Source: Streptomyces flavofungini
GTDB taxonomy: Bacteria; Actinomycetota; Actinomycetes; Streptomycetales; Streptomycetaceae
DNA: 64,000 nucleotides
Reading direction: 5' to 3'
Assembly: GCF_030388665.1 (NCBI RefSeq)
Contig: NZ_CP128846.1
Span: 3,512,001-3,576,000, forward strand
Part shown: positions 1-64,000 of the stretch, piece after piece
How positions within the stretch are numbered: position 1 is the stretch's first letter
Layout: the number at the start of each line of letters is the position of its first letter
Program-made: the position numbers and the translations under genes
Notes under the pieces: model-generated
Seen by the model: the letters and a program-made list of their open reading frames with translations, nothing else
What the model was told of the DNA's origin: nothing
Databases searched by the model: none

Positions 1-1
1 C

Positions 2-955
2 GGCAAGGACACGCTCCTCGCGGCGTTCGCGCGGGCCGGTTTCCCCGCGCCGGTGCTCGTCGCGGAGCAGGCGGAGCCCGACCCGGACTTCCCGACGGTC
101 GCCTTCCCCAACCCGGAGGAGCCGGGCGCCATGGACCTGGCGTTCGCCACGGCCCGCGAGGCACGCCCGGACCTGGTGATCGCCAACGACCCGGACGCGG
201 ACCGCTGCGCGGTGGCCGTCCCGGTGGGCGACGGCGACTGGCGGATGCTGCGCGGCGACGAGGTCGGCGCGCTCCTCGGCGCGCACCTGGTGCGCAGGGG
301 TGTCGCCGCGGACGGGCCGCGCACCTTCGCCGAGTCGATCGTGTCGTCGTCGCTGCTCGGCCGCATCGCAGAGAAGGCGGGCCTCGGCTACGAGGAGACG
401 CTGACGGGCTTCAAGTGGATCGCCCGCGTGGACGGCCTGCGGTACGGCTACGAGGAGGCGCTGGGCTACTGCGTCGACCCCGAGGGCGTACGCGACAAGG
501 ACGGCATCACGGCGGCGCTGCTCGTCACGGAGCTGGCCTCCGAGCTGAAGGAGGAGGGGCGCACCCTCCTCGACCTGCTGGACGACCTGGCGGTGGAGCA
601 CGGTCTGCACGCCACCGACCAGCTGTCGGTGCGGGTGGAGGACCTGTCGCTGATCGCGGCCGCGATGCGGCGCCTGCGCGAGCGGCAGCCGGAGCGCCTC
701 GCGGGCCTGGCCGTGACGCGCGCCGAGGACCTCACCAAGGGCACGGAGGCGCTGCCGCCCACGGACGGGCTGCGGTACACCCTCGACGGCGCCCGCGTCA
801 TCGTGCGCCCCAGCGGCACCGAGCCGAAGCTCAAGTGCTACCTGGAGGTCGTGGTGCCGGTGGCGGACCGGGCCGCGCTGCCCGGGGCCCACGAGAAGGC
901 GGCCGAGCTGCTCGCGGCGCTGAAGCGGGATCTGGCGGAGGCCGCGGGGATCTGA
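2..955 (+). CDS. Phosphohexomutase family protein (phosphomannomutase / phosphopentomutase-like), C-terminal part
   Basis: This is the 3' part of an alpha-D-phosphohexomutase; the open frame runs in from the left edge, so the N-terminal domain with the phosphoserine loop is outside the window. Visible are the metal-binding loop NDPDADR (encoded near 185-205), a GDE motif, the substrate-loop-like segment EETLTGFKWI, and the C-terminal phosphate-binding motif RPSGTEPKLK near 810-840. The family shifts phosphate between C1 and C6, or C5, of sugar phosphates. Its position just upstream of deoC, with other nucleoside genes in the window, suggests it converts (deoxy)ribose-1-phosphate to the 5-phosphate. 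That substrate is inferred from context and cannot be read from these motifs; phosphomannomutase is the alternative. Confidence 0.9.
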   Translation, partial: GKDTLLAAFARAGFPAPVLVAEQAEPDPDFPTVAFPNPEEPGAMDLAFATAREARPDLVIANDPDADRCAVAVPVGDGDWRMLRGDEVGALLGAHLVRRGVAADGPRTFAESIVSSSLLGRIAEKAGLGYEETLTGFKWIARVDGLRYGYEEALGYCVDPEGVRDKDGITAALLVTELASELKEEGRTLLDLLDDLAVEHGLHATDQLSVRVEDLSLIAAAMRRLRERQPERLAGLAVTRAEDLTKGTEALPPTDGLRYTLDGARVIVRPSGTEPKLKCYLEVVVPVADRAALPGAHEKAAELLAALKRDLAEAAGI

Positions 956-1227
956 GGCGCGGGGCAGGCGCGGGGCTTGGCGCGGGGGTCGCGTACACCG
1001 GTGAGGGCGCTCGCGCCGGGGCGCTCGCGCACGACAGAACGCGCGGTCGCGTACGGCCGCACGGGCGGCGTCAGCCCCGCTCCGCCTCAGCCACCCGTAC
1101 GGGTGGGCGCACCCCCTGCCACCCGAAGGGGTGGTTCCGTTACGGCGCCTGACGCGGCTCCTCGGTGCGCCACCGGTCCCTCGGGAAGGGTCGACCGGTA
1201 GCGCACCTTCTCGTACCGGGAGCCGCA

Positions 1228-2436
1228 GTGCCGTACGGACCCCCCTCCGACCTGACGACCGCCGCACCGTCCCGCGTACCCGCCTCCCGCCGCCCCCACG
1301 CCGAGCTCCCGCGCGCCACCGCGTACCGGCGTGCGGCCCGCGCGCTGCGGTACGCGGCGCCCGCACTCCTCGCGTACGCCGCCGTCCGCGTCGTGGGCCT
1401 GCTCGTCCTCGCCGTCTGGGCCCGCCGCGAACACCGTGAGCTGTGGCACCTCCTGGCCGAGTCCTGGGACTGCGACTGGTACTTGAAGATCGCCGCACAC
1501 GGCTACGCGGACACGCTCGGGCACACCTTCGACACCAACAACCTCGCGTTCTTCCCGCTGTTTCCGCTCCTGATCCGGGCGGGCGACGCCCTGCTCCCGG
1601 CGCCGCGCGGCGGCGTCGGCCTCGCGCTCGCCGTCGGCTGCTCGTTCCTCGCGGCGTGGGGCATCTTCAAGGTCGGCGACCGGCTGCACGGGCGGCGCGC
1701 GGGCGTGCTCCTGGTGACGCTGTGGGCCTGCCTGCCGGTCGCGCTCGTGCAGTGGATGGGCTACACGGAGTCGCTGTTCACGGCGCTCGCGGCCTGGTCG
1801 TTGTACGCGGTGCTCACCGGCCGCTGGGTGTGGGCGGGGGCCCTCGCCGCGCTCGCGGGCCTGACCCGGCCGACCGGGATCGCCGTCGCCGCCGCCGTGT
1901 CCGTCACCGCCCTGCTCGCCCTGCGCCGCCGCTTCGACGCCCGCGCCCTGACCGGCGCGCTGCTCGCGCCGCTCGGCTGGCTCGCGTACGTCGGCTGGGT
2001 GGGGGCGCGCCTCGGCCGCTGGGACGGCTACTTCGCCGTGCAGAAGCTGTGGCACAACGAGTGGGACGGCGGCATCGGCACCCTGCGCTGGATGAAGCGG
2101 CTGTTCCTGGTGGAGCGCCCGCAGCTGTTCCTGGTGATGGTGACGCTCGTCCTGCTCGGCTCGCTCCTGCTGTACGTGCTTTCGGTGACCGGGCGCGAAC
2201 AGCCGCTGCCGCTCCTGGTGTTCACGGGCCTGCTGGTCGCGATCGTGCTCGGCTCCAGCGGCGTCTACTTCCCGCGCGCCCGCTTCCTGTTGCCCGGCTT
2301 CCCGCTCCTCCTGCCGGTGGCCCTCGCCCTCGCACGGGCGGGCACGCGGGTGACGCTCGCGGTGCTCTCGACGGCGGCGCTGACGTCGGCGGCGTTCGGC
2401 GGGCACATGCTGCTGGTGTGGCTGGGGCCGCCGTGA
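1228..2436 (+). CDS. PIG-V-like integral membrane glycosyltransferase
   Basis: A 402-residue, very hydrophobic protein with about eight to ten predicted membrane segments. An early loop carries WDCDWY and, shortly after, NLAFFPLFP, resembling the WDxxWY / FFPLFP signatures of PIG-V-type and related lipid-linked-sugar mannosyltransferases. Its acceptor is unknown; membrane enzymes of this sort usually take polyprenyl-phosphate sugars. I chose the GTG at 1228 because GGGAG sits about six bases upstream; an earlier in-frame GTG at 1165 would add a 21-residue tail with no good ribosome site. The gene stands alone between the mutase and a lipoprotein on the same strand. The glycosyltransferase role is family-based. 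Confidence 0.75.
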   Translation: MPYGPPSDLTTAAPSRVPASRRPHAELPRATAYRRAARALRYAAPALLAYAAVRVVGLLVLAVWARREHRELWHLLAESWDCDWYLKIAAHGYADTLGHTFDTNNLAFFPLFPLLIRAGDALLPAPRGGVGLALAVGCSFLAAWGIFKVGDRLHGRRAGVLLVTLWACLPVALVQWMGYTESLFTALAAWSLYAVLTGRWVWAGALAALAGLTRPTGIAVAAAVSVTALLALRRRFDARALTGALLAPLGWLAYVGWVGARLGRWDGYFAVQKLWHNEWDGGIGTLRWMKRLFLVERPQLFLVMVTLVLLGSLLLYVLSVTGREQPLPLLVFTGLLVAIVLGSSGVYFPRARFLLPGFPLLLPVALALARAGTRVTLAVLSTAALTSAAFGGHMLLVWLGPP

Positions 2437-2616
2437 TCCGTGGGCGGCTGCGGGACGTGGGCTCCGCTCGGCACCGGAGCAGGAGGCGGGCGCGCGGGAA
2501 GCCGAGGGGAGGCGCGGGAAGCCGAGGGAAATCGGGGGTGCTTGGTCGGGAACCCCGGGGCGGTGGGCGGTGTATCAGGGGTAGTTGCTGATTCGTCGCG
2601 GAGTGGGGGACGTCGC

Positions 2617-3849
2617 ATGGGCATGAAGGGGCGTGGGCTTCGAGGAGTGGTGGCCCTGGTGGGGGTCTGGGTGCTGGTGGCATGCGGGGCGGGCGCGGAG
2701 GGCGGAGGCAGCGGGGGCGCGCGGGCCTCGGGCGGCCGGGGAGCGGAGAAGGCAGGGGGCCGGGGAGCGGAGAAGGCGGCGGGGGGTCGGGCTCCGGTGC
2801 AGCGCATCCCGTCGGCACCGGACCTGCCCGGCTCGCCGTTCGGCATCGGTTTCGCGGCGGACGGCTCCGGCTTCGCGCTGCTCGTCGAGTGTGCGGAGCG
2901 CCGGTGCCGTCAGCACGTGGCGGTGCTCGAAGGGGGCGCGAAGGCGTGGCGCCGGGGCAGTTCGCCGCTGCGGGACGTGACGAGCGGCCGGGGCGTCTCT
3001 GCGGACCTGACGGTGCTCGGGCCGGGGCGGGCGCTGATAGGCGAGGGCTCGGAGCGTGTGGACGCTCCGGGGCGCACGTGGTTCACGGGCGACGGCGGCC
3101 GGACGTGGCGGCGCGGCACGGCGGGGGCCGCGGCGGCGGGTCCGGCGGCGGCTGTGGCGCGGGGCGGCGTCCTCTTCCCGGAGTGCCTGGAGCGCGACCG
3201 GTCCGACCCGAACGACTGCGTGCGGGAGCGGCTGCTCGCCCTGTCGCCACGGACGGGTCGGCATCATGTCCTGGTCCACCAGCCGCCGCTGAAGGGCCCG
3301 TTGCGTCAGGCCGGTGACCTCAGCGGGGCGGGCCTGTTCGTCTCCGGCACGGACCCGCGCACAGGCCTGCCCGCGCTGGCCAGGAGCACCGACCGGGGCC
3401 GCACGTGGCAGCGGCCGCGCCTGCCGGGCGTCGGTGCGGAGGGCGCGGTGTTCCGGGTGGTCGGGGGCCGCGGCGGGCTGTACGCGACGCAGCACGGGCC
3501 GGTGTCACCACCCGCGAAGAACGGCCTGGTCACCATGCACGTCAGCAAGGACGGGGGCCTGACGTGGACGAGGGTGTGGCGGCACCGGAAGGGCGTCGAG
3601 CCCCGCACGCTCATCGGCGACGTGCTGGTGGCCGACGACTCCAGCGTGACCCTGCACGGCGAGGACGGGGGCTGGCGCAGCACGGACGGCGCGCGGACGT
3701 TCGTCCGGGTCACGGCCAGGACGCCGTCGGGCTCGGTGGTCGCCACACCGGTGGGCTGGCTGCGGCGGGACAGCTTCGGTGGGAACGAGTTCCGCATATC
3801 GGCGGACGGCGTGCACTGGCGGGGGTTCCGGCTGGGCCGGGGGGACTGA
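2617..3849 (+). CDS. Secreted lipoprotein with BNR/Asp-box beta-propeller repeats
   Basis: A 410-residue predicted lipoprotein. The first 25 residues are a signal peptide ending in a lipobox (VLVAC), so Cys should carry the lipid anchor. A Gly/Ala/Lys-rich linker with two near-identical GRGAEKA units follows, then a domain with several Asp-box-type turns: TGDGGRTWRR, STDRGRTWQR, SKDGGLTWTR and the weaker STDGARTFVR. Such repeats build sialidase- or Ycf48-like beta-propellers, usually for binding or scaffolding outside the membrane. No sialidase arginine triad is obvious, so I do not call it an enzyme. ATG 2617 has GGGGGA six to seven bases upstream; the frame is open further upstream but looks non-coding. 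Confidence 0.75.
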   Translation: MGMKGRGLRGVVALVGVWVLVACGAGAEGGGSGGARASGGRGAEKAGGRGAEKAAGGRAPVQRIPSAPDLPGSPFGIGFAADGSGFALLVECAERRCRQHVAVLEGGAKAWRRGSSPLRDVTSGRGVSADLTVLGPGRALIGEGSERVDAPGRTWFTGDGGRTWRRGTAGAAAAGPAAAVARGGVLFPECLERDRSDPNDCVRERLLALSPRTGRHHVLVHQPPLKGPLRQAGDLSGAGLFVSGTDPRTGLPALARSTDRGRTWQRPRLPGVGAEGAVFRVVGGRGGLYATQHGPVSPPAKNGLVTMHVSKDGGLTWTRVWRHRKGVEPRTLIGDVLVADDSSVTLHGEDGGWRSTDGARTFVRVTARTPSGSVVATPVGWLRRDSFGGNEFRISADGVHWRGFRLGRGD

Positions 3850-3863
3850 GGGCCGCCGGGCTG

Positions 3864-3933
3864 GGGGCTGTCGGGCCGGGGCCGGTCGGGGCCGGTCGGG
3901 CCGGGGCCGGTCGGGCCGGGACGAGTCGGGCCA
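3864..3933. repeat. Short tandem repeat of a 14-17 bp GTCGGGCCGGGGCCG-like unit
   Basis: Between two convergent genes there are about five tandem copies of a G/C-only unit close to GTCGGGCCGGGGCCG, with small length differences. It probably arose by replication slippage. It could also form stable RNA structure and help stop transcription from both sides. Confidence 0.6.
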
Positions 3934-3957
3934 TGGCCTCCTCGACCCAAAGGCCCG

Positions 3958-4902
3958 TCAGCCCACGGCGAGCAGCACCGCGAGCAGCACCGCCCCGGCG
4001 GCGCTCGGCGCCAGGATCTCGTACGCCCAGTGCACGACCGGCTCGCCCTGCGCGGCCTCGGCGCCCTCGCGCCGCTCGGCGATCTCCCGCAGGTCGTCCA
4101 TGGACTGGTCGCCGGCGTCGCGGGCGTGCGGCTGGGTCGTGCCCCGGGCGCCGGGCCGGACCCGGCTCGCGGCCGGGTCGTCCGCGGCGACCTGCTGGGC
4201 GTGCCGCCGCGCGGCCTTCTTGCGGCCGCGCAGCGAGACGGGGATGGCCCACAGCTGGTACTTGGTGCCGTCCTGCGTGAAGACCTCGTTCGAGTAGCCG
4301 GAGCGCAGCCCCGAGATCGCGCCCCAGGGCAGCGTGATGGTGCGGAAGGGGTTGCGGATGCGCAGCCGGTCCTCGTTGGCGAAGACGGCGGGCCGCAGGG
4401 TGAAGGCGACGACGAGGGGCACCGCGAAGAGCAGTCCGGCGAGGGCCACCCACGGGGTGCGTCCCTCGCCACGGAACAGCGCGTCGACGCCGAGCCAGGT
4501 GCCGATCGCGAGCAGCAGGACGCCTCCGGCGATGGCTCCGTGGGACCGGTAGGCGCGGTCTTTGTAGGCCGGGTCGGACTGGGCGGACTGGGCGGAGTGG
4601 TCGGCCTGGGCGGACCGGTCGACCTGAGGAGCTGCGGCAGTCGGCTTGACCGAGGCAGCATCAGCCTCTTCCGGCGTGGCGGCCTTCGTCGGGGCCGCGG
4701 CCTTCTCCGGGGCGGCGGCCTTCTCCGGGGCGGCGGCCTTCTCCGAAGCGGCCGACGTCTCGGGCTCGGCCGGCTTGCCCGGGGCGGCCGGCTTGCCCGG
4801 GGCGGCCGAGGTCTCCGGATCGGCCGGGCTCGCCGGGGCCGCCGGGGCCGCCGGGGTCACCGGGTCCTGCTCCGCCGGAGTGGGCTGCGGGTCGCTCGTC
4901 AT
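3958..4902 (-). CDS. PH-domain membrane protein (bPH_6-like) with Ala/Pro-rich N-terminal tail
   Basis: A 314-residue protein. The first 125 residues are a low-complexity Ala/Pro/Glu tail containing three consecutive EKAAAP units. Two membrane segments follow (around residues 140-195), then a bacterial pleckstrin-homology-like domain recognisable by RLRIRNPFRTITLPWGAI and YQLWAIPVSLRGRKKAA, then a C-terminal hydrophobic segment. This resembles the bPH_6 family of actinobacterial membrane proteins, whose biochemical role is unknown. ATG 4902 begins the natural-looking MTSDPQPTPAEQ sequence; longer in-frame starts reach into the chitinase promoter region. It is divergent from the chitinase and shares about 180 bp of upstream DNA containing a DasR-type site. 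Confidence 0.8.
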   Translation of the reverse strand: MTSDPQPTPAEQDPVTPAAPAAPASPADPETSAAPGKPAAPGKPAEPETSAASEKAAAPEKAAAPEKAAAPTKAATPEEADAASVKPTAAAPQVDRSAQADHSAQSAQSDPAYKDRAYRSHGAIAGGVLLLAIGTWLGVDALFRGEGRTPWVALAGLLFAVPLVVAFTLRPAVFANEDRLRIRNPFRTITLPWGAISGLRSGYSNEVFTQDGTKYQLWAIPVSLRGRKKAARRHAQQVAADDPAASRVRPGARGTTQPHARDAGDQSMDDLREIAERREGAEAAQGEPVVHWAYEILAPSAAGAVLLAVLLAVG

Positions 4903-4957
4903 GGGCCTGATTCTGCCTGACGTGATGCCGTCGGCCGCGCGCGGCGGGGGTATGGGG

Positions 4958-4974
4958 ATTGGTCCAGACCTAGT
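4958..4974 (+). promoter_or_regulatory. DasR-responsive element (dre-like) upstream of the chitinase gene
   Basis: The sequence ATTGGTCCAGACCTAGT contains TGGTCCAGACCT at 4960-4971. That matches the 12-bp element known from Streptomyces chitinase promoters and the dre consensus bound by the GntR-family regulator DasR. It lies about 110 bp before the chitinase start, where control of that gene is expected. Only one copy is seen, whereas some chitinase promoters have two. Binding is inferred from sequence match. Confidence 0.8.
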
Positions 4975-5082
4975 ACGGTCGAGGGTTGTCATGTACGCCG
5001 ACAATCCAGCGGCGACCCGAACGCACCGGCGCCACCCGAACCCCTGAGGAGCCACCCGCACGCCACACCCCCGAGGAGAGCC

Positions 5083-7416
<2,334 letters not shown>

Positions 7417-7445
7417 CGTTCACGAGCGGACGGAGGTGACCTTCG

Positions 7446-7481
7446 AGCGCCGGAGGGGCTGATTTCAGCCCGTCCGGCGCT
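7446..7481 (+). terminator. Hairpin terminator after the chitinase gene
   Basis: AGCGCCGGA then GGGCT is mirrored by AGCCC then TCCGGCGCT around a six-base loop. This gives a stem of about 14 pairs with one mismatched pair, starting 30 bp after the chitinase stop. There is no clear T-run, as is common in Streptomyces. Confidence 0.75.
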
Positions 7482-7573
7482 TGCGGACGAGGCGAGGCGC
7501 GCAGCGCCGATCAGCGGGAGCCAGGGGGCGGCAGCCCCCGGTTTCGGAGGAGGGGCGGGACCGGGGCGCCCCG
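7466..7573 (+). repeat. Intergenic repeat family, copy 1
   Basis: This stretch begins with AGCCCGTCCGGCG, continues through GGACGAGGCG and small GC hairpins (GGCGCGCAGCGCC, GGGGGCGGCAGCCCCC), and ends in GGTTTCGG plus AGGGGCGGGA. The same succession appears at 11280-11416, and its first part appears inverted at 30001-30040. It looks like a dispersed, non-coding, hairpin-forming Streptomyces element; its first bases double as the terminator arm of the chitinase gene. Confidence 0.75.
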
Positions 7574-7677
7574 CGAGGGCACCCACCCGCACCACACCAT
7601 CCGCGCCCACCCGCACCACACCACCCGCACCCACCCGCACCGCACCGCACCCACTCCCCCGCCCCCTGTACACGCCG

Positions 7678-7689
7678 CTACGCGCGTAG
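7678..7689. promoter_or_regulatory. Palindromic operator CTACGCGCGTAG in front of deoC
   Basis: A perfect 12-bp palindrome 13 bp before the deoC start. It lies directly against a possible -10 box TATGCT at 7691-7696, so a bound protein would block transcription. The identical palindrome precedes add, and variants precede deoA and both BMP genes. This shared distribution is the evidence for function; the binding protein is unknown. Confidence 0.75.
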
Positions 7690-7702
7690 ATATGCTCCCC
7701 TC

Positions 7703-8692
7703 GTGACTATGCCGACGACGCCATCACCCCCAAGGACAGCCGCGCCCGCAGGGCCGCCGCCACCCTTCGCTGACGTCACCACGTCGGCATCGACACTCCG
7801 CCGCTTCCTCCACGGCCTCCCGGGCGTGGACGCGGTCGGCCTGGAGGCCCGGGCCGCCGCGCTCGGAACGCGTTCGATCAAGACCTCGGCCAAGGCGTAC
7901 GCCATCGACCTGGCCATCTCCATGATCGACCTGACGACCCTGGAGGGCGCCGACACCGCGGGCAAGGTCCGCGCGCTCGGCGCGAAGGCCGTCCACCCGG
8001 ACCCGACGGACCGCACGACGCCGCGCACGGCCGCGGTCTGCGTGTACCCGGACATGGTCGCCACGGCGAAGCAGGCCGTCGCGGGCTCGGACGTGAAGGT
8101 CGCCTCGGTGGCGACGGCGTTCCCCGCGGGCCGCGCGGCCCTGGACGTGAAGCTGGCGGACGTCCGCGACGCGGTGGCCGCGGGCGCCGACGAGATCGAC
8201 ATGGTCATCGACCGGGGCGCGTTCCTCTCCGGCGACTACATGAAGGTGTACGAGGAGATCGTCGCCGTGAAGGAGGCCTCCGCGCAGGCCCGCCTGAAGG
8301 TGATCTTCGAGACCGGCGAACTCTCGACGTACGACAACATCCGCCGCGCGAGCTGGATCGGCATGCTCGCGGGCGCGGACTTCATCAAGACGTCGACCGG
8401 CAAGGTCGGGGTGAACGCGACCCCCGCGAACACCCTCCTCATGCTGGAGGCCGTCCGCGACTTCCGCGCGCAGACCGGCGTCCAGGTGGGCGTGAAGCCC
8501 GCCGGCGGCATCCGGACGTCCAAGGACGCCATCAAGTTCCTGGTCCTGGTCAACGAGACCGCGGGCGCGGACTGGCTGGACAACCACTGGTTCCGCTTCG
8601 GTGCGTCCAGCCTGCTCAACGACCTGCTGATGCAGCGCCAGAAGCTGGCCACCGGACGCTACTCCGGCCCCGACTACGTGACGGTGGACTGA
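7703..8692 (+). CDS. deoC: Deoxyribose-phosphate aldolase
   Basis: A 329-residue class I aldolase that cleaves 2-deoxyribose-5-phosphate to glyceraldehyde-3-phosphate and acetaldehyde in the cytoplasm. Family features are IDLTTLEGADT near the N-terminus, the Schiff-base lysine region DFIKTSTGK, and GVKPAGGIRTSKDA, with the second conserved lysine, further on. The N-terminal 35 residues are longer and more Pro/Ala-rich than in enterobacterial DeoC, as usual in actinobacteria. Start choice is GTG 7703 or ATG 7709. A -10-like TATGCT ends six bases before the GTG and no ribosome site is visible, so a leaderless message is likely. It begins an operon with two aldehyde dehydrogenase genes (gap 5 bp) behind a palindromic operator. 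Confidence 0.95.
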   Translation: MTMPTTPSPPRTAAPAGPPPPFADVTTSASTLRRFLHGLPGVDAVGLEARAAALGTRSIKTSAKAYAIDLAISMIDLTTLEGADTAGKVRALGAKAVHPDPTDRTTPRTAAVCVYPDMVATAKQAVAGSDVKVASVATAFPAGRAALDVKLADVRDAVAAGADEIDMVIDRGAFLSGDYMKVYEEIVAVKEASAQARLKVIFETGELSTYDNIRRASWIGMLAGADFIKTSTGKVGVNATPANTLLMLEAVRDFRAQTGVQVGVKPAGGIRTSKDAIKFLVLVNETAGADWLDNHWFRFGASSLLNDLLMQRQKLATGRYSGPDYVTVD

Positions 8693-8697
8693 GACCC

Positions 8698-10149
8698 ATG
8701 AAGAGCGAGAACGTGTCATCCGCATTCGAGTACGCCCCGGCGCCCGAGTCCCGCTCGGTCGTCGACATCGCGCCGTCGTACGGCCTGTTCATCGACGGCG
8801 AGTTCACCGAGGCGGCCGACGGCAAGGTCTTCAAGTCGGTCTCCCCGTCGACCGAGGAGGTCCTCTCCGAGGTCGCGCAGGCGGGTGAGGCCGATGTCGA
8901 CCGCGCCGTGAAGGCGGCCCGCAAGGCCTTCGAGAAGTGGTCCGCGCTGCCGGGCGCCGAGCGCGCGAAGTACCTCTTCCGCATCGCCCGCATCATCCAG
9001 GAACGCAGCCGCGAGCTGGCCGTCCTGGAGACCCTCGACAACGGCAAGCCGATCAAGGAGACCCGCGACGCGGACCTCCCGCTGGTCGCCGCGCACTTCT
9101 TCTACTACGCGGGCTGGGCCGACAAGCTCGACCACGCCGGCTACGGCGCGAACCCGCGCCCGCTCGGTGTCGCGGGCCAGGTCATCCCCTGGAACTTCCC
9201 GCTCCTGATGCTGGCGTGGAAGATCGCCCCGGCGCTCGCGACGGGCAACACGGTGGTCCTCAAGCCCGCCGAGACGACCCCCCTGTCGGCCCTGTTCTTC
9301 GCGGACATCTGCCGCCAGGCGGGCCTGCCCAAGGGCGTCGTCAACATCCTCCCCGGATACGGCGACACGGGCGCGGCCCTGACCGCGCACCCGGACGTGA
9401 ACAAGGTGGCCTTCACCGGCTCCACGGCCGTCGGCAAGCAGATCGCGCGCACGGTCGCGGGCACGGGCAAGAAGCTCACCCTGGAGCTGGGCGGCAAGGG
9501 CGCGAACATCGTCTTCGACGACGCGCCGATCGACCAGGCCGTCGAGGGCATCGTCACGGGCATCTTCTTCAACCAGGGCCAGGTCTGCTGCGCGGGCAGC
9601 CGCCTCCTGGTGCAGGAGTCGGTCCAGGACGAACTCCTCGACGCGCTCAAGCGCCGCCTGTCGACCCTCCGCCTGGGCGACCCGCTGGACAAGAACACCG
9701 ACATCGGCGCGATCAACTCCGCCGAGCAGCTGGCCCGCATCACGGCGCTCGCCGAGACGGGCGAGGCGGAAGGCGCCGAGCGCTGGTCGGCGCCCTGCGA
9801 ACTGCCCACGTCGGGCTACTGGTTCGCCCCGACCCTGTTCACGAACGTCACGCAGGCGCACACCGTGGCCCGCGACGAGATCTTCGGCCCGGTCCTGTCC
9901 GTCCTCAGCTTCCGCACCCCGGAAGAGGCCGTGGCCAAGGCCAACAACACGCAGTACGGCCTGTCGGCGGGCATCTGGACGGAGAAGGGCTCGCGCATCC
10001 TCGCGGTCGCGAACAGGCTCCGCGCCGGGGTCGTCTGGGCCAACACGTTCAACAAGTTCGACCCGACCTCGCCCTTCGGCGGCTACAAGGAGTCGGGCTT
10101 CGGCCGCGAGGGCGGCCGCCACGGCCTGGAGGCGTACCTCGATGTCTGA
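8698..10149 (+). CDS. NAD(P)-dependent aldehyde dehydrogenase
   Basis: A complete 483-residue aldehyde dehydrogenase. It has the cofactor-site sequence VIPWNFPLLMLAWKIAPAL, the FTGSTAVGKQI turn, the catalytic glutamate in TLELGGKGANIVF and the catalytic cysteine region FNQGQVCCAG. Such enzymes oxidise aldehydes to acids. Because the gene starts five bases after deoC, the most likely substrate is the acetaldehyde released by DeoC, giving acetate; this is inferred from the operon. Its last codons overlap the next gene by eight bases, so the two are probably translationally coupled. Confidence 0.93.
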   Translation: MKSENVSSAFEYAPAPESRSVVDIAPSYGLFIDGEFTEAADGKVFKSVSPSTEEVLSEVAQAGEADVDRAVKAARKAFEKWSALPGAERAKYLFRIARIIQERSRELAVLETLDNGKPIKETRDADLPLVAAHFFYYAGWADKLDHAGYGANPRPLGVAGQVIPWNFPLLMLAWKIAPALATGNTVVLKPAETTPLSALFFADICRQAGLPKGVVNILPGYGDTGAALTAHPDVNKVAFTGSTAVGKQIARTVAGTGKKLTLELGGKGANIVFDDAPIDQAVEGIVTGIFFNQGQVCCAGSRLLVQESVQDELLDALKRRLSTLRLGDPLDKNTDIGAINSAEQLARITALAETGEAEGAERWSAPCELPTSGYWFAPTLFTNVTQAHTVARDEIFGPVLSVLSFRTPEEAVAKANNTQYGLSAGIWTEKGSRILAVANRLRAGVVWANTFNKFDPTSPFGGYKESGFGREGGRHGLEAYLDV

Positions 10150-11047
10150 CAAGTCCGAGCGCTTGACTGTCTTCAAGACCTACAAGCTGTACGTGGGCGG
10201 CAAGTTCCCGCGTTCCGAGAGCGGCCGGGTGTACGAGGTGACGGACTCGAAGAACAACTGGCTGGCGAACGCTCCGCTCTCCTCCCGCAAGGACGCGCGG
10301 GACGCCGTGGTCGCGGCCCGCAAGGCGTTCGGCGGCTGGTCGACGGCGACGGCGTACCTGCGCGGCCAGATTCTGTACCGCGTGGCCGAGATGCTGGAGG
10401 GCCGCCGCGAGCAGTTCGTGCGCGAGGTCGCCGACGCGGAGGGCCTGTCGAAGTCCAAGGCGGCCGCCGTCGTGGACGCGACCATCGACCGCTGGGTCTG
10501 GTACGCGGGCTGGACGGACAAGGTCGCGCAGGTCGTGGGCGGGGCGAACCCGGTCGCGGGCCCGTTCTTCAACCTCTCCACGCCCGAGCCGACCGGTGTG
10601 GTCACCGTCGTCGCCCCCCAGGAGTCCTCGTTCCTGGGCCTGGTGTCGGTGGTGGCCCCCGCGATCGCCGCGGGCAACACGGTGGTCGTGATCGCCTCCG
10701 AGAAGTCCCCGCTGCCCGCCCTCTCCCTCGGCGAGGTCCTGGCCACGTCGGACCTGCCAGGCGGCGTCGTCAACATCCTCAGCGGCAGGACCGCTGAGCT
10801 CGCCCTCCCCCTCGCCGCCCACCAGGACGTGAACGGCCTGGACCTGGCAGGCGCGGACGCCGATCTGGCGAAGGACCTGGAGATCGCGGCGGCGGACAAC
10901 CTCAAGCGCGTCCTGCGTCCACAGGCCGTGGACACCGACGCGGACTTCACCACCACTCCCGGCACCCACCGCCTGACCACGTTCCTGGAAACCAAGACGG
11001 TCTGGCACCCCACGGGCTCCCTGGGCGCCTCGGGCTCGGCGTACTGA
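10142..11047 (+). CDS. Degenerate aldehyde-dehydrogenase-like protein lacking the catalytic half
   Basis: A 301-residue relative of the preceding dehydrogenase. The first 230 residues follow the fold of an ALDH cofactor domain (ARKAFGGWS, VVAPQESSFLGLVSVVAPAI, NTVVVIASEKSPLPAL, GVVNILSG). After that the protein diverges and stops. It has no ELGGK glutamate and no cysteine at all, so it cannot be an active dehydrogenase. The eight-base overlap with the intact enzyme suggests a partner or regulatory subunit rather than simple decay, and the reading frame is clean. The enzyme-partner idea is inference. Confidence 0.88.
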   Translation: MSDKSERLTVFKTYKLYVGGKFPRSESGRVYEVTDSKNNWLANAPLSSRKDARDAVVAARKAFGGWSTATAYLRGQILYRVAEMLEGRREQFVREVADAEGLSKSKAAAVVDATIDRWVWYAGWTDKVAQVVGGANPVAGPFFNLSTPEPTGVVTVVAPQESSFLGLVSVVAPAIAAGNTVVVIASEKSPLPALSLGEVLATSDLPGGVVNILSGRTAELALPLAAHQDVNGLDLAGADADLAKDLEIAAADNLKRVLRPQAVDTDADFTTTPGTHRLTTFLETKTVWHPTGSLGASGSAY

Positions 11048-11064
11048 GCCCGCCCCCCGTTCCC

Positions 11065-11100
11065 CCCTCAGCCCGCCCGCCGTCCAGGGCGGGCTGAGGG
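11065..11100 (+). terminator. Strong hairpin terminator of the deoC-ALDH operon
   Basis: CCCTCAGCCCGCCC and GGGCGGGCTGAGGG form a perfect 14-bp stem around an eight-base loop, followed by CGTTTT. It begins 18 bp after the stop of the degenerate dehydrogenase, closing the operon. Confidence 0.9.
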
Positions 11101-11110
11101 CGTTTTCGGG

Positions 11111-11228
11111 CGGGGCGCCGTGGGAGAGCGGTTCCGGGCGGGGCGCCACGGGAAGGCGGATTCAGAGCCGGGCGCCACGGGAGGACGGCTCCGGGCCGGG
11201 CACCACACCGGCGGGGCGCCACGGGGCC
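11111..11228. repeat. Imperfect ~29-bp direct repeats built on GGGCGCCACGGG
   Basis: Three adjacent units starting near 11113, 11141 and 11170, and a fourth near 11214, each begin with GGGCGCC(A/G)(C/T)GGG and continue with a CGG-TTC/TCC-rich tail. They fill the non-coding gap after the operon terminator. No reading frame or known mobile element explains them. Confidence 0.55.
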
Positions 11229-11279
11229 CCGCTTCAGCCCGCAGGCACGCACCTTCCAGGCCGGGCCCAGCCCCCTACC

Positions 11280-11416
11280 AGCCCGTCCGGCGTTTGAGGA
11301 CGAGGCGCGAAGCGCCGATCCGGCGGCGCCCCCGTCCCACCCGAAGGGGCCACCCACCCCCGGGGCCCAGGGGCGAAGCCCCGGTTTCGGGAAGGGGCGG
11401 GATCGGGGAGCCCCCG
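11280..11416 (+). repeat. Intergenic repeat family, copy 2
   Basis: AGCCCGTCCGGCGTTTGAGG opens the element. GGCGCGAAGCGCC and GGGGCCCAGGGGCGAAGCCCC hairpins follow, then GGTTTCGGGAAGGGGCGGGA, in the same order as at 7466-7573. About 30 bp in the middle differ. It abuts the 3' end of the minus-strand secreted-protein gene and may act as a transcription barrier. Confidence 0.75.
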
Positions 11417-11424
11417 GCAGGGCC

Positions 11425-11871
11425 CTACCCCGGCAACACACCCACCACCGACCCCACAACCGGCATCTCCGCCAACGACCCACCCTGGGTCAACGGCCCC
11501 GTGGCCATGGCCGTGGACACCGGCTTGAAGTCGGCCACCTGCGTCCCCACCGCGTTGTCGAGCGGATCGACCCCCGTCCCGGCCAACGGATTGAGCCGAA
11601 GGTTCTTCGCGGCCCCCAACCCCCCGGCGGTAGCCCGATGCAACCCGTCGACAAGCGCGTTACCGGCGCTGCCCGGGTCGACCTCCCCGACGGGCGTCGC
11701 CAGCCCCGCCGCAGGCACCACCGCGGGCGCCGCACCGGCGACCCCGCTCCCGAGCCCCAACGCCGCCCCCGCCACGGAGACGCCGAGCCCCGCGCGAAGC
11801 AGCGCCCGGGCCGCGGGGGAAGTCTTCGACGCCGCGTGCCGCGCCGAGTCACGTGCAGGGTTTCGAGCCAT
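11425..11871 (-). CDS. Small secreted Ala/Gly-rich protein of unknown function
   Basis: A 148-residue protein with a basic N-terminus and a hydrophobic signal segment (about 22-50, LLRAGLGVSVAGAALGLG then AAP). The mature part is rich in Ala, Gly, Val and Pro, with NPLAGTGVDPLDNAVGTQVADFKPVS and no cysteine. No enzyme motif is visible and I do not recognise a family. ATG 11871 has GAGG about seven bases upstream. The upstream 270 bp up to the divergent histidine kinase are relatively AT-rich near 11900-11945 and probably hold both promoters. A structural or cell-envelope role is possible but unsupported. Confidence 0.65.
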   Translation of the reverse strand: MARNPARDSARHAASKTSPAARALLRAGLGVSVAGAALGLGSGVAGAAPAVVPAAGLATPVGEVDPGSAGNALVDGLHRATAGGLGAAKNLRLNPLAGTGVDPLDNAVGTQVADFKPVSTAMATGPLTQGGSLAEMPVVGSVVGVLPG

Positions 11872-12140
11872 GGGACCGCCTCTACGGAACATACGTAAGT
11901 AATCGAGCGTGCACGAAGAGTAGTTGAACCGGCCCTCGCATATCAAAGACCACCCTGCCCCCCACCACCCCGCAAACCCCCGCAAACTCCCGCCAACAGC
12001 CCGCCCCGGCCCCGCCCTCCCCCCAGAGAGCCACCCCCGAAACCGCCCCTGAGCGGGACGCACACCACCCCGGCGGTCGCATAGCGTCACCACCACCGGG
12101 CTCACCGGCAACGACCACGCCCGCCCGAAGGACGCTCACC

Positions 12141-13409
12141 GTGCCCGCCACCACCGTCACAGCCCGCCTCACCACGAACCCCACCCACCTCAAAGCCCTC
12201 CTCACCCTCACCCCTCGCCCCCTCCCCCCACTCACCTGGCCCCGCCCCCTCCGCTACCTCCCCCACACCCTCGTGGGCCTCGCCGCCCTGGCACTCTCCG
12301 CGACGGGCGCCGACCTCACGGCACGGCTCCTGGCGGTGACCCACGCGGCCACGCTGCTGCTCGCCCTGCGCAGACCGGCCCCCGCGTTCTGGCTGTCCCT
12401 CGCCTGCTTCGCGGCGATCTCCCTCGGGCACCCACCGACGCACGACAACGAGGTGTGGGCGTGGGTGGTGCACGCGAGCACCCTGTTCCTGCTCGCCCTG
12501 CGCGTCCCCCCGCTCCCGGCGGCGACGGCGACTGCCCTGAGCGCGGCCCTGGGGGCGGCCCTGAAGCTGCTCGGCGCGGGCGTCGGCTCCTGGCCGACGG
12601 TCGCGACCGGCACCGCGCTGTACGCGACCGCCCTCCTCTCGGGAGCGATCCGCAGGGGCCGCCGCGAGGACCGCGCCCGCCTCGCCGAGCAGATCGAGGC
12701 GACGGCGGCGGAGCGGGCGCGGCGCACGGTCCTGGAGGAGCGCGCCCGCATCGCCCGGGAGCTGCACGACGTGGTGGCCCACCACATGTCGCTGATCTCC
12801 ATCCAGGCCGACGCGGCGCCCTACCGCGTCCAGGACCCGCCGCGCGAACTGGTCACGGAGCTGGCGTCGATCCGCGCCAACGCCCTGGAGGGCCTGGCCG
12901 AGCTGCGCCGGCTGCTCGGCCTGCTGCGCGCCGAAGCCGCCGACGGCGCCCCGGCCGACACCACCCCGCAGCCCTCCCTCGACCAGCTCGACGCCCTCCT
13001 GTCGCAGGTCCGGGCCGCCGGTCTGCCGGTGTCCGCGCGCGTGACGGGGGCGCGCCGCGCGCTCCCGCCGGGCGTGGAGCTGTCGGCGTACCGCATCGTG
13101 CAGGAGGCGCTCAGCAACACGCTCCGGCACGCCCCCGGCGCCCCCACGGCCGTGGAACTCGGCTACGGTCGCGGCACGTTGACCCTGCGCGTCACCAACG
13201 GCCCGGCCGCCGGGACCGCCCCGCCCTCGCCGGGCGCGGGGCACGGCCTCACGGGCATGCGGGAGCGCGTCACCATGCTCGACGGCGACTTCGCCGCGGG
13301 CCCCACGCCGGAGGGTGGGTACGAAGTGACCGCGGCCCTCCCCACCCGCACCGCCCCGGCACCACCACCCCCCGCCTCCTCCCGCACCGACAAGGACTCC
13401 CCCGCATGA
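12141..13409 (+). CDS. Two-component sensor histidine kinase (NarL-type, HisKA_3)
   Basis: A 422-residue membrane kinase. Residues 1-165 hold about four to five membrane segments with little extracytoplasmic sequence, so the signal may be membrane-borne. The cytoplasmic part has the H-box RARIARELHDVVAHHMSLIS (phosphorylated His in ELHDVVAHH), an N-box EALSNTLRHAPG and a C-terminal GHGLTGMRERV G-box typical of HATPase_c domains paired with HisKA_3. It starts at GTG 12141, with AAGGAC upstream. The stop overlaps the start of the response regulator (ATGA), so the two are coupled and should form a cognate pair. The stimulus and targets are unknown. Confidence 0.92.
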   Translation: MPATTVTARLTTNPTHLKALLTLTPRPLPPLTWPRPLRYLPHTLVGLAALALSATGADLTARLLAVTHAATLLLALRRPAPAFWLSLACFAAISLGHPPTHDNEVWAWVVHASTLFLLALRVPPLPAATATALSAALGAALKLLGAGVGSWPTVATGTALYATALLSGAIRRGRREDRARLAEQIEATAAERARRTVLEERARIARELHDVVAHHMSLISIQADAAPYRVQDPPRELVTELASIRANALEGLAELRRLLGLLRAEAADGAPADTTPQPSLDQLDALLSQVRAAGLPVSARVTGARRALPPGVELSAYRIVQEALSNTLRHAPGAPTAVELGYGRGTLTLRVTNGPAAGTAPPSPGAGHGLTGMRERVTMLDGDFAAGPTPEGGYEVTAALPTRTAPAPPPPASSRTDKDSPA

Positions 13410-14080
13410 CGATCCGCGTGGTGATCGCCGACGACCAGGCGATGGTCAGGGACGCGTTCTCGGTCCTGCTCGGCGCGCAGCAGGACATCGAGGTCGTCGG
13501 GACGGCACCGGACGGCGCGGAGGCCGTGCGCCTCGCGGCGGAGCTGCGCCCCGACGTGATCGTGATGGACATCCGCATGCCCGGCGTCGACGGCATCGAC
13601 GCGACCCGCCGCATCACCGCGCGCTCCGACACCCACCCGAGGATCCTGGTCCTGACGACCTTCGACCTCGACGAGTACGTGTACGAGGCGCTGCGCGCGG
13701 GCGCCGCGGGCTTCCTCCTCAAGGACGCCTCGGGCGTCGAACTCGCCGAGGCCGTACGCGTGGTGGCGGGCGGCGACGCGCTGCTCTCGCCGGACCTGAC
13801 CCGGCGCCTCATCGCGGAGTTCGCGCGCCTGGGCACCGGCCCGGTGCGGGCCTCCGGCGCCCGGGTCGAGGCGCTGACGAGCCGGGAGACGGAGGTGCTC
13901 GCGCGGATCGCGCAGGGCCTGTCCAACACGGAGATCGCCGCGGCGCTCACCGTCGCCGAGGAGACGGTCAAGACCCATGTGGGCCGCATCCTGCACAAAC
14001 TCCAGCTGCGCGACCGCACCCAGGCCGCGGTCTTCGCGTACGAGAGCGGCCTTGTCGTACCGGGCGGCGGGCAGGGCTAG
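13406..14080 (+). CDS. NarL/FixJ-family response regulator
   Basis: A 224-residue DNA-binding regulator. The receiver domain (1-120) has the acidic pair VVIADDQ, the phosphorylation aspartate in VIVMDIRMPGVDGI, and the conserved LVLTTFD and FLLKDAS segments. A LuxR-type helix-turn-helix follows (LTSRETEVLARIAQGLSNTEIAAAL, about 155-215). The gene overlaps the kinase by four bases. The first target could be nearby (the lipase-like gene 164 bp downstream or the secreted-protein gene upstream), but no operator is evident. Confidence 0.93.
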   Translation: MTIRVVIADDQAMVRDAFSVLLGAQQDIEVVGTAPDGAEAVRLAAELRPDVIVMDIRMPGVDGIDATRRITARSDTHPRILVLTTFDLDEYVYEALRAGAAGFLLKDASGVELAEAVRVVAGGDALLSPDLTRRLIAEFARLGTGPVRASGARVEALTSRETEVLARIAQGLSNTEIAAALTVAEETVKTHVGRILHKLQLRDRTQAAVFAYESGLVVPGGGQG

Positions 14081-14243
14081 GCAGGGCCTGTCCGACGGAT
14101 CTTCGCGGGCCGACTGGCTCCCGGGAGCCACGCCAGGAGTTGGCTCCCCGGCGGGACTCGCCCGGCCGGTCCCGGCTCCTACGGTGAAGCCGCCGAGGCC
14201 GCCCGCGGCGAACGAGTGCGGCCGTGAGACAAGGAGCCCACCC

Positions 14244-15569
14244 ATGAAGTCACGCCGCAGCAGGGCCGTCGCCGCCCTCCTCACCTGCGCCCTCACCGGC
14301 GGGGCCACGGCCCTCGCCACCGGTGCCGAAGCCGCCCCGGCCCCCGCGCGCGCGGCCGCCCGGGACAGCACCGCAGGCCCAGGCAGCACCGCGAGCCCAG
14401 GCAGCGCAGGCAGCACGGGCAGCGCAGGCAGCACGATCGGCACCGCGGACGCCCGGCCCGCGCTCCCCCGCTCCGAGGTCCCGAGCCCGCGGCTGCGCCT
14501 GCCGCAGCCGACCGGCCCGCACGCCGTCGGCCGCACCTCGCTGCACCTGACGGACCACAGCCGCAAGGACCCGTGGGTGCCGGAGTCCGGCGACCGGGAG
14601 CTGATGGTGTCGCTGTACCACCCCGCCCGGAAGGGCACCGGCGTCCCGGCGTCGTACATGAGCGTGGAGGGCGCCCGGCTCTTCCTGGAGGACCGGGGCA
14701 TCGAGGGCGTCCCGGCCGAGGTCCTGAGCGGCACCCGCACCCACACCCGCACGGGCGCGCGCCCCGCCCCCGGCTCGTACCCCCTGGTGGTCCTCTCGCC
14801 CGGCTCCTCCGTGCCCGGCACCACTCTCACGGGCCTGGCCGAGGAGCTGACGAGCCGGGGGTACGTCGTCGCGGTCGTCGACCACGCCTACGAGGCCGTG
14901 GGCGTGCGGTTCCCCGGCCGGGGCGTCCTGCCGTGCGCGGCCTGCGGGCGGATCGACGAGAGCACCGTGGGGGCCGCCGCGCAGGGCCGCGCCGAGGACC
15001 TGCGCTTCGTCCTCGACCGGCTGACGGGCGCCCGGCCCGCGTGGCGGCACGCGGATCTGATCGACAGGAAGCGCGTCGGCACGGCCGGGCACTCGCTCGG
15101 CGGCGCGGGCGCGGCGGCGGCCGCGGCGGGCGACGCCCGGGTGCGGGCCGCGGCGAACCTGGACGGGCCGTTCGTCGAGACCGGTCCCGGCTCGGACCTG
15201 TCGGGGCGTCCGGTGCTGATGATGGGCACGGCGGAGGACCACAGCGGCAGGGACAAGGTGTGGGAGGCCGCCTGGGACCGGCTCAGCGGCTGGAAGCGCT
15301 GGCTGCGGGTGGCGGGGGCGGACCACTTCGCCTTCACCGATCTGGCGCCGCTGGCCGGGCAGTTGGGCGAGGACACTCCGGACGGGCTGCCGGGCCGCCG
15401 TGCGGCGGCGATCACCGGGGCCTACGTCGGGGCGTTCTTCGACCAGCACCTGCGCGGCCGGCCGCGGCCGGTCCTGGACGGTCCGAGCGCCGCGAACCCC
15501 GAGGTCGCCTTCCATCACCTGGCCCGGCCGGGGTCCGGAGGGAAGACGGCGCCCTCGCCCGGCAGTTGA
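14244..15569 (+). CDS. Secreted lipase/esterase-like alpha/beta hydrolase (PAF-acetylhydrolase II type)
   Basis: A 441-residue secreted hydrolase. It has a signal peptide (about 1-30, ending GAEAAPA), a low-complexity Ser/Gly/Ala linker with GSTxSPGS repeats (about 40-65), then an alpha/beta hydrolase domain. Catalytic elements are the oxyanion segment VVLSPGSSVPG, the nucleophile elbow TAGHSLGGAGA, an acid candidate in MMGTAEDHSGRD, and the histidine in AGADHFAFTDL. The pattern matches Streptomyces lipases related to platelet-activating-factor acetylhydrolase II. ATG 14244 is preceded by AAGGAG at seven bases. It probably cleaves short lipid esters outside the cell; the natural substrate is not known. 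Confidence 0.88.
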   Translation: MKSRRSRAVAALLTCALTGGATALATGAEAAPAPARAAARDSTAGPGSTASPGSAGSTGSAGSTIGTADARPALPRSEVPSPRLRLPQPTGPHAVGRTSLHLTDHSRKDPWVPESGDRELMVSLYHPARKGTGVPASYMSVEGARLFLEDRGIEGVPAEVLSGTRTHTRTGARPAPGSYPLVVLSPGSSVPGTTLTGLAEELTSRGYVVAVVDHAYEAVGVRFPGRGVLPCAACGRIDESTVGAAAQGRAEDLRFVLDRLTGARPAWRHADLIDRKRVGTAGHSLGGAGAAAAAAGDARVRAAANLDGPFVETGPGSDLSGRPVLMMGTAEDHSGRDKVWEAAWDRLSGWKRWLRVAGADHFAFTDLAPLAGQLGEDTPDGLPGRRAAAITGAYVGAFFDQHLRGRPRPVLDGPSAANPEVAFHHLARPGSGGKTAPSPGS

Positions 15570-15846
15570 CGGCCCGCCCGAGCTCACGACCGGTCACGAC
15601 GCCACCCACGACGCGGCGCTGACCTCGGGCGTTCCACAGACCGCCCGTGAGAGGCCTCACTTTACGCAGAATTGAACTGACACCTGAGGGGCGTTAACGT
15701 CTTTCACGCCCATCCCGGGTGGTCCAGGCCAATTCGGGATTTTTGACGATGCACGGGGGGAGGCCGGCGATGCCATCAGGTTTCGCAGGCCACGACAGCA
15801 TCACCGGGCCTCACCTCGTGCGCATACAACGCACTGAGGACTGTAC

Positions 15847-16404
15847 GTGAACCGCAGCGCACTGCGCTTTCGCACGACTGTGATTTCCACCGTGGTGGCC
15901 GGTGCCGTCGCCTTCACCGGCATCGGCACCGCGAACGCCACCGAGGCGCCCGAGCCCGGGAACACCGGCACCGCGGCCCAGAACAACGGCATCGACAACG
16001 AGCCCACCGCCGAGCAGATCGACGAGCTGGCCCGCTACCTCCAGGCGCTGGAGAACGGCGCCGTCCTCAACGCGGACGGTGAGTTCGACCACGCCAAGAC
16101 CCGGGCCGAGTTCGGCGCCGAGTTCGCCGACGCGATCCAGGCCAAGCTCAACGGCGACATCCCGGTGGGCGCCTACGGCAGCTACACCTCGTGCCTGCTC
16201 AAGGGCGTCGGCCTCGGCGGCCTCGGCGGCGCCACCGCGGCCATCACCGCCAAGCTGAAGAAGAAGCACTTCACGGACGCGGCCAAGCTGATCATCAAGG
16301 AGGCCGCCAAGCGCGGCATCAAGGTCGGCGTCAAGGGCGGCGTCGCGGGCCTCGCGGCCTCGCTCGGCACCTACGCCGTCTGGTGCGCCACCCCGTGGGC
16401 CTGA
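15847..16404 (+). CDS. Small secreted protein with a cationic glycine-rich helix domain
   Basis: A 185-residue secreted protein. The first 32 residues form a signal peptide (VVAGAVAFTGIGTANA). A hydrophilic helical segment with EQIDELARYLQALENGAV follows (about 55-75). The C-terminal 70 residues contain GVGLGGLGGATAAI, then a very basic stretch (KLKKKHFTDAAKLIIKEAAK) and another glycine-rich hydrophobic stretch ending VWCATPWA. Two cysteines bracket this region and may form a disulfide. The amphipathic, cationic, Gly-rich composition recalls membrane-active peptides, but no family is recognised. GTG 15847 has GAGGA upstream at seven bases. A terminator follows. No immunity or export gene is adjacent. 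Confidence 0.75.
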   Translation: MNRSALRFRTTVISTVVAGAVAFTGIGTANATEAPEPGNTGTAAQNNGIDNEPTAEQIDELARYLQALENGAVLNADGEFDHAKTRAEFGAEFADAIQAKLNGDIPVGAYGSYTSCLLKGVGLGGLGGATAAITAKLKKKHFTDAAKLIIKEAAKRGIKVGVKGGVAGLAASLGTYAVWCATPWA

Positions 16405-16467
16405 CCGCCACGCGCTGAGACCGGCTGAAACCGGACGTCCGATCCGGCACTGACGACAGCGCCGACG

Positions 16468-16501
16468 AAAGGGGGCGCGGCCACCGGGCCGCGCCCCCTT
16501 T
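16468..16501. terminator. Bidirectional hairpin terminator
   Basis: AAAGGGGGCGCGGC and GCCGCGCCCCCTTT form a perfect 14-bp stem around a six-base loop. The A-run on one side and T-run on the other let it serve both the secreted-protein gene on the plus strand and the regulator gene on the minus strand. Confidence 0.92.
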
Positions 16502-16517
16502 CCGCCCAGTGGTCCCG

Positions 16518-16829
16518 TCAGCTCTCGCCGACCAGGGCCCGGAGATGCGTCAGGTACTCCTCGAAGCGCACGCGCCCCTCGTCGGACAGGCGCACGAACG
16601 TCCGGACCCGGCGCCCCTGGCCGCCGCGCAGCTTGGCGAGCTCCACCACGCCCGCGTCCTCCAGGACCCGCAACTGCCGCGAGAGCTCCGGCGAATCCAG
16701 TTCGAGGGCCTCGCACAGGTCGGCGAACGACGCGTTCTGCACACGCCGCAGGGTGCCGAGCACGGCCAGGCGCACCGGCGAGTGCATCAGCGTGGTCAGC
16801 GCCTGCCGGTGCTGTCCTTCCGTGCTCAT
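16518..16829 (-). CDS. Small winged-helix transcriptional regulator (HTH_34-like)
   Basis: A 103-residue protein made of one winged-helix domain: SPVRLAVLGTLRRVQNASFA, then DSPELSRQLRVLEDAGVVEL as the recognition region, and a basic wing KLRGGQGRRVRTFVRL. This is the compact MarR/ArsR-related fold often annotated as a winged-helix DNA-binding domain. Its ATG overlaps the stop of the upstream membrane-protein gene by one base (TGATG), so both are made together. Such regulators commonly control the operon they sit in; no operator was identified with confidence in the 180 bp before the operon. Confidence 0.85.
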   Translation of the reverse strand: MSTEGQHRQALTTLMHSPVRLAVLGTLRRVQNASFADLCEALELDSPELSRQLRVLEDAGVVELAKLRGGQGRRVRTFVRLSDEGRVRFEEYLTHLRALVGES

Positions 16830-17239
16830 CAGGCCCTCCACCGGGAGACCAGGTAGCCGAGCAGGGTCAGCGCGCACGTCGCGGCCGGGACCACGATGCC
16901 GACGGTGGATTCCGGGGTGTCCCACAGGACGTTGCCCGCCGGGAGCCCCAGCAGGAATCCGGCCGCGGTCCCGAGGCCGTTCTCGACGCGGGTGTGCGGG
17001 CGGCGCAGGGCGCGCTCGCGGTGGAAGTAGTTCCAGCCGGCCACCAGCGCGAGGCCCGCCAGGCACACGGGGATGCCGACCGCGAGCGGCACTCGCCGCT
17101 CGGCGGCCCCCCACAGGGCACCGAACAGGGCGATCGCGGACACCACTCCCGCCACCCGCTCACCTGCCAGGGCGGGCCGGTTGAGGGCGGGCGCCCGCTC
17201 GGCGGTGGCGAGCTGAGCGGCTGCGGTCTGCGGGTCCAT
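16829..17239 (-). CDS. Small integral membrane protein coupled to a regulator
   Basis: A 136-residue protein with about four membrane segments (around 28-45, 50-68, 88-105 and 110-130) separated by short charged loops, including NYFHRERALRRPHTRVENG. No transporter or enzyme motif is recognised. It is the first gene of a two-gene operon and its stop overlaps the start of the winged-helix regulator, an arrangement common for small membrane sensors and their regulators. The upstream gap (17240-17419) is AT-richer than the surroundings and should contain promoters for this operon and for the divergent kinase. Confidence 0.75.
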   Translation of the reverse strand: MDPQTAAAQLATAERAPALNRPALAGERVAGVVSAIALFGALWGAAERRVPLAVGIPVCLAGLALVAGWNYFHRERALRRPHTRVENGLGTAAGFLLGLPAGNVLWDTPESTVGIVVPAATCALTLLGYLVSRWRA

Positions 17240-17419
17240 GAGGAAGCCCCCCGGGGGTCGTGCGGATCATTCACTTGCGATCTTCGCACTCGGTTGGCAA
17301 ACCTGCAACTAAGTGCTCGCGAAGCCGCCTGCCGCAGGTGTCTGTGCACTCCTCACGCGTCGGTTGATAATGAATCCCGACCACGCTCAGCAAAATCCCA
17401 GGTGTAAAGGTTCACAGCA

Positions 17420-18055
17420 TTGGGTTCCCATCCCCCGATACCCACCCGAGTCGTGCTGCTCGCCGGCCCCTCCGGCTCGGGCAAGTCGTCGTTCGCGTCC
17501 CGCACCGGACTGCCCGTGCTGTGCCTCGACGACTTCTACAAGGAAGGCACCGACCCGTCGCTGCCTCAGGTCGCCGGCACTTCGGACATCGACTGGGACT
17601 CCCCGCTGTCCTGGGACGCCGACGTCGCCCTCGCCGCGATCGGCGAGCTGTGCCGCACCGGCCGCACCCGGGTCCCGGTGTACGACATCTCGACGAGCGC
17701 ACGGGTCGGCGAGGAGGCCCTCGACATCGAGCGCACGCCGCTGTTCATCGCGGAGGGCATCTTCGCCGCCGACATCGTGGACCGCTGCCGTGAGATGGGC
17801 GTGCTCGCGGACGCGATCTGCCTGCGCGGCCGCCCCTCGACGACGTTCCGGCGCCGGCTCCTGCGCGATCTGCGCGAGGGCCGCAAGTCCGTGCCGTTCC
17901 TGCTGCGCCGCGGCTGGCGCCTGATGCGCGCGGAGCGCTCCATCGTGGCCCGCCAGACGGCGCTCGGCGCGCACCCCTGCGGCAAGGAGGAGGCCCTCGG
18001 CCGCCTCGCGGCCGCCGCGGCGGGCCGCTGCGTCAAGGCCCGCGCGGCCGCCTGA
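17420..18055 (+). CDS. Uridine kinase-like P-loop kinase
   Basis: A 211-residue P-loop kinase. The Walker A motif GPSGSGKSS is near residue 17, LDDFYKEGTDPS matches the substrate-binding aspartate region of uridine kinases, and IAEGIFAADIV and RRRLLRDLREGRKS fill the core and lid. Uridine kinase phosphorylates uridine and cytidine to UMP and CMP, recycling nucleosides. The best start is TTG 17420 with AAAGG nine bases upstream; no ATG or GTG lies nearby in frame. Its presence beside many nucleoside genes fits a salvage role. A strong terminator follows. Exact substrate remains inferred. Confidence 0.85.
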   Translation: MGSHPPIPTRVVLLAGPSGSGKSSFASRTGLPVLCLDDFYKEGTDPSLPQVAGTSDIDWDSPLSWDADVALAAIGELCRTGRTRVPVYDISTSARVGEEALDIERTPLFIAEGIFAADIVDRCREMGVLADAICLRGRPSTTFRRRLLRDLREGRKSVPFLLRRGWRLMRAERSIVARQTALGAHPCGKEEALGRLAAAAAGRCVKARAAA

Positions 18056-18093
18056 GCACGGCACGCGTCGCGCCGGTGCCGCGCCGACGCCAA

Positions 18094-18136
18094 ACAGCGG
18101 GCCCGGAAAGACCCCCCGGCCTTCCGGTCCCGCTGT
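18094..18136 (+). terminator. Hairpin terminator after the uridine-kinase-like gene
   Basis: ACAGCGGG-C-CCGGAA pairs with TTCCGG-T-CCCGCTGT, giving a long stem with one internal mismatch around a 13-base loop. It starts 38 bp after the stop codon. The following 100 bp are a C-rich tract with repeated CCCCCGT units and no gene. Confidence 0.85.
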
Positions 18137-18287
18137 CTGTTCTTCCCCCGTTTCCCCCGTAGGTCCCCGTGTCCCCCGTGGACCCGTTCCCCCATGAGGT
18201 CCCACCACCCCCCAGTTCCCCCGGGTGGGCCCCCATCCACTGCTTCCGCCGCTTCCCCCGAAGCGGCGGCCCCGTGTCCCCCCGTCC

Positions 18288-19064
18288 TCAGGCGACCAGT
18301 TCGCCGAAGGACTCCTCCTGGTCACGGCCGAAGCTGAGGACCTCGTCCTCACGCAGCCGGCGGAGCGACCGCCAGATGCTGGACTTCACCGTGCCCACGC
18401 TGATGTCGAGGATGTCCGCGATCTCCGGGTCCGTGCGGCCCTCGTAGTAACGAAGGACCAGCATGGTGCGCTGGAGCTCGGGCAGCCGGGCCAGGGCCTG
18501 CCACAGCACGGCGCGCAGCTCGGTGCCGCGCATCGCGTCCGTGTCGCCCACCGTCTCCGGCAGTTCCTCGGTCGGGTACTCGTTGAGCTTGCGGCGGCGC
18601 CAGGCGCTGATGTGCAGGTTCGTCATCGTGCGCCGCAGGTAGCCGCCGACGGCGGCCTTGTCGCTGATCCTGTCCCAGGCGCGGTACGTGGAGAAGAGGG
18701 CGCTCTGCAGCAGGTCCTCGGCCTCGAACCGGTCACCGGTCAGGTGGTAGGCGGTGGCGTACAGGGAGGCGCGGCGCTCCTGGACGTACGCGGTGAACGC
18801 CGCTTCGGCGTCCTCGCTGACCGTCCGGGCCTGCGTCCGCTCCCCCGAGACCTCCCTGTACGCGGCTCCCCCGTGAGCTCCCCCGTCACCGCCGCCCTTG
18901 AGCGCGTCAACCACCGTCATGTAAGCGGTGTGCTGACGCCCGGTGCCGCGAGCGCACCCCCGCCCGCTCACGGCACCGGACTTCTCGTGCTTCTCAGAAC
19001 TCCGGTGGACGTCGTGCAGACGCGTGACAACTGCGCTTGAGCTGGTGCTGTGCAGCGTGTTCAT
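18288..19064 (-). CDS. sigQ: SigE-family ECF sigma factor SigQ
   Basis: A 258-residue ECF sigma factor. Region 2 (about 115-175) has YATAYHLTGDRFEAEDLLQS and the -10-recognition segment with WDRISDKAAVGGYLRRTM. Region 4 (about 205-250) has LPELQRTMLVLRYYEGRTDP and a helix-turn-helix SVGTVKSSIWRSLRRLRED. The roughly 95-residue N-terminal extension (MNTLHSTSSS...) is a known peculiarity of SigQ. The gene is divergent from afsQ1, the hallmark arrangement of the sigQ-afsQ1Q2 locus of S. coelicolor, where AfsQ1 is reported to activate sigQ. ATG 19064 has GGGGGG seven bases upstream. Confidence 0.93.
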   Translation of the reverse strand: MNTLHSTSSSAVVTRLHDVHRSSEKHEKSGAVSGRGCARGTGRQHTAYMTVVDALKGGGDGGAHGGAAYREVSGERTQARTVSEDAEAAFTAYVQERRASLYATAYHLTGDRFEAEDLLQSALFSTYRAWDRISDKAAVGGYLRRTMTNLHISAWRRRKLNEYPTEELPETVGDTDAMRGTELRAVLWQALARLPELQRTMLVLRYYEGRTDPEIADILDISVGTVKSSIWRSLRRLREDEVLSFGRDQEESFGELVA

Positions 19065-19135
19065 CTCGCGCCCCCCGTCGTGGAGTCTGGGATTTCCGTG
19101 TGACCAAAACTCTGCCCGGCCCACTTCATGGCGGT

Positions 19136-19151
19136 GTCCCCCGACTGTCAC
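19136..19151 (+). promoter_or_regulatory. Candidate AfsQ1-binding site between sigQ and afsQ1
   Basis: GTCCC-N6-GTCAC resembles the AfsQ1 consensus GTnAC-N6-GTnAC, with one mismatch in the first half. It lies in the divergent sigQ-afsQ1 gap, where AfsQ1 is known to act in S. coelicolor. The call rests on partial similarity and location. Confidence 0.4.
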
Positions 19152-19265
19152 AGGCCTGCAACAGGCCTCGTGGCACCGAAAGGGCTCCCCTTACTCGTGT
19201 GGGTGCGGTGTGAGACCCCGGCCAACAGTCGAACTGGGCCCGCACCATGGGACAGAATGACGTTT

Positions 19266-19943
19266 GTGCCTTCCCTGTTGCTGATCGAGGACGACGACGC
19301 CATCCGGACGGCCCTGGAGCTTTCGCTGACGCGCCAGGGTCACCGGGTGGCCACCGCTGCCACCGGCGAGGACGGTCTGAAGCTGCTCAGCGAGCAGCGC
19401 CCGGACCTGATCGTGCTGGATGTGATGCTGCCGGGCATCGACGGCTTCGAGGTGTGCCGTCGCATCCGGCGCACCGACCAGCTGCCGATCATCCTGCTGA
19501 CCGCGCGCAACGACGACATCGACGTGGTCGTGGGCCTGGAGTCCGGGGCCGACGACTATGTGGTGAAACCCGTGCAGGGGCGGGTGCTCGACGCTCGTAT
19601 CCGCGCCGTGCTGCGCCGTGGCGAGCGCGAGGCCAACGACGCGGCGACGTTCGGTTCGCTCGTGATCGACCGCGCGGCGATGACGGTGACGAAGAACGGC
19701 GAGGACCTGCAGCTGACGCCGACGGAGCTGCGGCTGCTCCTGGAGCTGAGCCGCAGGCCCGGGCAGGCGCTGTCGCGCCAGCAGCTGCTGCGTCTGGTGT
19801 GGGAGCACGACTACCTCGGCGACTCGCGGCTCGTCGACGCCTGCGTGCAGCGGCTGCGCGCGAAGGTGGAGGACGTGCCGTCCTCGCCGACGCTGATCCG
19901 TACGGTGCGCGGCGTGGGATACCGGCTGGACACGCCTCAGTGA
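19266..19943 (+). CDS. afsQ1: Response regulator AfsQ1 (OmpR family)
   Basis: A 225-residue OmpR-type regulator, the same length as S. coelicolor AfsQ1. The receiver has LLLIEDDDAIR, the phosphorylation aspartate in LIVLDVMLPGIDGF, and YVVKPVQGRVLDARIRAVLRR. The C-terminal winged helix has LTPTELRLLLELSRRPGQAL and the end IRTVRGVGYRLD. The GTG at 19266 gives the known N-terminus MPSLLLIEDD; earlier in-frame starts would extend into the promoter. AfsQ1 is known to influence antibiotic production and nitrogen metabolism, notably when glutamate is the nitrogen source. It overlaps afsQ2 by four bases. Confidence 0.97.
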   Translation: MPSLLLIEDDDAIRTALELSLTRQGHRVATAATGEDGLKLLSEQRPDLIVLDVMLPGIDGFEVCRRIRRTDQLPIILLTARNDDIDVVVGLESGADDYVVKPVQGRVLDARIRAVLRRGEREANDAATFGSLVIDRAAMTVTKNGEDLQLTPTELRLLLELSRRPGQALSRQQLLRLVWEHDYLGDSRLVDACVQRLRAKVEDVPSSPTLIRTVRGVGYRLDTPQ

Positions 19944-21547
19944 CCAAACCGCACGACAAGCTCCGCGGCCTTCCCGCGGCCCGCAAGGCGCTCCTGTCCG
20001 GCCTGCGCTTCACCAGTCTGCGGCTGCGCCTGGTCGTGGTGTTCGCGCTGGTGGCGCTGACCGCCGCCGTGTCCGCGTCCGGCATCGCGTACTGGCTGAA
20101 CCGCGAGGCCGTCCTGACGCGTGCGCAGGACGCGGCTCTGAAGGACTTCCGGCAGCAGTTGCAGACCCGCGCGGGCGCGCTGCCGCTGCACCCCACGCAG
20201 GACGAGCTGCAGGCCGCGGCCGGGCAGATGGCGAACAGCAGCCAGCGCTACAGCGTGCTCCTGATCAGCGAGAACGCCAGCGGCGACCAGGTGTACGGCT
20301 ACTCCGACCTGGACGCCTTCACGCTCGCCAAGGTGCCGAAGTCGCTGCGGGACGCCGTCAAGAAGGAGCAGTCGGTCTCCTCCGGCAACAAGAGCCCGTA
20401 CCACCTGTACTGGCAGCGGACCGTGGACCACGGCACGCCGTACCTGGTGGGCGGGGCGAAGGTGATCGGCGGCGGGCCGACGGGCTACATGCTCAAGTCG
20501 CTCGAACCGGAGGCCAAGGACCTGAGCTCGCTCGGCTGGTCCCTGGCCATCGCCACGGCGCTCGCGCTCGTCGGTTCGGCGCTGCTCGCGCAGGCCGCCG
20601 CGACGACCGTCCTGAAACCGGTGCACCGCCTCGGCGTGGCCGCGCGCAGGCTCGGCGAGGGCAAGCTGGACACGCGCCTTCGGGTGTCGGGCACGGACGA
20701 GCTCGCGGATCTGTCGCGTACGTTCAACCGCACCGCGGAGAACCTGGAGAAGAAGGTCGCGGACATGAGCGCCCGCGACGAGGCGAGCCGCCGCTTCGTG
20801 GCGGACATGTCACACGAGCTGCGCACCCCGCTGACCGCGATCACCGCCGTCACGGAGGTCCTCGAAGAGGAGCTGGACGCCGAGACCGGCTCCGTCGACC
20901 CGATGATCGAGCCCGCCGTCCGCCTCGTCGTCAGCGAGACCCGGCGCCTGAACGACCTGGTCGAGAACCTGATGGAGGTCACCCGCTTCGACGCGGGCAC
21001 CGCCCGCCTGGTCCTCGACGACGTCGACATCGCCGACCAGATCACCGCGTGCATCGACGCCCGCGCCTGGCTCGACGCCGTCGACCTGGACGCTGAGCGC
21101 GGCATCATGGCCCGCCTGGACCCGCGCCGCCTGGACGTGATCCTCGCCAACCTCATCGGCAACGCCCTCAAGCACGGCGGCTCCCCGGTGAAGGTGTCGG
21201 TGCGCCTCGACGGCGACAGCCTGGTCATCTCCGTGAAGGACGGCGGCCCCGGCATTCCCGAGGACGTACTGCCGCACGTCTTCGACCGGTTCTACAAGGC
21301 CAGCGCGTCCCGGCCGCGGTCGGAGGGCAGCGGGCTCGGGCTCTCCATCGCCCTGGAGAACGCGCACGTCCACGGCGGCGAGATCACCGCGGCCAACTCG
21401 TCGGACGGCGGCGCGGTGTTCACGCTGCGGCTGCCGCGGGACGCCTCGCCGCTGACGGCGGAGCCCGGTCCCGACCAGGAGGGCGAGGCGGACGCCGACG
21501 GGGAACGGGGCGAGGAGCGCTCCGAGGAAGGCAAGGAAGCGACATGA
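19940..21547 (+). CDS. afsQ2: Sensor histidine kinase AfsQ2
   Basis: A 535-residue sensor kinase. It has one membrane segment near 35-55, an extracytoplasmic sensing region (about 56-190), a second membrane segment (about 195-220), a HAMP domain (VLKPVHRLGVAARRLGEGKL), the H-box FVADMSHELRTPLTA (phosphorylated His), the N-box LANLIGNALKHGG, and the G-boxes KDGGPGIPEDVLPHVF and GSGLGLSIA. The acidic C-terminal tail (EGEADADGERGEERSEE) lies after the ATPase domain. It starts with GTG inside the afsQ1 stop (GTGA) and ends in an ATGA overlap with a lipoprotein gene, so three genes form one coupled operon. Confidence 0.97.
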   Translation: MTKPHDKLRGLPAARKALLSGLRFTSLRLRLVVVFALVALTAAVSASGIAYWLNREAVLTRAQDAALKDFRQQLQTRAGALPLHPTQDELQAAAGQMANSSQRYSVLLISENASGDQVYGYSDLDAFTLAKVPKSLRDAVKKEQSVSSGNKSPYHLYWQRTVDHGTPYLVGGAKVIGGGPTGYMLKSLEPEAKDLSSLGWSLAIATALALVGSALLAQAAATTVLKPVHRLGVAARRLGEGKLDTRLRVSGTDELADLSRTFNRTAENLEKKVADMSARDEASRRFVADMSHELRTPLTAITAVTEVLEEELDAETGSVDPMIEPAVRLVVSETRRLNDLVENLMEVTRFDAGTARLVLDDVDIADQITACIDARAWLDAVDLDAERGIMARLDPRRLDVILANLIGNALKHGGSPVKVSVRLDGDSLVISVKDGGPGIPEDVLPHVFDRFYKASASRPRSEGSGLGLSIALENAHVHGGEITAANSSDGGAVFTLRLPRDASPLTAEPGPDQEGEADADGERGEERSEEGKEAT

Positions 21548-22152
21548 CCAGGCGACGGCTGAGCGCCGCGGTTGCCACCGCCGTGCTCACCGCCACGCTG
21601 GCGGGCTGCGGCATCCGCTCCACGGAGGTGCCGACCGACTTCGGGGCCGCGCCCTCGCGGGTGCCGTGCGTGGCGTCGGGCCCGGACATCTCCGCGCGCG
21701 CCGAGTCCACCGGCGTACCCGTGCAGATCTTCCTGGTGTGCGCCTCGCAGCTGGTGGTCGTCGACCGGACGGTGCGGATCCCCACCGAGAAGGCGTCCAC
21801 GGACCGGGTCCGGATCGCGCAGGCGCTCCTGGACGAGCTGTCGGCACCGCCGTCCCAGGCCGCCAAGCAGGCCGGTTACGCCACCGACGTGCGCCGCGGC
21901 ATGACCGTCACCGGCCCCCAGCGCGGCGACCCGGACGAGGCGCTGCGGCTGAGCACCCGCCCGCAGAGCCTCTCCTCGCACGCGCTCGCGCAGATCGTGT
22001 GCACGTACGCGGACAGCGCGGCGTCGGACGGCGACGGCTCGGTCGTCCTCGGCGGCCCCGCCGGGACAGGGCTGAACCGCTACGAGTGCACCCAGGCCGT
22101 GCGGGCCCGCCCCGGCACGGTGTCGCCACCGTCACAGTCGCTGGATTCCTAG
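21544..22152 (+). CDS. Lipoprotein of the afsQ operon
   Basis: A 202-residue lipoprotein with signal peptide and lipobox TLAGC at Cys22. The mature part has no recognised catalytic motif; segments such as VQIFLVCASQLVVVDRTVRI and ALLDELSAPPSQAAKQAGYATD suggest a compact extracytoplasmic domain of the GerMN type, but this is weak. The gene overlaps afsQ2 by four bases, so it is co-translated with the kinase. The same order occurs in S. coelicolor. A role in presenting or limiting the AfsQ2 signal is plausible but only inferred from operon position. Confidence 0.85.
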   Translation: MTRRRLSAAVATAVLTATLAGCGIRSTEVPTDFGAAPSRVPCVASGPDISARAESTGVPVQIFLVCASQLVVVDRTVRIPTEKASTDRVRIAQALLDELSAPPSQAAKQAGYATDVRRGMTVTGPQRGDPDEALRLSTRPQSLSSHALAQIVCTYADSAASDGDGSVVLGGPAGTGLNRYECTQAVRARPGTVSPPSQSLDS

Positions 22153-22262
22153 CGTCCGTCCGGGCGGTCCTGTCCTGAGGGGCCGGGGGCCGTCCCGCCC
22201 CCGTGCGCAGGAGTCCGGGCGGCTGCGGAACCGATCCCGCCGCCCGGGGCGTCTTGGGGGGC

Positions 22263-22814
22263 GTGCGTCAAGGCTCGGGCGGGCGCGGTGCCGCCATTCG
22301 CTTTCGCGCGGCGGGAGGGGTTCTCCTCGCCGCGCATCTCCTGGTCGTCGCGTGGATCACGCTGCGCCCGCTGGACGTGCCCTGGGTGAGCGCCGCGAAC
22401 CTGGAGCCGCTGGCCGGCATCAAGGCGGACCTGGCGCGCGGCCCGGAGCAGGCGGCCCGGCAGATCGGCGGGGCGCTGCTGCTGCTCGCGCCGCTCGGGG
22501 TGCTGCTCCCGCTGGTCGGGGGGCGGCTCGACGTCTCGCGCCTGGCGTCCCTGGCCCGCACGGTCGCGGCGGGCGCCCTGCTGTCGCTGGGCATCGAGCT
22601 GTTGCAGACCGGGGTGCCGGGTCAGGTCGTCGACGTCGACTCGCTGCTCCTGAACACACTGGGCGTGGCGCTCGCCCATGTCGCCGTGGTGCCCGCGGCG
22701 CGGGCCCGGCTGCGCAGGCGCCGCTCCTCCGCGCGGCCCCGTGCGGCCCGCCTCAGGGAGGATGCCCCTCAGGGGGCGACCCCGAAGATTCCCAGGGTCG
22801 GCATCGCTCCGTAG
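22263..22814 (+). CDS. VanZ-like family membrane protein
   Basis: A 183-residue protein with about four membrane helices and the VanZ family pattern: WITLRPLD near the first helix, GALLLLAPLGVLLPLV, and ALLSLGIELLQTGVPGQVVDVDSLLLNTLG near the end. VanZ itself gives low-level teicoplanin resistance, but most family members have no known function. The last 30 residues are basic and cytoplasmic. GTG 22263 is the preferred start because the encoded RQGSGGRGAAIRFRAAGG is natural for the family; the frame remains open upstream to 22203, so the start is uncertain. It follows the afsQ lipoprotein by 110 bp. Confidence 0.82.
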   Translation: MRQGSGGRGAAIRFRAAGGVLLAAHLLVVAWITLRPLDVPWVSAANLEPLAGIKADLARGPEQAARQIGGALLLLAPLGVLLPLVGGRLDVSRLASLARTVAAGALLSLGIELLQTGVPGQVVDVDSLLLNTLGVALAHVAVVPAARARLRRRRSSARPRAARLREDAPQGATPKIPRVGIAP

Positions 22815-22918
22815 CGTGACGCTTTGCCCGTTTCACGGACCTACCGTGGGGTGTATCGAGGCGACGACAAGCCGAAGCCTCCCGCCCCGCATCCGACCAC
22901 GGTCCACGAGGAGCCCCC

Positions 22919-23119
22919 ATGTCCGCCCTTGTCCGCCCCACCGACGGCCGCATGATCGGCGGCGTGTGCGCTGCCATCGCCCGCCGCTTCGGCTGGTCCG
23001 CCACGACCGTGCGCGTCGCGTTCGTGCTGTCCTGCCTGCTGCCAGGACCGCAGTTCCTGCTCTACATCGCCCTGTGGATCGTGTTCCCGAGCGAGAACAA
23101 GGCGAAGACTGCCTGGTGA
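22919..23119 (+). CDS. PspC-domain small membrane protein
   Basis: A 66-residue protein made of one PspC domain: RPTDGRMIGGVCAAIARRFG at the N-terminus, then VRVAFVLSCLLPGPQFLLYI as the membrane part, and the typical end ALWIVFPSE. PspC-type proteins sense or respond to membrane stress in other bacteria; in actinobacteria many stand alone like this one. GAGGAG lies eight bases before ATG 22919. A bidirectional terminator separates it from the convergent next gene. Confidence 0.88.
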   Translation: MSALVRPTDGRMIGGVCAAIARRFGWSATTVRVAFVLSCLLPGPQFLLYIALWIVFPSENKAKTAW

Positions 23120-23180
23120 CGGCGGCAGCCGTCCGGTACGCCACCCGCGTACGGCACGGACAGGACCCGCGCAGGGCGAC

Positions 23181-23208
23181 GGGGCGCACCCCGAGAAGGG
23201 TGCGCCCC
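23181..23208. terminator. Bidirectional hairpin terminator
   Basis: GGGGCGCACC(C) pairs with (G)GGTGCGCCCC around a short loop, giving a stem of ten to eleven pairs between the convergent PspC gene and the secreted repeat protein gene. Confidence 0.85.
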
Positions 23209-23233
23209 GTCGTGTGTGTGCCGGTGGTCCGGG

Positions 23234-23722
23234 TCAGCCGAGCGGCAGGCCCTGGACCGGGAGGCTGCCGAGCGGCAGGCCCTGGGTGGGCAGCGCGCTC
23301 GTGGGCAGGGCGTTCGTGGGCAGCGCGCCGGTCACCGTGTCGGTGGGGAGGGCGTTGGTGCCCAGGCCCTGGGCGACGGGGACGCCGCCGAGCAGGCCCT
23401 TGACCGGGTCGGCGGGCTTCGGCGCGGCCTTGGTGGCGAGCGCGCGGTCGGCCGCGCCGTCGCCGAGCGGGAGGAGCTTGTCGGTGGTGGGCTGGGCGGA
23501 CTTCAGGCCGCTCTGGAGGGCGCTGTGTCCGGCGGCCAGGGCCTCGGGGGCCCCGTCGGGCAGGCTCTGGGCGGTCTCCTCCAGCGGCAGCGTCGAGGCG
23601 ACCGTGCCCAGGACGCCCACGGCGTCCGGTCCGGCCGCGGCGCTCGCGGCACCGGCGCCCGTGGCGGCGAAGGCGGCACCGAGGGCGGCGACACCGAGGG
23701 TCTTGACGGCAGACTGCTTCAT
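23234..23722 (-). CDS. Secreted protein with xALPT-type C-terminal repeats
   Basis: A 162-residue secreted protein of unknown function. It has a signal peptide (about 1-30, ending AASAAA), a helical middle part (LEETAQSLPDGAPEALAAGH, HSALQSGLKSAQ), and a C-terminal third built of short repeats. GALPTNALPTSALPTQGLPL is followed by two LPxQGLPLG-like units. No cysteine or sorting signal is visible. Overall style matches the secreted protein at 11425-11871, which also has an Ala/Gly/Pro-rich mature part. ATG 23722 has AAGGA about ten bases upstream. The repeats may mediate wall binding, but that is a guess. Confidence 0.7.
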   Translation of the reverse strand: MKQSAVKTLGVAALGAAFAATGAGAASAAAGPDAVGVLGTVASTLPLEETAQSLPDGAPEALAAGHSALQSGLKSAQPTTDKLLPLGDGAADRALATKAAPKPADPVKGLLGGVPVAQGLGTNALPTDTVTGALPTNALPTSALPTQGLPLGSLPVQGLPLG

Positions 23723-23804
23723 GTTGAATGCGTCCTTGATGACGGGGGCGTTGAGCGGGGCTCGACGGTAAGCACCCGCTGGTACAGCCCGCAAACAGTC
23801 AAAA

Positions 23805-23832
23805 GCGGCCGGGAGTTACTGCTCCCGACCGC
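23805..23832 (-). terminator. Hairpin terminator after the adenosine deaminase gene
   Basis: GCGGCCGGGAG pairs with CTCCCGACCGC (one G-T type mismatch) around a short loop, followed on the minus strand by TTTT. It lies 22 bp after the add stop codon. Confidence 0.85.
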
Positions 23833-23854
23833 CGTGTTGACGTACAAAATCCGC

Positions 23855-25060
23855 TTAGCTGTCGGCGGACCCGCTGGTCGAGACCGTCTGGCGGAAGAGC
23901 CACTCGGACTTCAGCTCGGCGTAGCCGGGCTTGATGACGTCATTGATCATGGCGAGGCGTTCGTCGAAAGGAATGAACGCCGACTTCATCGCATTGACGG
24001 TGAACCACTGCATGTCGTCGAGCGTGTAGCCGAAGGTGCCGACCAGGTGCTCGAACTCGCGGCTCATGCTGGTGCCGGACATCAGGCGGTTGTCGGTGTT
24101 GACGGTCGCCCGGAAGTGCAGCTTGCGGAGCAGGCCGATGGGGTGCTCGGCGTACGAGGTCGCGGCGCCGGTCTGCAGGTTCGAGCTGGGGCACAGCTCC
24201 AGCGGGATCCGCTTGTCGCGGACGTAGGAGGCGAGGCGGCCGAGCTGGACCGTGCCGTCGTCGGCGACCTCGATGTCGTCGATGATGCGCACGCCGTGAC
24301 CGAGCCGGTCGGCGCCGCACCACTGCAGGGCCTGCCAGATCGACGGCAGGCCGAAGGCCTCGCCCGCGTGGATCGTGAAGTGGTTGTTCTCCCGCTTCAG
24401 GTACTCGAACGCGTCCAGGTGGCGGGTGGGAGGGAAGCCGGCCTCGGCGCCCGCGATGTCGAAGCCGACCACTCCGCTCCGGGGGCCGGGGCCGCGGTAG
24501 CGGTTGGCGAGTTCGGCGATCTCCAGGGCGCGGGCGGCGTGCCGCATGGCGGTGAGGAGCGCGCCGACGCGGATGCGGTGGCCGTTCGCCTTGGCGCGGC
24601 GCTCGCCCTCGCGGAAGCCGTCGTTCACGGCCTCGACGACCTCTTCGAGGCTGAGGCCGCCCTCCAGGTGCTGCTCGGGGGCGTAGCGGATCTCGGCGTA
24701 GACGACGCCGTCCTCGGCCAGGTCCTCGGCGCACTCGGCGGCGACGCGGAACAGGGCGTCGCGGGTCTGCATGACGGCGCAGGTGTGGGCGAACGTCTCC
24801 AAGTACCGCTCCAGGGAGCCGGAGTCGGCCGCGTCGCGGAACCAGACGCCGAGCTTGTCGGGGTCGGTCTCGGGGAGTCCCTCGTAGCCGCATCCGCGGG
24901 CCAGCTCGACGATGGTGCCGGGGCGCAGGCCGCCGTCGAGGTGATCGTGGAGGAGGACCTTCGGGGCGCGGCGGATCTGCTCCGAGTCAGGGGTGCCGGG
25001 GTGGCCCGGGCGCCCCGGGCGGCCGCTCGCTGCGCTGATCTTGCTGGTCTGGCTCGTCAT
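23855..25060 (-). CDS. add: Adenosine deaminase
   Basis: A 401-residue zinc enzyme converting adenosine and deoxyadenosine to inosine and deoxyinosine. Metal and catalytic motifs are HDHLDGG (zinc histidines), the HAGEAFG histidine-glutamate, GHGVRI, and [14 protein letters not shown] where the second aspartate is replaced by Asn in the D-D/N pair as in other actinobacterial enzymes. The first 28 residues are a Gly/Pro-rich extension. The -10-like TAGAGT (25072-25067) ends six bases before the ATG, and no ribosome site fits, so the message is probably leaderless. A perfect CTACGCGCGTAG operator sits four bases upstream of that -10 box, expected to repress. Confidence 0.95.
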
Positions 25061-25076
25061 TTCCGCACTCTAACTC

Positions 25077-25088
25077 CTACGCGCGTAG
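25077..25088. promoter_or_regulatory. Palindromic operator CTACGCGCGTAG in front of add
   Basis: Identical to the palindrome before deoC. It sits 16 bp before the add start and in the spacer just upstream of the -10-like TAGAGT, a classic repressor position. Confidence 0.8.
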
Positions 25089-25163
25089 AACTCACTGGGT
25101 CGATATGTAACAGTGACCCTGCGGACAGGTGGCATACACCATGACTTCTGACACTGTTCTGCC

Positions 25164-25925
25164 ATGGCACAGCAAGCGACGTCCCGTCCCGTGCGTACGG
25201 CCAGGCTCGGGCGTGTGGTCGGCACGCGCCCCTCGACGACGAGCGCGGTGGCGCTGCTCCTTCCCGGTGGCCACGAGACGTCCGCCCGCAAGCCGTCCCC
25301 CTTCGCCGCCGCGGCGATACGTTCCCTCGGGCGGCACCTCTCGCGGGCCGGGCAGGCCGACGGGCTCGCGGCGCACGTCGTGCACTACCGGGTCGGCGGC
25401 TGGAACGGCGCGGAGGCGCAGCTCGCGCGGGACGCCGAGTGGGCGGCCGACGAGGTCGTCCGCCGTTACGGCGACGTGCCCGTGTGTCTCGTCGGCGTCG
25501 ACATGGGCGGCCGCGCGGCGCTCCGGGCCGCCGCGCACACCGCCGTCAACTCCGTTCTCGCGCTGGCGCCTTGGCTGCCCGAGGACGATGTGGCCGCGCC
25601 GCCGGAGCCGGTGAAGCAGCTTGCCGGGCGGCAGGTGATGATCGTGCACGGCACCAATGACGAGCGGACCGACCCCGAGTTGTCGTTCCGGCTCGCCGAG
25701 CGGGCCAAGAAGGCGAACCGGGACGTGTGCCGGTTCGAGGTGCACTCGGACGGCCACCGGCTCAGTCAGCATCACGATGAGGTGCGGGCGTTGGCCGCGA
25801 ACTTCGTGCGGGGGGCGCTCTTCGGGCATCGGTACGCCCGGCCGGTCGAGGACGCGCTGGCCGCGCCGCCGCCGCTGGGGTTACGGATGCCGTTGGCTTC
25901 CGGCTTCGGCAGGACGCTGCGCTGA
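25164..25925 (+). CDS. Alpha/beta hydrolase-fold protein with Asp in place of the nucleophile Ser
   Basis: A 253-residue cytoplasmic alpha/beta hydrolase-like protein. The nucleophile elbow reads LVGVDMGGRAAL, so the usual GxSxG serine is aspartate, as in epoxide hydrolases and haloalkane dehalogenases. Other elements are the oxyanion-like LLLPGGHETS, an acid candidate in VHGTNDERTDPELS, and histidine in SDGHRLSQHH. The whole does not match the cap-domain architecture of epoxide hydrolases, so the activity is open. Codon 239 is TTA (25878-25880), making full-length synthesis dependent on bldA. The gene is divergent from add and its start lies 103 bp away, so the operator there could affect it too. 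Confidence 0.75.
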   Translation: MAQQATSRPVRTARLGRVVGTRPSTTSAVALLLPGGHETSARKPSPFAAAAIRSLGRHLSRAGQADGLAAHVVHYRVGGWNGAEAQLARDAEWAADEVVRRYGDVPVCLVGVDMGGRAALRAAAHTAVNSVLALAPWLPEDDVAAPPEPVKQLAGRQVMIVHGTNDERTDPELSFRLAERAKKANRDVCRFEVHSDGHRLSQHHDEVRALAANFVRGALFGHRYARPVEDALAAPPPLGLRMPLASGFGRTLR

Positions 25926-26078
25926 GTCGGCGTACCGCCCTGCGGAGGGACCCGTTCCCCTCAGCGGGTCGGCCTGCCGGACCGGCCCCTGGGCGTCGGT
26001 GACGGTGGCGGGCTGGGCCGAACCGGCCCGGGCGGGCCCGAGGTCCGGCGGGCGCGGGAGGAGTTCCGGGACCCACCG

Positions 26079-26483
26079 ATGAGTTCCGCGGGCGCGGGCG
26101 GTCCCCCTAACGTGGCAGTCTCCCAAGCACATTCGCCGAACCTGCTGGTCATGAGCGGGCCCGTCCGTGAGGGCGACATACCCCGCCTCGTCGCCGACCT
26201 GCGCGCCGTCGTGGTCGCGTCCGGCGCCGCCGAGGTGATCTGCGACGTGGGCGGCGTGACCACCGCCGACCTCGTGACCGTGGAGGCGGTGGCGCGGCTC
26301 GGACTGGCCGCCCGCAGGGCGGGGACGGGGCTGCGGCTGCGCGACCCGACCCCGGCCCTGTGGGCGCTGCTCCGGCTCGTCGGCCTCGCGGAGCTATGCG
26401 TCGAGGTGGAGGGGGACCCCGAAGAGCGGGAACCACCGCTGGGTGTCGAGGAAGCAGTGGAATCCGGCGACGCGGCCCGCTGA
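26079..26483 (+). CDS. STAS-domain protein
   Basis: A 134-residue protein whose core (about 20-110) follows the STAS fold: LLVMSGPVREGDIPRLVADL, then EVICDVGGVTTADLVTVEAVARL in the place of the anti-sigma-antagonist serine loop (here TTADL rather than a clear DSSG), then AGTGLRLRDPTPALWALLRLVGL. Proteins of this type can antagonise anti-sigma factors. The last 28 codons overlap, on the opposite strand, the end of the sigma factor gene (90 bp shared). The ATG at 26079 has only a distant GGGAGGAG; GTG 26110 is out of frame, so the start is moderately uncertain. Confidence 0.7.
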   Translation: MSSAGAGGPPNVAVSQAHSPNLLVMSGPVREGDIPRLVADLRAVVVASGAAEVICDVGGVTTADLVTVEAVARLGLAARRAGTGLRLRDPTPALWALLRLVGLAELCVEVEGDPEEREPPLGVEEAVESGDAAR

Positions 26484-27371
26484 GATCTCGATGACCTGGA
26501 TCGCCCACGGCATGTACCCGCCCTTGTCGGGGTCGGGCTTGTACTGCGCGAAGCCGGGGGTGCCGTTGACCGCGACGGGCAGCAGCCGGGAGCCCTCGCA
26601 CGGGGCGCCCATGGTCGACATGAAGCCCGTGATGTCCTGCGGGCCGCGCAGCCACAGGTCGAACGGGGGCATCGTCATGACCGCGTCCTCGTGCAGGAGG
26701 GCGGTCAGGGCGGCCATGTCATAGCCCTCGAAGGCGGTGACGTAGCGGTCGAGGAGCTTCTGCTGCTCGTCGTCCAGCGGGTCGGACGTCGCCGTGTCGT
26801 CGGCCGGGCGCTCGGCGAGGGTGGCGCGGGCGCGCTGGAGGGCGCTGTTGACGGACGCGACCGTCGTGCCGAGCAGCTCGGCGACCTCGCTGGCCTTCCA
26901 CGCCAGGACCTCGCGCAGGATCAGCACCGCCCGCTGCTTGGCGGGCAGTTGCTGCAGGGCGGCGATGAAGGCGAGGCGCACCGACTCCTTGGCCACGGCG
27001 GCCTCGGCGGGGTCGCCGAGGGTGGGCAGGACCCGGCCGTCCGGTATGGGCTCCAGCCAGACGTTGTCCGCGCGGGGGGTCAGGGCCGCCTGGGCCAGGG
27101 GCGTGGAGGCCGTGAGGTCCATGGGGCGGGCGCGGCGGTTGCCCGCGTTCAGCATGTCCAGGCAGACGTTCGTCGCGATGCGGTACAGCCAGGAGCGGAG
27201 GCTGGAGCGGCCCTCGAACTTGTCGAAGCTGCGCCAGGCGCGGACCATCGTGTCCTGCACGGCGTCCTCGGCCTCGAACGCCGAGCCCAGCATGCGATAG
27301 CAGTACCCCGTCAGCTCGACGCGGTGCTTCTCCAGTCCGGCGTCCAGCTCGACCGTCGCGCTGTCACTCAT
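26394..27371 (-). CDS. ECF sigma factor with C-terminal SnoaL-like domain (SigG/SigJ type)
   Basis: A 325-residue sigma factor. Region 2 contains LTGYCYRMLGSAFEAEDAVQ and SSLRSWLYRIATNVCLDML. Region 4 has LPAKQRAVLILREVLAWKAS and the helix-turn-helix GTTVASVNSALQRARATL. The last 120 residues form a SnoaL/NTF2-like domain (LDRYVTAFEGYDMAALTALL, with MTMPPFDLWLRG), which in ECF families of this kind replaces a separate anti-sigma factor and tunes activity. ATG 27371 gives the natural start MSDSATVELDAG. The 3' end overlaps the STAS gene by 90 bp, tail to tail. Confidence 0.92.
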   Translation of the reverse strand: MSDSATVELDAGLEKHRVELTGYCYRMLGSAFEAEDAVQDTMVRAWRSFDKFEGRSSLRSWLYRIATNVCLDMLNAGNRRARPMDLTASTPLAQAALTPRADNVWLEPIPDGRVLPTLGDPAEAAVAKESVRLAFIAALQQLPAKQRAVLILREVLAWKASEVAELLGTTVASVNSALQRARATLAERPADDTATSDPLDDEQQKLLDRYVTAFEGYDMAALTALLHEDAVMTMPPFDLWLRGPQDITGFMSTMGAPCEGSRLLPVAVNGTPGFAQYKPDPDKGGYMPWAIQVIEISAGRVAGFHCFLDTQRWFPLFGVPLHLDA

Positions 27372-27542
27372 CCCAGCCCACCCCTGTGCCTCTGCGTGCC
27401 CGTGTGTGTCCGTGTGTGCCCGTGTCGTAGCGGCTACGGAAGTCCCAGCACCTCGGAAGCTACCGCAGCCCACTGACAATGGCCTGGGGAGCGGTGAAAA
27501 CGGCAGCTCACAGGGGTTGGTTGCGGTATGGGGCGGGGCGCT

Positions 27543-28859
27543 TCAGGCGGTGCGGGCCGCCGTCACCCGCTCCACGCGCGCCACCCGGCTCCCGTACAGC
27601 GTGATCGACACGACGCCGAGGACGGCGAGGATGCCGAGGCTCACCGTGCCGCCCCAGCCGCCCGCGTGGAAGGCCATGGCGCCGAGGGTGCCGCCGACGC
27701 TGGAGCCCACGTAGTACGCGGACTGGTAGAGGGCGGAGGCCTGGGCGCGGCCCGTGGTGGCCGTGCGGCTCACCGACGAGGACGCGACCGCGTGGCCCGC
27801 GAAGAAGCCGGCCGTGATCAGGACCAGGCCGAGCAGGACCAGGCCGAGCGAGGTGGAAAGGGACAGGAGCAGGCCGCCCGCGGTGGTGCTCACGGCCAGG
27901 TACAGGGCGCCGCGCCTGCCGAGCCGCGCCACCAGCTTCCCGGCCGCCGCCGACGACACCGTACCGACGAGGTAGACGAGGAAGATCGAGCCGATGACGC
28001 CCTGCGGGAGGGAGAACGGGCCCTCGGTGAGGCGGTAGCCGATCACCGTGTAGACCGCGCCGAAGACGGTCATGAACAGCGCGCCGATCGCGTACAGGCG
28101 GCACAGGAGCGGGTTCGACAGGTGCGAACGGACCGTGCGGGCGAGGGACTTGGGGCTGAGCGTGCCCGGCGTGAAGTGGCGTGGGGCGGGCAGGAGCGCG
28201 CGGAAGGCGAGCGCGGCCGCGACCGCGAGCAGGCCGACCACGGCGAGCGCCCAGCGCCAGCCCCAGGCCTGCGCGGCCCAGCCCGTGACGATGCGGCCGC
28301 TCATGCCGCCGATGGAGTTGCCCGCGACGAACATGCCGATCGCGGCGACCAGCGCCTTGGGGCGGACCTCCTCGGCGAGGTAGGCCATCGCGGACGCCGG
28401 GAGTCCGGCGAGGGCGGCGCCCTGTACGGCGCGCAGCGCGATCAGTACGCCGACGTTCGGCGCGAACGGGACCAGCAGGCCCACGGCGACGGCCACCGTC
28501 AGCGAGACCGTCATCAGCGTGCGCCGCCCGTACCGCTCCGACAGGGCGCTCAGCGGCAGCACGAACAGGGCGAGCGCGCCGGTCGCCGCCGACACCGTCC
28601 AGCTCGCCGTGGACGCGCTCGCGCCGAGGTCGGCGGAGATCAGCGGGAGCAGGGCCTGGGTGGAGTACAGGAGCGCGAAGGTGGCGACGCCCGCCAGGAA
28701 GAGGGCGAAGCTCATGCGGCGAAAGCCGGGGCCTCCCGGTGCCATGCGCGTGTCGTGCGGGGTGGTGGACTCGGTGGACTTGAGGGGATCGGAGTCGGGG
28801 GACGACGGAGTGAGGGCGACCGCGTGGGTGGCGGACGCCCCGCTACTGGCAGGAGGCAT
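27543..28859 (-). CDS. MFS transporter (YnfM-like)
   Basis: A 438-residue transporter with twelve predicted membrane helices after a 45-residue hydrophilic N-terminal tail. The loop between helices 2 and 3 has LSERYGRRTLM, the MFS signature, and helices 4-5 have GNSIGGMSGRIVTGW. The pattern resembles YnfM-type exporters. It lies back to back with a LysR regulator gene, sharing a 62-bp promoter region that includes a dyad, so the regulator probably controls it. The substrate is unknown. Confidence 0.9.
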   Translation of the reverse strand: MPPASSGASATHAVALTPSSPDSDPLKSTESTTPHDTRMAPGGPGFRRMSFALFLAGVATFALLYSTQALLPLISADLGASASTASWTVSAATGALALFVLPLSALSERYGRRTLMTVSLTVAVAVGLLVPFAPNVGVLIALRAVQGAALAGLPASAMAYLAEEVRPKALVAAIGMFVAGNSIGGMSGRIVTGWAAQAWGWRWALAVVGLLAVAAALAFRALLPAPRHFTPGTLSPKSLARTVRSHLSNPLLCRLYAIGALFMTVFGAVYTVIGYRLTEGPFSLPQGVIGSIFLVYLVGTVSSAAAGKLVARLGRRGALYLAVSTTAGGLLLSLSTSLGLVLLGLVLITAGFFAGHAVASSSVSRTATTGRAQASALYQSAYYVGSSVGGTLGAMAFHAGGWGGTVSLGILAVLGVVSITLYGSRVARVERVTAARTA

Positions 28860-28890
28860 GCCACGAACGTACGACCACGATTCTCATGCG

Positions 28891-28903
28891 TCCAATGCAT
28901 GGA
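28891..28903. promoter_or_regulatory. Dyad TCCAATGCATGGA in the MFS-LysR divergent promoter
   Basis: An imperfect palindrome (TCCA-ATGCA-TGGA) in the 62-bp gap, with a T-N-A core typical of LysR sites. It lies just before a -10-like CATAAT (28909-28914) whose end is seven bases from the LysR ATG. Regulator binding here is inferred. Confidence 0.5.
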
Positions 28904-28921
28904 ATCGCCATAATCGTTCCT

Positions 28922-29884
28922 ATGCAGCATCAGCAGAGGTCAGGCGCTCGTCTGTCGCAGAACAGTGACACAGAGGACACAGCTCACATCGTGCGGCTGC
29001 TCGCTCCGCGGCTCGCGTACTTCGCCGGGGTGGCCCGGACGGAGCACGTCACGCGGGCCGCGCGGGAGCTTCAGGTGCCGCAGTCCACGTTGTCGCGCGC
29101 CATGGTCCGGCTCGAACAGGACCTGGGCGTCGACCTGTTCGCCCGGCACGGTCGTACGGTGTCGCTGACGCCCGCAGGACGGACCTTCCTGGCCTCCGCG
29201 GAGCGGGCGCTCGCCGAGGTGGGGCGGGCCGCCGAGTCCGTGCGGGCCGACGCGGATCCCGCCACCGGGAAGGTGGCGTTCGGGTTCCTCCACACCATGG
29301 GGTCCGAGACCGTGCCCGGGCTCATCCGGGCCTTTCGCGCGGATCATCCTCGGGTGCGGTTCAGTCTCGTGCAGAACTATGGCGAGGCCATGCTGGAGCG
29401 GCTGCGGGCCGGGGAGTTGGACCTCTGTCTCACCTCTCCCGTGCCGGACGCGCCCGGGCTCGTGGCCCGGCGCCTCGACGAGCAGCGGCTCCGCCTCGTC
29501 GTGCCCGACGACCACCGGCTCGCCTCCCGCAAGCGGGTCCGCCTCGCCGAGGCCGCCGACGAGGCCTTCGTGACCCTCGAACCCGGCTACGGTCTGCGGC
29601 GCATCACCGACGACCTGTGCGCCGAGGCCGGGTTCCGGCCGCGGATCGCCTTCGAGGGCGAGGAAGCGGAGACGCTACGGGGGTTGGTCGCCGCCGGGCT
29701 CGGCGTGGCCCTGCTGCCGCCGCCCGCCGTGGCCCGTCCCGGCGTCGTCGAACTCACCGTCACCGGCCAGCGGGCCGTCCGCGAGATCGGGGTGGCCTGG
29801 CTGGAGGGCCACCCCGACACGGCGCCGGTGGCCGCCTTCAAGAAGTTCCTGCTGGGGCGGCGGGGGCGGTTGCTCCCGGAATAG
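28922..29884 (+). CDS. LysR-family transcriptional regulator
   Basis: A 320-residue LysR-type regulator. The N-terminal helix-turn-helix has EHVTRAARELQVPQSTLSRA then VRLEQDLGVDLFARHGRTVS, and the effector domain includes KVAFGFLHTMGSETVPGLIR and GLGVALLPPPAV. Its ATG at 28922 follows a CATAAT -10-like box by seven bases and has no ribosome site, suggesting a leaderless message; an earlier in-frame start at 28886 would reach into the neighbour's promoter. It probably controls the divergent MFS gene and itself. Confidence 0.92.
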   Translation: MQHQQRSGARLSQNSDTEDTAHIVRLLAPRLAYFAGVARTEHVTRAARELQVPQSTLSRAMVRLEQDLGVDLFARHGRTVSLTPAGRTFLASAERALAEVGRAAESVRADADPATGKVAFGFLHTMGSETVPGLIRAFRADHPRVRFSLVQNYGEAMLERLRAGELDLCLTSPVPDAPGLVARRLDEQRLRLVVPDDHRLASRKRVRLAEAADEAFVTLEPGYGLRRITDDLCAEAGFRPRIAFEGEEAETLRGLVAAGLGVALLPPPAVARPGVVELTVTGQRAVREIGVAWLEGHPDTAPVAAFKKFLLGRRGRLLPE

Positions 29885-29910
29885 CCTGGCGTCCCGCCTT
29901 GGGGGACGCC

Positions 29911-29982
29911 GGTGGCTCACGCGCGGGCCCCAAGGACGTCCCGTGCGGTGGCTCGCGCGCCGGCCCCAAGGACGTCCCGTGC
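29911..29982. repeat. Tandem 36-bp repeat, two copies
   Basis: GGTGGCTC(A/G)CGCGC(G/C)GG followed by CCCCAAGGACGTCCCGTGC occurs twice head to tail with two differences. It sits between the convergent LysR and deoA genes and encodes nothing recognisable. Confidence 0.75.
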
Positions 29983-30000
29983 GGGTGGGACAGCCCCCGC

Positions 30001-30040
30001 CGATCGCGCTTCGCGCTCGTCCTCGATCGCCGGACGGGCT
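30001..30040 (-). repeat. Intergenic repeat family, copy 3 (partial, inverted)
   Basis: Read on the minus strand this is AGCCCGTCCGGCGATCGAGG then ACGAGCGCGAAGCGCGATCG. It is the opening of the repeat at 7466 and 11280. Only the first third is present. The GCGCGAAGCGC core forms a small hairpin and may help end deoA transcription. Confidence 0.65.
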
Positions 30041-30093
30041 TTTCCCCACCCACCCGCCCTTCTTCTCCCTCCGGGCGGGTGGGTGGGGCGGCG

Positions 30094-31371
30094 TCAGCTG
30101 ATGCGGTCCAGGATCGTGGGGCGGGGGTCGAACCGGGTTCCCGTCGGGGAGACGTCGTACGCGGAGGCCAGGGCCTCCAGGGCGTACTCGAAGCGCTCGG
30201 GGGTGTCCGTGTGCAGGGTGAGGAGGGGCTCGCCCGCCACGACGGAGTCGCCCGGCTTGGCGTGGAGCTCGACGCCCGCGCCCGCCTGGACGGGGTCCTC
30301 CTTGCGGGCCCGGCCCGCGCCCAGGCGCCAGGCCGCGACACCGATGTCGTACGCGTCGAGGCGGGTGAGGACGCCGGAGGCGGGGGCCACCACGGTGTGG
30401 GTCTCGCGGGCGACGGGCAGGGCCGCGTCCGGATCGCCGCCCTGGGCGGAGATCATCCGGCGCCAGACGTCCATCGCGGACCCGTCGGCGAGGGCCTTGG
30501 CGGGGTCGGCGTCCGGCAGCCCGGCGGCGTCGAGCATCTCGCGGGCCAGCGCGAGGGTCAGGTCGACGACGTCGGAGGGGCCGCCGCCCGCCAGGACCTC
30601 GACGGACTCGCGGACTTCGAGGGCGTTGCCCGCGGTGAGGCCGAGGGGGGTGGACATGTCGGTGAGGAGGGCGACCGTACGGACGCCGTGGTCGGTGCCG
30701 AGGCCGACCATCGTGGAGGCGAGCTCGCGGGCGTCGTCGAGGGTCTTCATGAAGGCGCCGGTGCCCACCTTCACGTCCAGGACCAGGGAACCCGTCCCCT
30801 CGGCGATCTTCTTGGACATGATGGAGGAGGCGATGAGCGGGATCGCCTCGACGGTGCCGGTCACGTCGCGGAGCGCGTAGAGCTTCTTGTCGGCGGGGGC
30901 CAGGCCGTCGCCGGCCGCGCAGATCACGGAGCCCGCGCCGTTCAGCACGTCCAGCATCTCCTCGTTGGAGAGCAACGCCCGCCAGCCGGGGATCGACTCC
31001 AGCTTGTCGAGGGTGCCGCCGGTGTGGCCGAGGCCGCGCCCGGACAGCTGCGGCACGGCCGCCCCGCAGGCCGCGACCAGCGGGGCGAGGGGGAGGGTGA
31101 TCTTGTCGCCGACGCCGCCCGTGGAGTGCTTGTCGGCGGTGGGGCGGGAGAGGGAGGAGAAGTCCATGCGCTCGCCGGAGGCGATCATCGCCGCCGTCCA
31201 GCGGGCGATCTCACGGCGGTTCATGCCGTTCAGGAGGATCGCCATGGCCAGGGCAGACATCTGCTCGTCGGCAACGGCGCCGCGCGTGTACGCGTCGATG
31301 ACCCAGTCGATCTGCTCGTCGCTCAGCTCGCCCCGGTCCCGCTTCGTACGGATGACGGAGATTACGTCCAT
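30094..31371 (-). CDS. deoA: Thymidine phosphorylase
   Basis: A 425-residue pyrimidine-nucleoside phosphorylase that splits thymidine, deoxyuridine and possibly uridine with phosphate into base and (deoxy)ribose-1-phosphate. The family signature SGRGLGHTGGTLDKLESIPG is intact, along with the phosphate loop KHSTGGVGDK and KKIAEGTGSLVLDVKVGTGAF. Length matches the family. It lies downstream of cdd but behind its own promoter: a terminator closes cdd, then a CTACGCGCATAG operator overlaps a -10-like TAGAGT. So it appears separately controlled by the same factor as the other nucleoside genes. Confidence 0.95.
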   Translation of the reverse strand: MDVISVIRTKRDRGELSDEQIDWVIDAYTRGAVADEQMSALAMAILLNGMNRREIARWTAAMIASGERMDFSSLSRPTADKHSTGGVGDKITLPLAPLVAACGAAVPQLSGRGLGHTGGTLDKLESIPGWRALLSNEEMLDVLNGAGSVICAAGDGLAPADKKLYALRDVTGTVEAIPLIASSIMSKKIAEGTGSLVLDVKVGTGAFMKTLDDARELASTMVGLGTDHGVRTVALLTDMSTPLGLTAGNALEVRESVEVLAGGGPSDVVDLTLALAREMLDAAGLPDADPAKALADGSAMDVWRRMISAQGGDPDAALPVARETHTVVAPASGVLTRLDAYDIGVAAWRLGAGRARKEDPVQAGAGVELHAKPGDSVVAGEPLLTLHTDTPERFEYALEALASAYDVSPTGTRFDPRPTILDRIS

Positions 31372-31428
31372 GGCAGAAATCCCTTCCGGCGGTGCCGGTC
31401 GTCAGTGACCGGCGTGCGTCGAGCACGA

Positions 31429-31444
31429 CTCTACGCGCATAGAG
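31429..31444. promoter_or_regulatory. Operator CTCTACGCGCATAGAG in front of deoA
   Basis: A 16-bp dyad with one mismatch; its core differs by one base from the deoC/add palindrome. On the minus strand it overlaps a -10-like TAGAGT, about 58 bp before the deoA start and just after the cdd terminator. Confidence 0.75.
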
Positions 31445-31453
31445 CGAGGATGC

Positions 31454-31488
31454 GGCAAGGCCCCCGCCAACTCGGCGGAGGCCTTGCC
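31454..31488 (-). terminator. Hairpin terminator between cdd and deoA
   Basis: GGCAAGGCC-CCCGCC pairs with GGCGG-AGGCCTTGCC around a short loop: a long, slightly bulged stem eight bases after the cdd stop on the minus strand. It separates the transporter-cdd operon from deoA. Confidence 0.85.
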
Positions 31489-31496
31489 CTGTTGTG

Positions 31497-31895
31497 TCAG
31501 TTCAGACGCTCGGGACCGAACGCGTCCGGCAGCATGTCGCCGAGGGACCGCACCCCGGACGAGGTCTGAAGCAGGAGCCCGGCGCCGCCGAACTCGTACA
31601 GGAGCTGACGGCACCGGCCGCACGGCATCAGGATGTCGCCCTTGCCGTCCACGCAGGTGAAGTGCGTGAGTCGGCCGCCGCCGGTCAACTGGAGCTGGGA
31701 GACCAGGCCGCACTCGGCGCACAGGCCGAGGCCGTATGAGGCGTTCTCGACGTTGCAGCCGGTCACCGTGCGGCCGTCGTCGACGCGGGCCGCGGCGCCG
31801 ACCGGGAAGCCCGAGTAGGGCGCGTACGCACGGGACATGGCCTCGCGCGCGGCCTCCCGCAGGTCGTCCCAGTCGACGTCCGCGGCGGCGGTCAC
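31497..31895 (-). CDS. cdd: Cytidine deaminase
   Basis: A 132-residue zinc enzyme that deaminates cytidine and deoxycytidine to uridine and deoxyuridine. The active site reads CAECGL (catalytic Glu) and MPCGRCRQ (two zinc cysteines), and NVENASYGLGLCAE fixes substrate. The size matches the small homotetrameric Cdd family. It begins 25 bp after the second permease gene and is the last gene of the transporter operon, so imported cytidine would be processed at once. A terminator follows. Confidence 0.95.
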   Translation of the reverse strand: MTAAADVDWDDLREAAREAMSRAYAPYSGFPVGAAARVDDGRTVTGCNVENASYGLGLCAECGLVSQLQLTGGGRLTHFTCVDGKGDILMPCGRCRQLLYEFGGAGLLLQTSSGVRSLGDMLPDAFGPERLN

Positions 31896-31920
31896 TGTCC
31901 CCGCTCCTCGGCAGAGTGCG

Positions 31921-33183
31921 TCATTTCCCTTGTCCCTTCCGGTACGGCATCCCGTCCGCCTTCGGCATCCGCAGCCGCTGGGCGGAGAGCGAGAGCACCA
32001 GCAGCGTGACGACGTACGGCGTGGCGGTGACGACCTGGTTCGGCACCTCGTCGGTGAGGCCGTACCAGAGGAACATCAGCGCCGACGCCGCCGCGGTGAC
32101 CACCGCGGGGACGTAGCGCTTGCGCCAGATCAGGTAGGCCGCGCCGATGAGAAGAAGGATGGCGATCAGGAGCAGCAGGGCGTGGACATTCGTGCCGCCG
32201 CCCCGCAGCTTCAGGCTGTCGGTGTAACCGAACAGACCGGCGCCCAGCGCGAGTCCGCCCGGCATCCAGTTGCCGAAGATCATGGCGGCGAGGCCGATGT
32301 AGCCGCGCTGGCCGGTCTGGCCCTCCAGGTAGATGTTGGAGGCGACCAGGGACAGGAACGCGCCGCCGAGGCCCGCGAGGCCGCCGGAGACGATGACGGC
32401 CACGTACTTGTACTTGTAGACGTTGACGCCGAGCGACTCCGCGGCGATCGGGTTCTCGCCGCAGGAGCGCAGGCGCAGGCCGAACGCGGTGCGCCAGAGG
32501 ATGAACCAGCTCAGCGGCACCATCGCGACGGCGATGAGGGTCAGCGGCGACACGTCGGTGATCAGACCGCCGAGCAGGCCCGCGATGTCGGACACCAGGA
32601 ACCAGTGTTTCTGGTTGAGGTCGTGCAGCCAGTCCGAGAGCCCCGGCACCGAGAACTTGCCGAGGGATTCCACGCCGGGCGACTGCTTCGACGTACCGCC
32701 CTCCACGCCCTCGAAGGCGAAGGTGGAGAGGTAGCGGGTGGTGCCGAGGGCGAGGATGTTCAGGGCCACACCGGAGACGATGTGGTTGACGTTGAAGGTG
32801 ACCGTGACGATCGCGTGCAGCAGGCCGCCGATCGCGCCGCCGAGCACGCCGAAGACGATGCCGACCCACGGGCCCCACTGGTAGCCCGCCCAGGCGCCGA
32901 ACCAGGTGCCGAGGATCAGCATGCCCTCGAGGCCGATGTTGACGACGCCCGCGCGCTCGGCCCACAGGCCGCCGAGGCCCGCGAGGCCGATCGGCACGGC
33001 CAGGCGCAGGGCGCCGGACATCTGGCCGGTGGAGGTGATGCCGTGGGCGTCGGTGATGAGCCGGACCACGGAGGTGAGGACCAGCACGCCCGCGATGATC
33101 AGCAGCAGGACGGGGAGCGAGATGCGGCGGCGGCCCGGCTTGGGGGTCGCGGGCGCGGCCTTGGTGACGGTTGCCGTGCTCAT
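31921..33183 (-). CDS. Nucleoside-type ABC transporter permease (second permease)
   Basis: A 420-residue integral membrane protein of the BPD_transp_2 class, with ten or so helices. The conserved family segment LRLAVPIGLAGLGGLWAERA with GVVNIGLEGMLILGTWFGAW occurs at about 85-125, and LRSCGENPIAAESLGVNVYK marks the cytoplasmic coupling loop. With the preceding permease it forms the channel of a BMP-type importer for nucleosides. Its start overlaps the first permease's stop (ATGA). Confidence 0.93.
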   Translation of the reverse strand: MSTATVTKAAPATPKPGRRRISLPVLLLIIAGVLVLTSVVRLITDAHGITSTGQMSGALRLAVPIGLAGLGGLWAERAGVVNIGLEGMLILGTWFGAWAGYQWGPWVGIVFGVLGGAIGGLLHAIVTVTFNVNHIVSGVALNILALGTTRYLSTFAFEGVEGGTSKQSPGVESLGKFSVPGLSDWLHDLNQKHWFLVSDIAGLLGGLITDVSPLTLIAVAMVPLSWFILWRTAFGLRLRSCGENPIAAESLGVNVYKYKYVAVIVSGGLAGLGGAFLSLVASNIYLEGQTGQRGYIGLAAMIFGNWMPGGLALGAGLFGYTDSLKLRGGGTNVHALLLLIAILLLIGAAYLIWRKRYVPAVVTAAASALMFLWYGLTDEVPNQVVTATPYVVTLLVLSLSAQRLRMPKADGMPYRKGQGK

Positions 33184-34343
33184 CGGGCAGCCACCTCCTT
33201 CACGGAGTCGTTGTTGCCGTTGTTGCCCTTGTTGCCGTTGTCGCCACCGGTGGCTCGGGCCGCGGCGGCCAGTTCCTCACCGACGCGCTGCTGCTGGCGG
33301 CGCAGGCCCCAGCGGCGCACCGCCTCGTAGGAGACGACGACCGCGATCACGATCAGGCCCTGCATGATCACCGCGATCTCCTTGTCGTACGCCACCGGCT
33401 GGGCGTAGTCGAGAGCGGGCGACGCCTTGTCGAGGAAGGCGATGAGCAGCGCGGCGAACGCGATGCCGACCGGGTTGTTGCGGCCGAGCAGGGCGATGGT
33501 GATGCCGGTGAAGCCGAGGCCGGTGGGGAAGCTCAGGCTGTAGGTGTGGACGTCGCCGAGCAGGATCGGCATGCCCGCGAGGCCCGCGACCGCGCCCGAG
33601 ATCAGCATGGCGGTGAGCACCATGCGCTTGGCGTTCACACCGGAGGCGGCGGCCGCCGACTGCGAGGCGCCGGTGGCGCGCAGGTCGAAGCCGAAGCGGG
33701 TGCGGTTGAGGACGAGCCAGTACAGGACGCCGCCGAGGGCCGCGATGATCACGAAGCCGTAGATCTCGCCGGAGGCGCCCATGGAGATGCCGGGGAACCA
33801 GCCGGACCTGTGCATGACGCCGGTGGTCTGGTTGTTGCCGACCGGGACGCCGAAGTTCTCGGTGAGGGTGAGGTAGCCGATGACGCTCGTCGCGATGGCG
33901 TTGAGCATGATCGTGGCGACCACCTCGCTGACGCCCCGGGTGGTCTTCAGGACGCCCGCGATGCCCGCCCAGAACGCGCCGGTCAGCATCGCCACCAGCA
34001 TGAGCAGCGGGATCTGCAGCCCGGACGGCAGCGAGACATGGGCGCCGACGACAGCCGTGACCATCGCGGCGAGCCGGTACTGGCCGTCCACACCGATGTT
34101 GAACAGGTTCATGCGGAAGCCGATGGCCACCGCGAGGGCCGCCAGGTAGTACATCCCGGCCTGGTTGATGATCAGGACCTGGACGTCGGAGAACCCGGCC
34201 TGCTCGAACATCAGGCTGTACGGCTCGATCGGGTTCTTGCCCGAGGCGAGCAGCACGACCGACGTCAGGGCGACGGCCGCGATGAGCGCGATGACCGGTC
34301 CGGCCACCGCGAGGAGCACCCGCTCCTTGTCGAACTTCTTCAT
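33180..34343 (-). CDS. Nucleoside-type ABC transporter permease (first permease)
   Basis: A 387-residue integral membrane protein, the partner of the other permease. The N-terminus (MKKFDKERVLLAVAGPVIAL) is short and basic, and MYYLAALAVAIGFRMNLFNI and FNIGVDGQYRLAAM match the BPD_transp_2 family. The coupling loop has DLRATGASQSAAAASGVNAK. The tail carries an Asn/Gly/Lys-rich repeat (NKGNNGNN) from simple-sequence DNA near 33205-33245. It overlaps both the ATPase gene upstream and the second permease downstream by four bases. Confidence 0.93.
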   Translation of the reverse strand: MKKFDKERVLLAVAGPVIALIAAVALTSVVLLASGKNPIEPYSLMFEQAGFSDVQVLIINQAGMYYLAALAVAIGFRMNLFNIGVDGQYRLAAMVTAVVGAHVSLPSGLQIPLLMLVAMLTGAFWAGIAGVLKTTRGVSEVVATIMLNAIATSVIGYLTLTENFGVPVGNNQTTGVMHRSGWFPGISMGASGEIYGFVIIAALGGVLYWLVLNRTRFGFDLRATGASQSAAAASGVNAKRMVLTAMLISGAVAGLAGMPILLGDVHTYSLSFPTGLGFTGITIALLGRNNPVGIAFAALLIAFLDKASPALDYAQPVAYDKEIAVIMQGLIVIAVVVSYEAVRRWGLRRQQQRVGEELAAAARATGGDNGNKGNNGNNDSVKEVAAR

Positions 34344-36016
34344 CGGGCCTCGTCCTCCGGGGCGGCTTCTTCGGTTGCGTCGGCGGGGGCGCCGGCCACG
34401 GCGGCGCCGGAGTCGGCCTCCTCGGCCTCCTCGGCCTCGCCGTCCTCGCCGTCCTCGACGTGCTCCAGGTGTCCTGAGGCCGCGCCCGTCATCGCCGAGC
34501 CCAGCTCCTCCGGGGTGACCGTCGCCGGGTCGGCGTCCGCGACGAGCCGGCCCCGGTAGATCACGCGGAGGGTGTCGGACAGGCCGATCAGCTCGTCCAG
34601 GTCGGCGGAGATCAGGAGCACCGCGAGGCCCTCGCGGCGCGCCTCGCGGATCTGGTCCCAGATCTGCGCCTGCGCGCCGACGTCCACACCGCGGGTGGGG
34701 TGGGCGGCGATCAGGAAGCGCGGCTTGTGGCTCATCTCGCGGCCGACGATCAGCTTCTGCTGGTTGCCGCCGGACAGGGAGGCCGCGGTGACGTCGATGC
34801 CGGGCGTACGGACGTCGTACTCCTCGACGATGCGCCGGGTGTCGGCCTGCGCGCCCTTGGTGTCGAGCCAGAAGCCGCGGCTGTTGGGCTTCTCGGTGAC
34901 GTGGCCGAGGATGCGGTTCTCCCAGAGCGGGGCTTCCAGGAGCAGGCCGTGGCGGTGGCGGTCCTCGGGGATGTAGCCGACGCCGCCCTCGCGCCGCCTG
35001 CGGGTCGCCCAGTCGGTGATGTCCTCGCCGGCCATCCTGATGACGCCGGAGTCGGCGTGCTTGAGGCCGATGAGGGCGTCGATGAGTTCGGTCTGGCCGT
35101 TGCCCTCCACGCCCGCGAGGCCGAGCACTTCGCCCTCGTGGATGGTGAAGGAGATGTCGTCGAGGAGGGCGCGTCCCGACTCACCCTCGGCGAGCAGCTT
35201 CAGGCCCTCGACCGCGATCATGGGCCGGTCGGTGACCGTGGACTCCGCGGTCTCCGGCGTCGGCAGCTCGCTGCCCACCATCAGCTCGGCGAGCTGGCGC
35301 GGGGTGGTCTCGGACGGGATCGCCGTGCCCACCGTCGTACCGCGCCGGATGACGGTGATGTCGTCGGCGACGGAGAGGACCTCGCCGAGCTTGTGCGAGA
35401 TGAAGATGACGGACAGGCCCTCGGACTTGAGCTCGCGCAGGTTGTCGAAGAGCGCGTCGACCTCCTGCGGCACGAGCACGGCCGTGGGCTCGTCGAGGAT
35501 CAGCGTGGTGGCGCCGCGGTAGAGGACCTTGAGGATCTCCACGCGCTGGCGGTCGGCGACGCCGAGGTCCTCGACGTAGGCGTCGGGGCGCACGCCGAGG
35601 CCGTAGCGGTCGGAGATCTCGGTGATCTTACGGCGGGCCCCGGCACCGATGCCGTACAGCTTCTCGCTGCCGAGCACGATGTTCTCCAGGACGGTCAGCT
35701 GGTCGGCCAGCATGAAGTGCTGGTGGACCATGCCGATGCCGCGGCTGATGGCGTCCGCGGGGCTGTTGAAGGCGACCTCGACGCCGTCGACGGCGATGGT
35801 GCCCTCGTCCGGCTTCTGCATGCCGTAGAGGATCTTCATCAGCGTCGACTTGCCGGCGCCGTTCTCGCCGACGAGGGCGTGGACGGTGCCCTTGCGGACG
35901 CTGAGGTGGATGTCGTGGTTGGCCACGACGCCCGGGAACCGCTTGGTGATGCCGACGAGTTCGACGGCGCAGGCGGGCGCCCGGTCGGTGGGCGGAGGGC
36001 TGGTGGACGCGTCGAT
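34340..36016 (-). CDS. Nucleoside-type ABC transporter ATPase, apparently starting at ATC
   Basis: A tandem ATPase of two ABC modules (about 558 residues), as in sugar/nucleoside importers. Module 1 has Walker A VGENGAGKST and Walker B TLILDEPTAV; module 2 has signature LSGGNQQK, with AGVEGNGQTEL as its degenerate P-loop. The coding frame extends upstream of the first canonical start (GTG 35926) through VELVGITKRFPG, which the family needs as its first beta-strand. The only start that restores the normal N-terminus, at 36016, reads ATC, with AGGAG eight bases upstream; GTG 36023 is out of frame. Either AUC initiation is used, or the G of an ATG was changed by mutation or sequencing error. Its stop overlaps the first permease. 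Confidence 0.92.
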   Translation of the reverse strand: MDASTSPPPTDRAPACAVELVGITKRFPGVVANHDIHLSVRKGTVHALVGENGAGKSTLMKILYGMQKPDEGTIAVDGVEVAFNSPADAISRGIGMVHQHFMLADQLTVLENIVLGSEKLYGIGAGARRKITEISDRYGLGVRPDAYVEDLGVADRQRVEILKVLYRGATTLILDEPTAVLVPQEVDALFDNLRELKSEGLSVIFISHKLGEVLSVADDITVIRRGTTVGTAIPSETTPRQLAELMVGSELPTPETAESTVTDRPMIAVEGLKLLAEGESGRALLDDISFTIHEGEVLGLAGVEGNGQTELIDALIGLKHADSGVIRMAGEDITDWATRRRREGGVGYIPEDRHRHGLLLEAPLWENRILGHVTEKPNSRGFWLDTKGAQADTRRIVEEYDVRTPGIDVTAASLSGGNQQKLIVGREMSHKPRFLIAAHPTRGVDVGAQAQIWDQIREARREGLAVLLISADLDELIGLSDTLRVIYRGRLVADADPATVTPEELGSAMTGAASGHLEHVEDGEDGEAEEAEEADSGAAVAGAPADATEEAAPEDEAR

Positions 36017-36263
36017 GGCGCACTCTCCTGGGGAAACTTAAGGAAAGGGGCCGGACCCGCACACGCGGTGTGTGCCCCTGCTTCACGCCTCAGTCGCCAC
36101 CGGCCGGCCGCCCGGGCTCACGGAGCACGACGCCTACTGGCTGTCGTGTGCCGTCAACTGGGGTGCCGAGCACGGTGGTTGAGGCCCTGGCCGTGCGAAC
36201 GGGGCGCGAGGAGGCTGTTGCGCCAGTGTCCTCACACCCCGTTCCGCCGCCGTAACGGCGCCA

Positions 36264-37316
36264 TTACAGCGCCGTCTTGACCTTGATCTTGCCGCTGGTG
36301 ATGCCCTGCTCGGCCTTCTTCAGGGAGGCCTGCAGGTCCTTCATCTTGGTGAACTCGGGGTTGGAGTCGGCGAGGCCGACACCGCCCGACTTGAGGTCCG
36401 CGCGCACGACGCCGCCCTCGGCCTTGTCATCCTTCACCGACTTCACCAGGTTGTACACCGCTCCGGCGACGTCCTTGGTGGCCGAGGTGAGGATGTACTT
36501 CTTGTACTTGGCGAGCGCCTTCTGCTTGTACTGGTCGGAGTCGACACCGATCGCCCAGACCTTCTTGGCGGCGGCGGCCTCGATGACGCCCTGACCGGAG
36601 AGACCGGCGGCGTGGTAGACCACGTCGGCGTCGCCCTCGATCTGGCCGCTGGCCGCCTCCTTGCCCTTGTCCGGGCTGGAGAAGCCGCCGTCCTCGGCCT
36701 TCTCGGTGAGGAACTGGCGCTTGACCTTGACCGACTTGTCGGTGTCCTGGACGCCCTGGACGAAGCCCGCCTCGAACTTGCGGATCAGCGGGTTGTCGAC
36801 GCCGCCGATGAAGCCGACGGTCTTGGTCTTGGTGGCCTTCGCGGCGGCGACACCGGCCAGGTACGAGGACTGCTCCTCGTTGAAGACCAGGTCGGCGACG
36901 TTCTTCGCCTTGATGGTGGCGTCGTCGACGATGCCGAAGGTGACGTCCGGGTTCTTGGCCGCGACCTCCTTGATGGCGGGCGCGTAGGCGTAGCCGACAC
37001 CGATGACCGGGTTGTAGCCCTGCTTGGCCAGCTCGGTGAGGCGCTGGACCTTGTCGGCGTCGGACTCGCCGTCGGTGGGCTCGACGGCCTTCTTGCCGAC
37101 CTTGAGCTCCTTGGAGGCGCGGTCCATGCCCGCGGTGGCGGCGTCGTTGAACGACTGGTCGCCGGCGCCGCCGATGTCGTACGCGATCGCGACACCCTTG
37201 CTCTTGCCGTCGTCGTTCTTGGCGGCGTCGCTGGAGGTACCGCCGCAGGCGGTGGCGGAAACGGCGAGAGCGGCGGTCGCGGCAGACGCGAGCGCTATTC
37301 GGGACACCCGGCGCAT
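36264..37316 (-). CDS. BMP-family nucleoside-binding lipoprotein 1
   Basis: A 350-residue solute-binding lipoprotein of the BMP (Med/PnrA-like) family that feeds nucleosides to the ABC importer. Lipobox ATAC lies near residue 24. Family patterns are IAYDIGGAGDQSFNDAATAG, GFIGGVDNPLIRKFEAGFVQ and VVYHAAGLSGQGVIEAA. It is highly similar to the second BMP protein upstream, so the pair arose by duplication. It lies 247 bp from the ATPase gene; a small hairpin (36248-36260) is in between. An operator variant TAACGCGCGTAG precedes it by about 118 bp. Confidence 0.95.
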   Translation of the reverse strand: MRRVSRIALASAATAALAVSATACGGTSSDAAKNDDGKSKGVAIAYDIGGAGDQSFNDAATAGMDRASKELKVGKKAVEPTDGESDADKVQRLTELAKQGYNPVIGVGYAYAPAIKEVAAKNPDVTFGIVDDATIKAKNVADLVFNEEQSSYLAGVAAAKATKTKTVGFIGGVDNPLIRKFEAGFVQGVQDTDKSVKVKRQFLTEKAEDGGFSSPDKGKEAASGQIEGDADVVYHAAGLSGQGVIEAAAAKKVWAIGVDSDQYKQKALAKYKKYILTSATKDVAGAVYNLVKSVKDDKAEGGVVRADLKSGGVGLADSNPEFTKMKDLQASLKKAEQGITSGKIKVKTAL

Positions 37317-37433
37317 AGAGACGAACTCCTTATGTACAAGGACGTGAGTACGGACGCGGCTTGCGGACCTGGGGACGCACGACGAGCCACGTACGTGCAG
37401 TGCGCCTCACCCGGCGCTGATTTCGCCGCAGCG

Positions 37434-37445
37434 TAACGCGCGTAG
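37434..37445. promoter_or_regulatory. Operator variant TAACGCGCGTAG in front of BMP gene 1
   Basis: One half matches the deoC/add palindrome exactly; the other has TAAC instead of CTAC. It is identical to the site before BMP gene 2. The adjacent bases GGCGCTGATTTCG(C/G)CGCA are also shared, so the promoter was duplicated along with the gene. Confidence 0.7.
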
Positions 37446-37572
37446 ACCTGACATAAGAACCCTTCTGTCCGGTCCGTTATCGAGCTGTGGCCACCAGGCG
37501 TCGGGCGGGTGACGGCCGGGTGCGGCGGCCACCGGAGGCCTGATCTGCGGCGGATTCATTGGGGCCCAACGG

Positions 37573-37622
37573 GTTATACGTACGACCCGAGGACGGGGGT
37601 CCGACGCCGTTATACGTACGAC
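37573..37622. repeat. Direct repeat GTTATACGTACGAC, two copies
   Basis: The 14-mer occurs at 37573-37586 and 37609-37622, 36 bp apart start to start, between the two BMP genes. Each copy contains the palindrome TACGTA. It could be a pair of protein-binding sites for the promoter of BMP gene 1. Confidence 0.7.
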
Positions 37623-37648
37623 GTCGGACACACCACACAAAACCCGGA

Positions 37649-38740
37649 TCAAGGCCGGGTCTTGACCGTCACCTTGCCCTCGACGATGTCCTTCCTGGCC
37701 TTCTCGACCGCGGCCACGACGTCCTTCATGTCCCGGTACGCCGGGTTGGCGTCGGAGAAGCCGACCCGGCCCGACTTGAGGTCGTAGCGCTGGGTGCCGG
37801 TCATCGGCTTGCCGTCGACGACGGACTTGGCGAGGTCGTAGACGGCACCGCCGACGTCCTTCAGGGCGGAGCCGAGGATGTACTTCTTGTACTTGGCGAG
37901 GGCCTTCTGCTTGTACTGGTCGGAGTCGACGCCGATCGCCCACTTCTTCTTCGCTCCGGCCTCCTGGATCACGCCCTGCCCGGAGAGCCCGGCCGCGTGG
38001 TAGAGCACGTCGGCCCCGGCTTCGAGCTGTCCGCTCGCCGCGTCCTGCCCCTTGTCGGGGCTGGCGAATCCGCCTTCCTCGGGCTTCTCCGTCAGATACC
38101 GCTTCTCGATTTCGATCTTCGGGTCGACCGACTTCACGCCCTGCACGAAACCGGCCTCGAATTTGTGGATGATCGGGATGTCCACGCCCCCGATGAATCC
38201 GACGTGTTTGACCTTGGTCGCCTTCGCCGCGGCGACTCCGGCGAGATACGAGCCCTGTTCCTCGTGGAATACGAGATCGGCCACGTTGTCGGCCTTGACG
38301 GTGTCGTCGTCGACGATGCCGAAAGTGATCTTCGGATACTTCTTCGCGACTTCCTGTACGGCGGGCGCGTACACGAATCCGACGCCGATCACCGGGTTGT
38401 AGCCCTGCCGGGCCAGGGTCTCGATGCGCTGCGTCTTGTCGGCGCTGGACTCGCCGTCGCCCGGCTCCATGTCGATGCCGCCGATCTTCAGGTCCTTGCG
38501 GGCCCGCTGGTACCCGCTGTACGCGGCGTCGTTGAAGGACTGGTCACCCCGGCCGCCGATGTCGTACGCGAGACCGATGCCCTTGCCGGAGTACTTCCCG
38601 TCCCCCTTCTTCCCTCCCTCGTCGTCCTTGGCGGCATCACTGCTGGTGCCGCCGCACGCGGAGGCCACGAGGGCGAACGTCGCCACCGCCACGGCCACTT
38701 GGGAAATCCTCGACACTCGACGTCGACGCACAGGACGCAC
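37649..38740 (-). CDS. BMP-family nucleoside-binding lipoprotein 2
   Basis: A 363-residue solute-binding lipoprotein closely related to its downstream neighbour. Lipobox ASAC lies near residue 28 (LVASACGGTSSDAAKD). It has LAYDIGGRGDQSFNDAAYSG, GFIGGVDIPIIHKFEAGFVQ and VLYHAAGLSGQGVIQEA. The differences from paralogue 1 are concentrated in the N-terminal third, which may alter ligand preference. It is the first gene of the importer cluster and has its own operator variant. Whether the whole cluster is one transcript is not certain because 330 bp separate the two genes. Confidence 0.95.
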   Translation of the reverse strand: MRPVRRRRVSRISQVAVAVATFALVASACGGTSSDAAKDDEGGKKGDGKYSGKGIGLAYDIGGRGDQSFNDAAYSGYQRARKDLKIGGIDMEPGDGESSADKTQRIETLARQGYNPVIGVGFVYAPAVQEVAKKYPKITFGIVDDDTVKADNVADLVFHEEQGSYLAGVAAAKATKVKHVGFIGGVDIPIIHKFEAGFVQGVKSVDPKIEIEKRYLTEKPEEGGFASPDKGQDAASGQLEAGADVLYHAAGLSGQGVIQEAGAKKKWAIGVDSDQYKQKALAKYKKYILGSALKDVGGAVYDLAKSVVDGKPMTGTQRYDLKSGRVGFSDANPAYRDMKDVVAAVEKARKDIVEGKVTVKTRP

Positions 38741-38798
38741 CCCTTACGTTTCGAACGTTCCCCAAAGCACCGGTGACGGCGCTGATTTCGGCGCACAT

Positions 38799-38810
38799 TA
38801 ACGCGCGTAG
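38799..38810. promoter_or_regulatory. Operator variant TAACGCGCGTAG in front of BMP gene 2
   Basis: Identical to the site before BMP gene 1 and sharing its flank GGCGCTGATTTCG. It lies about 59 bp before the gene start. With the sites at 7678, 25077, 31429 and 37434, this makes five related sites, all next to nucleoside genes. Confidence 0.7.
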
Positions 38811-38991
38811 AAAGGGAGGGGAACGGGTTCGGCGGTGGCCGTTATCGATTCGTGGCGGGGTCGGCGCGCCCGTGTCGGGCGGTACGGGTTACGCCCGCGC
38901 AAGGGGAGTTGCGCGGGCGTTAATCGGAGGTTGCGGCCCTCGGGCGGAACGGGCGGTGGCGGACGTCAAAAGGAACGAGTGGCGGCAACCG

Positions 38992-40245
38992 TCAAACGGA
39001 ACGCGTCGCGCCGTCGATGAGCGCGGCGGCCGTGAAGAGTTCGACGCCCACGGTGATGGCGTGTTCGTCGGCGTCGAAGTCGCCCTGGTGCAGATCACGG
39101 ATGCCGCGCTCGCCGGGGGTGCGGACGCCGAGCCGGGCCATGGCGCCCGGGACGCGCTCCAGGTACCAGGAGAAGTCCTCGCCGCCCAGGCTCTGCTCGG
39201 TGTCCTCGACGGCGGCGTGCCCGCGCCGGGCGGCCATGGCGTCCCGGAGCAGGTCGGTGACCACGGGTTCGTTGACGACGGGCGGGACGCCTCGGACGTA
39301 GTTGATCTCGGACTTGGCGCGGTAGAGGTCGGCGATCTCCTGGATGGCGGCGTGCACGAGGTCGGGGGCCTGCCGCCAGGCCGCGAGGTCGAGGCAGCGG
39401 ATGGTGCCGGACAGCTCGGCGTGCTGGGGGATGACGTTGCAGGCGTGGCCCGCCTCGATGCGGCCCCAGGTGACGGCGAGGCCCGAGCGGGCGTCGACGC
39501 GGCGGGCCACCAGGGCCGGGACCTCGGTGACGACCTTGGCGGCGGCGGTGACGAGGTCCGTCGTCAGGTGCGGTCGGGCGGTGTGGCCGCCGGGGCCGTC
39601 GAGGGAGACCTCCAGGCGGTCGCAGGCGGAGGTGATGGGCCCGTGCCGCAGGCCGATGCGGCCGGCGTCCACGCGCGGGTCGCAGTGCACGCCGATGATC
39701 CGGCCGACGCCGTCGAGCGCGCCGCACTCGATGGCGTCCGTGGCGCCGCCGGGCAGGACCTCCTCGGCGGGCTGGAAGATCAGCCGCACCGGGTGCGGCA
39801 GCAGCCCCTGCTTCGCGAGGTCGGCGAGGACGAGCCCGGCGCCGAGGACGACGGTGGTGTGCACGTCGTGGCCGCAGGCGTGGGCGCGGTCGGGGACCGT
39901 GGAGCGGTAGGACACGCCCGTCTTGGTGTCCGGGATGGGCAGGGCGTCGATGTCGGCACGCAGGGCCAGCACGGGGCGGCCGGGGCGGCCGGGGGCGGCG
40001 CCGCCGTCCGGGGTGCCCCCGATGTCACAGATGAGTCCGGTGCCGATGCGCAGGACGCGGGGTTGCAGCCCCGCCGCCTCCAGGCGGGTCTTCAGGGCCG
40101 CGGTGGTGCGGAACTCCTGGTGGCCCAGCTCCGGGTGCATGTGCAAGTCGCGACGGAAGGCCACGAGTTCGGCGCGCAGCTCCTCTGGCAGCGCGCCGGG
40201 CAGATCCCCGGGCGGCACGGGCTCGGATTCGGACTCGCGGGACAT
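38992..40245 (-). CDS. M20-family amidohydrolase
   Basis: A 417-residue metallopeptidase-like amidohydrolase of the M20D type (hippurate or N-acyl amino acid hydrolase). Motifs: LRADIDALPI with the metal-binding aspartate, RAHACGHDVHTT, FQPAEEVLPGGA with the catalytic glutamate pair, PGGHTARPH, and a late SLGGEDFSWYL. It probably cleaves N-acyl amino acids in the cytoplasm. ATG 40245 gives MSRESESEPV; GTG 40257 would add four residues. It precedes the nucleoside importer on the same strand, with a 250-bp gap and an operator in between, so it is likely a separate unit. Confidence 0.9.
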   Translation of the reverse strand: MSRESESEPVPPGDLPGALPEELRAELVAFRRDLHMHPELGHQEFRTTAALKTRLEAAGLQPRVLRIGTGLICDIGGTPDGGAAPGRPGRPVLALRADIDALPIPDTKTGVSYRSTVPDRAHACGHDVHTTVVLGAGLVLADLAKQGLLPHPVRLIFQPAEEVLPGGATDAIECGALDGVGRIIGVHCDPRVDAGRIGLRHGPITSACDRLEVSLDGPGGHTARPHLTTDLVTAAAKVVTEVPALVARRVDARSGLAVTWGRIEAGHACNVIPQHAELSGTIRCLDLAAWRQAPDLVHAAIQEIADLYRAKSEINYVRGVPPVVNEPVVTDLLRDAMAARRGHAAVEDTEQSLGGEDFSWYLERVPGAMARLGVRTPGERGIRDLHQGDFDADEHAITVGVELFTAAALIDGATRSV

Positions 40246-40442
40246 CAATTGGTTCACCCTGTGAAGGGTAAGGCGATCGACCGGCCAACTAAGGCTCGAT
40301 CAACAAAAGTTCAGCCAGATTGAGGTAAGAAAGCTGGCCGCGTGCGCATGTCCGGCTGGTACGGCGGGTATGAAGAATAGTTACCTCCGCTAGGCGGAGA
40401 GCGATCACCGCAGGTCAGGGGGGTCCACCTCTGGGCGTGGGG

Positions 40443-40964
40443 TCATCCTTGCGGTGGAGGGCCTTCGAAGATCGCACCAAGCGGCTGACGGGCAGTTGAC
40501 GGGTCGTGGGGGGTGCTCGGGCGCCCGGCGACCCCCGGCCCGCCGACGACGGCGGCGTCGGGCGTCTCCTTCACGACGCCGCCGCCCTTGTGCGTGAACT
40601 TCAGGTGGGCGACGGCCGGGACGAGCCCCTTGGCCTTCTCGGGGTCCCGCACCAGCTTCCGCGTGTCGGCCCCGGTGCCGACGTCGACCTTCTGGGCGAC
40701 GACTTCGTACGTGACGGGGGTGGCCCCCTCCTCGACCTTGCCGGTGGCGCTCTTGCCGGTGCCCAGGACACCGCCTGCGCCCGGCTTCTGCCCGGCGGGC
40801 TTCCCCTCGTTCGAATGCTCCTGCGAGTCCGCCGTCGGCGCCTCGCTCGTGGATTTGCCGTTCGACTCCTTCGAACCGTCGTCGTCCCCTCCGCACGCGG
40901 TGAGCACGAGGGCGAGGACGGCTGCGGGCACGCCGAAGCGCAGGACGTTCTTTCGGTAGAGCAA
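40443..40964 (-). CDS. Small lipoprotein of unknown function, possibly shortened at its C-terminus
   Basis: A 173-residue predicted lipoprotein. The start is TTG 40964, six bases after AGGAG; MYRKNVLRFGVPAAVLALVL leads to the lipobox LTAC. A Lys/Ser/Glu-rich linker follows, then a domain with VTYEVVAQKVDVGTGADTRK and VPAVAHLKFTHKGGGVVKE. Actinobacterial lipoproteins of this style normally continue for another 50-80 residues with a beta-rich end. Here the last 35 residues (VVGGPGVAGRPSTPHDPST) look like random GC-rich frame, so a frameshift or deletion may have truncated it. I do not assign a function. Confidence 0.65.
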   Translation of the reverse strand: MLYRKNVLRFGVPAAVLALVLTACGGDDDGSKESNGKSTSEAPTADSQEHSNEGKPAGQKPGAGGVLGTGKSATGKVEEGATPVTYEVVAQKVDVGTGADTRKLVRDPEKAKGLVPAVAHLKFTHKGGGVVKETPDAAVVGGPGVAGRPSTPHDPSTARQPLGAIFEGPPPQG

Positions 40965-41374
40965 AGGTGGCTCCTGGTAAGGAAACCGAGTGAGCGGCAA
41001 GAGCAGGAGCAAGCCACACGGGAAGTCCAGGCGCCCCCTGCCGACGAGACCGTGCTCTCACTTGCCTTGCGCAAACACCGACAGAGAAGGCGAGTTCAGG
41101 CAGGAGGGCGGGAAGTAACCACCTTTCCCTTTCACCTGACGAACCATTCGCCAGGACCAATCGGCAACGATGCCCAATCCTCCCCGTCCGACGCTCCGAA
41201 CGTAGGGAGTCATGGCCCGACCCCGGGCCCGCTGGCCTTCCGGGGCTCTCCCGGTCCCCGGAAGCGGTCGGCGCCCCCACCGCCTCCCCGCGAGGGGGGC
41301 GCCGACCGGCTCCCCGGAACCTCGGATTCCCACCCCTTGATGCCCCGAGTTGACACTGAAAGCGCCTCATGAAC

Positions 41375-41803
41375 TCACGTTCCCCACAAGCGGGGAAGGG
41401 CCGAACTCCGGAAGAGATCCATGTCGCGGTGGCGATGCAGCCTGTCCTGACGACGACGTCGGCGATGACCACCGAGGGGCACGAAGGGCACGAAGGGCAC
41501 GAAGGGCAGGTCACGAGCGTGCACCGGGTGGCGGAGCGACCGGAGTTGCCGTTCGACCCCCGCGTGCGCCTGCGTTCCCTCATCGAGCTGCGCGAGGACG
41601 CCGCCGAGGACGACCCGGACCAGGCCTGCGTTCACCTCGCCGTCGACGGTGGCTTCGGGGTCGGCCACGGCCATGTCACGAATGCCGTCACCGTCGAAGT
41701 CCGGCAGCGTGCCAGGCGACGGGCAGGATTCGTCCATTTTCCGTCGGACAGACGGAACAAGCGGGACCTCGTGTCGCGCACCGCAGGCAAGAGATGTCGC
41801 CAA
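41375..41803 (-). pseudogene. Relic of an FG-GAP (integrin-like) repeat protein
   Basis: The only gene-like sequence in the roughly 880 bp without an intact gene (40965-41845). A short stretch on the minus strand encodes PDFDGDGIRDMAVADPEATV then GEVNAGLVRVVLGG, which is a canonical calcium-binding DxDGDGxxD loop plus FG-GAP strand. Both sides decay into unlike sequence. The upstream part lacks a signal peptide, and the downstream part runs into a 9-bp tandem repeat (GGGCACGAA four times, about 41475-41508). Intact FG-GAP proteins are 400 residues or longer, so this is a remnant. Confidence 0.55.
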
Positions 41804-41845
41804 GTAGCCGCGGAGGTGAGGGCAGGACGGGCTGTCCCGCCCCCT

Positions 41846-43132
41846 TCACGCCGTGGCCGTCTGCCTCACCCCGTTGCCGGGTGCCTGACCCTGGGCCGGG
41901 CTCGCCTTCTGGTTCTCCTCGTCCACCACCGAAGCCAGGCGCTGCACGTCCCGTGCCGTCCCCGTCACCCCCGACAGGAACCCCTGGGCGCGGGGCGAGG
42001 CCGAGTCCGTGAGCCAGGTCGGGTCGATGTCCATGACGGCGACCTTGACCTCGGTGCCCGCGAGGGCGAGGGGGAGGGTGTGGACGACGGTGGAGGGGAA
42101 GCTGAGGATGGTGCGGCCGATGGGTCCCCTGCGGGCGATGAGTTCGAGGGGGAGCTCGGGGCGGACGATCTGGAGGCCGGTGTCGACGGCCAGGCGGTGG
42201 AGTTTCTCCGCGCTCTCGCGGCGGTGCGCGAAGTAGCGGGCCGCGCCGTGCGTGCGGGCCAGCGCCCGCACCGCCTCGACGTAGCGGTCCAGGTCCACCA
42301 CGCCCGTCTCCACCAGGGACGTGCCGACCAGGTCCGCCCCCTTCGTGATGCGCGGCGGGCCGAAGCGCGCCCGCGTCCAGGCGAAGGCGTTGGCCGTGAC
42401 GGTCACCCCGTCCGGCGCCGACTCGATCGGCATCGACGAGAAGACCTCGACCTTGCGGTCGCCGCTCGGCGTGAGTCTGCGGCGCGCCTTGGACGACACC
42501 GGCATGAACACCATGTCCCGCGCGCCCGGGCGGCCCCCTCTGCGGTGCCAGCGCACCAGGCGTTCACCGCGCGCCAGTTGGGAGACGAACTCCATCGTCG
42601 CCGTGCCGTCGTCCACGACCACCAGGTCGCGTGCGCGCGTGATGGACAGGAGCAGTTGTACGTAGCGCGAGAACGGGTCGCCGATCACTATCCGCCGGGC
42701 CCTGCGCAGCGGACCCGCCAGGCCGCCGATCGTGTGGAAGGGCGCCGTCGTACCGCCCCGCGCCTCCTCCCAGCGCACGTGGAAGCCCTCCCCGCGCGCC
42801 AGTTCGCACATGCGGCGCAGCTGGCCCCGGGTCATGGGGTCGGTGGGCGAGAGGACGACCAGGGTCAGCTCCTCGGGCGCCTCGGGCGACTCGGGAGCCT
42901 CGGGCGGCTCCAGCGGGGGGTTCGTCGGGCGGTTCGTCGAGGGGCTCCCCGAGGGGCTCGCCCACTCGCTCACCGACTCGCTCACCGGCCGGTGCTCCTG
43001 CGGGGATTCGGCCCGCATCGCCGTATGCGCCCACTCCAGCACATTCAGCAGCTGCACCGGCGACTCCACGAACGCCAGCGTGCCCCCGTCGGTCGTCGTG
43101 GTGGCGGTGCGCCGAGCGCTTCGTACTGACAT
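41846..43132 (-). CDS. Polysialyltransferase-like glycosyltransferase
   Basis: A 428-residue cytoplasmic protein. The N-terminus LAFVESPVQLLNVLEWAH matches the start of the bacterial alpha-2,8-polysialyltransferase / GT52-related fold. VVVDDGTATMEF carries the acidic D/E-D/E-G motif, and LSFPSTVVHTLPLAL resembles the serine/threonine motif. The usual HP motif is not evident (YFAHRRESAEKL instead), so it is divergent. A Ser/Pro/Glu-rich insert lies at about 45-90. It is the last gene of a minus-strand run after neuA and neuB, behind a strong hairpin. It probably transfers sialic-acid-type residues to a cell-wall polymer; whether it initiates or elongates is unknown. Confidence 0.78.
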   Translation of the reverse strand: MSVRSARRTATTTTDGGTLAFVESPVQLLNVLEWAHTAMRAESPQEHRPVSESVSEWASPSGSPSTNRPTNPPLEPPEAPESPEAPEELTLVVLSPTDPMTRGQLRRMCELARGEGFHVRWEEARGGTTAPFHTIGGLAGPLRRARRIVIGDPFSRYVQLLLSITRARDLVVVDDGTATMEFVSQLARGERLVRWHRRGGRPGARDMVFMPVSSKARRRLTPSGDRKVEVFSSMPIESAPDGVTVTANAFAWTRARFGPPRITKGADLVGTSLVETGVVDLDRYVEAVRALARTHGAARYFAHRRESAEKLHRLAVDTGLQIVRPELPLELIARRGPIGRTILSFPSTVVHTLPLALAGTEVKVAVMDIDPTWLTDSASPRAQGFLSGVTGTARDVQRLASVVDEENQKASPAQGQAPGNGVRQTATA

Positions 43133-43212
43133 GGGTCCTCCCGTGCACTGCGGTGCGGCGGTCCCCCGTGGAGCCGCCGAAGCTCCGGCCACCGGGGCCG
43201 GAGCCGACGAAG

Positions 43213-43240
43213 CCGCGGTCTCCGGGAGCGGAGACCGCGG
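43213..43240 (-). terminator. Hairpin between neuB and the polysialyltransferase-like gene
   Basis: CCGCGGTCTCC and GGAGACCGCGG form a perfect 11-bp stem with a six-base loop; a second stem (GGCGCCCC/GGGGCGCC) lies at 43275-43299. These could terminate or attenuate transcription inside the operon, lowering the last gene's expression. Confidence 0.75.
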
Positions 43241-43350
43241 GGCGCGCCGCCCGGGACTGCGGGGCGCGGAAGCCGGCGCCCCGGTGGTCCGGGGGCGCCG
43301 GCGTACGGCTGGACGGAATCGGGTGTCCGCGGCCGTGTCCGACGCGGAGG

Positions 43351-44286
43351 TCAGACCGCGACCGGCTCGCGGTCGCCCGCCTCGGCGACGACGCCCGCGA
43401 CGCGGCGGAGCTTCTTCATCGGGCCGAGCTCGGACTCGTACACCTTCTTGACGCCGTCGCCGAGCGAGGCCTCGATGGTGCGGATGTCGCGGACGAGGCG
43501 GGACAGGCCCTGCGGCTCGACGGACGCGGCCTGGTCGGAGCCCCACATCGCGCGGTCCAGGGTGATGTGGCGCTCGACGAAGGTGGCGCCGAGGGCGACC
43601 GCGGCGAGGGTGGTCTGCAGGCCCGTCTCGTGGCCGGAGTAGCCGATCGGGACGTTCGGGTACTCGGCCTGGAGGGTGTTGATGACGCGGAGGTTCAGCT
43701 CCTCGGCCTTCGCCGGGTACGTCGACGTGGCGTGGCAGAGCAGGATGTTGTCCGAGCCGAGGACCTCCACGGCGTGGCGGATCTGCTTCGGCGTGGACAT
43801 GCCCGTGGAGAGGATGACCGTGCGGCCCGTCGCGCGCAGGGCGCGGAGGAGCTCGTCGTCCGTGAGGGAGGCGGAGGCGACCTTGTGGGCCGGGACGTCG
43901 AACTTCTCCAGGAAGGCGACGGCCTCGGTGTCCCACGGGGACGCGAACCAGTCGATGCCGCGCTTGGCGCAGTGCTCGCTGATGGCCTGGTACTCGGACT
44001 CGCCGAACTCCACGCGGTGGCGGTAGTCGATGTACGTCATCCGGCCCCAGGGGGTGTCGCGCTCGATGTCCCACTGGTCGCGCGGGGTGCAGATCTCCGG
44101 GGTGCGCTTCTGGAACTTCACCGCGTCGCAGCCGGCGTCGGCGGCCACGTCGATGAGCGCGAAGGCGTTCTCCAGGTCGCCGTTGTGGTTGATGCCGATC
44201 TCACCCGTGATGTAGACGGGGTGGCCGGGCCCTGCGGTCTTCGAACCGAACGTGCGCAGGCGGTCGTTGGAGGCCGTGTTGCTCAT
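43351..44286 (-). CDS. neuB: Sialic-acid-type synthase (NeuB family; probable Kdn-phosphate synthase)
   Basis: A 311-residue aldolase-type synthase that condenses phosphoenolpyruvate with a hexose derivative to form a nine-carbon keto-acid. Family motifs: ITGEIGINHNGDLENAFALI, GCDAVKFQKRTPE, ASASLTDDELLRAL, STGMSTPKQIRHAVE, LLCHATSTYPA, GYSGHETGLQTTLAAVALGA and VERHITLDRAMWGSD. Unlike typical NeuB it lacks the C-terminal SAF (antifreeze-like) domain, so it is about 35 residues shorter. The fused phosphatase of the next gene suggests a phosphorylated product such as Kdn-9-phosphate. It is 13 bp downstream of neuA. Confidence 0.93.
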   Translation of the reverse strand: MSNTASNDRLRTFGSKTAGPGHPVYITGEIGINHNGDLENAFALIDVAADAGCDAVKFQKRTPEICTPRDQWDIERDTPWGRMTYIDYRHRVEFGESEYQAISEHCAKRGIDWFASPWDTEAVAFLEKFDVPAHKVASASLTDDELLRALRATGRTVILSTGMSTPKQIRHAVEVLGSDNILLCHATSTYPAKAEELNLRVINTLQAEYPNVPIGYSGHETGLQTTLAAVALGATFVERHITLDRAMWGSDQAASVEPQGLSRLVRDIRTIEASLGDGVKKVYESELGPMKKLRRVAGVVAEAGDREPVAV

Positions 44287-44299
44287 GGGGGGACTTTCC

Positions 44300-45604
44300 T
44301 TAACTGTTGAGGGAGGGGCCGAGGATCCAGGCGGCGATCTCTCGGATCGCGCCGTCACCACCGGGGACGGAGGTGACCGCGCGTGCGGCGCCGCGTACGA
44401 CGTCGTGGGCGCTCGCGACCGCCACGGGCCAGCCGACGAGGCCGAAGCACGGGAGGTCATTGACGTCGTTGCCGACGTAGAGCACGCGCTCGGGAGCGAT
44501 GCCCTGCTCCTCGCACCACTGCTTCAGTGCGAGGTCTTTGCGGTCGATGCCGTGCAGGACGGGGATCTTGAGCTTGCGTCCGCGGGCGGCGACGACCGGG
44601 TTCTGTTCCGTGGACAGGATCAGCATCGTCAGGCCCGACCTGCGCAGGGCGGCGATGCCGAGGCCGTCACCGCGGTGCACGGTGACGAACTCCCGTCCGT
44701 CGGAGTCGATCAGCACCCTGTCGTCGGTCTGGGTGCCGTCGAAGTCGAGTACGACCGCGTCGATGTCGTCGCGGGTCGGCAGCGCCCCGTCGCGGTCCGC
44801 GTCGAAGAGCGGGGCGAGGGCGCGGGCGCGGGCGAGGTCGTGCGGGTCGTCGATCTCCAGGACCCGCGCGGGGTCGGTGCGGACGAGTTCCGTGTGCCCG
44901 AAGAAGCGGTGCTTGTGGGTACGGAAGCCGGTGGCGGCCATGCCGTAGACCGCGCCGGTCTCCAGGAGGTCCTGGGGGCGGTCCTGGCGGCGCGGCCGGA
45001 AGGACTTGTCGTGGTTGACGCCGTAGCCGCCGGAGGTGGTGGTGTCGGTGACGACCGTGGTCGTACCGCCCTCGGCCGCGGTGCGCTCGCCCTCGATGGC
45101 GGGCGGCTCGTCGCTGGCGTCGCGCCACACGAAGCCGTGGAAGGGCGCGACGGTGTGCGCGGTGTCGGCGCCGCCGCGGACGATCGCGCCGACCACGCCG
45201 TCGACGTCCTCGCGGACGATGAAGGGGCTGGTGCACTGCACGAGCAGGACCACGTCGACCGTGACGCCGTGCCGTTCCTCGTAGCCGTCCATGGCGTGCA
45301 GGACCGCGGCCTCGCTGGTCGCGGTGTCCCCGGCGATGGCGGCGGGGCGCAGCACGACCTCGGCTCCCGCGGACCGGGCGGTCTCGGCGATCACCGTGTC
45401 GTCGGTGGAGACGACGACGTCGGTGACCAGCGGCGAGGCCACGCAGGCGCGGATCGCGCGGGCCACCAGGGGGACGCCGCCGACCGGCGCGAGGTTCTTG
45501 GCGGGCACGCCCTTGGAGCCGCCGCGCGCGGGGATGACGGCGAGGACGCGGCGCGCCGGTTCGCCCTCCGGGTGGGACGGGCCCGCTGGGTGGGGCTTGG
45601 ACAT
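44300..45604 (-). CDS. neuA: CMP-sialate/Kdn synthetase fused to a HAD phosphatase
   Basis: A 434-residue bifunctional protein. The N-terminal 225 residues are an acylneuraminate cytidylyltransferase: VLAVIPARGGSKGVPAKNLA, TDVVVSTDDTVIAETARSAG, LLVQCTSPFI, ETGAVYGM. The C-terminal 170 residues are a HAD phosphatase of the KdsC/NeuA-phosphatase type: VVLDFDGTQTDDRVLID, LILSTEQN, YVGNDVNDLPCFGLVG. Together they would dephosphorylate the 9-phosphate and activate the sugar as CMP-sugar. GAAGGAGC precedes ATG 45604. An insert with TTVVTDTTTSGGYG lies at about 175-190. It leads the neuA-neuB-transferase run and is 220 bp downstream of another glycosyltransferase gene. Confidence 0.95.
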   Translation of the reverse strand: MSKPHPAGPSHPEGEPARRVLAVIPARGGSKGVPAKNLAPVGGVPLVARAIRACVASPLVTDVVVSTDDTVIAETARSAGAEVVLRPAAIAGDTATSEAAVLHAMDGYEERHGVTVDVVLLVQCTSPFIVREDVDGVVGAIVRGGADTAHTVAPFHGFVWRDASDEPPAIEGERTAAEGGTTTVVTDTTTSGGYGVNHDKSFRPRRQDRPQDLLETGAVYGMAATGFRTHKHRFFGHTELVRTDPARVLEIDDPHDLARARALAPLFDADRDGALPTRDDIDAVVLDFDGTQTDDRVLIDSDGREFVTVHRGDGLGIAALRRSGLTMLILSTEQNPVVAARGRKLKIPVLHGIDRKDLALKQWCEEQGIAPERVLYVGNDVNDLPCFGLVGWPVAVASAHDVVRGAARAVTSVPGGDGAIREIAAWILGPSLNS

Positions 45605-45825
45605 GGAGGCTCCTTCAGGGATGCCTGGTGGGGGGCTGGTCGGGGCGGCGGGCCCGGTGCGGGGGATGGATTCCGGGGTGGTCCTGGCGGGGGCGGTCGG
45701 CGCGGCCCTGCCGGGTCCCTGCGGGGGGATCGCGGCGGCCCGCGGCGGGTGCGACGGGAGCACGGCGCCCCCGGTCGGGTCCGACGAAGCCACAGAGCCC
45801 TCGGCGCTCACCGCCTCCGGCCCCC

Positions 45826-47187
45826 TCACAGCTCCCCCATCCGCCGGATCACCGGCGCGACCCGCTGCACGCCGTGCCGGTACGCCCCGCGCGCGGCGCT
45901 GCGGACGGCCTGGCGGACCGGGCCGGGGTCGCGGTCGGTGGCGGGGGCGCCGGGCAGCGGGGTGGCGTCCGGGCCCAGGTGGTGGCGGGCCAGGATGCCG
46001 GGGAGGTAGCCCGGGGCGGTGACCTGGGTGTAGTACGGCCGGATCGGCGGGAGCGAGCCCTCGCGGGCGCGGCCGGTCAGCTTCGCCACCCGCTCGCGGG
46101 CCGCGTCGAACGCCGTCTCGTACGCCCCGTCGGCGGCGACACCCTGGCGCGCGACCCAGTCGGGGTCGGGCTCGGGGCTCCGTCCGGCGTCGAGCTGGTC
46201 CCAGGAGGCGAGGCAGCCGGAGCCGATGAAGGCGTGGTTGCCGAGGGCCTCGCGGACGCCGAGGTCGGTGAGGACGGCCGTGGGGATGCGGCGGTGCAGC
46301 GCTTCGAGGGCGGCCGTGGAGCTGACGGTGACGAGCAGGTCGGTGCGGTCGAGGACCTCGCCCATGTGCCCGTAGACGAGGCGGAAGTTGGCGGGCTGCT
46401 CCGCGCCGCGCACCAGCTTCTGGTAGGGCAGCTCCTCGATGTGCGTGGTGTGCTCGCCGGGCTTGCTGCGCAGCTTGAGCAGGACCTCGCGCTCGGGGTG
46501 GCGGCGGGCGTGCTGGATGAGGCGGGACAGCAAGTAGGCCCGGTCGGCCCGCTTCTCCGGCACGGAGGGCTGGGCGGCGAAGACGACGGTGTACGGGTCG
46601 CGGGGGGCGTACGGCTCGCCGCCGAGGAACGGCAGCGCGGCCTCCACGACGCCGGACGCGTCGGCGCCCACGCCCTCGTACACGGCGCGGAACCGCTCCG
46701 CGTCCTGGCGGGAGTTGGCGAGGACGACGTCCGCGCCGTGCCGCAGGAGCAGTCCGTCGGCCAGCTTCTCGTAGACGACGCCGACGTAGCCGGTGACGAC
46801 GACGGGGCGCCGGGCCGCGCCGGCGAAGGCGCGGGCGAGGCCGTGCAGGACGGCCTGCACGGCGCCGCCGACGAGGGCGAGGACGATGATGTCGGGGACG
46901 TCGGGGACGTCGGGCGCGTCCTCGTCACGGCCGGACCCCACGGCGTTCAGGAACTCGATGGCGGTGACCTCGCGCATGCTGTCCGCGCGCACCCCGACCT
47001 CTTCGAGCTGGCGGGGGGTGGGGGTGGCCCGGCCGCGGAGCAGATAACCGTCGAGGCGGAGGCCCGGTGCGGCCCCGTCGCCCTCGGCGGCTCCCGTGAG
47101 GCGCTTCGCGGTGAGCGAGCCCCATTTCCACCGGGTGTCGGAGTCGGCGAGCACGGCGACTCGCGTCGTCTTGTTGCTTACTGGCAC
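45826..47187 (-). CDS. Putative glycosyltransferase (DUF6716-like) of the surface polymer locus
   Basis: A 453-residue cytoplasmic protein with a glycosyltransferase-B-like layout: N-terminal RVAVLADSDTRWKWGSLTAK, PVVVTGYVGVVYEKLADGLL, and a C-terminal half with EVLLKLRSKPGEHTTHIEE and LLVTVSSTAALEALHRRIPT. The SSTAALEA element is typical of nucleotide-sugar or polymer transferases and resembles the polysialyltransferase serine motif. The start is GTG 47187, preceded by the -10-like TAGCGT ending seven bases before it, suggesting a leaderless message. It heads the minus-strand operon and is divergent from a GT2 gene. Confidence 0.75.
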   Translation of the reverse strand: MPVSNKTTRVAVLADSDTRWKWGSLTAKRLTGAAEGDGAAPGLRLDGYLLRGRATPTPRQLEEVGVRADSMREVTAIEFLNAVGSGRDEDAPDVPDVPDIIVLALVGGAVQAVLHGLARAFAGAARRPVVVTGYVGVVYEKLADGLLLRHGADVVLANSRQDAERFRAVYEGVGADASGVVEAALPFLGGEPYAPRDPYTVVFAAQPSVPEKRADRAYLLSRLIQHARRHPEREVLLKLRSKPGEHTTHIEELPYQKLVRGAEQPANFRLVYGHMGEVLDRTDLLVTVSSTAALEALHRRIPTAVLTDLGVREALGNHAFIGSGCLASWDQLDAGRSPEPDPDWVARQGVAADGAYETAFDAARERVAKLTGRAREGSLPPIRPYYTQVTAPGYLPGILARHHLGPDATPLPGAPATDRDPGPVRQAVRSAARGAYRHGVQRVAPVIRRMGEL

Positions 47188-47194
47188 AGCGAAG

Positions 47195-47200
47195 ACGCTA
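47195..47200 (-). promoter_or_regulatory. -10-like box of the minus-strand polymer operon
   Basis: On the minus strand CCTAGCGTCT precedes GTG 47187 by seven bases. The other divergent gene has the near-identical CCTAACGTCT. Transcription would begin at or next to the start codon. Confidence 0.55.
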
Positions 47201-47239
47201 GGAAGGCATTCCGATTGATGGCCCAACTCAGGTGCAACA

Positions 47240-47311
47240 AACGGTTAACAGCATGCCGACGAATGGCGAAGGGGCCTGGCAAACGTGTGACGGGGTGCCC
47301 GGTTAACCGTT
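47240..47311. promoter_or_regulatory. Separated inverted repeat AACGGTTAAC / GTTAACCGTT in the divergent promoter
   Basis: A 10-bp sequence at 47240-47249 is the exact reverse complement of the one at 47302-47311, with 52 bp between. The pair lies between the two leaderless promoters of the polymer locus, one arm facing each operon. It looks like a regulator's paired sites. Confidence 0.55.
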
Positions 47312-47372
47312 CCGCCACGCTTCGTTCACCTGACATCCCACTGCGGGACAAGACGAATGCCGGGCCGACACC

Positions 47373-47378
47373 TAACGT
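47373..47378 (+). promoter_or_regulatory. -10-like box of the plus-strand polymer operon
   Basis: TAACGT within CCTAACGTCT ends seven bases before GTG 47386, mirroring the minus-strand promoter. No ribosome-binding site is visible between the box and the start. Confidence 0.55.
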
Positions 47379-47385
47379 CTCGCAC

Positions 47386-48366
47386 GTGGTTAAGCTCTCC
47401 GTCATCGTGCCGTTCTACAACGTGCAGCAATACGCGCCCGACACCTTGAAGTCCCTGCACGCGAACGTGCGTGGAGACTTCGAATTCATTTTCGTCGACG
47501 ACTGTTCGACGGACGAAACCCCGGACGTGCTCGAACGTGCCGCGCGCGAGCTCCCCGGCGCCGTGCACCTCAGACATGAGCAGAACGGGGGCCTGGCCAC
47601 GGCACGCAACACGGGTCTGGACGCGGCCCGCGGCGAGTACATCACCTTCCTCGACGGCGACGACTGGCTCGCGCCCGGATACTACGAGCAACTGCTCGGC
47701 GCGATCGAGGAGTTGGGCTGCGACTTCGTACGCACGGACCATGTGCAGTGCACCGCGCGGGCCCGCAGCGTGCACCGGGTGCCGCACGGTCTGCGCAACG
47801 TGGTCATGTCCCCGCGCGACGTGATCCTGCCCGCCGACCGCTCCACATCCGTGGACTACGCCTTCGCCTGGGCCGGGATGTACCACCGCCGCCTGCTCGA
47901 CCAAGGCCTGCTGCACTTCACCCACGGGCTGCGCACGGCCGAGGACCGGCCGTGGATCTGGCGGCTGCACCGGGAGGCGAAGTCGTTCGCCGCGGTGGGG
48001 CTGCTCGGTGTCTTCTACCGGCGCGGGGTCGCGTCGTCGCTCACGCAGATCGGCGACGTCCGCCAGCTCGACTTCATCAAGGCGTTCGACCAGGTGGTGC
48101 GGGAGACGGCGGAGGACCGTGACGCGGACGTGCTGCTCCCGAAGGCCGTGCGCACGTATTGCGCGATCATCTCCCACCATCTGGGATCCATCGAAAGGTT
48201 CGAGCCGGCCGTGGCCCGGAAACTGAAGTCGCTGAGCGCCGCCGCGCTCAAGCGCATGCCGCAGGGCGTCCTCGACGAGGCCCTGGACTCCATGGACGTC
48301 CAGCGCGCGACGCGGCTGCGCCGACTGCGCCGCCGTGCCGTCGGCGCCGGGGAGGTGGCCGCGTGA
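47386..48366 (+). CDS. GT2-family glycosyltransferase
   Basis: A 326-residue family-2 glycosyltransferase. LSVIVPFYNVQQYAPDTLKS opens the nucleotide-binding fold, FEFIFVDDCSTDETPDVLE gives the first aspartates, NGGLATARNTGLDAARGEYI and FLDGDDWLAPGYYEQ the DxD region. The C-terminal 120 residues are basic (AALKRMPQ, RRLRRRAVG). Such enzymes transfer sugars from nucleotide donors to polymers on the cytoplasmic face of the membrane. GTG 47386 gives a start right at the fold; the frame is open far upstream on the complementary strand of other genes and is not used. It overlaps the next transferase gene (GTGA). Confidence 0.9.
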   Translation: MVKLSVIVPFYNVQQYAPDTLKSLHANVRGDFEFIFVDDCSTDETPDVLERAARELPGAVHLRHEQNGGLATARNTGLDAARGEYITFLDGDDWLAPGYYEQLLGAIEELGCDFVRTDHVQCTARARSVHRVPHGLRNVVMSPRDVILPADRSTSVDYAFAWAGMYHRRLLDQGLLHFTHGLRTAEDRPWIWRLHREAKSFAAVGLLGVFYRRGVASSLTQIGDVRQLDFIKAFDQVVRETAEDRDADVLLPKAVRTYCAIISHHLGSIERFEPAVARKLKSLSAAALKRMPQGVLDEALDSMDVQRATRLRRLRRRAVGAGEVAA

Positions 48367-49790
48367 TCCCCGCAGGTCAGGCCGTGCGCGACCCGCACGC
48401 CGCCGCCCTCGCCGCCGCGCGCCCCGACGCCCGCCGCCGCACCACGCAGATCTTCTTCGCGTCCACGCTGTACGGCGTCGCCACCCTGGCCGCCGCCCTG
48501 GACGCCGACCGCTTCGGCCCGGCCGACCGGCGCGTCCTGCTGATCGCCAACAACGCGGCGACGCCGGAGACCACGCCGTCCGTCGACACGATGCCCGGCT
48601 TCGAGCGGCTGCGCGGCCGCTTCGACGACGTCCTGTCCTGGAACGAGGCCATCTCGCCGTTCCACCCGGGCAGTTGGTCCCCCCGCGGCGACGACCTGCC
48701 GCTGTGGCAGCGCTATCTGCGGCTCGCCTGGGACCTCGGCGACGACAACGTCGAGCTGGCCGTGGAGTCCATCCAGGTCAACCCGGCGCTCGCGCTCGCG
48801 CAGATCTTCACGGGCGCGCCCGTCGACGTCTACGCCGACGGCCTGATGAGCTACGGCCCCACCCGCAACAAGATCGACCCGCTGGTCGGCACCCGGGTGC
48901 GGCGGCTGCTCCACCTCGACCTGGTGCCCGGCCTGAAGCCGCTGCTCCTCACCGAGTTCGGCGTCGAGCCCGAGCTCGTGCCGACCGACACCTTCCTGAA
49001 GGTCCTCGGTGAACTCGCCGACAGCGAGGCCGATTCGGGCTCCCTGGACGCGCTGTCGCGGATCGCGGAGCCCGCGCTGCTGCTCGGCCAGTACCTCTCC
49101 GCCCTCACCATCCTCACCGCCGACGAGGAGGAGGAACTGCACGCGCGGATGCTGCGCGGCGCGGCGGCGCTCGGGCACAAGAAGGTGGTGTTCAAGCCCC
49201 ACCCGACGGCCCCCGCGCGCTGGTCGCGGCAGTTGGAGCAGGAGGCCGAGCGGCTCGGCGTGGAGCTGACCGTCCTGGACACGCCGGTGCTCGCCGAGGT
49301 GCTGTACCAGCGGCTGCGGCCCGCCCTCGTCGTCGGCTGCTTCTCCACGGCGCTGCTGACCGCCTCCGCGTTCTACGACCTGCCGGTGGCGCGCATCGGC
49401 ACGGAGACGCTCCTGGAGCGCCTGAAGCCGTACGAGAACAGCAACCGCGTCCCGGTCACCCTGGTCGACGCGCTGCTGCCCGACCTCGGCGACCGCGAGG
49501 CCGTCTCCGGGCGGCGCGCGGAGCCGGACACGGCGGCGCTGAGCGGTCTGGTGCGCGCCGTGGGCTTCGCCATGCAGCCCAAGATCTACCCGAGCCTGCG
49601 CCCCGCCACGGAGCGCTATCTCGCCGCGCACCTGAACGAGCGCACCTGGCGGTACTTCAAGAAGCGCAGGCTGACCGCGCTCGCGCTGCCGGGCGGCATC
49701 CCGGTGCAGCTCGCGTTCATCCCGCGCAACGCGGCGGTGCGCAAGGTCGCGCGGCGGGCCCGGTCGATCAAGCGGGCGGCGCTGGGCTGA
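48363..49790 (+). CDS. Alpha-2,8-polysialyltransferase family protein
   Basis: A 475-residue protein with the hallmark motifs of bacterial polysialyltransferases: VDVYADGLMSYGP (acidic-Gly motif), VVFKPHPTAPARW (HP motif), and LVVGCFSTALLTASAFYDLP (serine/threonine motif). These enzymes add sialic-acid-type residues from CMP-sugars to a growing chain. The N-terminal segment RTTQIFFASTLYGVATLAAA is the usual fold start. It starts with GTG inside the GT2 stop. The last 60 residues are strongly basic, perhaps for membrane contact. Its final 23 bases overlap the convergent sialidase gene. Confidence 0.88.
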   Translation: MIPAGQAVRDPHAAALAAARPDARRRTTQIFFASTLYGVATLAAALDADRFGPADRRVLLIANNAATPETTPSVDTMPGFERLRGRFDDVLSWNEAISPFHPGSWSPRGDDLPLWQRYLRLAWDLGDDNVELAVESIQVNPALALAQIFTGAPVDVYADGLMSYGPTRNKIDPLVGTRVRRLLHLDLVPGLKPLLLTEFGVEPELVPTDTFLKVLGELADSEADSGSLDALSRIAEPALLLGQYLSALTILTADEEEELHARMLRGAAALGHKKVVFKPHPTAPARWSRQLEQEAERLGVELTVLDTPVLAEVLYQRLRPALVVGCFSTALLTASAFYDLPVARIGTETLLERLKPYENSNRVPVTLVDALLPDLGDREAVSGRRAEPDTAALSGLVRAVGFAMQPKIYPSLRPATERYLAAHLNERTWRYFKKRRLTALALPGGIPVQLAFIPRNAAVRKVARRARSIKRAALG

Positions 49791-50913
49791 GCGGGGAGCG
49801 CCCCGTGCCGGAGATGTCGAGCCTGCGCACCTTGATGCTTGAGGTGTCGTGCTCCCAGGCTACGTAGAACCGTCCGGGCGCGTACTCGTCAGCCATGGCA
49901 TAGGTGTCCCAGCCCGCCCCCGTTCCGTCGGTGACCGGGGGCCCGTCGGCGAAGAGCCGTCCGGGCCCCCAGGACCCGCCGGGGCGTTTGACCTTGTAGT
50001 GGAGGATCTGCCGGTCTTTGGCGGTGTTGTAGATGGCCAGGTACCGGCCGCCGCTGTCCTTGGTGAAGTAGCCCTTGGTGTCATGGTTCGGCACGTTGGG
50101 GTCGAGAGCGAAGGGGGTCCAGGTCCTGCCGCTGTCGGTGCTCGTGGCCGTCGCTGCGTAGGCCTGACTCGACGGCGTGCGGGAACTGCGGGCCTTCATG
50201 ACCAGGGTCCGCGAGTCGTCCTGCTCGACGGCGATCTGCGGTTCGGCGCCCTGATAGCCACTTGGGTCCGGAACGAAGCCGCCGGCCGTCCAGTTCTTGA
50301 GGTTGGTGGAGCGCAGCAGTCCGTTCCGCCTGCCCGACGACCAGAATGGAATGACGTGCGTGCCGTCGGCCAGCCGGAGCGGGCGCCCGGCCATGATGAG
50401 GTTGCGGATGTCCGTCGGCATGCTGACGTGATAGTCCTGCCAAGTGTGCCCCTCGTCGGTGCTGCGCTTGACGACGACCGCGTCGATCGGCAGGCCGTTG
50501 CTGCTCGTGGCCGACGTCCTGCCGAGGTAGGCGAAGACTTCCCCGCCCGCCTGATAGAGGACGACGTAGTGCCAGGCGTACTGGCTGGTCTCCTGGGCCA
50601 GCACCTTGGGGCGGCTCCAACTCGCGCCGCCGTCAGTGGTGTACCCGTACCGGATGTATCCCTGGTCGACCTTGCCGGGAACGGTGCCCTCCCGCCAGGC
50701 CACGACGGCTCTGTCCGCGCCCGTGCTGACGATGTCGGGGGTACGGGTGCCGTCGCCCTCGGTCGCCGTGTTGGTGTGGACCGTCGACTCGCCGGAAAAC
50801 CGCTCGGCCGACGCGGAGCCGGGAGCGAGGAAACCACCCAGCAGGGCGGCGACGAGGGCCAGGATCAAGGCCGACGAGCGCCCGGAGCTGCGAGCGGCCC
50901 GCTCTCCCCTCAC
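49768..50913 (-). CDS. Secreted exo-alpha-sialidase-like protein (BNR repeats)
   Basis: A 381-residue secreted protein. The signal peptide (ALILALVAALLGGFLAPGSA) ends near ASA. The propeller has three Asp-boxes, TTDGGASW, STDEGHTW and STDSGRTW. Other sialidase features are GTRTPDIVSTGADRAVVAWR (place of the RIP arginine; here RTP), a glutamate with GAEPQIAVEQDDSRTLVMKA, and FYVAWEHDTSSIKVRRLDI near the end. Sialidases release terminal sialic or Kdn residues. The gene directly follows, tail to tail, a polysialyltransferase gene. It starts with GTG in the stop codon of an upstream lectin frame (GTGA), so it was built for coupling to that lectin. Confidence 0.85.
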   Translation of the reverse strand: MRGERAARSSGRSSALILALVAALLGGFLAPGSASAERFSGESTVHTNTATEGDGTRTPDIVSTGADRAVVAWREGTVPGKVDQGYIRYGYTTDGGASWSRPKVLAQETSQYAWHYVVLYQAGGEVFAYLGRTSATSSNGLPIDAVVVKRSTDEGHTWQDYHVSMPTDIRNLIMAGRPLRLADGTHVIPFWSSGRRNGLLRSTNLKNWTAGGFVPDPSGYQGAEPQIAVEQDDSRTLVMKARSSRTPSSQAYAATATSTDSGRTWTPFALDPNVPNHDTKGYFTKDSGGRYLAIYNTAKDRQILHYKVKRPGGSWGPGRLFADGPPVTDGTGAGWDTYAMADEYAPGRFYVAWEHDTSSIKVRRLDISGTGRSPLSPAPPA

Positions 50914-51410
50914 CAGAGCCACTGCTGATCCGTGTTCCGCGAGCAGGTCCACTGGATGGCCTCGGTGCCGTTCGCCGTGGTGCCTGCGGGGATGGCCAGA
51001 CACCGGGCGCTGTTCAGGTTCTTCAGCCGGTCGAGGCCGTCCCGTACCCAGACCTGCTCGTCGCCACCGCCGCATGTCCATTAGATGGCCGTGGCACCGT
51101 TGGCGGTGCTGCCGCTGCCGATGGCGAGGCACTTGCCGCTCGCGAGGTTGCGTACGCGGTGGCCGCGCGACACGGGTTCGAGCGACCAGTACTGGCTTCC
51201 GCTCGTGGTACAGGGCCACTGGATCAACGCGACACCGTTGCTCGTACTGGAGCGAGGGACAGCCAGACACTTCCCGGTCTTCTGGTTGTAGAGCCTGGCG
51301 TGGACGGGATCCCTGGCAGCCGTCGGTGCCGCGTCGGCAGGGGAGGAACCCGTGAGTACGGCCGCGCCCGCGAGGGTCACGGCCGCCATCACGGCACTGC
51401 GTCTGTGCAT
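50910..51410 (-). pseudogene. Ricin B-type lectin gene interrupted by an in-frame TAA
   Basis: The frame encodes a signal peptide (MHRRSAVMAAVTLAGAAVLT) and a beta-trefoil lectin with QxW motifs. CLAVPRSSTSNGVALIQWPC and KCLAIGSGSTANGATAI are read, then a TAA at 51081-51083 replaces the Gln of the second QW. After it the same frame continues with WTCGGGDEQVWVRDGL and CLAIPAGTTANGTEAIQWTC up to a TGA at 50910-50912. That TGA overlaps the sialidase GTG. So one base change (CAA to TAA) splits an otherwise intact 165-residue protein. The first 109 residues may still be made. AAGGA precedes ATG 51410. Sequencing error or recent mutation are both possible. Confidence 0.8.
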
Positions 51411-51503
51411 GCTGGCGTCCTTGGAAGTCGGCATTTGGCGGCCGTCCAGCCCCGAAACGCCAGGGCAAACGGCCTTGTTGGCCCTTGACGCTTGGCCCTT
51501 GTG

Positions 51504-51541
51504 CCCGCCGGGGCGACCCCGTGATGGGGCGACCCGGCGGG
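51504..51541 (-). terminator. Hairpin between the two lectin genes
   Basis: CCCGCCGGGGCGACCCC faces GGGGCGACCCGGCGGG around a short loop, a long stem with one bulge. It lies between the two lectin genes on the minus strand and should stop transcription from the intact lectin gene, so the broken lectin and sialidase form a separate unit. Confidence 0.8.
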
Positions 51542-51582
51542 CGGCAGCTGTGTGCGACCGGATCGGCCGCACGGTCTGCGCG

Positions 51583-52095
51583 CTACCAGAGCCACCTCTG
51601 GTCGAGGCTCGTCGCGCACGTCCACTGAATGGCCTTGGTCCCGTTGGCCGCACTGGCGTTGGGGATCGCCAGGCACCTGTCACTGGCCAGGTTCCGCAGC
51701 CGGTTCCTGCTGTCGTGGATCCATATCTGCGAGCTGCCGCCGTTGCAGGTCCACTGGATGGCCTGGGTGCCGTTGACCGAGGTGCCTCCGGGGATGGCGA
51801 GGCACTTGCTGCTGTTGCGGTTCCGTACGAGGTAGCGGTCGCCGTTGCCGCCCGCGACGTGTTCCAGTTGCCATCTCTGCTCAGCGTCGGCCTCACCCTT
51901 GCACTCCCACTGGACCAGGCCGACCCCATTGGCCTCGCTGGCGTGGGGGACGGCGAGGCACTTGCCGGTGCCTTGGTTGAGCAGAGTCAGGTAGGCATTC
52001 GCCTGCGCGTGGGCCGGGGTGGAGAAGGCCAGAGCGCAGGCGGCCGTCGCGGCGACGGCGGAAAGCCGCTTGAGTGTCTTCACGGTTCTGGACAT
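51583..52095 (-). CDS. Secreted ricin B-type lectin-domain protein
   Basis: A 170-residue secreted protein consisting of a signal peptide (LSAVAATAACALAFSTPAHA) and one beta-trefoil carbohydrate-binding domain. Three repeats each end in a QxW-type motif: NGVGLVQWEC, NGTQAIQWTC and NGTKAIQWTC, each preceded by a CLAIP/CLAVP element. Such domains bind galactose- or xylose-containing glycans and usually sit on enzymes; here it stands alone. ATG 52095 is preferred; an ATG 12 codons upstream has no better ribosome site. It is the intact version of the broken lectin next to the sialidase, so both may bind the same surface polymer. Confidence 0.88.
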   Translation of the reverse strand: MSRTVKTLKRLSAVAATAACALAFSTPAHAQANAYLTLLNQGTGKCLAVPHASEANGVGLVQWECKGEADAEQRWQLEHVAGGNGDRYLVRNRNSSKCLAIPGGTSVNGTQAIQWTCNGGSSQIWIHDSRNRLRNLASDRCLAIPNASAANGTKAIQWTCATSLDQRWLW

Positions 52096-52248
52096 GACGA
52101 GGCGAGCCCCTTTCGGGTGCGTCGTGTTCATGGATTCCGGGCTGACGGCCCGGCGGCGACCTGATGTTTACAGGGCCCGGCGGCCCACTCAATGGCCGAA
52201 CCTTCGGGATGAGGCCTCCCGGCCATTCTCTCCGTGAACCTCCAGTGA

Positions 52249-52506
52249 ATGACGCCCCTCACCTCAATGAACTCGCACTGTATGACCGTCCAGCCGCGCG
52301 CCGCCTTCTATGAAATGGCAGATGGGTTCATTCGGATCTCGGAACTGAACGGTCCGATTTTCGCGATCCACGCGAGTGAATTTGGCCGCCCGGAGGTGCT
52401 TGACACGAACGCCCGGTCATGCGGGCGCGAACGCGCGAACAGTTCCTCCCCCGCACACACTTCTCCCCGCGAACGCTCCGGCGGCCATGCGGCAAGTACG
52501 AGATGA
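52249..52506 (+). CDS. Doubtful small ORF, possibly a decayed gene
   Basis: An 85-codon frame in the 445-bp gap between the lectin and sigma genes. Its first 50 codons are less GC-biased at third positions than true genes here (GAT GGG TTC ATT, AGT GAA TTT), giving ADGFIRISELNGPIFAIHAS. The second half looks like random GC-rich sequence. No ribosome site or family is recognised. It may be a remnant of an acquired gene; the gap otherwise only holds promoters. Confidence 0.2.
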   Translation: MTPLTSMNSHCMTVQPRAAFYEMADGFIRISELNGPIFAIHASEFGRPEVLDTNARSCGRERANSSSPAHTSPRERSGGHAASTR

Positions 52507-52540
52507 GACCGCCGACCGGCGGTCCTGAGACGGAGGCCCC

Positions 52541-53095
52541 GTGAGCAAGGACCCGGACGACCTGGAACGGCCGATCCGCACGGCGCGGGATCCGGTCGCC
52601 TTCGCGCCGCTGGTGGAGCGCCACTCGACCGACCTGCACGGCTACTTCGCCCGCCGGGCGCCCCAGGCGGCCGACGACCTCCTCGCCGAGCTGTGGCTGC
52701 GGGCGTACGAGGCGCGCCGCGGCTTCGACCCCGCGCGCGGTTCCGTACGGGCGTGGCTGTTCGGCGTGGCCCGGAACGTGCTGTCCGCCCACTGGCGGCG
52801 GCTCGCGGCACACCGGCCCGGCATCCCCCGGCACATCGGCGCTGACGACCCGTGGGAGGCGGTGGACGACCGGCTCGTGGCGGCGGCACTGGCGCCCCGG
52901 CTGCGGGGGATGCTGGCGGGACTGCCGCCTGGCGAACGGGAGTTACTGCTCCTCGTCGCCTGGGAGCAGTTGACGCCCACCGAGGCCGCAGCCGTGGTCG
53001 GCATACCCGCCGCGACGGCGCGCACCCGGCTGCACCGCGCCCGCACCCGCATGCGCGAGGGCGCCGCGCGCGACATGACTGGAGACCCGACATGA
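52541..53095 (+). CDS. ECF sigma factor with a TTA codon
   Basis: A 184-residue ECF sigma factor. Region 2: FAPLVERHSTDLHGYFARRA and DLLAELWLRAYEARRGFDPA plus VRAWLFGVARNVLSAHWRRL. Region 4: LPPGERELLLLVAWEQLTPT and VVGIPAATARTRLHRARTRM. GTG 52541 follows GGAGG. Codon 135 is TTA (52943-52945), so synthesis should need the bldA tRNA and occur late in development. The stop overlaps the next gene (ATGA), which encodes a membrane protein of the CU044_5270 type, its probable anti-sigma partner. Confidence 0.92.
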   Translation: MSKDPDDLERPIRTARDPVAFAPLVERHSTDLHGYFARRAPQAADDLLAELWLRAYEARRGFDPARGSVRAWLFGVARNVLSAHWRRLAAHRPGIPRHIGADDPWEAVDDRLVAAALAPRLRGMLAGLPPGERELLLLVAWEQLTPTEAAAVVGIPAATARTRLHRARTRMREGAARDMTGDPT

Positions 53096-54078
53096 GCGAA
53101 CGCACCGAGCGTGACGAGATTCTCGACTTTCCCGGCGCCGATGAACTGGTCGCGGCCGGCGCCGTGGCACCGCCATCGGCACGTACGATCGCCGCCGCGC
53201 GCGCGAGGCTGAGGCCCTTGGCGGAACGGGAGGACAGGTTACTGGCCGCCCCAGCGGCCGTTCTGTCGGACGAACCGCTGGTCGTCCTCGGACGCGGGGC
53301 GCCGTCACGAGCCGTGCGGCCCACCCGCCGTCGGGTGCTGGTGGCCGGTGCGGCGGTGGCGGTGCTCGCAGCGGGCGCGGTTGCCTGTCCCGCGGTGGAC
53401 GTGGGGAGCGAGTCCACATCCGCGGCCTCGACGGCCACGCGGTTCCTGAATGACATGGCGGAGGTATCGGCCAAGGCACCGGCATCCCGCGGAAAGTACT
53501 GGATGTTCCATTACGAAGCGAAGGACGGCCCTCCCGGCAGGGCCCCGGTGTTGCTGACCGTGTACAGCGACCGGTCGGGCAACGCCTGGCTCCGGAAGGC
53601 GAAGGGCAAGCTGACCCCGACGGGCCACAACTGGCTTGTGGGCGAACGGTCGCTGTCCTGGAAGGAGTTCGACCGGCTCCCCACCGAACCGGAAGAACTG
53701 AAGACCCACTTTCCCAAGAACGCCGCGGATCGGTACTTCCAGATCATGTCGCTGCTGGCGGACTCTCCCGCAAGCCCTGAGCTGCGCTCCGCTATGTTCC
53801 GGATCGCCGCAGAGACCCCGGGGGTGACCATGACGCCGAACGTCAAGGACAGCCGGGGTCGTCCGGGCACAGTGATCAACCTCCGCCGCAAGGTGGAGGT
53901 TCCGAAGGAGAAGCTCAAACTCAAGCCCTCTGGGGCTTCCCACACCTACGTGGACGGCCCCTACTACTTCATCACCCCGAAGACCAGTCGCGTCCTGGAG
54001 AACGCCAGCGATCTCGGGGCCAATCCCCGGGTCCGCACCACCTATCTGAAGGTCGGCTGGACCAACCACGTCCGCTGA
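53092..54078 (+). CDS. CU044_5270-type membrane protein, putative anti-sigma factor
   Basis: A 328-residue protein coupled to the sigma factor. The N-terminal 75 residues are cytoplasmic (RTERDEILDFPGADELVAAG), then one membrane helix (VLVAGAAVAVLAAGAVACPA, about 82-102), then an extracytoplasmic domain with KYWMFHYEAKDGPPG, WLVGERSLSWKEFDRLPTEP and PYYFITPKTSRVLENASD. This layout is typical of CU044_5270-family proteins encoded next to ECF sigma factors, thought to hold the sigma factor and sense an outer signal. Codon 50 is TTA (53239-53241), so both partners depend on bldA. The sensing domain function is unknown. Confidence 0.85.
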   Translation: MSERTERDEILDFPGADELVAAGAVAPPSARTIAAARARLRPLAEREDRLLAAPAAVLSDEPLVVLGRGAPSRAVRPTRRRVLVAGAAVAVLAAGAVACPAVDVGSESTSAASTATRFLNDMAEVSAKAPASRGKYWMFHYEAKDGPPGRAPVLLTVYSDRSGNAWLRKAKGKLTPTGHNWLVGERSLSWKEFDRLPTEPEELKTHFPKNAADRYFQIMSLLADSPASPELRSAMFRIAAETPGVTMTPNVKDSRGRPGTVINLRRKVEVPKEKLKLKPSGASHTYVDGPYYFITPKTSRVLENASDLGANPRVRTTYLKVGWTNHVR

Positions 54079-54198
54079 TCGACAAAGGCCACCCAAGCCT
54101 CCGCCGAAACGACTATGACCGCGCCTCCCGGGCGCTTGCTGTCCCGCACGGGCAGCACGCCCGGAAGGCCGTCAGCGACCTCGACACAATCGCCGCCC

Positions 54199-54441
54199 CT
54201 ACTTCCGCGCCCGATCCGGAATCGCCTCCCGCTGCACGTGCTCCCACGGCTCGCTCAGATCGCCGTCGGCGCCCAGCAGTCGGTCCAAGGCGTCCGAGAC
54301 GTCCCTGGGTGGCGTCTCCTTGCCCAGTTCGTACTGGGCCATGCGGCTGTGACCAATGGGCACCCGGTCGCCCAGTTGACGTTGGGTCCACCCGGACCGG
54401 TGGCGGAGTTTGCGCAACTTCGTGCCGTAGAGCGCTGCCAA
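54199..54441 (-). pseudogene. Truncated XRE-family regulator
   Basis: An 80-codon remnant of the XRE-DUF5753-type regulators common in Streptomyces. It keeps LAALYGTKLRKLRHRSGWTQ and QLGDRVPIGHSRMAQYELGK, the helix-turn-helix, and ETPPRDVSDALDRLLGADGD, then ends after WEHVQREAIPDRARK. Intact members continue for about 200 residues. The upstream frame carries PAQKELDPTTS, the usual lead-in, but no ATG, GTG or TTG before TTG 54441. Both ends are thus damaged. Its usual partner, an ATPase-type protein, is still present divergently at 54595. Confidence 0.7.
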
Positions 54442-54594
54442 GGACGTCGTCGGGTCAAGTTCCTTCTGTGCGGGAGTCGTTGCCCTCGCTTTCCGCGCCG
54501 ATCCACGAAAGCCGTAACTCTTGGTGAGGGTAGCCCCACGTTGGGACGCTCGTCAGGTAGACGCCGATACACGGGGTGACGAGGGAACTTCAAG

Positions 54595-55008
54595 GTGACG
54601 ACCGACGACGAGGAAGTGATTCTGCGCCGGCCACGGCATCCACGCTCCGCGAGCAGAGCGTGGCAGGCGCTGCGGAAGAGCCTGGCCGGCTGGGGCGCGT
54701 CGGGCATCGAGGACGCGGCGCCCGTCGTGCTCTCCGAGCTACTGACCAACGACCTGCGTCACGCCCACGGCACGCGTGGCCGGGACGTCGAGACCCGCTT
54801 CGCCCGCCTCGGAAGCGGTGCCGCGCAGATCGGAGTACACGATGCCGCAAGCGAGTTGCCGGTCATGCGGCCGTACGACCCTTGCGCGGAGAGCGGCCGA
54901 GGGCTGCCGCTGGTCGCCGCCCTCGCCGAGGAGTGGGGCACGACCGCGCGGAACGGCCCCGGCAAGCGGGGCTGGGCCGAGCTACGCACGCCCTCGCCAC
55001 CCCCGTGA
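54595..55008 (+). CDS. ATP-binding regulator, HATPase_c_2 (anti-sigma-like)
   Basis: A 137-residue GHKL-fold ATP-binding protein like those encoded next to XRE/DUF397 genes in Streptomyces (the abaA/whiJ-like clusters). The N-box region reads VVLSELLTNDLRHAHGTRG, and the ATP-lid region ESGRGLPLVAALAEEWGTT with GKRGWAEL at the end. Such proteins resemble anti-sigma kinases such as RsbW. GTG 54595 follows a weak GAGGGAA. The XRE neighbour is truncated, so the module may no longer work in its usual way. It ends nine bases before the convergent TetR gene. Confidence 0.85.
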   Translation: MTTDDEEVILRRPRHPRSASRAWQALRKSLAGWGASGIEDAAPVVLSELLTNDLRHAHGTRGRDVETRFARLGSGAAQIGVHDAASELPVMRPYDPCAESGRGLPLVAALAEEWGTTARNGPGKRGWAELRTPSPPP

Positions 55009-55017
55009 GCCAGCGAC

Positions 55018-55695
55018 TCACCCGTTCCGCAGCGTCACCCCGACCCCGGCCACCACCGCCGCGAGCCCCGCCTCGAAGCCCTCCTCGTACCGCCGGAACA
55101 TCTCCTCGCCGGCGGCCGCCGCCAGCGGATAGTCCTTCAGGCGCTCGGCGCGCGCGACCAGGTCGTACCCCTCGCTGCCCTGGCCGCCCTCGCCGCCCGT
55201 GCCGCCCGCTCCCTCCGCGCCCGGGCGCGGCCCCGTGGCCTGCTCCTCGATGACGTAACCGATGGTGTAGCTCGTCAGGGTCAGCAGGGCGCGGGCCGCC
55301 GCGGCCGGGGTGAAGCCCGCCTCCGTGAGGCGGCGCAGCTGGGCCTCCACGGGGGCCGCGTACGAGGTGTCCGTGAAGTACGTGCCGCTGTAGACCTTCG
55401 CGCCGTCGCGGTAGCGCAGCAGCATGCGGCGCAAGGCGCGCATCGCCGTCGTGACAGTGGTCCGCCAGTCGGCGTCCGGCGTGCCCGCGAGGTCGGCCGC
55501 GGCGCCGCGCACCATCTCCGTCGCCATCTCGTCGAGCAGCGCCTGCTTGTCCTTGAAGTGCCAGTACAGGGCCGGGGCCTTGACGTCCAGTTCCTTGGCG
55601 ATGGCGCGCAGGGTCAGGCCGTCGAGGCCGGTCTCGTTCAGGAGGCCGAGCGCGACGCGCGCCACCCGCCGCCGGTCCAGTCGTGTCGTAGCCAC
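55018..55695 (-). CDS. TetR-family regulator (TetR_C_1 type)
   Basis: A 225-residue TetR regulator. The N-terminal helix-turn-helix has RVALGLLNETGLDGLTLRAI and AKELDVKAPALYWHFKDKQA. The C-terminal domain (WRTTVTTAMRALRRMLLRYR, FTDTSYAAPVEAQLRRLTEA) is of the tetracycline-repressor type. It is divergent from a flavin monooxygenase gene, and two copies of TTAAC-N3-GTTAA lie in the shared region, so it should repress both. The inducer is probably a small aromatic compound that the oxygenase handles; this is inferred. Confidence 0.92.
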   Translation of the reverse strand: MATTRLDRRRVARVALGLLNETGLDGLTLRAIAKELDVKAPALYWHFKDKQALLDEMATEMVRGAAADLAGTPDADWRTTVTTAMRALRRMLLRYRDGAKVYSGTYFTDTSYAAPVEAQLRRLTEAGFTPAAAARALLTLTSYTIGYVIEEQATGPRPGAEGAGGTGGEGGQGSEGYDLVARAERLKDYPLAAAAGEEMFRRYEEGFEAGLAAVVAGVGVTLRNG

Positions 55696-55704
55696 CTTGA
55701 CAAT

Positions 55705-55717
55705 TTAACACCGTTAA
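55705..55717. promoter_or_regulatory. TetR operator TTAACACCGTTAA
   Basis: A perfect inverted repeat TTAAC-N3-GTTAA, nine bases before the TetR start. A matching site follows at 55740. Confidence 0.8.
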
Positions 55718-55739
55718 GCGCACCCTCGGGGCATGGCAC

Positions 55740-55752
55740 TTAACAGCGTTAA
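55740..55752. promoter_or_regulatory. TetR operator TTAACAGCGTTAA
   Basis: The second perfect TTAAC-N3-GTTAA site, 35 bp from the first. It lies upstream of the preferred monooxygenase start (55799), supporting that start over ATG 55733, which would place the operator inside the gene. Confidence 0.8.
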
Positions 55753-55798
55753 GGCAACGGGTGGAAACCCTCAGGAATCACCTACAGCGGAGTCGCCG

Positions 55799-57280
55799 GT
55801 GACGCCGACGACCGAGGTCCTGGTCGTCGGCGCCGGCCCCACCGGCCTGACCCTCGCCTGCGACCTGGCGCGCCGGGGCGTGCGCGCTCTCGTGGTGGAG
55901 CGGGCGGCGGGCCTCTTCCCCGGTTCGCGCGGCAAGGGCGTGCAGCCGCGCACGCTGGAGGTCTTCGACGACCTCGGGGTGGCGGGGGCGATCCTGGCGG
56001 CGGGCGGGGCGCCGCCGGTCGGCATGGTGTGGCAGGGCGGCGAACAGCAGGGCGAGTACCGCATGTTCGACGAGCCGGAGCCGACGGACTCGGCGCCGTA
56101 CGCGGGTCCGGTGCTCGTGCCGCAGTGGCGCACGCAGGAGATCCTGTACGCCCGCCTGACCGAGCTCGGCGGATCGGTCGCCTTCGGCACGGAGGTCACC
56201 GGGATCACGCAGGACGCGGACGGGGTCACGGCGCGCCTGGCGGGCGGCGGCACGGTCCGCGCGGCGTACGTGGTCGCCGCCGACGGCGGCCGCTCCGCCG
56301 TGCGGCGCGCGCTCGGCATCGGCATGACCGGGGAGACCGTGGACCCGCAGCCCATGCTCGTCGCCGACATCCGCATCGCCGACGGCGCGCTCGACCGGAA
56401 CAACTGGCACGTGTTCCCGCCGCCCGGCACCCACCCGTCCGAAGGTGCCGCGAGCGGCGGCGACTTCGCGGCGATCTGCCCGTTGCCGGGGATCGCGGAC
56501 TTCCAGCTGGTCGCCCGGTTCACCGGCGGCGCCGAGCCCGACCTGTCCCCCGACGGCGTGCGCGAGGCGGTGGCCGCGCGCACGCATCTGGCCGCCGCCG
56601 ACGTCACCGAGGTCCGCTGGGCCTCCGACTTCCGGCCGCGCGCCGCCCTCGCGGACACCTTCCGCGCGGGCCGCGTCCTGCTCGCGGGCGACGCGGCGCA
56701 CGTGCACTCCCCCGCGGGCGGCCAGGGCCTGAACACCAGCGTGCAGGACGCCTACAACCTGGGCTGGAAGCTGGGCGCGGTGCTGCGGCACGGGGCGGAC
56801 GCGGGGCTGCTCGACACGTACGAGGAGGAGCGGCGGGCGGTCGCAGCACGGATGCTGGAGCTGTCCACGCGCATCCACCACGGCACCGACCGGCGCGGCG
56901 CGGCCACCCGCCAACTCGGCCTGGGCTACCGGGACTCGTCGCTCTCCCTCGACACCTCCCTCGACACGTCGACGGCCACCTCGGACACCGCACCACGGGC
57001 GGGTGACCGCGCCCCCGACGCCCCGCTCGGCGCCGGACGCCTCTTCGACGCCCTCCGCGGCCCGCACTTCACGCTGCTCGCGGTGGCCACGGACGCCGAA
57101 CTCCCGCCGCTGAACGGCGAGATGGCACGCGTACGGCGCACAGCCGACTGCGCCCCCTACGGACCCGGTCTTCACCTGATCCGCCCGGACGGATACATCG
57201 CCTGGACCGGACAGGACGAAGAAGGCCTCAGGAAGTATTTGACCTCAACCAAACTTGAGGTCCTAGGTTCAAGGGCATGA
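55799..57280 (+). CDS. FAD-dependent aromatic monooxygenase (FAD_binding_3)
   Basis: A 493-residue flavoprotein hydroxylase. The FAD motif VLVVGAGPTGLTLACDLARR is at the N-terminus, ADGGRSAVRRALGI in the middle holds the DG motif, and RVLLAGDAAHVHSPAGGQGL binds the ribityl/phosphate part. SRGKGVQPRTLEVFDDLGV is typical of aromatic hydroxylases used in degradation, resistance or polyketide tailoring. GTG 55799 has GGAG six bases upstream; ATG 55733 lacks a ribosome site and would cover an operator. The last 40 bp contain a MerR-type promoter, and the stop overlaps the MarR start. Confidence 0.92.
   Translation: MTPTTEVLVVGAGPTGLTLACDLARRGVRALVVERAAGLFPGSRGKGVQPRTLEVFDDLGVAGAILAAGGAPPVGMVWQGGEQQGEYRMFDEPEPTDSAPYAGPVLVPQWRTQEILYARLTELGGSVAFGTEVTGITQDADGVTARLAGGGTVRAAYVVAADGGRSAVRRALGIGMTGETVDPQPMLVADIRIADGALDRNNWHVFPPPGTHPSEGAASGGDFAAICPLPGIADFQLVARFTGGAEPDLSPDGVREAVAARTHLAAADVTEVRWASDFRPRAALADTFRAGRVLLAGDAAHVHSPAGGQGLNTSVQDAYNLGWKLGAVLRHGADAGLLDTYEEERRAVAARMLELSTRIHHGTDRRGAATRQLGLGYRDSSLSLDTSLDTSTATSDTAPRAGDRAPDAPLGAGRLFDALRGPHFTLLAVATDAELPPLNGEMARVRRTADCAPYGPGLHLIRPDGYIAWTGQDEEGLRKYLTSTKLEVLGSRA
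57239..57269 (+). promoter_or_regulatory. MerR-type promoter with 19-bp spacer inside the monooxygenase 3' end
   Basis: A -35 TTGACC (57239-57244) and a -10 TAGGTT (57264-57269) are separated by 19 bp. The spacer holds a perfect palindrome GACCTCAA-N6-TTGAGGTC (57241-57262). Long spacers with a central dyad are the mark of MerR-family (including SoxR-like) activators. The -10 ends seven bases before the MarR ATG. Confidence 0.75.
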
Positions 57281-57822
57281 CGAACACGAATGCGAACACG
57301 ATCGCCGTCGCCACCGCGACCACCGCCACGACCACCGCCCGGACGAAGCCCCCCTTCGCCCCGTCCCACAGTGACGCCGACCTGGTCCACCAGCCCATCG
57401 GCTACTGGAGTTCCGCGGCGGCCAAGGCCGTCGTCCACCACATCCGCACCATGCTCGCCGAGAACGGGCTGACCCAGCCCCAGTGGTGGGTCCTGAACCA
57501 GCTCGTCGGCCACGAGAACGGCCGCGACCGCAAGGATGTCGTCCAAGTCCTGCGCGGCTACCTGGAGTTCGGCGAGGGGCCGCTGGAGCACGACATCGAC
57601 TCCCTGATCCGTCGCGGCCTGCTCACCCAGGCCCCGGACGTCCCGGATGCCCCGCTGCGCCTCACGGACGCGGGCGAGGAGCTGCGGAACCGGGTCGCGG
57701 CGCTGCAGGAGCGCACCCGTGCGGAGATCCATGAGGGCATCGACGACGCCGATTACATACAAGCCCTGAAGGTCCTCCAGCGCATGATCCACAACGTGGA
57801 CGGGCAGGCCTGGCACCACTGA
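57277..57822 (+). CDS. MarR-family-like winged-helix regulator
   Basis: A 181-residue regulator. After a Thr/Ala-rich N-terminal tail (about 1-30) comes IGYWSSAAAKAVVHHIRTML, then GLTQPQWWVLNQLVGHENGR and LEHDIDSLIRRGLLTQAP as the winged-helix region, and a helical end (RAEIHEGIDDADYIQALKVL) for dimerisation. ATG 57277 overlaps the monooxygenase stop but also lies seven bases after its own MerR-type -10 box, so it can be translated both from the operon and from a leaderless transcript. Targets are unknown; the preceding oxygenase is a candidate. Confidence 0.87.
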   Translation: MTNTNANTIAVATATTATTTARTKPPFAPSHSDADLVHQPIGYWSSAAAKAVVHHIRTMLAENGLTQPQWWVLNQLVGHENGRDRKDVVQVLRGYLEFGEGPLEHDIDSLIRRGLLTQAPDVPDAPLRLTDAGEELRNRVAALQERTRAEIHEGIDDADYIQALKVLQRMIHNVDGQAWHH

Positions 57823-57897
57823 CGCAGGCTTCACAAGCATTCGCTGATGGGAAACACTTCGGGGTGTGCTGTCCAGTGGAGCGGTGTGGGGGATGCG

Positions 57898-58836
57898 ATG
57901 AGCAGGGACGCGATAGCCAGGGGACGGGCGGCGGCGGGAGCCGTGGCCGTCGTGGCCCTGGCCTGCGGGTGCACGGCACAGGCCGTGGAGACGGCGGGCG
58001 AGGGCGAGAAGTCGCCAACCACCCGTGCGGCTTCGGACAACTCCGCCAACTCCTCGCCCACACCGAGCGAATCACCCCTGAAGAAGATGAAGTCCCCGGT
58101 GTCACGGGCCGAGTTGCCGCAGTCGAAGGCCCCGGACCTGCCGTCCACACCGCCGCCACGGCCGCGCACGAGCACCCCGCCGCCACCGGCCCCGCCGGAG
58201 CCGGGCCCGGTGGTCCTCGCGCGCGGTCAGGACGGCGAGAAGGTGCGCGAACTCCAGGCGCGGCTGCGGCAGATCGGCTGGTTCGGGCAGAACCCGACGG
58301 GGACGTACGGGCCGGTCACGGCGACCGCCGTCGAGGGCTTCCAGGGCAAGCGCGGGCTGCTGCGCACCGGCGCGACCGACACCCGCACCTGGGACCGGCT
58401 GCTCGCCATGACGCGCGAGCCCACGCGCGACGAGCTCTACCCCGACGGCGGCATGCCGCCCGCCGAGCCGGACCGGCGCTGTCTGACCGGCCGGGTCCTG
58501 TGCATCAGCAAGGAGAGCCGCACGCTGACCTGGATGATCGACGGCAGGGCCGTGACGACGGTCGACGTGCGCTTCGGCTCGGAGTACACCCCGACGCGCG
58601 AGGGCGCCTTCCAGGTGTTCTGGAAGAACCGCGACCACGTCTCGACGCTGTACGACACCCCGATGCCGTACGCCATGTTCTTCAGCGGCGGCCAGGCCGT
58701 GCACTACTCGTCCGACTTCGCGGCCAGGGGCTACAACGGCACGTCCCACGGCTGCGTGAACGTACGCGACAAGAAGGGCATCGCGAAGCTCTTCAAGCAG
58801 GTCAGGACGGGCGACAAGGTAGTCGTCTACAAGTAG
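57898..58836 (+). CDS. L,D-transpeptidase lipoprotein with peptidoglycan-binding domain
   Basis: A 312-residue cell-wall enzyme that makes 3-3 crosslinks in peptidoglycan. The N-terminal signal has a lipobox-like ALAC, a Pro/Ser/Thr-rich linker (about 35-110) reaches through the wall, a PG_binding_1 domain follows (GQDGEKVRELQARLRQIGWF, about 115-170), and the C-terminal YkuD domain carries the catalytic signature HYSSDFAARGYNGTSHGCVN with Cys in SHGC. ATG 57898 follows GGGGGA; an in-frame ATG 17 codons upstream is less likely. A strong terminator follows at 58927. Confidence 0.93.
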   Translation: MSRDAIARGRAAAGAVAVVALACGCTAQAVETAGEGEKSPTTRAASDNSANSSPTPSESPLKKMKSPVSRAELPQSKAPDLPSTPPPRPRTSTPPPPAPPEPGPVVLARGQDGEKVRELQARLRQIGWFGQNPTGTYGPVTATAVEGFQGKRGLLRTGATDTRTWDRLLAMTREPTRDELYPDGGMPPAEPDRRCLTGRVLCISKESRTLTWMIDGRAVTTVDVRFGSEYTPTREGAFQVFWKNRDHVSTLYDTPMPYAMFFSGGQAVHYSSDFAARGYNGTSHGCVNVRDKKGIAKLFKQVRTGDKVVVYK

Positions 58837-58926
58837 GCCAGGACGAGCCGCAGCGACCGATCGAGCAACCACAGCGGCGAGCGATTCGGTCCGCGAGAGC
58901 GGCGCCGGCTCAGGCGCAAAAACTGC

Positions 58927-58965
58927 GGCGCGGGCGGGATCGGGGGAACGTATCCCGCCCGCGCC
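58927..58965. terminator. Strong hairpin terminator after the L,D-transpeptidase gene
   Basis: GGCGCGGGCGGGAT and ATCCCGCCCGCGCC form a perfect 14-bp stem around an 11-base loop, 90 bp after the stop. It can serve the convergent gene on the other strand as well. No gene is seen in the 280-bp gap. Confidence 0.9.
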
Positions 58966-59118
58966 AGTGGCACTGAGCCGTAGGTACGGGGGGAACCCCG
59001 GCTCGTGCGCAGCCGATGACCAGTCGGCTCACTTCTTACTGCGCCGCCGATCCGGAAAACGTCACACCTTGGCGGTGAGGTCTGGGTCACACCTTCGTGG
59101 CGGATGCACGGACCGGGG

Positions 59119-60480
59119 TCAGCGGACCGGCAGGGCGCTGTACGAGGCCGAGGGGCGGGGCAGCGGGGCGGGCAGCACGACGGGCGGGGCGTGGCCGCCG
59201 GGGCCGCTGTGGCCGTTGCCGGGGCCGTGGTCCCCGCCGCCGCTGTGGCCGTCGTCGCCGTCTCCGTCGCCCCTGCCACCGTCGTCGCCGTGGCCCTTGC
59301 CGCCCTTGCCGCCGCCCTTGCCGTCGAGGACGCGCTCGCAGAACCGCTGCACGCGCTCGGCGCCGCGCGCGGCCTCCTCCAGGCGGCGGCGCTTGTCGCC
59401 CTGGAGCGCGCCGCTGCGGTAGTCGCGGCAGGCGGAGATCACGCGCTTGCGCCACTTCCTGGCGTCGCCGCGCTGCTCGCCCTCGCCGGTGCCGGGGCCC
59501 GGGCCCTTGTCCGGCTTGTCGGCGGCGTCCTTGTCGCCGTCGGCGCCCTCGGAGCCGCCCGGGGCCTTGGTGTCGTCCTCGCCCTCGGGCGGCGTGCTGC
59601 CCTGCGAGGGCTTGGACGGGTCGTCCTCGGGGGCGGAGCTGACGTCGTCGGGGACGTCGTCGGGCGGGTCGACGGCATCGTCCGACGGCGTGCTGAGCGG
59701 CTGCTCCGGCGTCGCCACCGGGGACGCGCTGGTCGCGGGCCCCTGCTCGTTCCGCGTGAACGGCGAGGGGATCACCCCGGCCCCGGCAGCGACCGCGACC
59801 CCGCCGGCCATGCAGGCGGCGAGCGCGGCGGCCACCCCGAGGCGGACGGGGCGCGCCCAGCGGGCGGAGCGGGGGGTGGTGCGGCCGATGCGGACGGTCT
59901 GGTCGGCCTGATCGGGACGGTCGGGCCGGTCGGGCCGGTCGGGCCGGTCGGGAGGCGTCGCCAGGGCGGTGGGCGCGCCGGGTACGCCGGGGGCGCGGGT
60001 GTCGCCGAACGTGCCGGGGTTGGCGGGGGCCGCGGGGCTGATGTTGGTCGGGGCGCCACCGGGCGCGCCGGAGGCGCCGGAGGCACCAGGTGCGCCTGGT
60101 GCGCCGGAAACTCCCGGGGCCCCAGGCCTTCCGGAGACCCCAGGCGCTCCGGAGCCCCCAGGTGCTCCAGACACTCCTGAGACCCCAGGCTCTCCAGGCA
60201 CCTCAGGTGCTCCGGAAACCCCAGGTGCCCCAGCAACCCCACCAGCCCCCCGCGCCGCGCGAAACGCCGCAAGCGCCCCGGCCTCACCAGGCAGTTCGGT
60301 CTGCGCGGCGGGGGCGGGGCCGGCGGGCTTCGCGGGGGTCTGCGCGCGGAGGGCGATCAGGGCCTCGGTGAGGCGTTCGGCCTGTTCGCGCTCGTGATCG
60401 CCGATGCCGTCGAGCCGCTCGCCGCGGAGCAACCGCTCCGCCGCATCGCGGTCCAGCCACTTGTACTGCTCGTCGGCCAT
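59119..60480 (-). CDS. Putative anti-sigma factor with collagen-like repeats
   Basis: A 453-residue protein. The N-terminus MADEQYKWLDRDAAERLLRG is cytoplasmic and may bind the sigma factor. Residues about 80-150 are a collagen-like region (GAPGVSGAPEVPGEPGVSG and similar G-x-P units), then a DRPDRPDRPDRP repeat (about 180-195), one membrane helix (LGVAAALAACMAGGVAVAAG, about 215-235), and an outer part that is Asp/Pro-rich, holds a short helical domain with two cysteines (KRVISACRDYRSGAL, RVQRFCERV), and ends in a Gly/Asp/His-rich tail. It overlaps the ECF sigma gene by one base (TGATG). The anti-sigma role is inferred from this coupling. Confidence 0.82.
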   Translation of the reverse strand: MADEQYKWLDRDAAERLLRGERLDGIGDHEREQAERLTEALIALRAQTPAKPAGPAPAAQTELPGEAGALAAFRAARGAGGVAGAPGVSGAPEVPGEPGVSGVSGAPGGSGAPGVSGRPGAPGVSGAPGAPGASGASGAPGGAPTNISPAAPANPGTFGDTRAPGVPGAPTALATPPDRPDRPDRPDRPDQADQTVRIGRTTPRSARWARPVRLGVAAALAACMAGGVAVAAGAGVIPSPFTRNEQGPATSASPVATPEQPLSTPSDDAVDPPDDVPDDVSSAPEDDPSKPSQGSTPPEGEDDTKAPGGSEGADGDKDAADKPDKGPGPGTGEGEQRGDARKWRKRVISACRDYRSGALQGDKRRRLEEAARGAERVQRFCERVLDGKGGGKGGKGHGDDGGRGDGDGDDGHSGGGDHGPGNGHSGPGGHAPPVVLPAPLPRPSASYSALPVR

Positions 60481-61151
60481 CACATGTCCTTCTGCGTCCG
60501 CGTACGCGAATGCGTCACACACGGGGACGGTGGCACCGCACGTCCGTGCGGGTCAGGCTGCGGGGGTACGGCGCCGAGTCCGCGCCCCTGTGCGGGGTCG
60601 TCGGCGCTCATCAGCTCGGCGAGGCGCTTGAGGCCGCGGTGGGCCGCGGTACGGACCGCGCCGGGGCGTTTGCCCAGCGTCTCGGCGGCGCTCTTGGCGT
60701 CGAGGCCGACCACGACCCGCAGCACGACGGCCTCCGCCTGGTCCTGCGGGAGCTGGGCTATGAGGGCGAGCGCGGCGTCGGTGGAGAGGGACTCGATCGC
60801 CTCGCCCGCGGTGTCGGCCTCGCCGGGCTTGCCGGTCAGCTCCGTCTCGTCGCCGCCGATCGCGGGGCGGCGGCCGCGCATCCGGATGTGGTCGAGGGCG
60901 CGGTTGCGGGCGATGCGTGCGGCCCAGCCGCGGAAGCGGTCCGCGTCGCCGTTGAAGCGGTCGAGGTCGCGGGCGATCTGGAGCCACGCCTCGGACGCGA
61001 CGTCCTCCGCGTCGAGGTCGCCGACGAGCGTACGTACGTAGCCGAGCAGCCGCGGGTGCACGGAGCGGTACACAGTCCGGAACGCGGTCTCGTCCCCGTC
61101 CTGTGCCGCATGCACGGCGGCGGTCAGCTCAGCGTCGTCCTCCCCCTGCAC
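60480..61151 (-). CDS. ECF sigma factor
   Basis: A 223-residue ECF sigma factor. Region 2 has AFRTVYRSVHPRLLGYVRTL and DVASEAWLQIARDLDRFNGD with WAARIARNRALDHIRMRGRR. Region 4 has ALIAQLPQDQAEAVVLRVVV and LDAKSAAETLGKRPGAVRTA. A 30-residue Pro/His-rich tail follows. Its stop overlaps the start of the collagen-like membrane protein, so the two are a sigma/anti-sigma unit. A CATGTT-N5-AACATG dyad lies 160 bp upstream of the gene. Confidence 0.93.
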   Translation of the reverse strand: MQGEDDAELTAAVHAAQDGDETAFRTVYRSVHPRLLGYVRTLVGDLDAEDVASEAWLQIARDLDRFNGDADRFRGWAARIARNRALDHIRMRGRRPAIGGDETELTGKPGEADTAGEAIESLSTDAALALIAQLPQDQAEAVVLRVVVGLDAKSAAETLGKRPGAVRTAAHRGLKRLAELMSADDPAQGRGLGAVPPQPDPHGRAVPPSPCVTHSRTRTQKDM

Positions 61152-61746
61152 TGCGTGCCCCTCTGCGCCTGGTCAGGCGCCGCTCTCACGGGTCTGTCTT
61201 CTCGCGGTCGTGCGCCGCTGCACCGCTCGCGGTGGTCCGGCCGGCGGTCGCGTAGGTGGCTCTCAACGCGGCGCGAACCTGCACGCTACGGCGTGAAACC
61301 GGTGCGCGTCCATGTTTGTACAACATGCAACTAGCGGGTGACACATCGCGGTGTGACAGAAAACGCACCCGGGACGCAGAAGGGAGTACGGACCGCCACG
61401 CGGTTCGTACCGTGTGACGGTCGGGGCCTCTCCTGTGGGGGGTGGCGGCCCCGGCCGTTGCATCAACGCAGCCCGGCTGATCCGCCGCGACATCCGAGGT
61501 CCGGGCCCCACGCGAGGGGCAGCAGCCGTTCGGCGCGCGGCGTCGACGAGATGCCCCAGGAGCTGGTCCCGCCCCGGCCGCGTGCTCCTTGACTGCCTAG
61601 CCCTTTGGGCCGGTCCGTCCGACGCCCCCGCGGCCCCGGGGCCGGGCGGCCCCTGCGCGCGGCCGACCGGCTCTCGCACCCCCTCAGGGTGAGGCGCGAC
61701 GCTTGGCGTAGAGCAAGAAGCCAGGCAACGGGCGAAGGAGGACGAC
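61152..61746. other. Intergenic region without a recognisable gene
   Basis: About 595 bp between the ECF sigma gene (minus) and hsp20 (plus). It contains the dyad at 61311-61327 and a GCCCTTTGGGC palindrome at 61600-61610. Open frames exist on both strands but none has a convincing start, codon bias or family pattern. Confidence 0.6.
61311..61327. promoter_or_regulatory. Dyad CATGTT-TGTAC-AACATG upstream of the ECF sigma gene
   Basis: A 17-bp inverted repeat with six-base perfect arms and a nearly symmetric centre, in an AT-rich patch 160 bp upstream of the sigma gene. It resembles sites of MarR/TetR-type dimers; the factor is unknown. Confidence 0.5.
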
Positions 61747-62175
61747 ATGACCAACATGATCGAGCGGCTGCCCGGCTGGACGCCGCTGCCCGACCTCTTC
61801 AGCTGGGTCGAGGGCTTCACGGGGTTGCCCGGCCTGCACGCGGTTCCGGGGCTGCACGGCATCCGCATCGAGGAGAGTCTCACCGAGGGGACATACGTCC
61901 TGCGGGCCGAACTCCCCGGCGTGGACCCGGACAAGGACGTCGAGATCAGCGTCACCGACGGCGTTCTCACGCTGCGTGCCGAGCGCGCCGAGGAGGCCGG
62001 GAGCAGGCACCACACTGAATTCCGTTATGGCACGTTCGCCCGCTCGGTCCGCCTGCCGGCCGGGGCCCGCGGCGACGACGCGACGGCGGCGTACAAGGAC
62101 GGGGTGCTGACCATCACCGTTCCGGTCCCCGACACGAAGACGGGGACGAGGACCATCCACGTGCGTCACGGCTGA
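61747..62175 (+). CDS. Hsp20/alpha-crystallin small heat-shock protein
   Basis: A 142-residue chaperone that holds unfolding proteins without ATP. The alpha-crystallin domain covers about 38-125: ESLTEGTYVLRAELPGVDPD, VEISVTDGVLTLRAERAEE, EFRYGTFARSVRLPAG, and the end AAYKDGVLTITVPVP. It matches the Hsp16/HspX type linked with dormancy and hypoxia in actinobacteria. AAGGAGG precedes ATG 61747. It is followed 94 bp later by a flavodoxin-like gene, an arrangement reminiscent of hypoxia/stress gene islands. Confidence 0.94.
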   Translation: MTNMIERLPGWTPLPDLFSWVEGFTGLPGLHAVPGLHGIRIEESLTEGTYVLRAELPGVDPDKDVEISVTDGVLTLRAERAEEAGSRHHTEFRYGTFARSVRLPAGARGDDATAAYKDGVLTITVPVPDTKTGTRTIHVRHG

Positions 62176-62269
62176 GGCCCGCGGCGGCGCACCGCTCGTG
62201 TCCGCGCCGCCGGGCGCTCACGGCGGCGCGGACACCTCACCCGAGGGCCTCGCCCTCGAAGGAGGCGAC

Positions 62270-62797
62270 ATGCGCGTACTGGTCGGCTACGCGAGCGAGC
62301 ACGGCGCCACCCGTGGCATCGCCGAACGGATCGGCCTGCGGCTCGGCGAGTACGGCCACCAGGTCGACGTCCGTCGGCTGAAGGGGAGGCGGCGGTGCGC
62401 CGGGTACGACGCCTTCGTGCTCGGCAGCGCCGTCCACAGCGGTGCCTGGATGCCCGAGGCGGGCGGATTCCTCCGTGCCTGCGGGGCCGAGCTCGGTGAG
62501 CATCCGATCTGGTTGTTCAGCGTGAGCATGGCGCCCGCGGTCGGTGGCTGGTTCGAGCGGCACGCGAAGGAGCCGAAGCCGCTCCCCCAGGTGACGCGTG
62601 CGCTTCCCGCTCGCGGGCACCGGATGTTCGCCGGGGCCCTCCTGCCCTGGCATCTGCCCGCCTTCGGCAGGCTCGTCTTCCGCCTCATGGGCGGGCGATA
62701 CGGCGACTTCCGGGACTGGAAGGACATCGATTCCTGGGCGCTGGACATCGCGCTCGACCTCTCAGAATCCCCGGAGGTTCGGGCCAACCGGCCCTGA
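62270..62797 (+). CDS. Flavodoxin-domain protein (HemG-like)
   Basis: A 175-residue flavodoxin-fold protein. The FMN phosphate loop is VLVGYASEHGATRGIAERIG, followed by GYDAFVLGSAVHSGAWMPEA, FSVSMAPAVGGW and a C-terminal WKDIDSWALDIALDL. It resembles flavodoxin-type protoporphyrinogen oxidase HemG and similar proteins in actinobacterial stress islands. GAAGGAGG precedes ATG 62270. Electron-transfer function is likely, but the partner is unknown. Confidence 0.87.
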   Translation: MRVLVGYASEHGATRGIAERIGLRLGEYGHQVDVRRLKGRRRCAGYDAFVLGSAVHSGAWMPEAGGFLRACGAELGEHPIWLFSVSMAPAVGGWFERHAKEPKPLPQVTRALPARGHRMFAGALLPWHLPAFGRLVFRLMGGRYGDFRDWKDIDSWALDIALDLSESPEVRANRP

Positions 62798-63017
62798 GTG
62801 AGGGACGTTCAGGAGCCTGCGTCCGCGCGGCCGCGGTCCGAGGGTTGAAGCGGAAGCCAGCGACAAGGAGGGGCCGTACCGATTTCCCGCCGCTTCGCCG
62901 ACCCTGACCAAGGGCCATCGCCGCCGAAGGCGGGGGTACCGGCACTGGTGCCGAAGGCGCCCTCCCGACGACGCGCACCCGCTTCCGTTTCCGTTTCCGT
63001 CCGAGAGGAGCGAAACC

Positions 63018-63440
63018 GTGCTCATCACCACCATCAAGGCCAGCGTCTGGACCGCGGACACCAGCGGTGCCGACACCGACGGCAACATCGCCCTGGGCAT
63101 CTGCGGCCGGGAGTTCGTCCTGGACACCGGTACGAACGACTTCCAGCGCGGCCAGTCCCAGACGTTCACCTTCGGCGCGGGGTCCAACGTCCTGAACACG
63201 CCGGGCAACGACCCGCGCAAGCCGCAACTGGACACCGACGAACTGGCGCACTATCCGGTGTACCTGCACTTCACCCCGCGCGACTCCAAGGACAACTGGT
63301 GCGTGGAGGGGGTCACCGTGACCGTCAACCCCGGCGCCAAGGAGATCACGTACGGCAACACCCCGATGCTCGGCGGCGGCGACAAGGAACTGTGGATGGC
63401 GGCCGACTGCGGCCGCAGCCTGTACCTCAAGCGCCAGTGA
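63018..63440 (+). CDS. Small PLAT/LH2-like domain protein
   Basis: A 140-residue protein that looks like one PLAT (lipoxygenase-homology) beta-sandwich: ITTIKASVWTADTSGADTDG then NIALGICGREFVLDTGTNDF, QRGQSQTFTFGAGSNVL, YPVYLHFTPRDSKDNWCVEG and VTVTVNPGAKEITYG. The gADtD...NdFerGs...dnW.ve pattern is the PLAT hallmark. No signal peptide or membrane segment is visible, so it may act inside the cell or be released otherwise. GAGAGGAGCG precedes GTG 63018. PLAT domains bind lipids or proteins; stress functions are known in plants. Its role here is unknown. Confidence 0.72.
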   Translation: MLITTIKASVWTADTSGADTDGNIALGICGREFVLDTGTNDFQRGQSQTFTFGAGSNVLNTPGNDPRKPQLDTDELAHYPVYLHFTPRDSKDNWCVEGVTVTVNPGAKEITYGNTPMLGGGDKELWMAADCGRSLYLKRQ

Positions 63441-63546
63441 GCGCCAGGACGCGTACGTGCAGCCACCCGACTCCAGGGAGCCGGACGCGCCCCACGGTCT
63501 GAGTCGACCGAGGGCAGCCGGGCCCGTTCTTCGCCGGCGGTGCGGC

Positions 63547-64000
63547 TCAGACCTCGAAGAGGTCGGCCCCCGCCGGTCCCCCGAACTCGCTCGCGTCGAC
63601 GACCTCGGCCGCGGACGGCGTCCGCACCTCGAACGGCTCGTTGTAGTCGGACAGCCTCAGGACCCGGCGCTCGCCGTCCTCCTCGGCCTCGTAGGACGTG
63701 ATGCGGTGCTCGCCCTCGGCCGCGACGTACATGACGTTCGTGTCGCCGCGCTCCACGTCGACGACCGGGATGACGTGCCGCCCGTGCCGGTACGTGGGCC
63801 GCTCGGCCCGGACGGTGCCCTCGAAGTCCTCGTCCCCGAGCCCGTCGAGCGCCTGGGACAGACGGCTGAGGTCGCACATCCCCTTGGAGAAGGCGACGTT
63901 GTCCTGCGGCATCCGCAGGTACTTGCCGCGGACCAGCGCGACCCGCTGCCTGATGGCCGCGGCGGCCGCCGGGTCCTCCGCCTCGGCCTGGGCGAGCAGG
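63547..64000 (-). CDS. Partial CDS, C-terminal part of a protein of unknown function
   Basis: The reading frame enters from the right edge and ends at 63547. It encodes LLAQAEAEDPAAAAAIRQRV, VALVRGKYLRMPQDNVAFSK, ALDGLGDEDFEGTVRAERPT, HVIPVVDVERGDTNVMYVAA and DYNEPFEVRTPSAAEVVDAS. The alternating beta pattern with NEPFEVRTPSAAEVVD at the end resembles LolA/LppX-type lipoprotein domains, whose members end with similar tails. Signal peptide and start lie outside the window. Confidence 0.7.
   Translation of the reverse strand, partial: LLAQAEAEDPAAAAAIRQRVALVRGKYLRMPQDNVAFSKGMCDLSRLSQALDGLGDEDFEGTVRAERPTYRHGRHVIPVVDVERGDTNVMYVAAEGEHRITSYEAEEDGERRVLRLSDYNEPFEVRTPSAAEVVDASEFGGPAGADLFEV

Follow-up and report, generated by a model that had tools for sequence, protein, structure and literature searches.

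The palindrome and the nucleoside genes of the locus

This locus raises the question of whether its nucleoside uptake and catabolism genes answer to a single regulator through a shared palindrome, as the initial annotation proposed for the window (the whole 64,000-nucleotide stretch of DNA analysed here), and, if so, how far such a regulon extends and which protein reads the site. Exact copies of the 12-letter palindrome CTACGCGCGTAG do precede deoC and add, as that annotation had stated. The deoC copy (7678–7689, plus strand) is situated inside the spacer between boxes TGTACA (7667–7672) and TATGCT (7691–7696), both read by eye, and the gene itself, a deoxyribose-phosphate aldolase (7703–8692, plus strand; Pfam DeoC and TIGR00126 above cut-off), starts with a GTG 6 bases past the -10-like box and is probably leaderless. 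Two plus-strand genes matching Pfam Aldedh follow it, an aldehyde dehydrogenase (8698–10149) and a second, aldehyde-dehydrogenase-like gene (10142–11047). The copy before the adenosine deaminase gene add (23855–25060, minus strand; Pfam A_deaminase, NF006847 above cut-off) occupies 25077–25088 on the minus strand, 4 bases upstream of TAGAGT, with the ATG again 6 bases past the -10-like box, and 57 of 59 named relatives have it in exact form. Before the pyrimidine nucleoside phosphorylase gene deoA (30094–31371, minus strand; Pfam Glycos_transf_3 and PYNP_C) the expected one-mismatch site, CTATGCGCGTAG, is present, although at 31431–31442 (minus strand) rather than at 31429, and its last TAG opens TAGAGT; this variant recurs in 26 of 79 named relatives, while 48 have no site with up to two mismatches.

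The remaining sites belong to the nucleoside transporter. Its two nucleoside-binding lipoprotein genes (both Pfam Bmp, minus strand), bmp1 (36264–37316) and bmp2 (37649–38740), are each preceded by the variant that had been assigned to them, at 37434–37445 and 38799–38810, respectively. Both sites read TAACGCGCGTAG, or CTACGCGCGTTA on the strand of the genes, and deviate from the palindrome in two of its letters; the last TA opens a -10-like TACGCT at bmp1 and TAATGT at bmp2. The bmp leaders contain a putative hairpin. In 80 named loci of relatives CTACGCGCGTTA is almost invariant, preceding 88 of 89 bmp genes. Downstream on the minus strand lie an ATPase gene with two ABC domains (34340–35926; two stretches of Pfam ABC_tran), two ABC permease genes (33180–34343 and 31921–33183; Pfam BPD_transp_2) and, between these and deoA, a cdd-like cytidine deaminase gene (31497–31895; Pfam dCMP_cyt_deam_1). 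No site with up to two mismatches was found in the 350 bases upstream of the ATPase gene of this genome, whereas 67 of 77 ATPase genes of named relatives have one. At the left edge, the 3' part of a phosphomutase gene (1–955, plus strand) follows pnp, and the pnp operon lies with its exact site left of the window.

Occurrence and conservation

The 9.36-Mb genome holds three exact copies of CTACGCGCGTAG, in the promoters of deoC, add and pnp, the last at G000:C1:3510320–3510331, 1.7 kb left of the window. A first-order estimate derived from the window predicts about 0.0027 copies per 64 kb and 0.40 per genome, as compared with the two and three observed. It is these exact copies that carry the signal; matches with up to two mismatches are not above chance in the window (seven, against a shuffle mean of 4.43, with 18 of 100 shuffles reaching seven). 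Two further two-mismatch matches in the window are located at 19854 and 60340. Across the genome, 21 matches with up to one mismatch compare with 22 for a reversed-pattern control, and in three other genomes the corresponding figures are 25 and 19, 14 and 14, and 17 and 19, this control, which also served in the family counts, being about four times likelier than the motif by chance. By count alone there is no genome-wide excess of one-mismatch matches, and conservation is the main support.

Indeed, the scan of Streptomyces genomes suggested by the initial annotation found exact copies of CTACGCGCGTAG, three to six each, in all 41 genus genomes searched. At least one occurs in 60 of 61 genomes of the family Streptomycetaceae, and the single exception has a BMP-type site and a two-mismatch site at pnp. 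Outside the family exact copies occur in 7 of 144 genomes and appeared incidental. The 80 named loci contain 105 copies of the motif, against at most 20 for any of 119 palindromes with the same half-site letters. We rely on this comparison rather than on an information profile, the core value of which follows by construction because its windows were selected for holding the motif. The conserved element is a 12-bp GC-rich palindrome that many genomes have ahead of orthologous genes, more often than the controls would predict, and it is confirmed as real rather than a product of chance.

A wider set of putative target genes

The initial annotation held that the sites mark exactly the nucleoside uptake and catabolism genes and no unrelated ones. 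This describes the window (the matches at 19854 and 60340 aside) but does not hold genome-wide, where the gene set is broader. Sites also precede orthologous purS-purQ genes, purN-purH in two genera, genes for NCS1- and NCS2-type permeases that are orthologous across genomes, and orthologous genes for a secreted 5'-nucleotidase, a CpdB-like nucleotidase, a carbon-nitrogen hydrolase and a GH25 muramidase. The muramidase gene tracks the site closely: the count covered 24 of the 28 loci retrieved (L259–L262 having been dropped beforehand, with best matches of only 34–47% and no site), and the site is present in 13 of 14 loci with GH25 and in none of 10 without it. By the same count the site lying between this gene and a MarR gene (G000:C1:3076603) belongs with GH25, and the MarR protein was rejected as a candidate regulator.

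Several other matches were not counted as targets. The genes of a secreted ribonuclease (L277) and two HNH-like secreted proteins (L294, L298) have a site across their first codons, and those of an acid phosphatase (L278) and an unassigned secreted protein (L284) have one upstream; each case comes from one or two genomes. The matches at L051, L052, L055, L126 and L127 were likewise set aside.

Promoter position and mode of action

The core promoter holds the sites, most of which fall between two extremes, covering the -35 box and directly adjoining the -10 box, and their position relative to these boxes is constant for each gene and varies between genes, which suggests a sterically acting repressor. 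The placement is as expected for the repression that the initial annotation read from it, and it is from this position that repression is deduced. Two placements are not explained by a simple promoter block, as the add2 sites fall inside the first codons and about 40 bases separate the purN-purH sites from the likely -10 box downstream.

We consider it probable, at roughly 0.75, that CTACGCGCGTAG and its near variants constitute the operator of one Streptomycetaceae regulator, most likely a dimeric repressor, that controls the scavenging of nucleosides and bases, the catabolism of nucleosides and a part of purine synthesis. The sites, their conservation and their placement before orthologous genes are direct observations, from which we infer the single regulator, its repressing action and its signal. 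The dimer would occupy the core promoter, at positions ranging from the -35 box itself to the border of the -10 box, exclude RNA polymerase while bound, and release once a supply of nucleosides, bases or nucleotides is signalled. Its regulon would comprise uptake (BMP/ABC, NCS1- and NCS2-type permeases), catabolism (pnp-phosphomutase, deoC, deoA, add), parts of purine synthesis (purS-purQ, and purN-purH in two genera), and the secreted nucleotidases, carbon-nitrogen hydrolase and GH25 muramidase.

The palindrome might instead be bound by an activator, or form part of promoters that a special sigma factor recognises. One repressor for both purine synthesis and nucleoside breakdown would be rare, and the purN-purH sites occupy an activator-like place. 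However, most sites overlap the -35 and -10 boxes or the space between them, SigA-like boxes stand alongside, and the position differs between genes, so that we regard this explanation as unlikely. We would give similarly low odds to a division of the set among several regulators that recognise similar sites, the nucleoside locus having one, for instance, and purS-purQ, GH25 or the permeases having others. The outlying sites take variant forms (CTACGCGCGTTG, CTACGGGCGTAG, CTACGCGCGGAG, CTACGCACGTAG) with some specificity for particular genes, and a local TetR pair in one genome (G201) has its own repeated CTAC-N4-GTAG boxes; yet exact consensus copies precede purN-purH, and in another genome (G155) such a copy replaces the variant before purS.

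Search for the regulator

The regulator had been expected outside the window, and indeed none with the site was found within it. Nor did a partial inspection of the exact and one-mismatch sites, the latter in four genomes, turn up a regulator gene with a site of its own, and by eye no regulator was seen to recur among the deoA neighbours of 20 loci (18 from outside the family). With its central CG, the palindrome would suit a LacI operator.

A DeoR-family protein encoded 3 kb from pnp (L016:6316–7305), which would sense a phosphopentose from nucleoside breakdown, is an unlikely candidate, slightly less probable than either of the foregoing alternatives. Orthologs with 81–100% identity exist in all 61 family genomes, in the same locus in all members and near pnp wherever both were fetched, and the protein has a DeoR-type sensor domain; E. 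coli DeoR responds to deoxyribose-5-phosphate. The initial annotation had suggested looking for such a gene near deoC or the mutase with the site in its own promoter, a feature not seen here: none of 29 deoR upstream regions (21 of them distinct) has a site with up to two mismatches, and they have another conserved element in common. This finding is not decisive, as regulators do not always have a site at their own gene. Nor does the distribution of the motif follow the protein, as two families without the motif, f15 and f24, have orthologs of 58–70% identity with a near-identical recognition helix. The DeoR-family gene also adjoins lpd, and a neighbouring SbtR-like TetR gene has no site with up to two mismatches in the 332 bases upstream in this genome.

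A LysR protein encoded between add and deoA (28886–29884) is a far weaker candidate. Its gene is present in 64 of 65 loci holding both add and deoA, and E. coli PunR, likewise encoded beside an MFS transporter gene, is a LysR-type regulator of a purine transporter (PMC8376909). In the window, however, the LysR gene faces the MFS gene with no site of up to two mismatches nearby, and a locus that does not have the LysR gene (L383) keeps two exact sites. PunR is moreover described there as the activator of one transporter gene, acting through a 23-bp AT-rich palindrome, TsttwTCAAwAwwwTTGaaGGCA (PMC8376909), as opposed to the 12-bp GC-rich palindrome of this locus.

Three further candidates were rejected. 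An 84-residue XRE protein beside a HAD gene is conserved at 53–75% far beyond the family, with no site upstream in 14 loci; a GntR in G191 with CTACGCGCGTAA upstream finds its best match in 27 other genomes at 48% (G201), the rest being weaker; and a TetR in L276 forms a local divergent pair with an oxygenase-like gene. As for chance or coding-sequence bias behind the sites, the lack of excess of loose matches in the window or by count in four genomes, and one conserved group beside rplL that is probably coding and was left out of the targets, are outweighed by family-wide conservation, the palindrome controls and GH25 tracking, which leave it a negligible probability.

Relation to known regulators

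In E. coli, DeoR and CytR repress nucleoside uptake and catabolism (deo operon, uptake, deaminases) via a palindromic operator. The proposed system would resemble them in repressing nucleoside genes through such an operator, the sequence of which differs from the present motif, and to our knowledge neither protein controls purine synthesis, secreted nucleotidases or a muramidase. B. subtilis PurR places purine synthesis and purine and nucleoside uptake under one repressor. Synthesis and uptake would be joined in the same manner here, with a different operator sequence, and we know of no report of deoC, deoA, add or pnp as members of the PurR regulon. Bacillus thuringiensis NupR is comparable as a local regulator of nucleoside transport genes, but its sites are 20-bp imperfect GntR-type sequences such as AGTGGTAAGACCTATTAAAA, and the present palindrome is unlike those listed there (PMC9430930). 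Streptomyces coelicolor XdhR is a purine-salvage repressor that answers to ppGpp; the available part of its description concerns the xdh operon and actinorhodin genes and draws no tie to the present motif (PMC6627660).

Implications for Streptomycetaceae

A literature search, motif letters included, found no description of the motif or its regulator, supplements and subscription papers lying outside its scope. Streptomyces break down and reuse their own mycelium and also live on dead cells. We put at about even odds the broader idea that an undescribed global regulator of the Streptomycetaceae serves as a scavenging switch reading the nucleotide state of the mycelium, one that would link nucleic-acid breakdown outside the cell (by secreted nucleotidases, a cell-wall-lysing muramidase and perhaps secreted nucleases) with base and nucleoside uptake, catabolism and part of de novo purine synthesis. 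Guanosine nucleotides have been tied to Streptomyces differentiation and antibiotic production (PMC6627660). If the proposal is true, a family-wide operator joining nucleoside and base scavenging, breakdown, purine synthesis and a muramidase would offer a direct handle on this link, and the palindrome itself would provide an exact bait for catching the regulator.

An operator-like palindrome shared by nucleoside genes

The 12-bp palindrome CTACGCGCGTAG occurs in exact form upstream of deoC (7678) and add (25077), with one mismatch upstream of deoA (31431), and as TAACGCGCGTAG (CTACGCGCGTTA on the gene strand) upstream of both bmp genes (37434 and 38799), which encode nucleoside-binding lipoproteins. 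All five sites claimed in the initial annotation are present, the deoA position being corrected from 31429 to 31431. By first-order estimates, the two exact copies in the window compare with 0.0027 expected, and the three in the 9.36-Mb genome with about 0.40. The third, 1.7 kb beyond the left edge of the window, is separated by 25 bases from the pnp start codon downstream, and a phosphomutase gene follows pnp, so that nucleoside genes are the setting of all three exact genomic copies. Exact copies exceed chance, but one-mismatch sites show no excess (21 in the host genome, 22 for the reversed-motif control), so that lone one-mismatch matches are meaningless unless conserved. Matching at up to two mismatches within the window was likewise not significant (7 matches vs a shuffle mean of 4.43, with 18 of 100 shuffles reaching 7). 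Seven of 18 one-mismatch host sites fall in conserved groups, at deoA, purS, NCS2, NCS1, 5'-nucleotidase, CN-hydrolase and GH25 genes.

Conservation within the Streptomycetaceae

The initial annotation had suggested a scan of other Streptomyces; the motif is conserved upstream of orthologous genes. Each of 41/41 genomes of the genus holds 3–6 exact copies, totalling 157 vs 27 for the reversed control, a pattern about 4 times likelier by chance than the motif. Across the family the exact motif is found in 60/61 genomes and 16/17 genera, and the sole genome without it (G205) carries CTACGCGCGTTA upstream of a bmp gene and TAACGCGCGTAG upstream of pnp. In a class-wide sample of 158 genomes, all 14 from the genus have 2–5 exact copies, while any copy occurs in only 7 of the 144 others; one locus inspected in each of these seven proved to be repetitive, coding or unannotated sequence, and two more sites in genome G114 gave no match to nucleoside proteins.

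The 80 named deoA-region loci, from Streptomyces, Kitasatospora, Actinacidiphila, Yinghuangia and others, contain 105 motif copies spread over 73 loci, whereas the 119 other palindromes of identical half-site letters reach at most 20 (median 0). Counting only genes whose start and 300 upstream bases are present, the exact site precedes add in 57/59 cases and CTACGCGCGTTA precedes bmp genes in 88/89; the ABC transporter ATPase gene has the exact site in 46/77, CTACGCGTGTAG in 21/77 and neither in 10/77, and deoA has a one-mismatch site in 28/79 (26 being CTATGCGCGTAG), a two-mismatch site in 3/79 and none in 48/79. Twenty deoA loci of 10.9–20 kb were also compared, and in the 18 from other families the alignable deoA, add, ATPase, bmp, pnp and deoC genes had no site within two mismatches.

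Promoter anatomy

Promoter boxes were identified by eye. At deoC, an 18-base spacer between TGTACA and TATGCT encloses the entire palindrome, and since the GTG lies only 6 bases past TATGCT this gene is probably leaderless. The palindrome covers the -35 region of pnp (TACCCT, GTG 7 bases on), precedes TTAGAGT at add (ATG 6 bases on), and lies 14 bases upstream of TAGTCT or TACGCT at purS, while at deoA CTATGCGCGTAG merges into TAGAGT. The final TA of CTACGCGCGTTA begins a -10-like hexamer, TAnnnT, which explains why the bmp variant is asymmetric yet invariant. Placement varies between genes and is constant for each gene, an arrangement that would suit a repressor obstructing RNA polymerase. 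Arguing against such a block are the exact sites over codons 3–7 of add2, a second adenosine deaminase gene, in five genomes (loci L046, L047, L048, L088, L090), and those of purN-purH, which lie farther upstream. In one genome, G201, a secreted ribonuclease gene (PF00545; L277:1507–1956) likewise has a one-mismatch site overlapping its first codons.

Immediately past the site and -10-like box, the bmp leaders (37380–37433 and 38745–38798, minus strand) carry an inverted repeat, usually AGCGCC-N6-GGCGCT; GGCGCT follows within 80 bases in 77 of 84 distinct AGCGCC leaders (loops of 5–33), and some paralogous leaders retain a stem with different letters. Mean folding energy is only slightly lower than in upstream control stretches (-14.7 vs -12.9), and Rfam gave no match in 30000–39500.

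A wider gene set

Exact sites also accompany purN-purH (six genomes of genus g85, one of g86), purS-purQ (G155, L089), a HAD hydrolase (L054, L091), and a secreted protein family in five genomes (L053, with two sites, L115, L116, L120, L122), which has no confident Pfam or NCBIfam match and is possibly a nucleic-acid scavenging enzyme. Gene identities were checked by tblastn, with the family scan run on one member per family. One-mismatch sites were compared in four genomes (57 sites, excluding deoA sites and 3 of 13 non-cluster G201 sites). Their counts show no excess over the reversed control (21/22, 25/19, 14/14, 17/19); orthologous promoters with sites comprise purS-purQ, a carbon-nitrogen hydrolase (nearest NCBIfam model N-carbamoylputrescine amidase, score below cut-off) and an NCS2-type permease, each in 4/4, and a secreted 5'-nucleotidase in 3/4. 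A fifth conserved group, beside rplL, is probably coding and was not counted with the promoters. Scanning ten genomes with CTACGCGCGTTR recovered the 5'-nucleotidase in 7/10, a CpdB-like secreted nucleotidase in 4/10, an NCS1-type permease gene transcribed divergently from ftsY in 3/10, and purS in G115.

A natural control is provided by a site, within one mismatch of the consensus, that is flanked by genes for a MarR protein and a GH25 muramidase. Among 24 MarR loci the site is present in 13 of 14 with GH25 and in 0 of 10 without, and thus tracks the muramidase rather than MarR.

Candidate regulators

No regulator gene with its own site was found among the sites examined. The initial annotation had suggested seeking a DeoR/LacI/GntR-family gene near deoC or the mutase. 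A DeoR gene lies 3 kb from pnp in L016 (6316–7305), and 61/61 family genomes have it, but none of 29 upstream regions (21 distinct) has a site within two mismatches, and families f15 and f24, where the motif is absent, have orthologs with a nearly identical recognition helix. The deoR promoters (L016:7306–7400 and orthologs) share a different, strongly conserved GAACAACTTCTGTTATTCGGCGCAAACTGCTGAAAGCAG-like element, possibly an autoregulatory site. The interval between add and deoA (26394–29884) encodes a sigma factor of the ECF type whose tail is NTF2-like, an MFS protein and a LysR protein, whose genes occur there in 49, 64 and 64, respectively, of 65 loci with both flanking genes; the LysR gene faces the MFS gene and has no site. 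MarR, XRE, GntR and TetR candidates were rejected. Three CTAC-N4-GTAG boxes between a TetR gene and a divergent oxygenase-like gene (L276:1503–1575, G201) suggest that TetR-type proteins may recognise palindromes built like this one. Nucleosides, bases, nucleotides and phosphopentoses are all possible signals.

Relation to known systems

The operators of PunR and NupR differ from the present palindrome, and a literature search found neither an operator with this sequence nor a Streptomyces regulon of the kind described here. The promoter of SCO4914 (deoC) is listed among those bound and repressed by WblC in ChIP (PMC7157823), and an argR mutant contained less of the SCO4914 protein (PMC3293853). 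Neither result accounts for the palindrome. Functionally, the proposed regulon would be paralleled by the E. coli DeoR/CytR regulons and Bacillus PurR combined. The shared site proposed in the initial annotation is real, but its gene set is wider, extending to purine genes, permeases, nucleotidases and GH25. Judged from sequence, the palindrome would mark a real, family-wide operator regulon for nucleoside and purine scavenging and handling, larger than was first thought.
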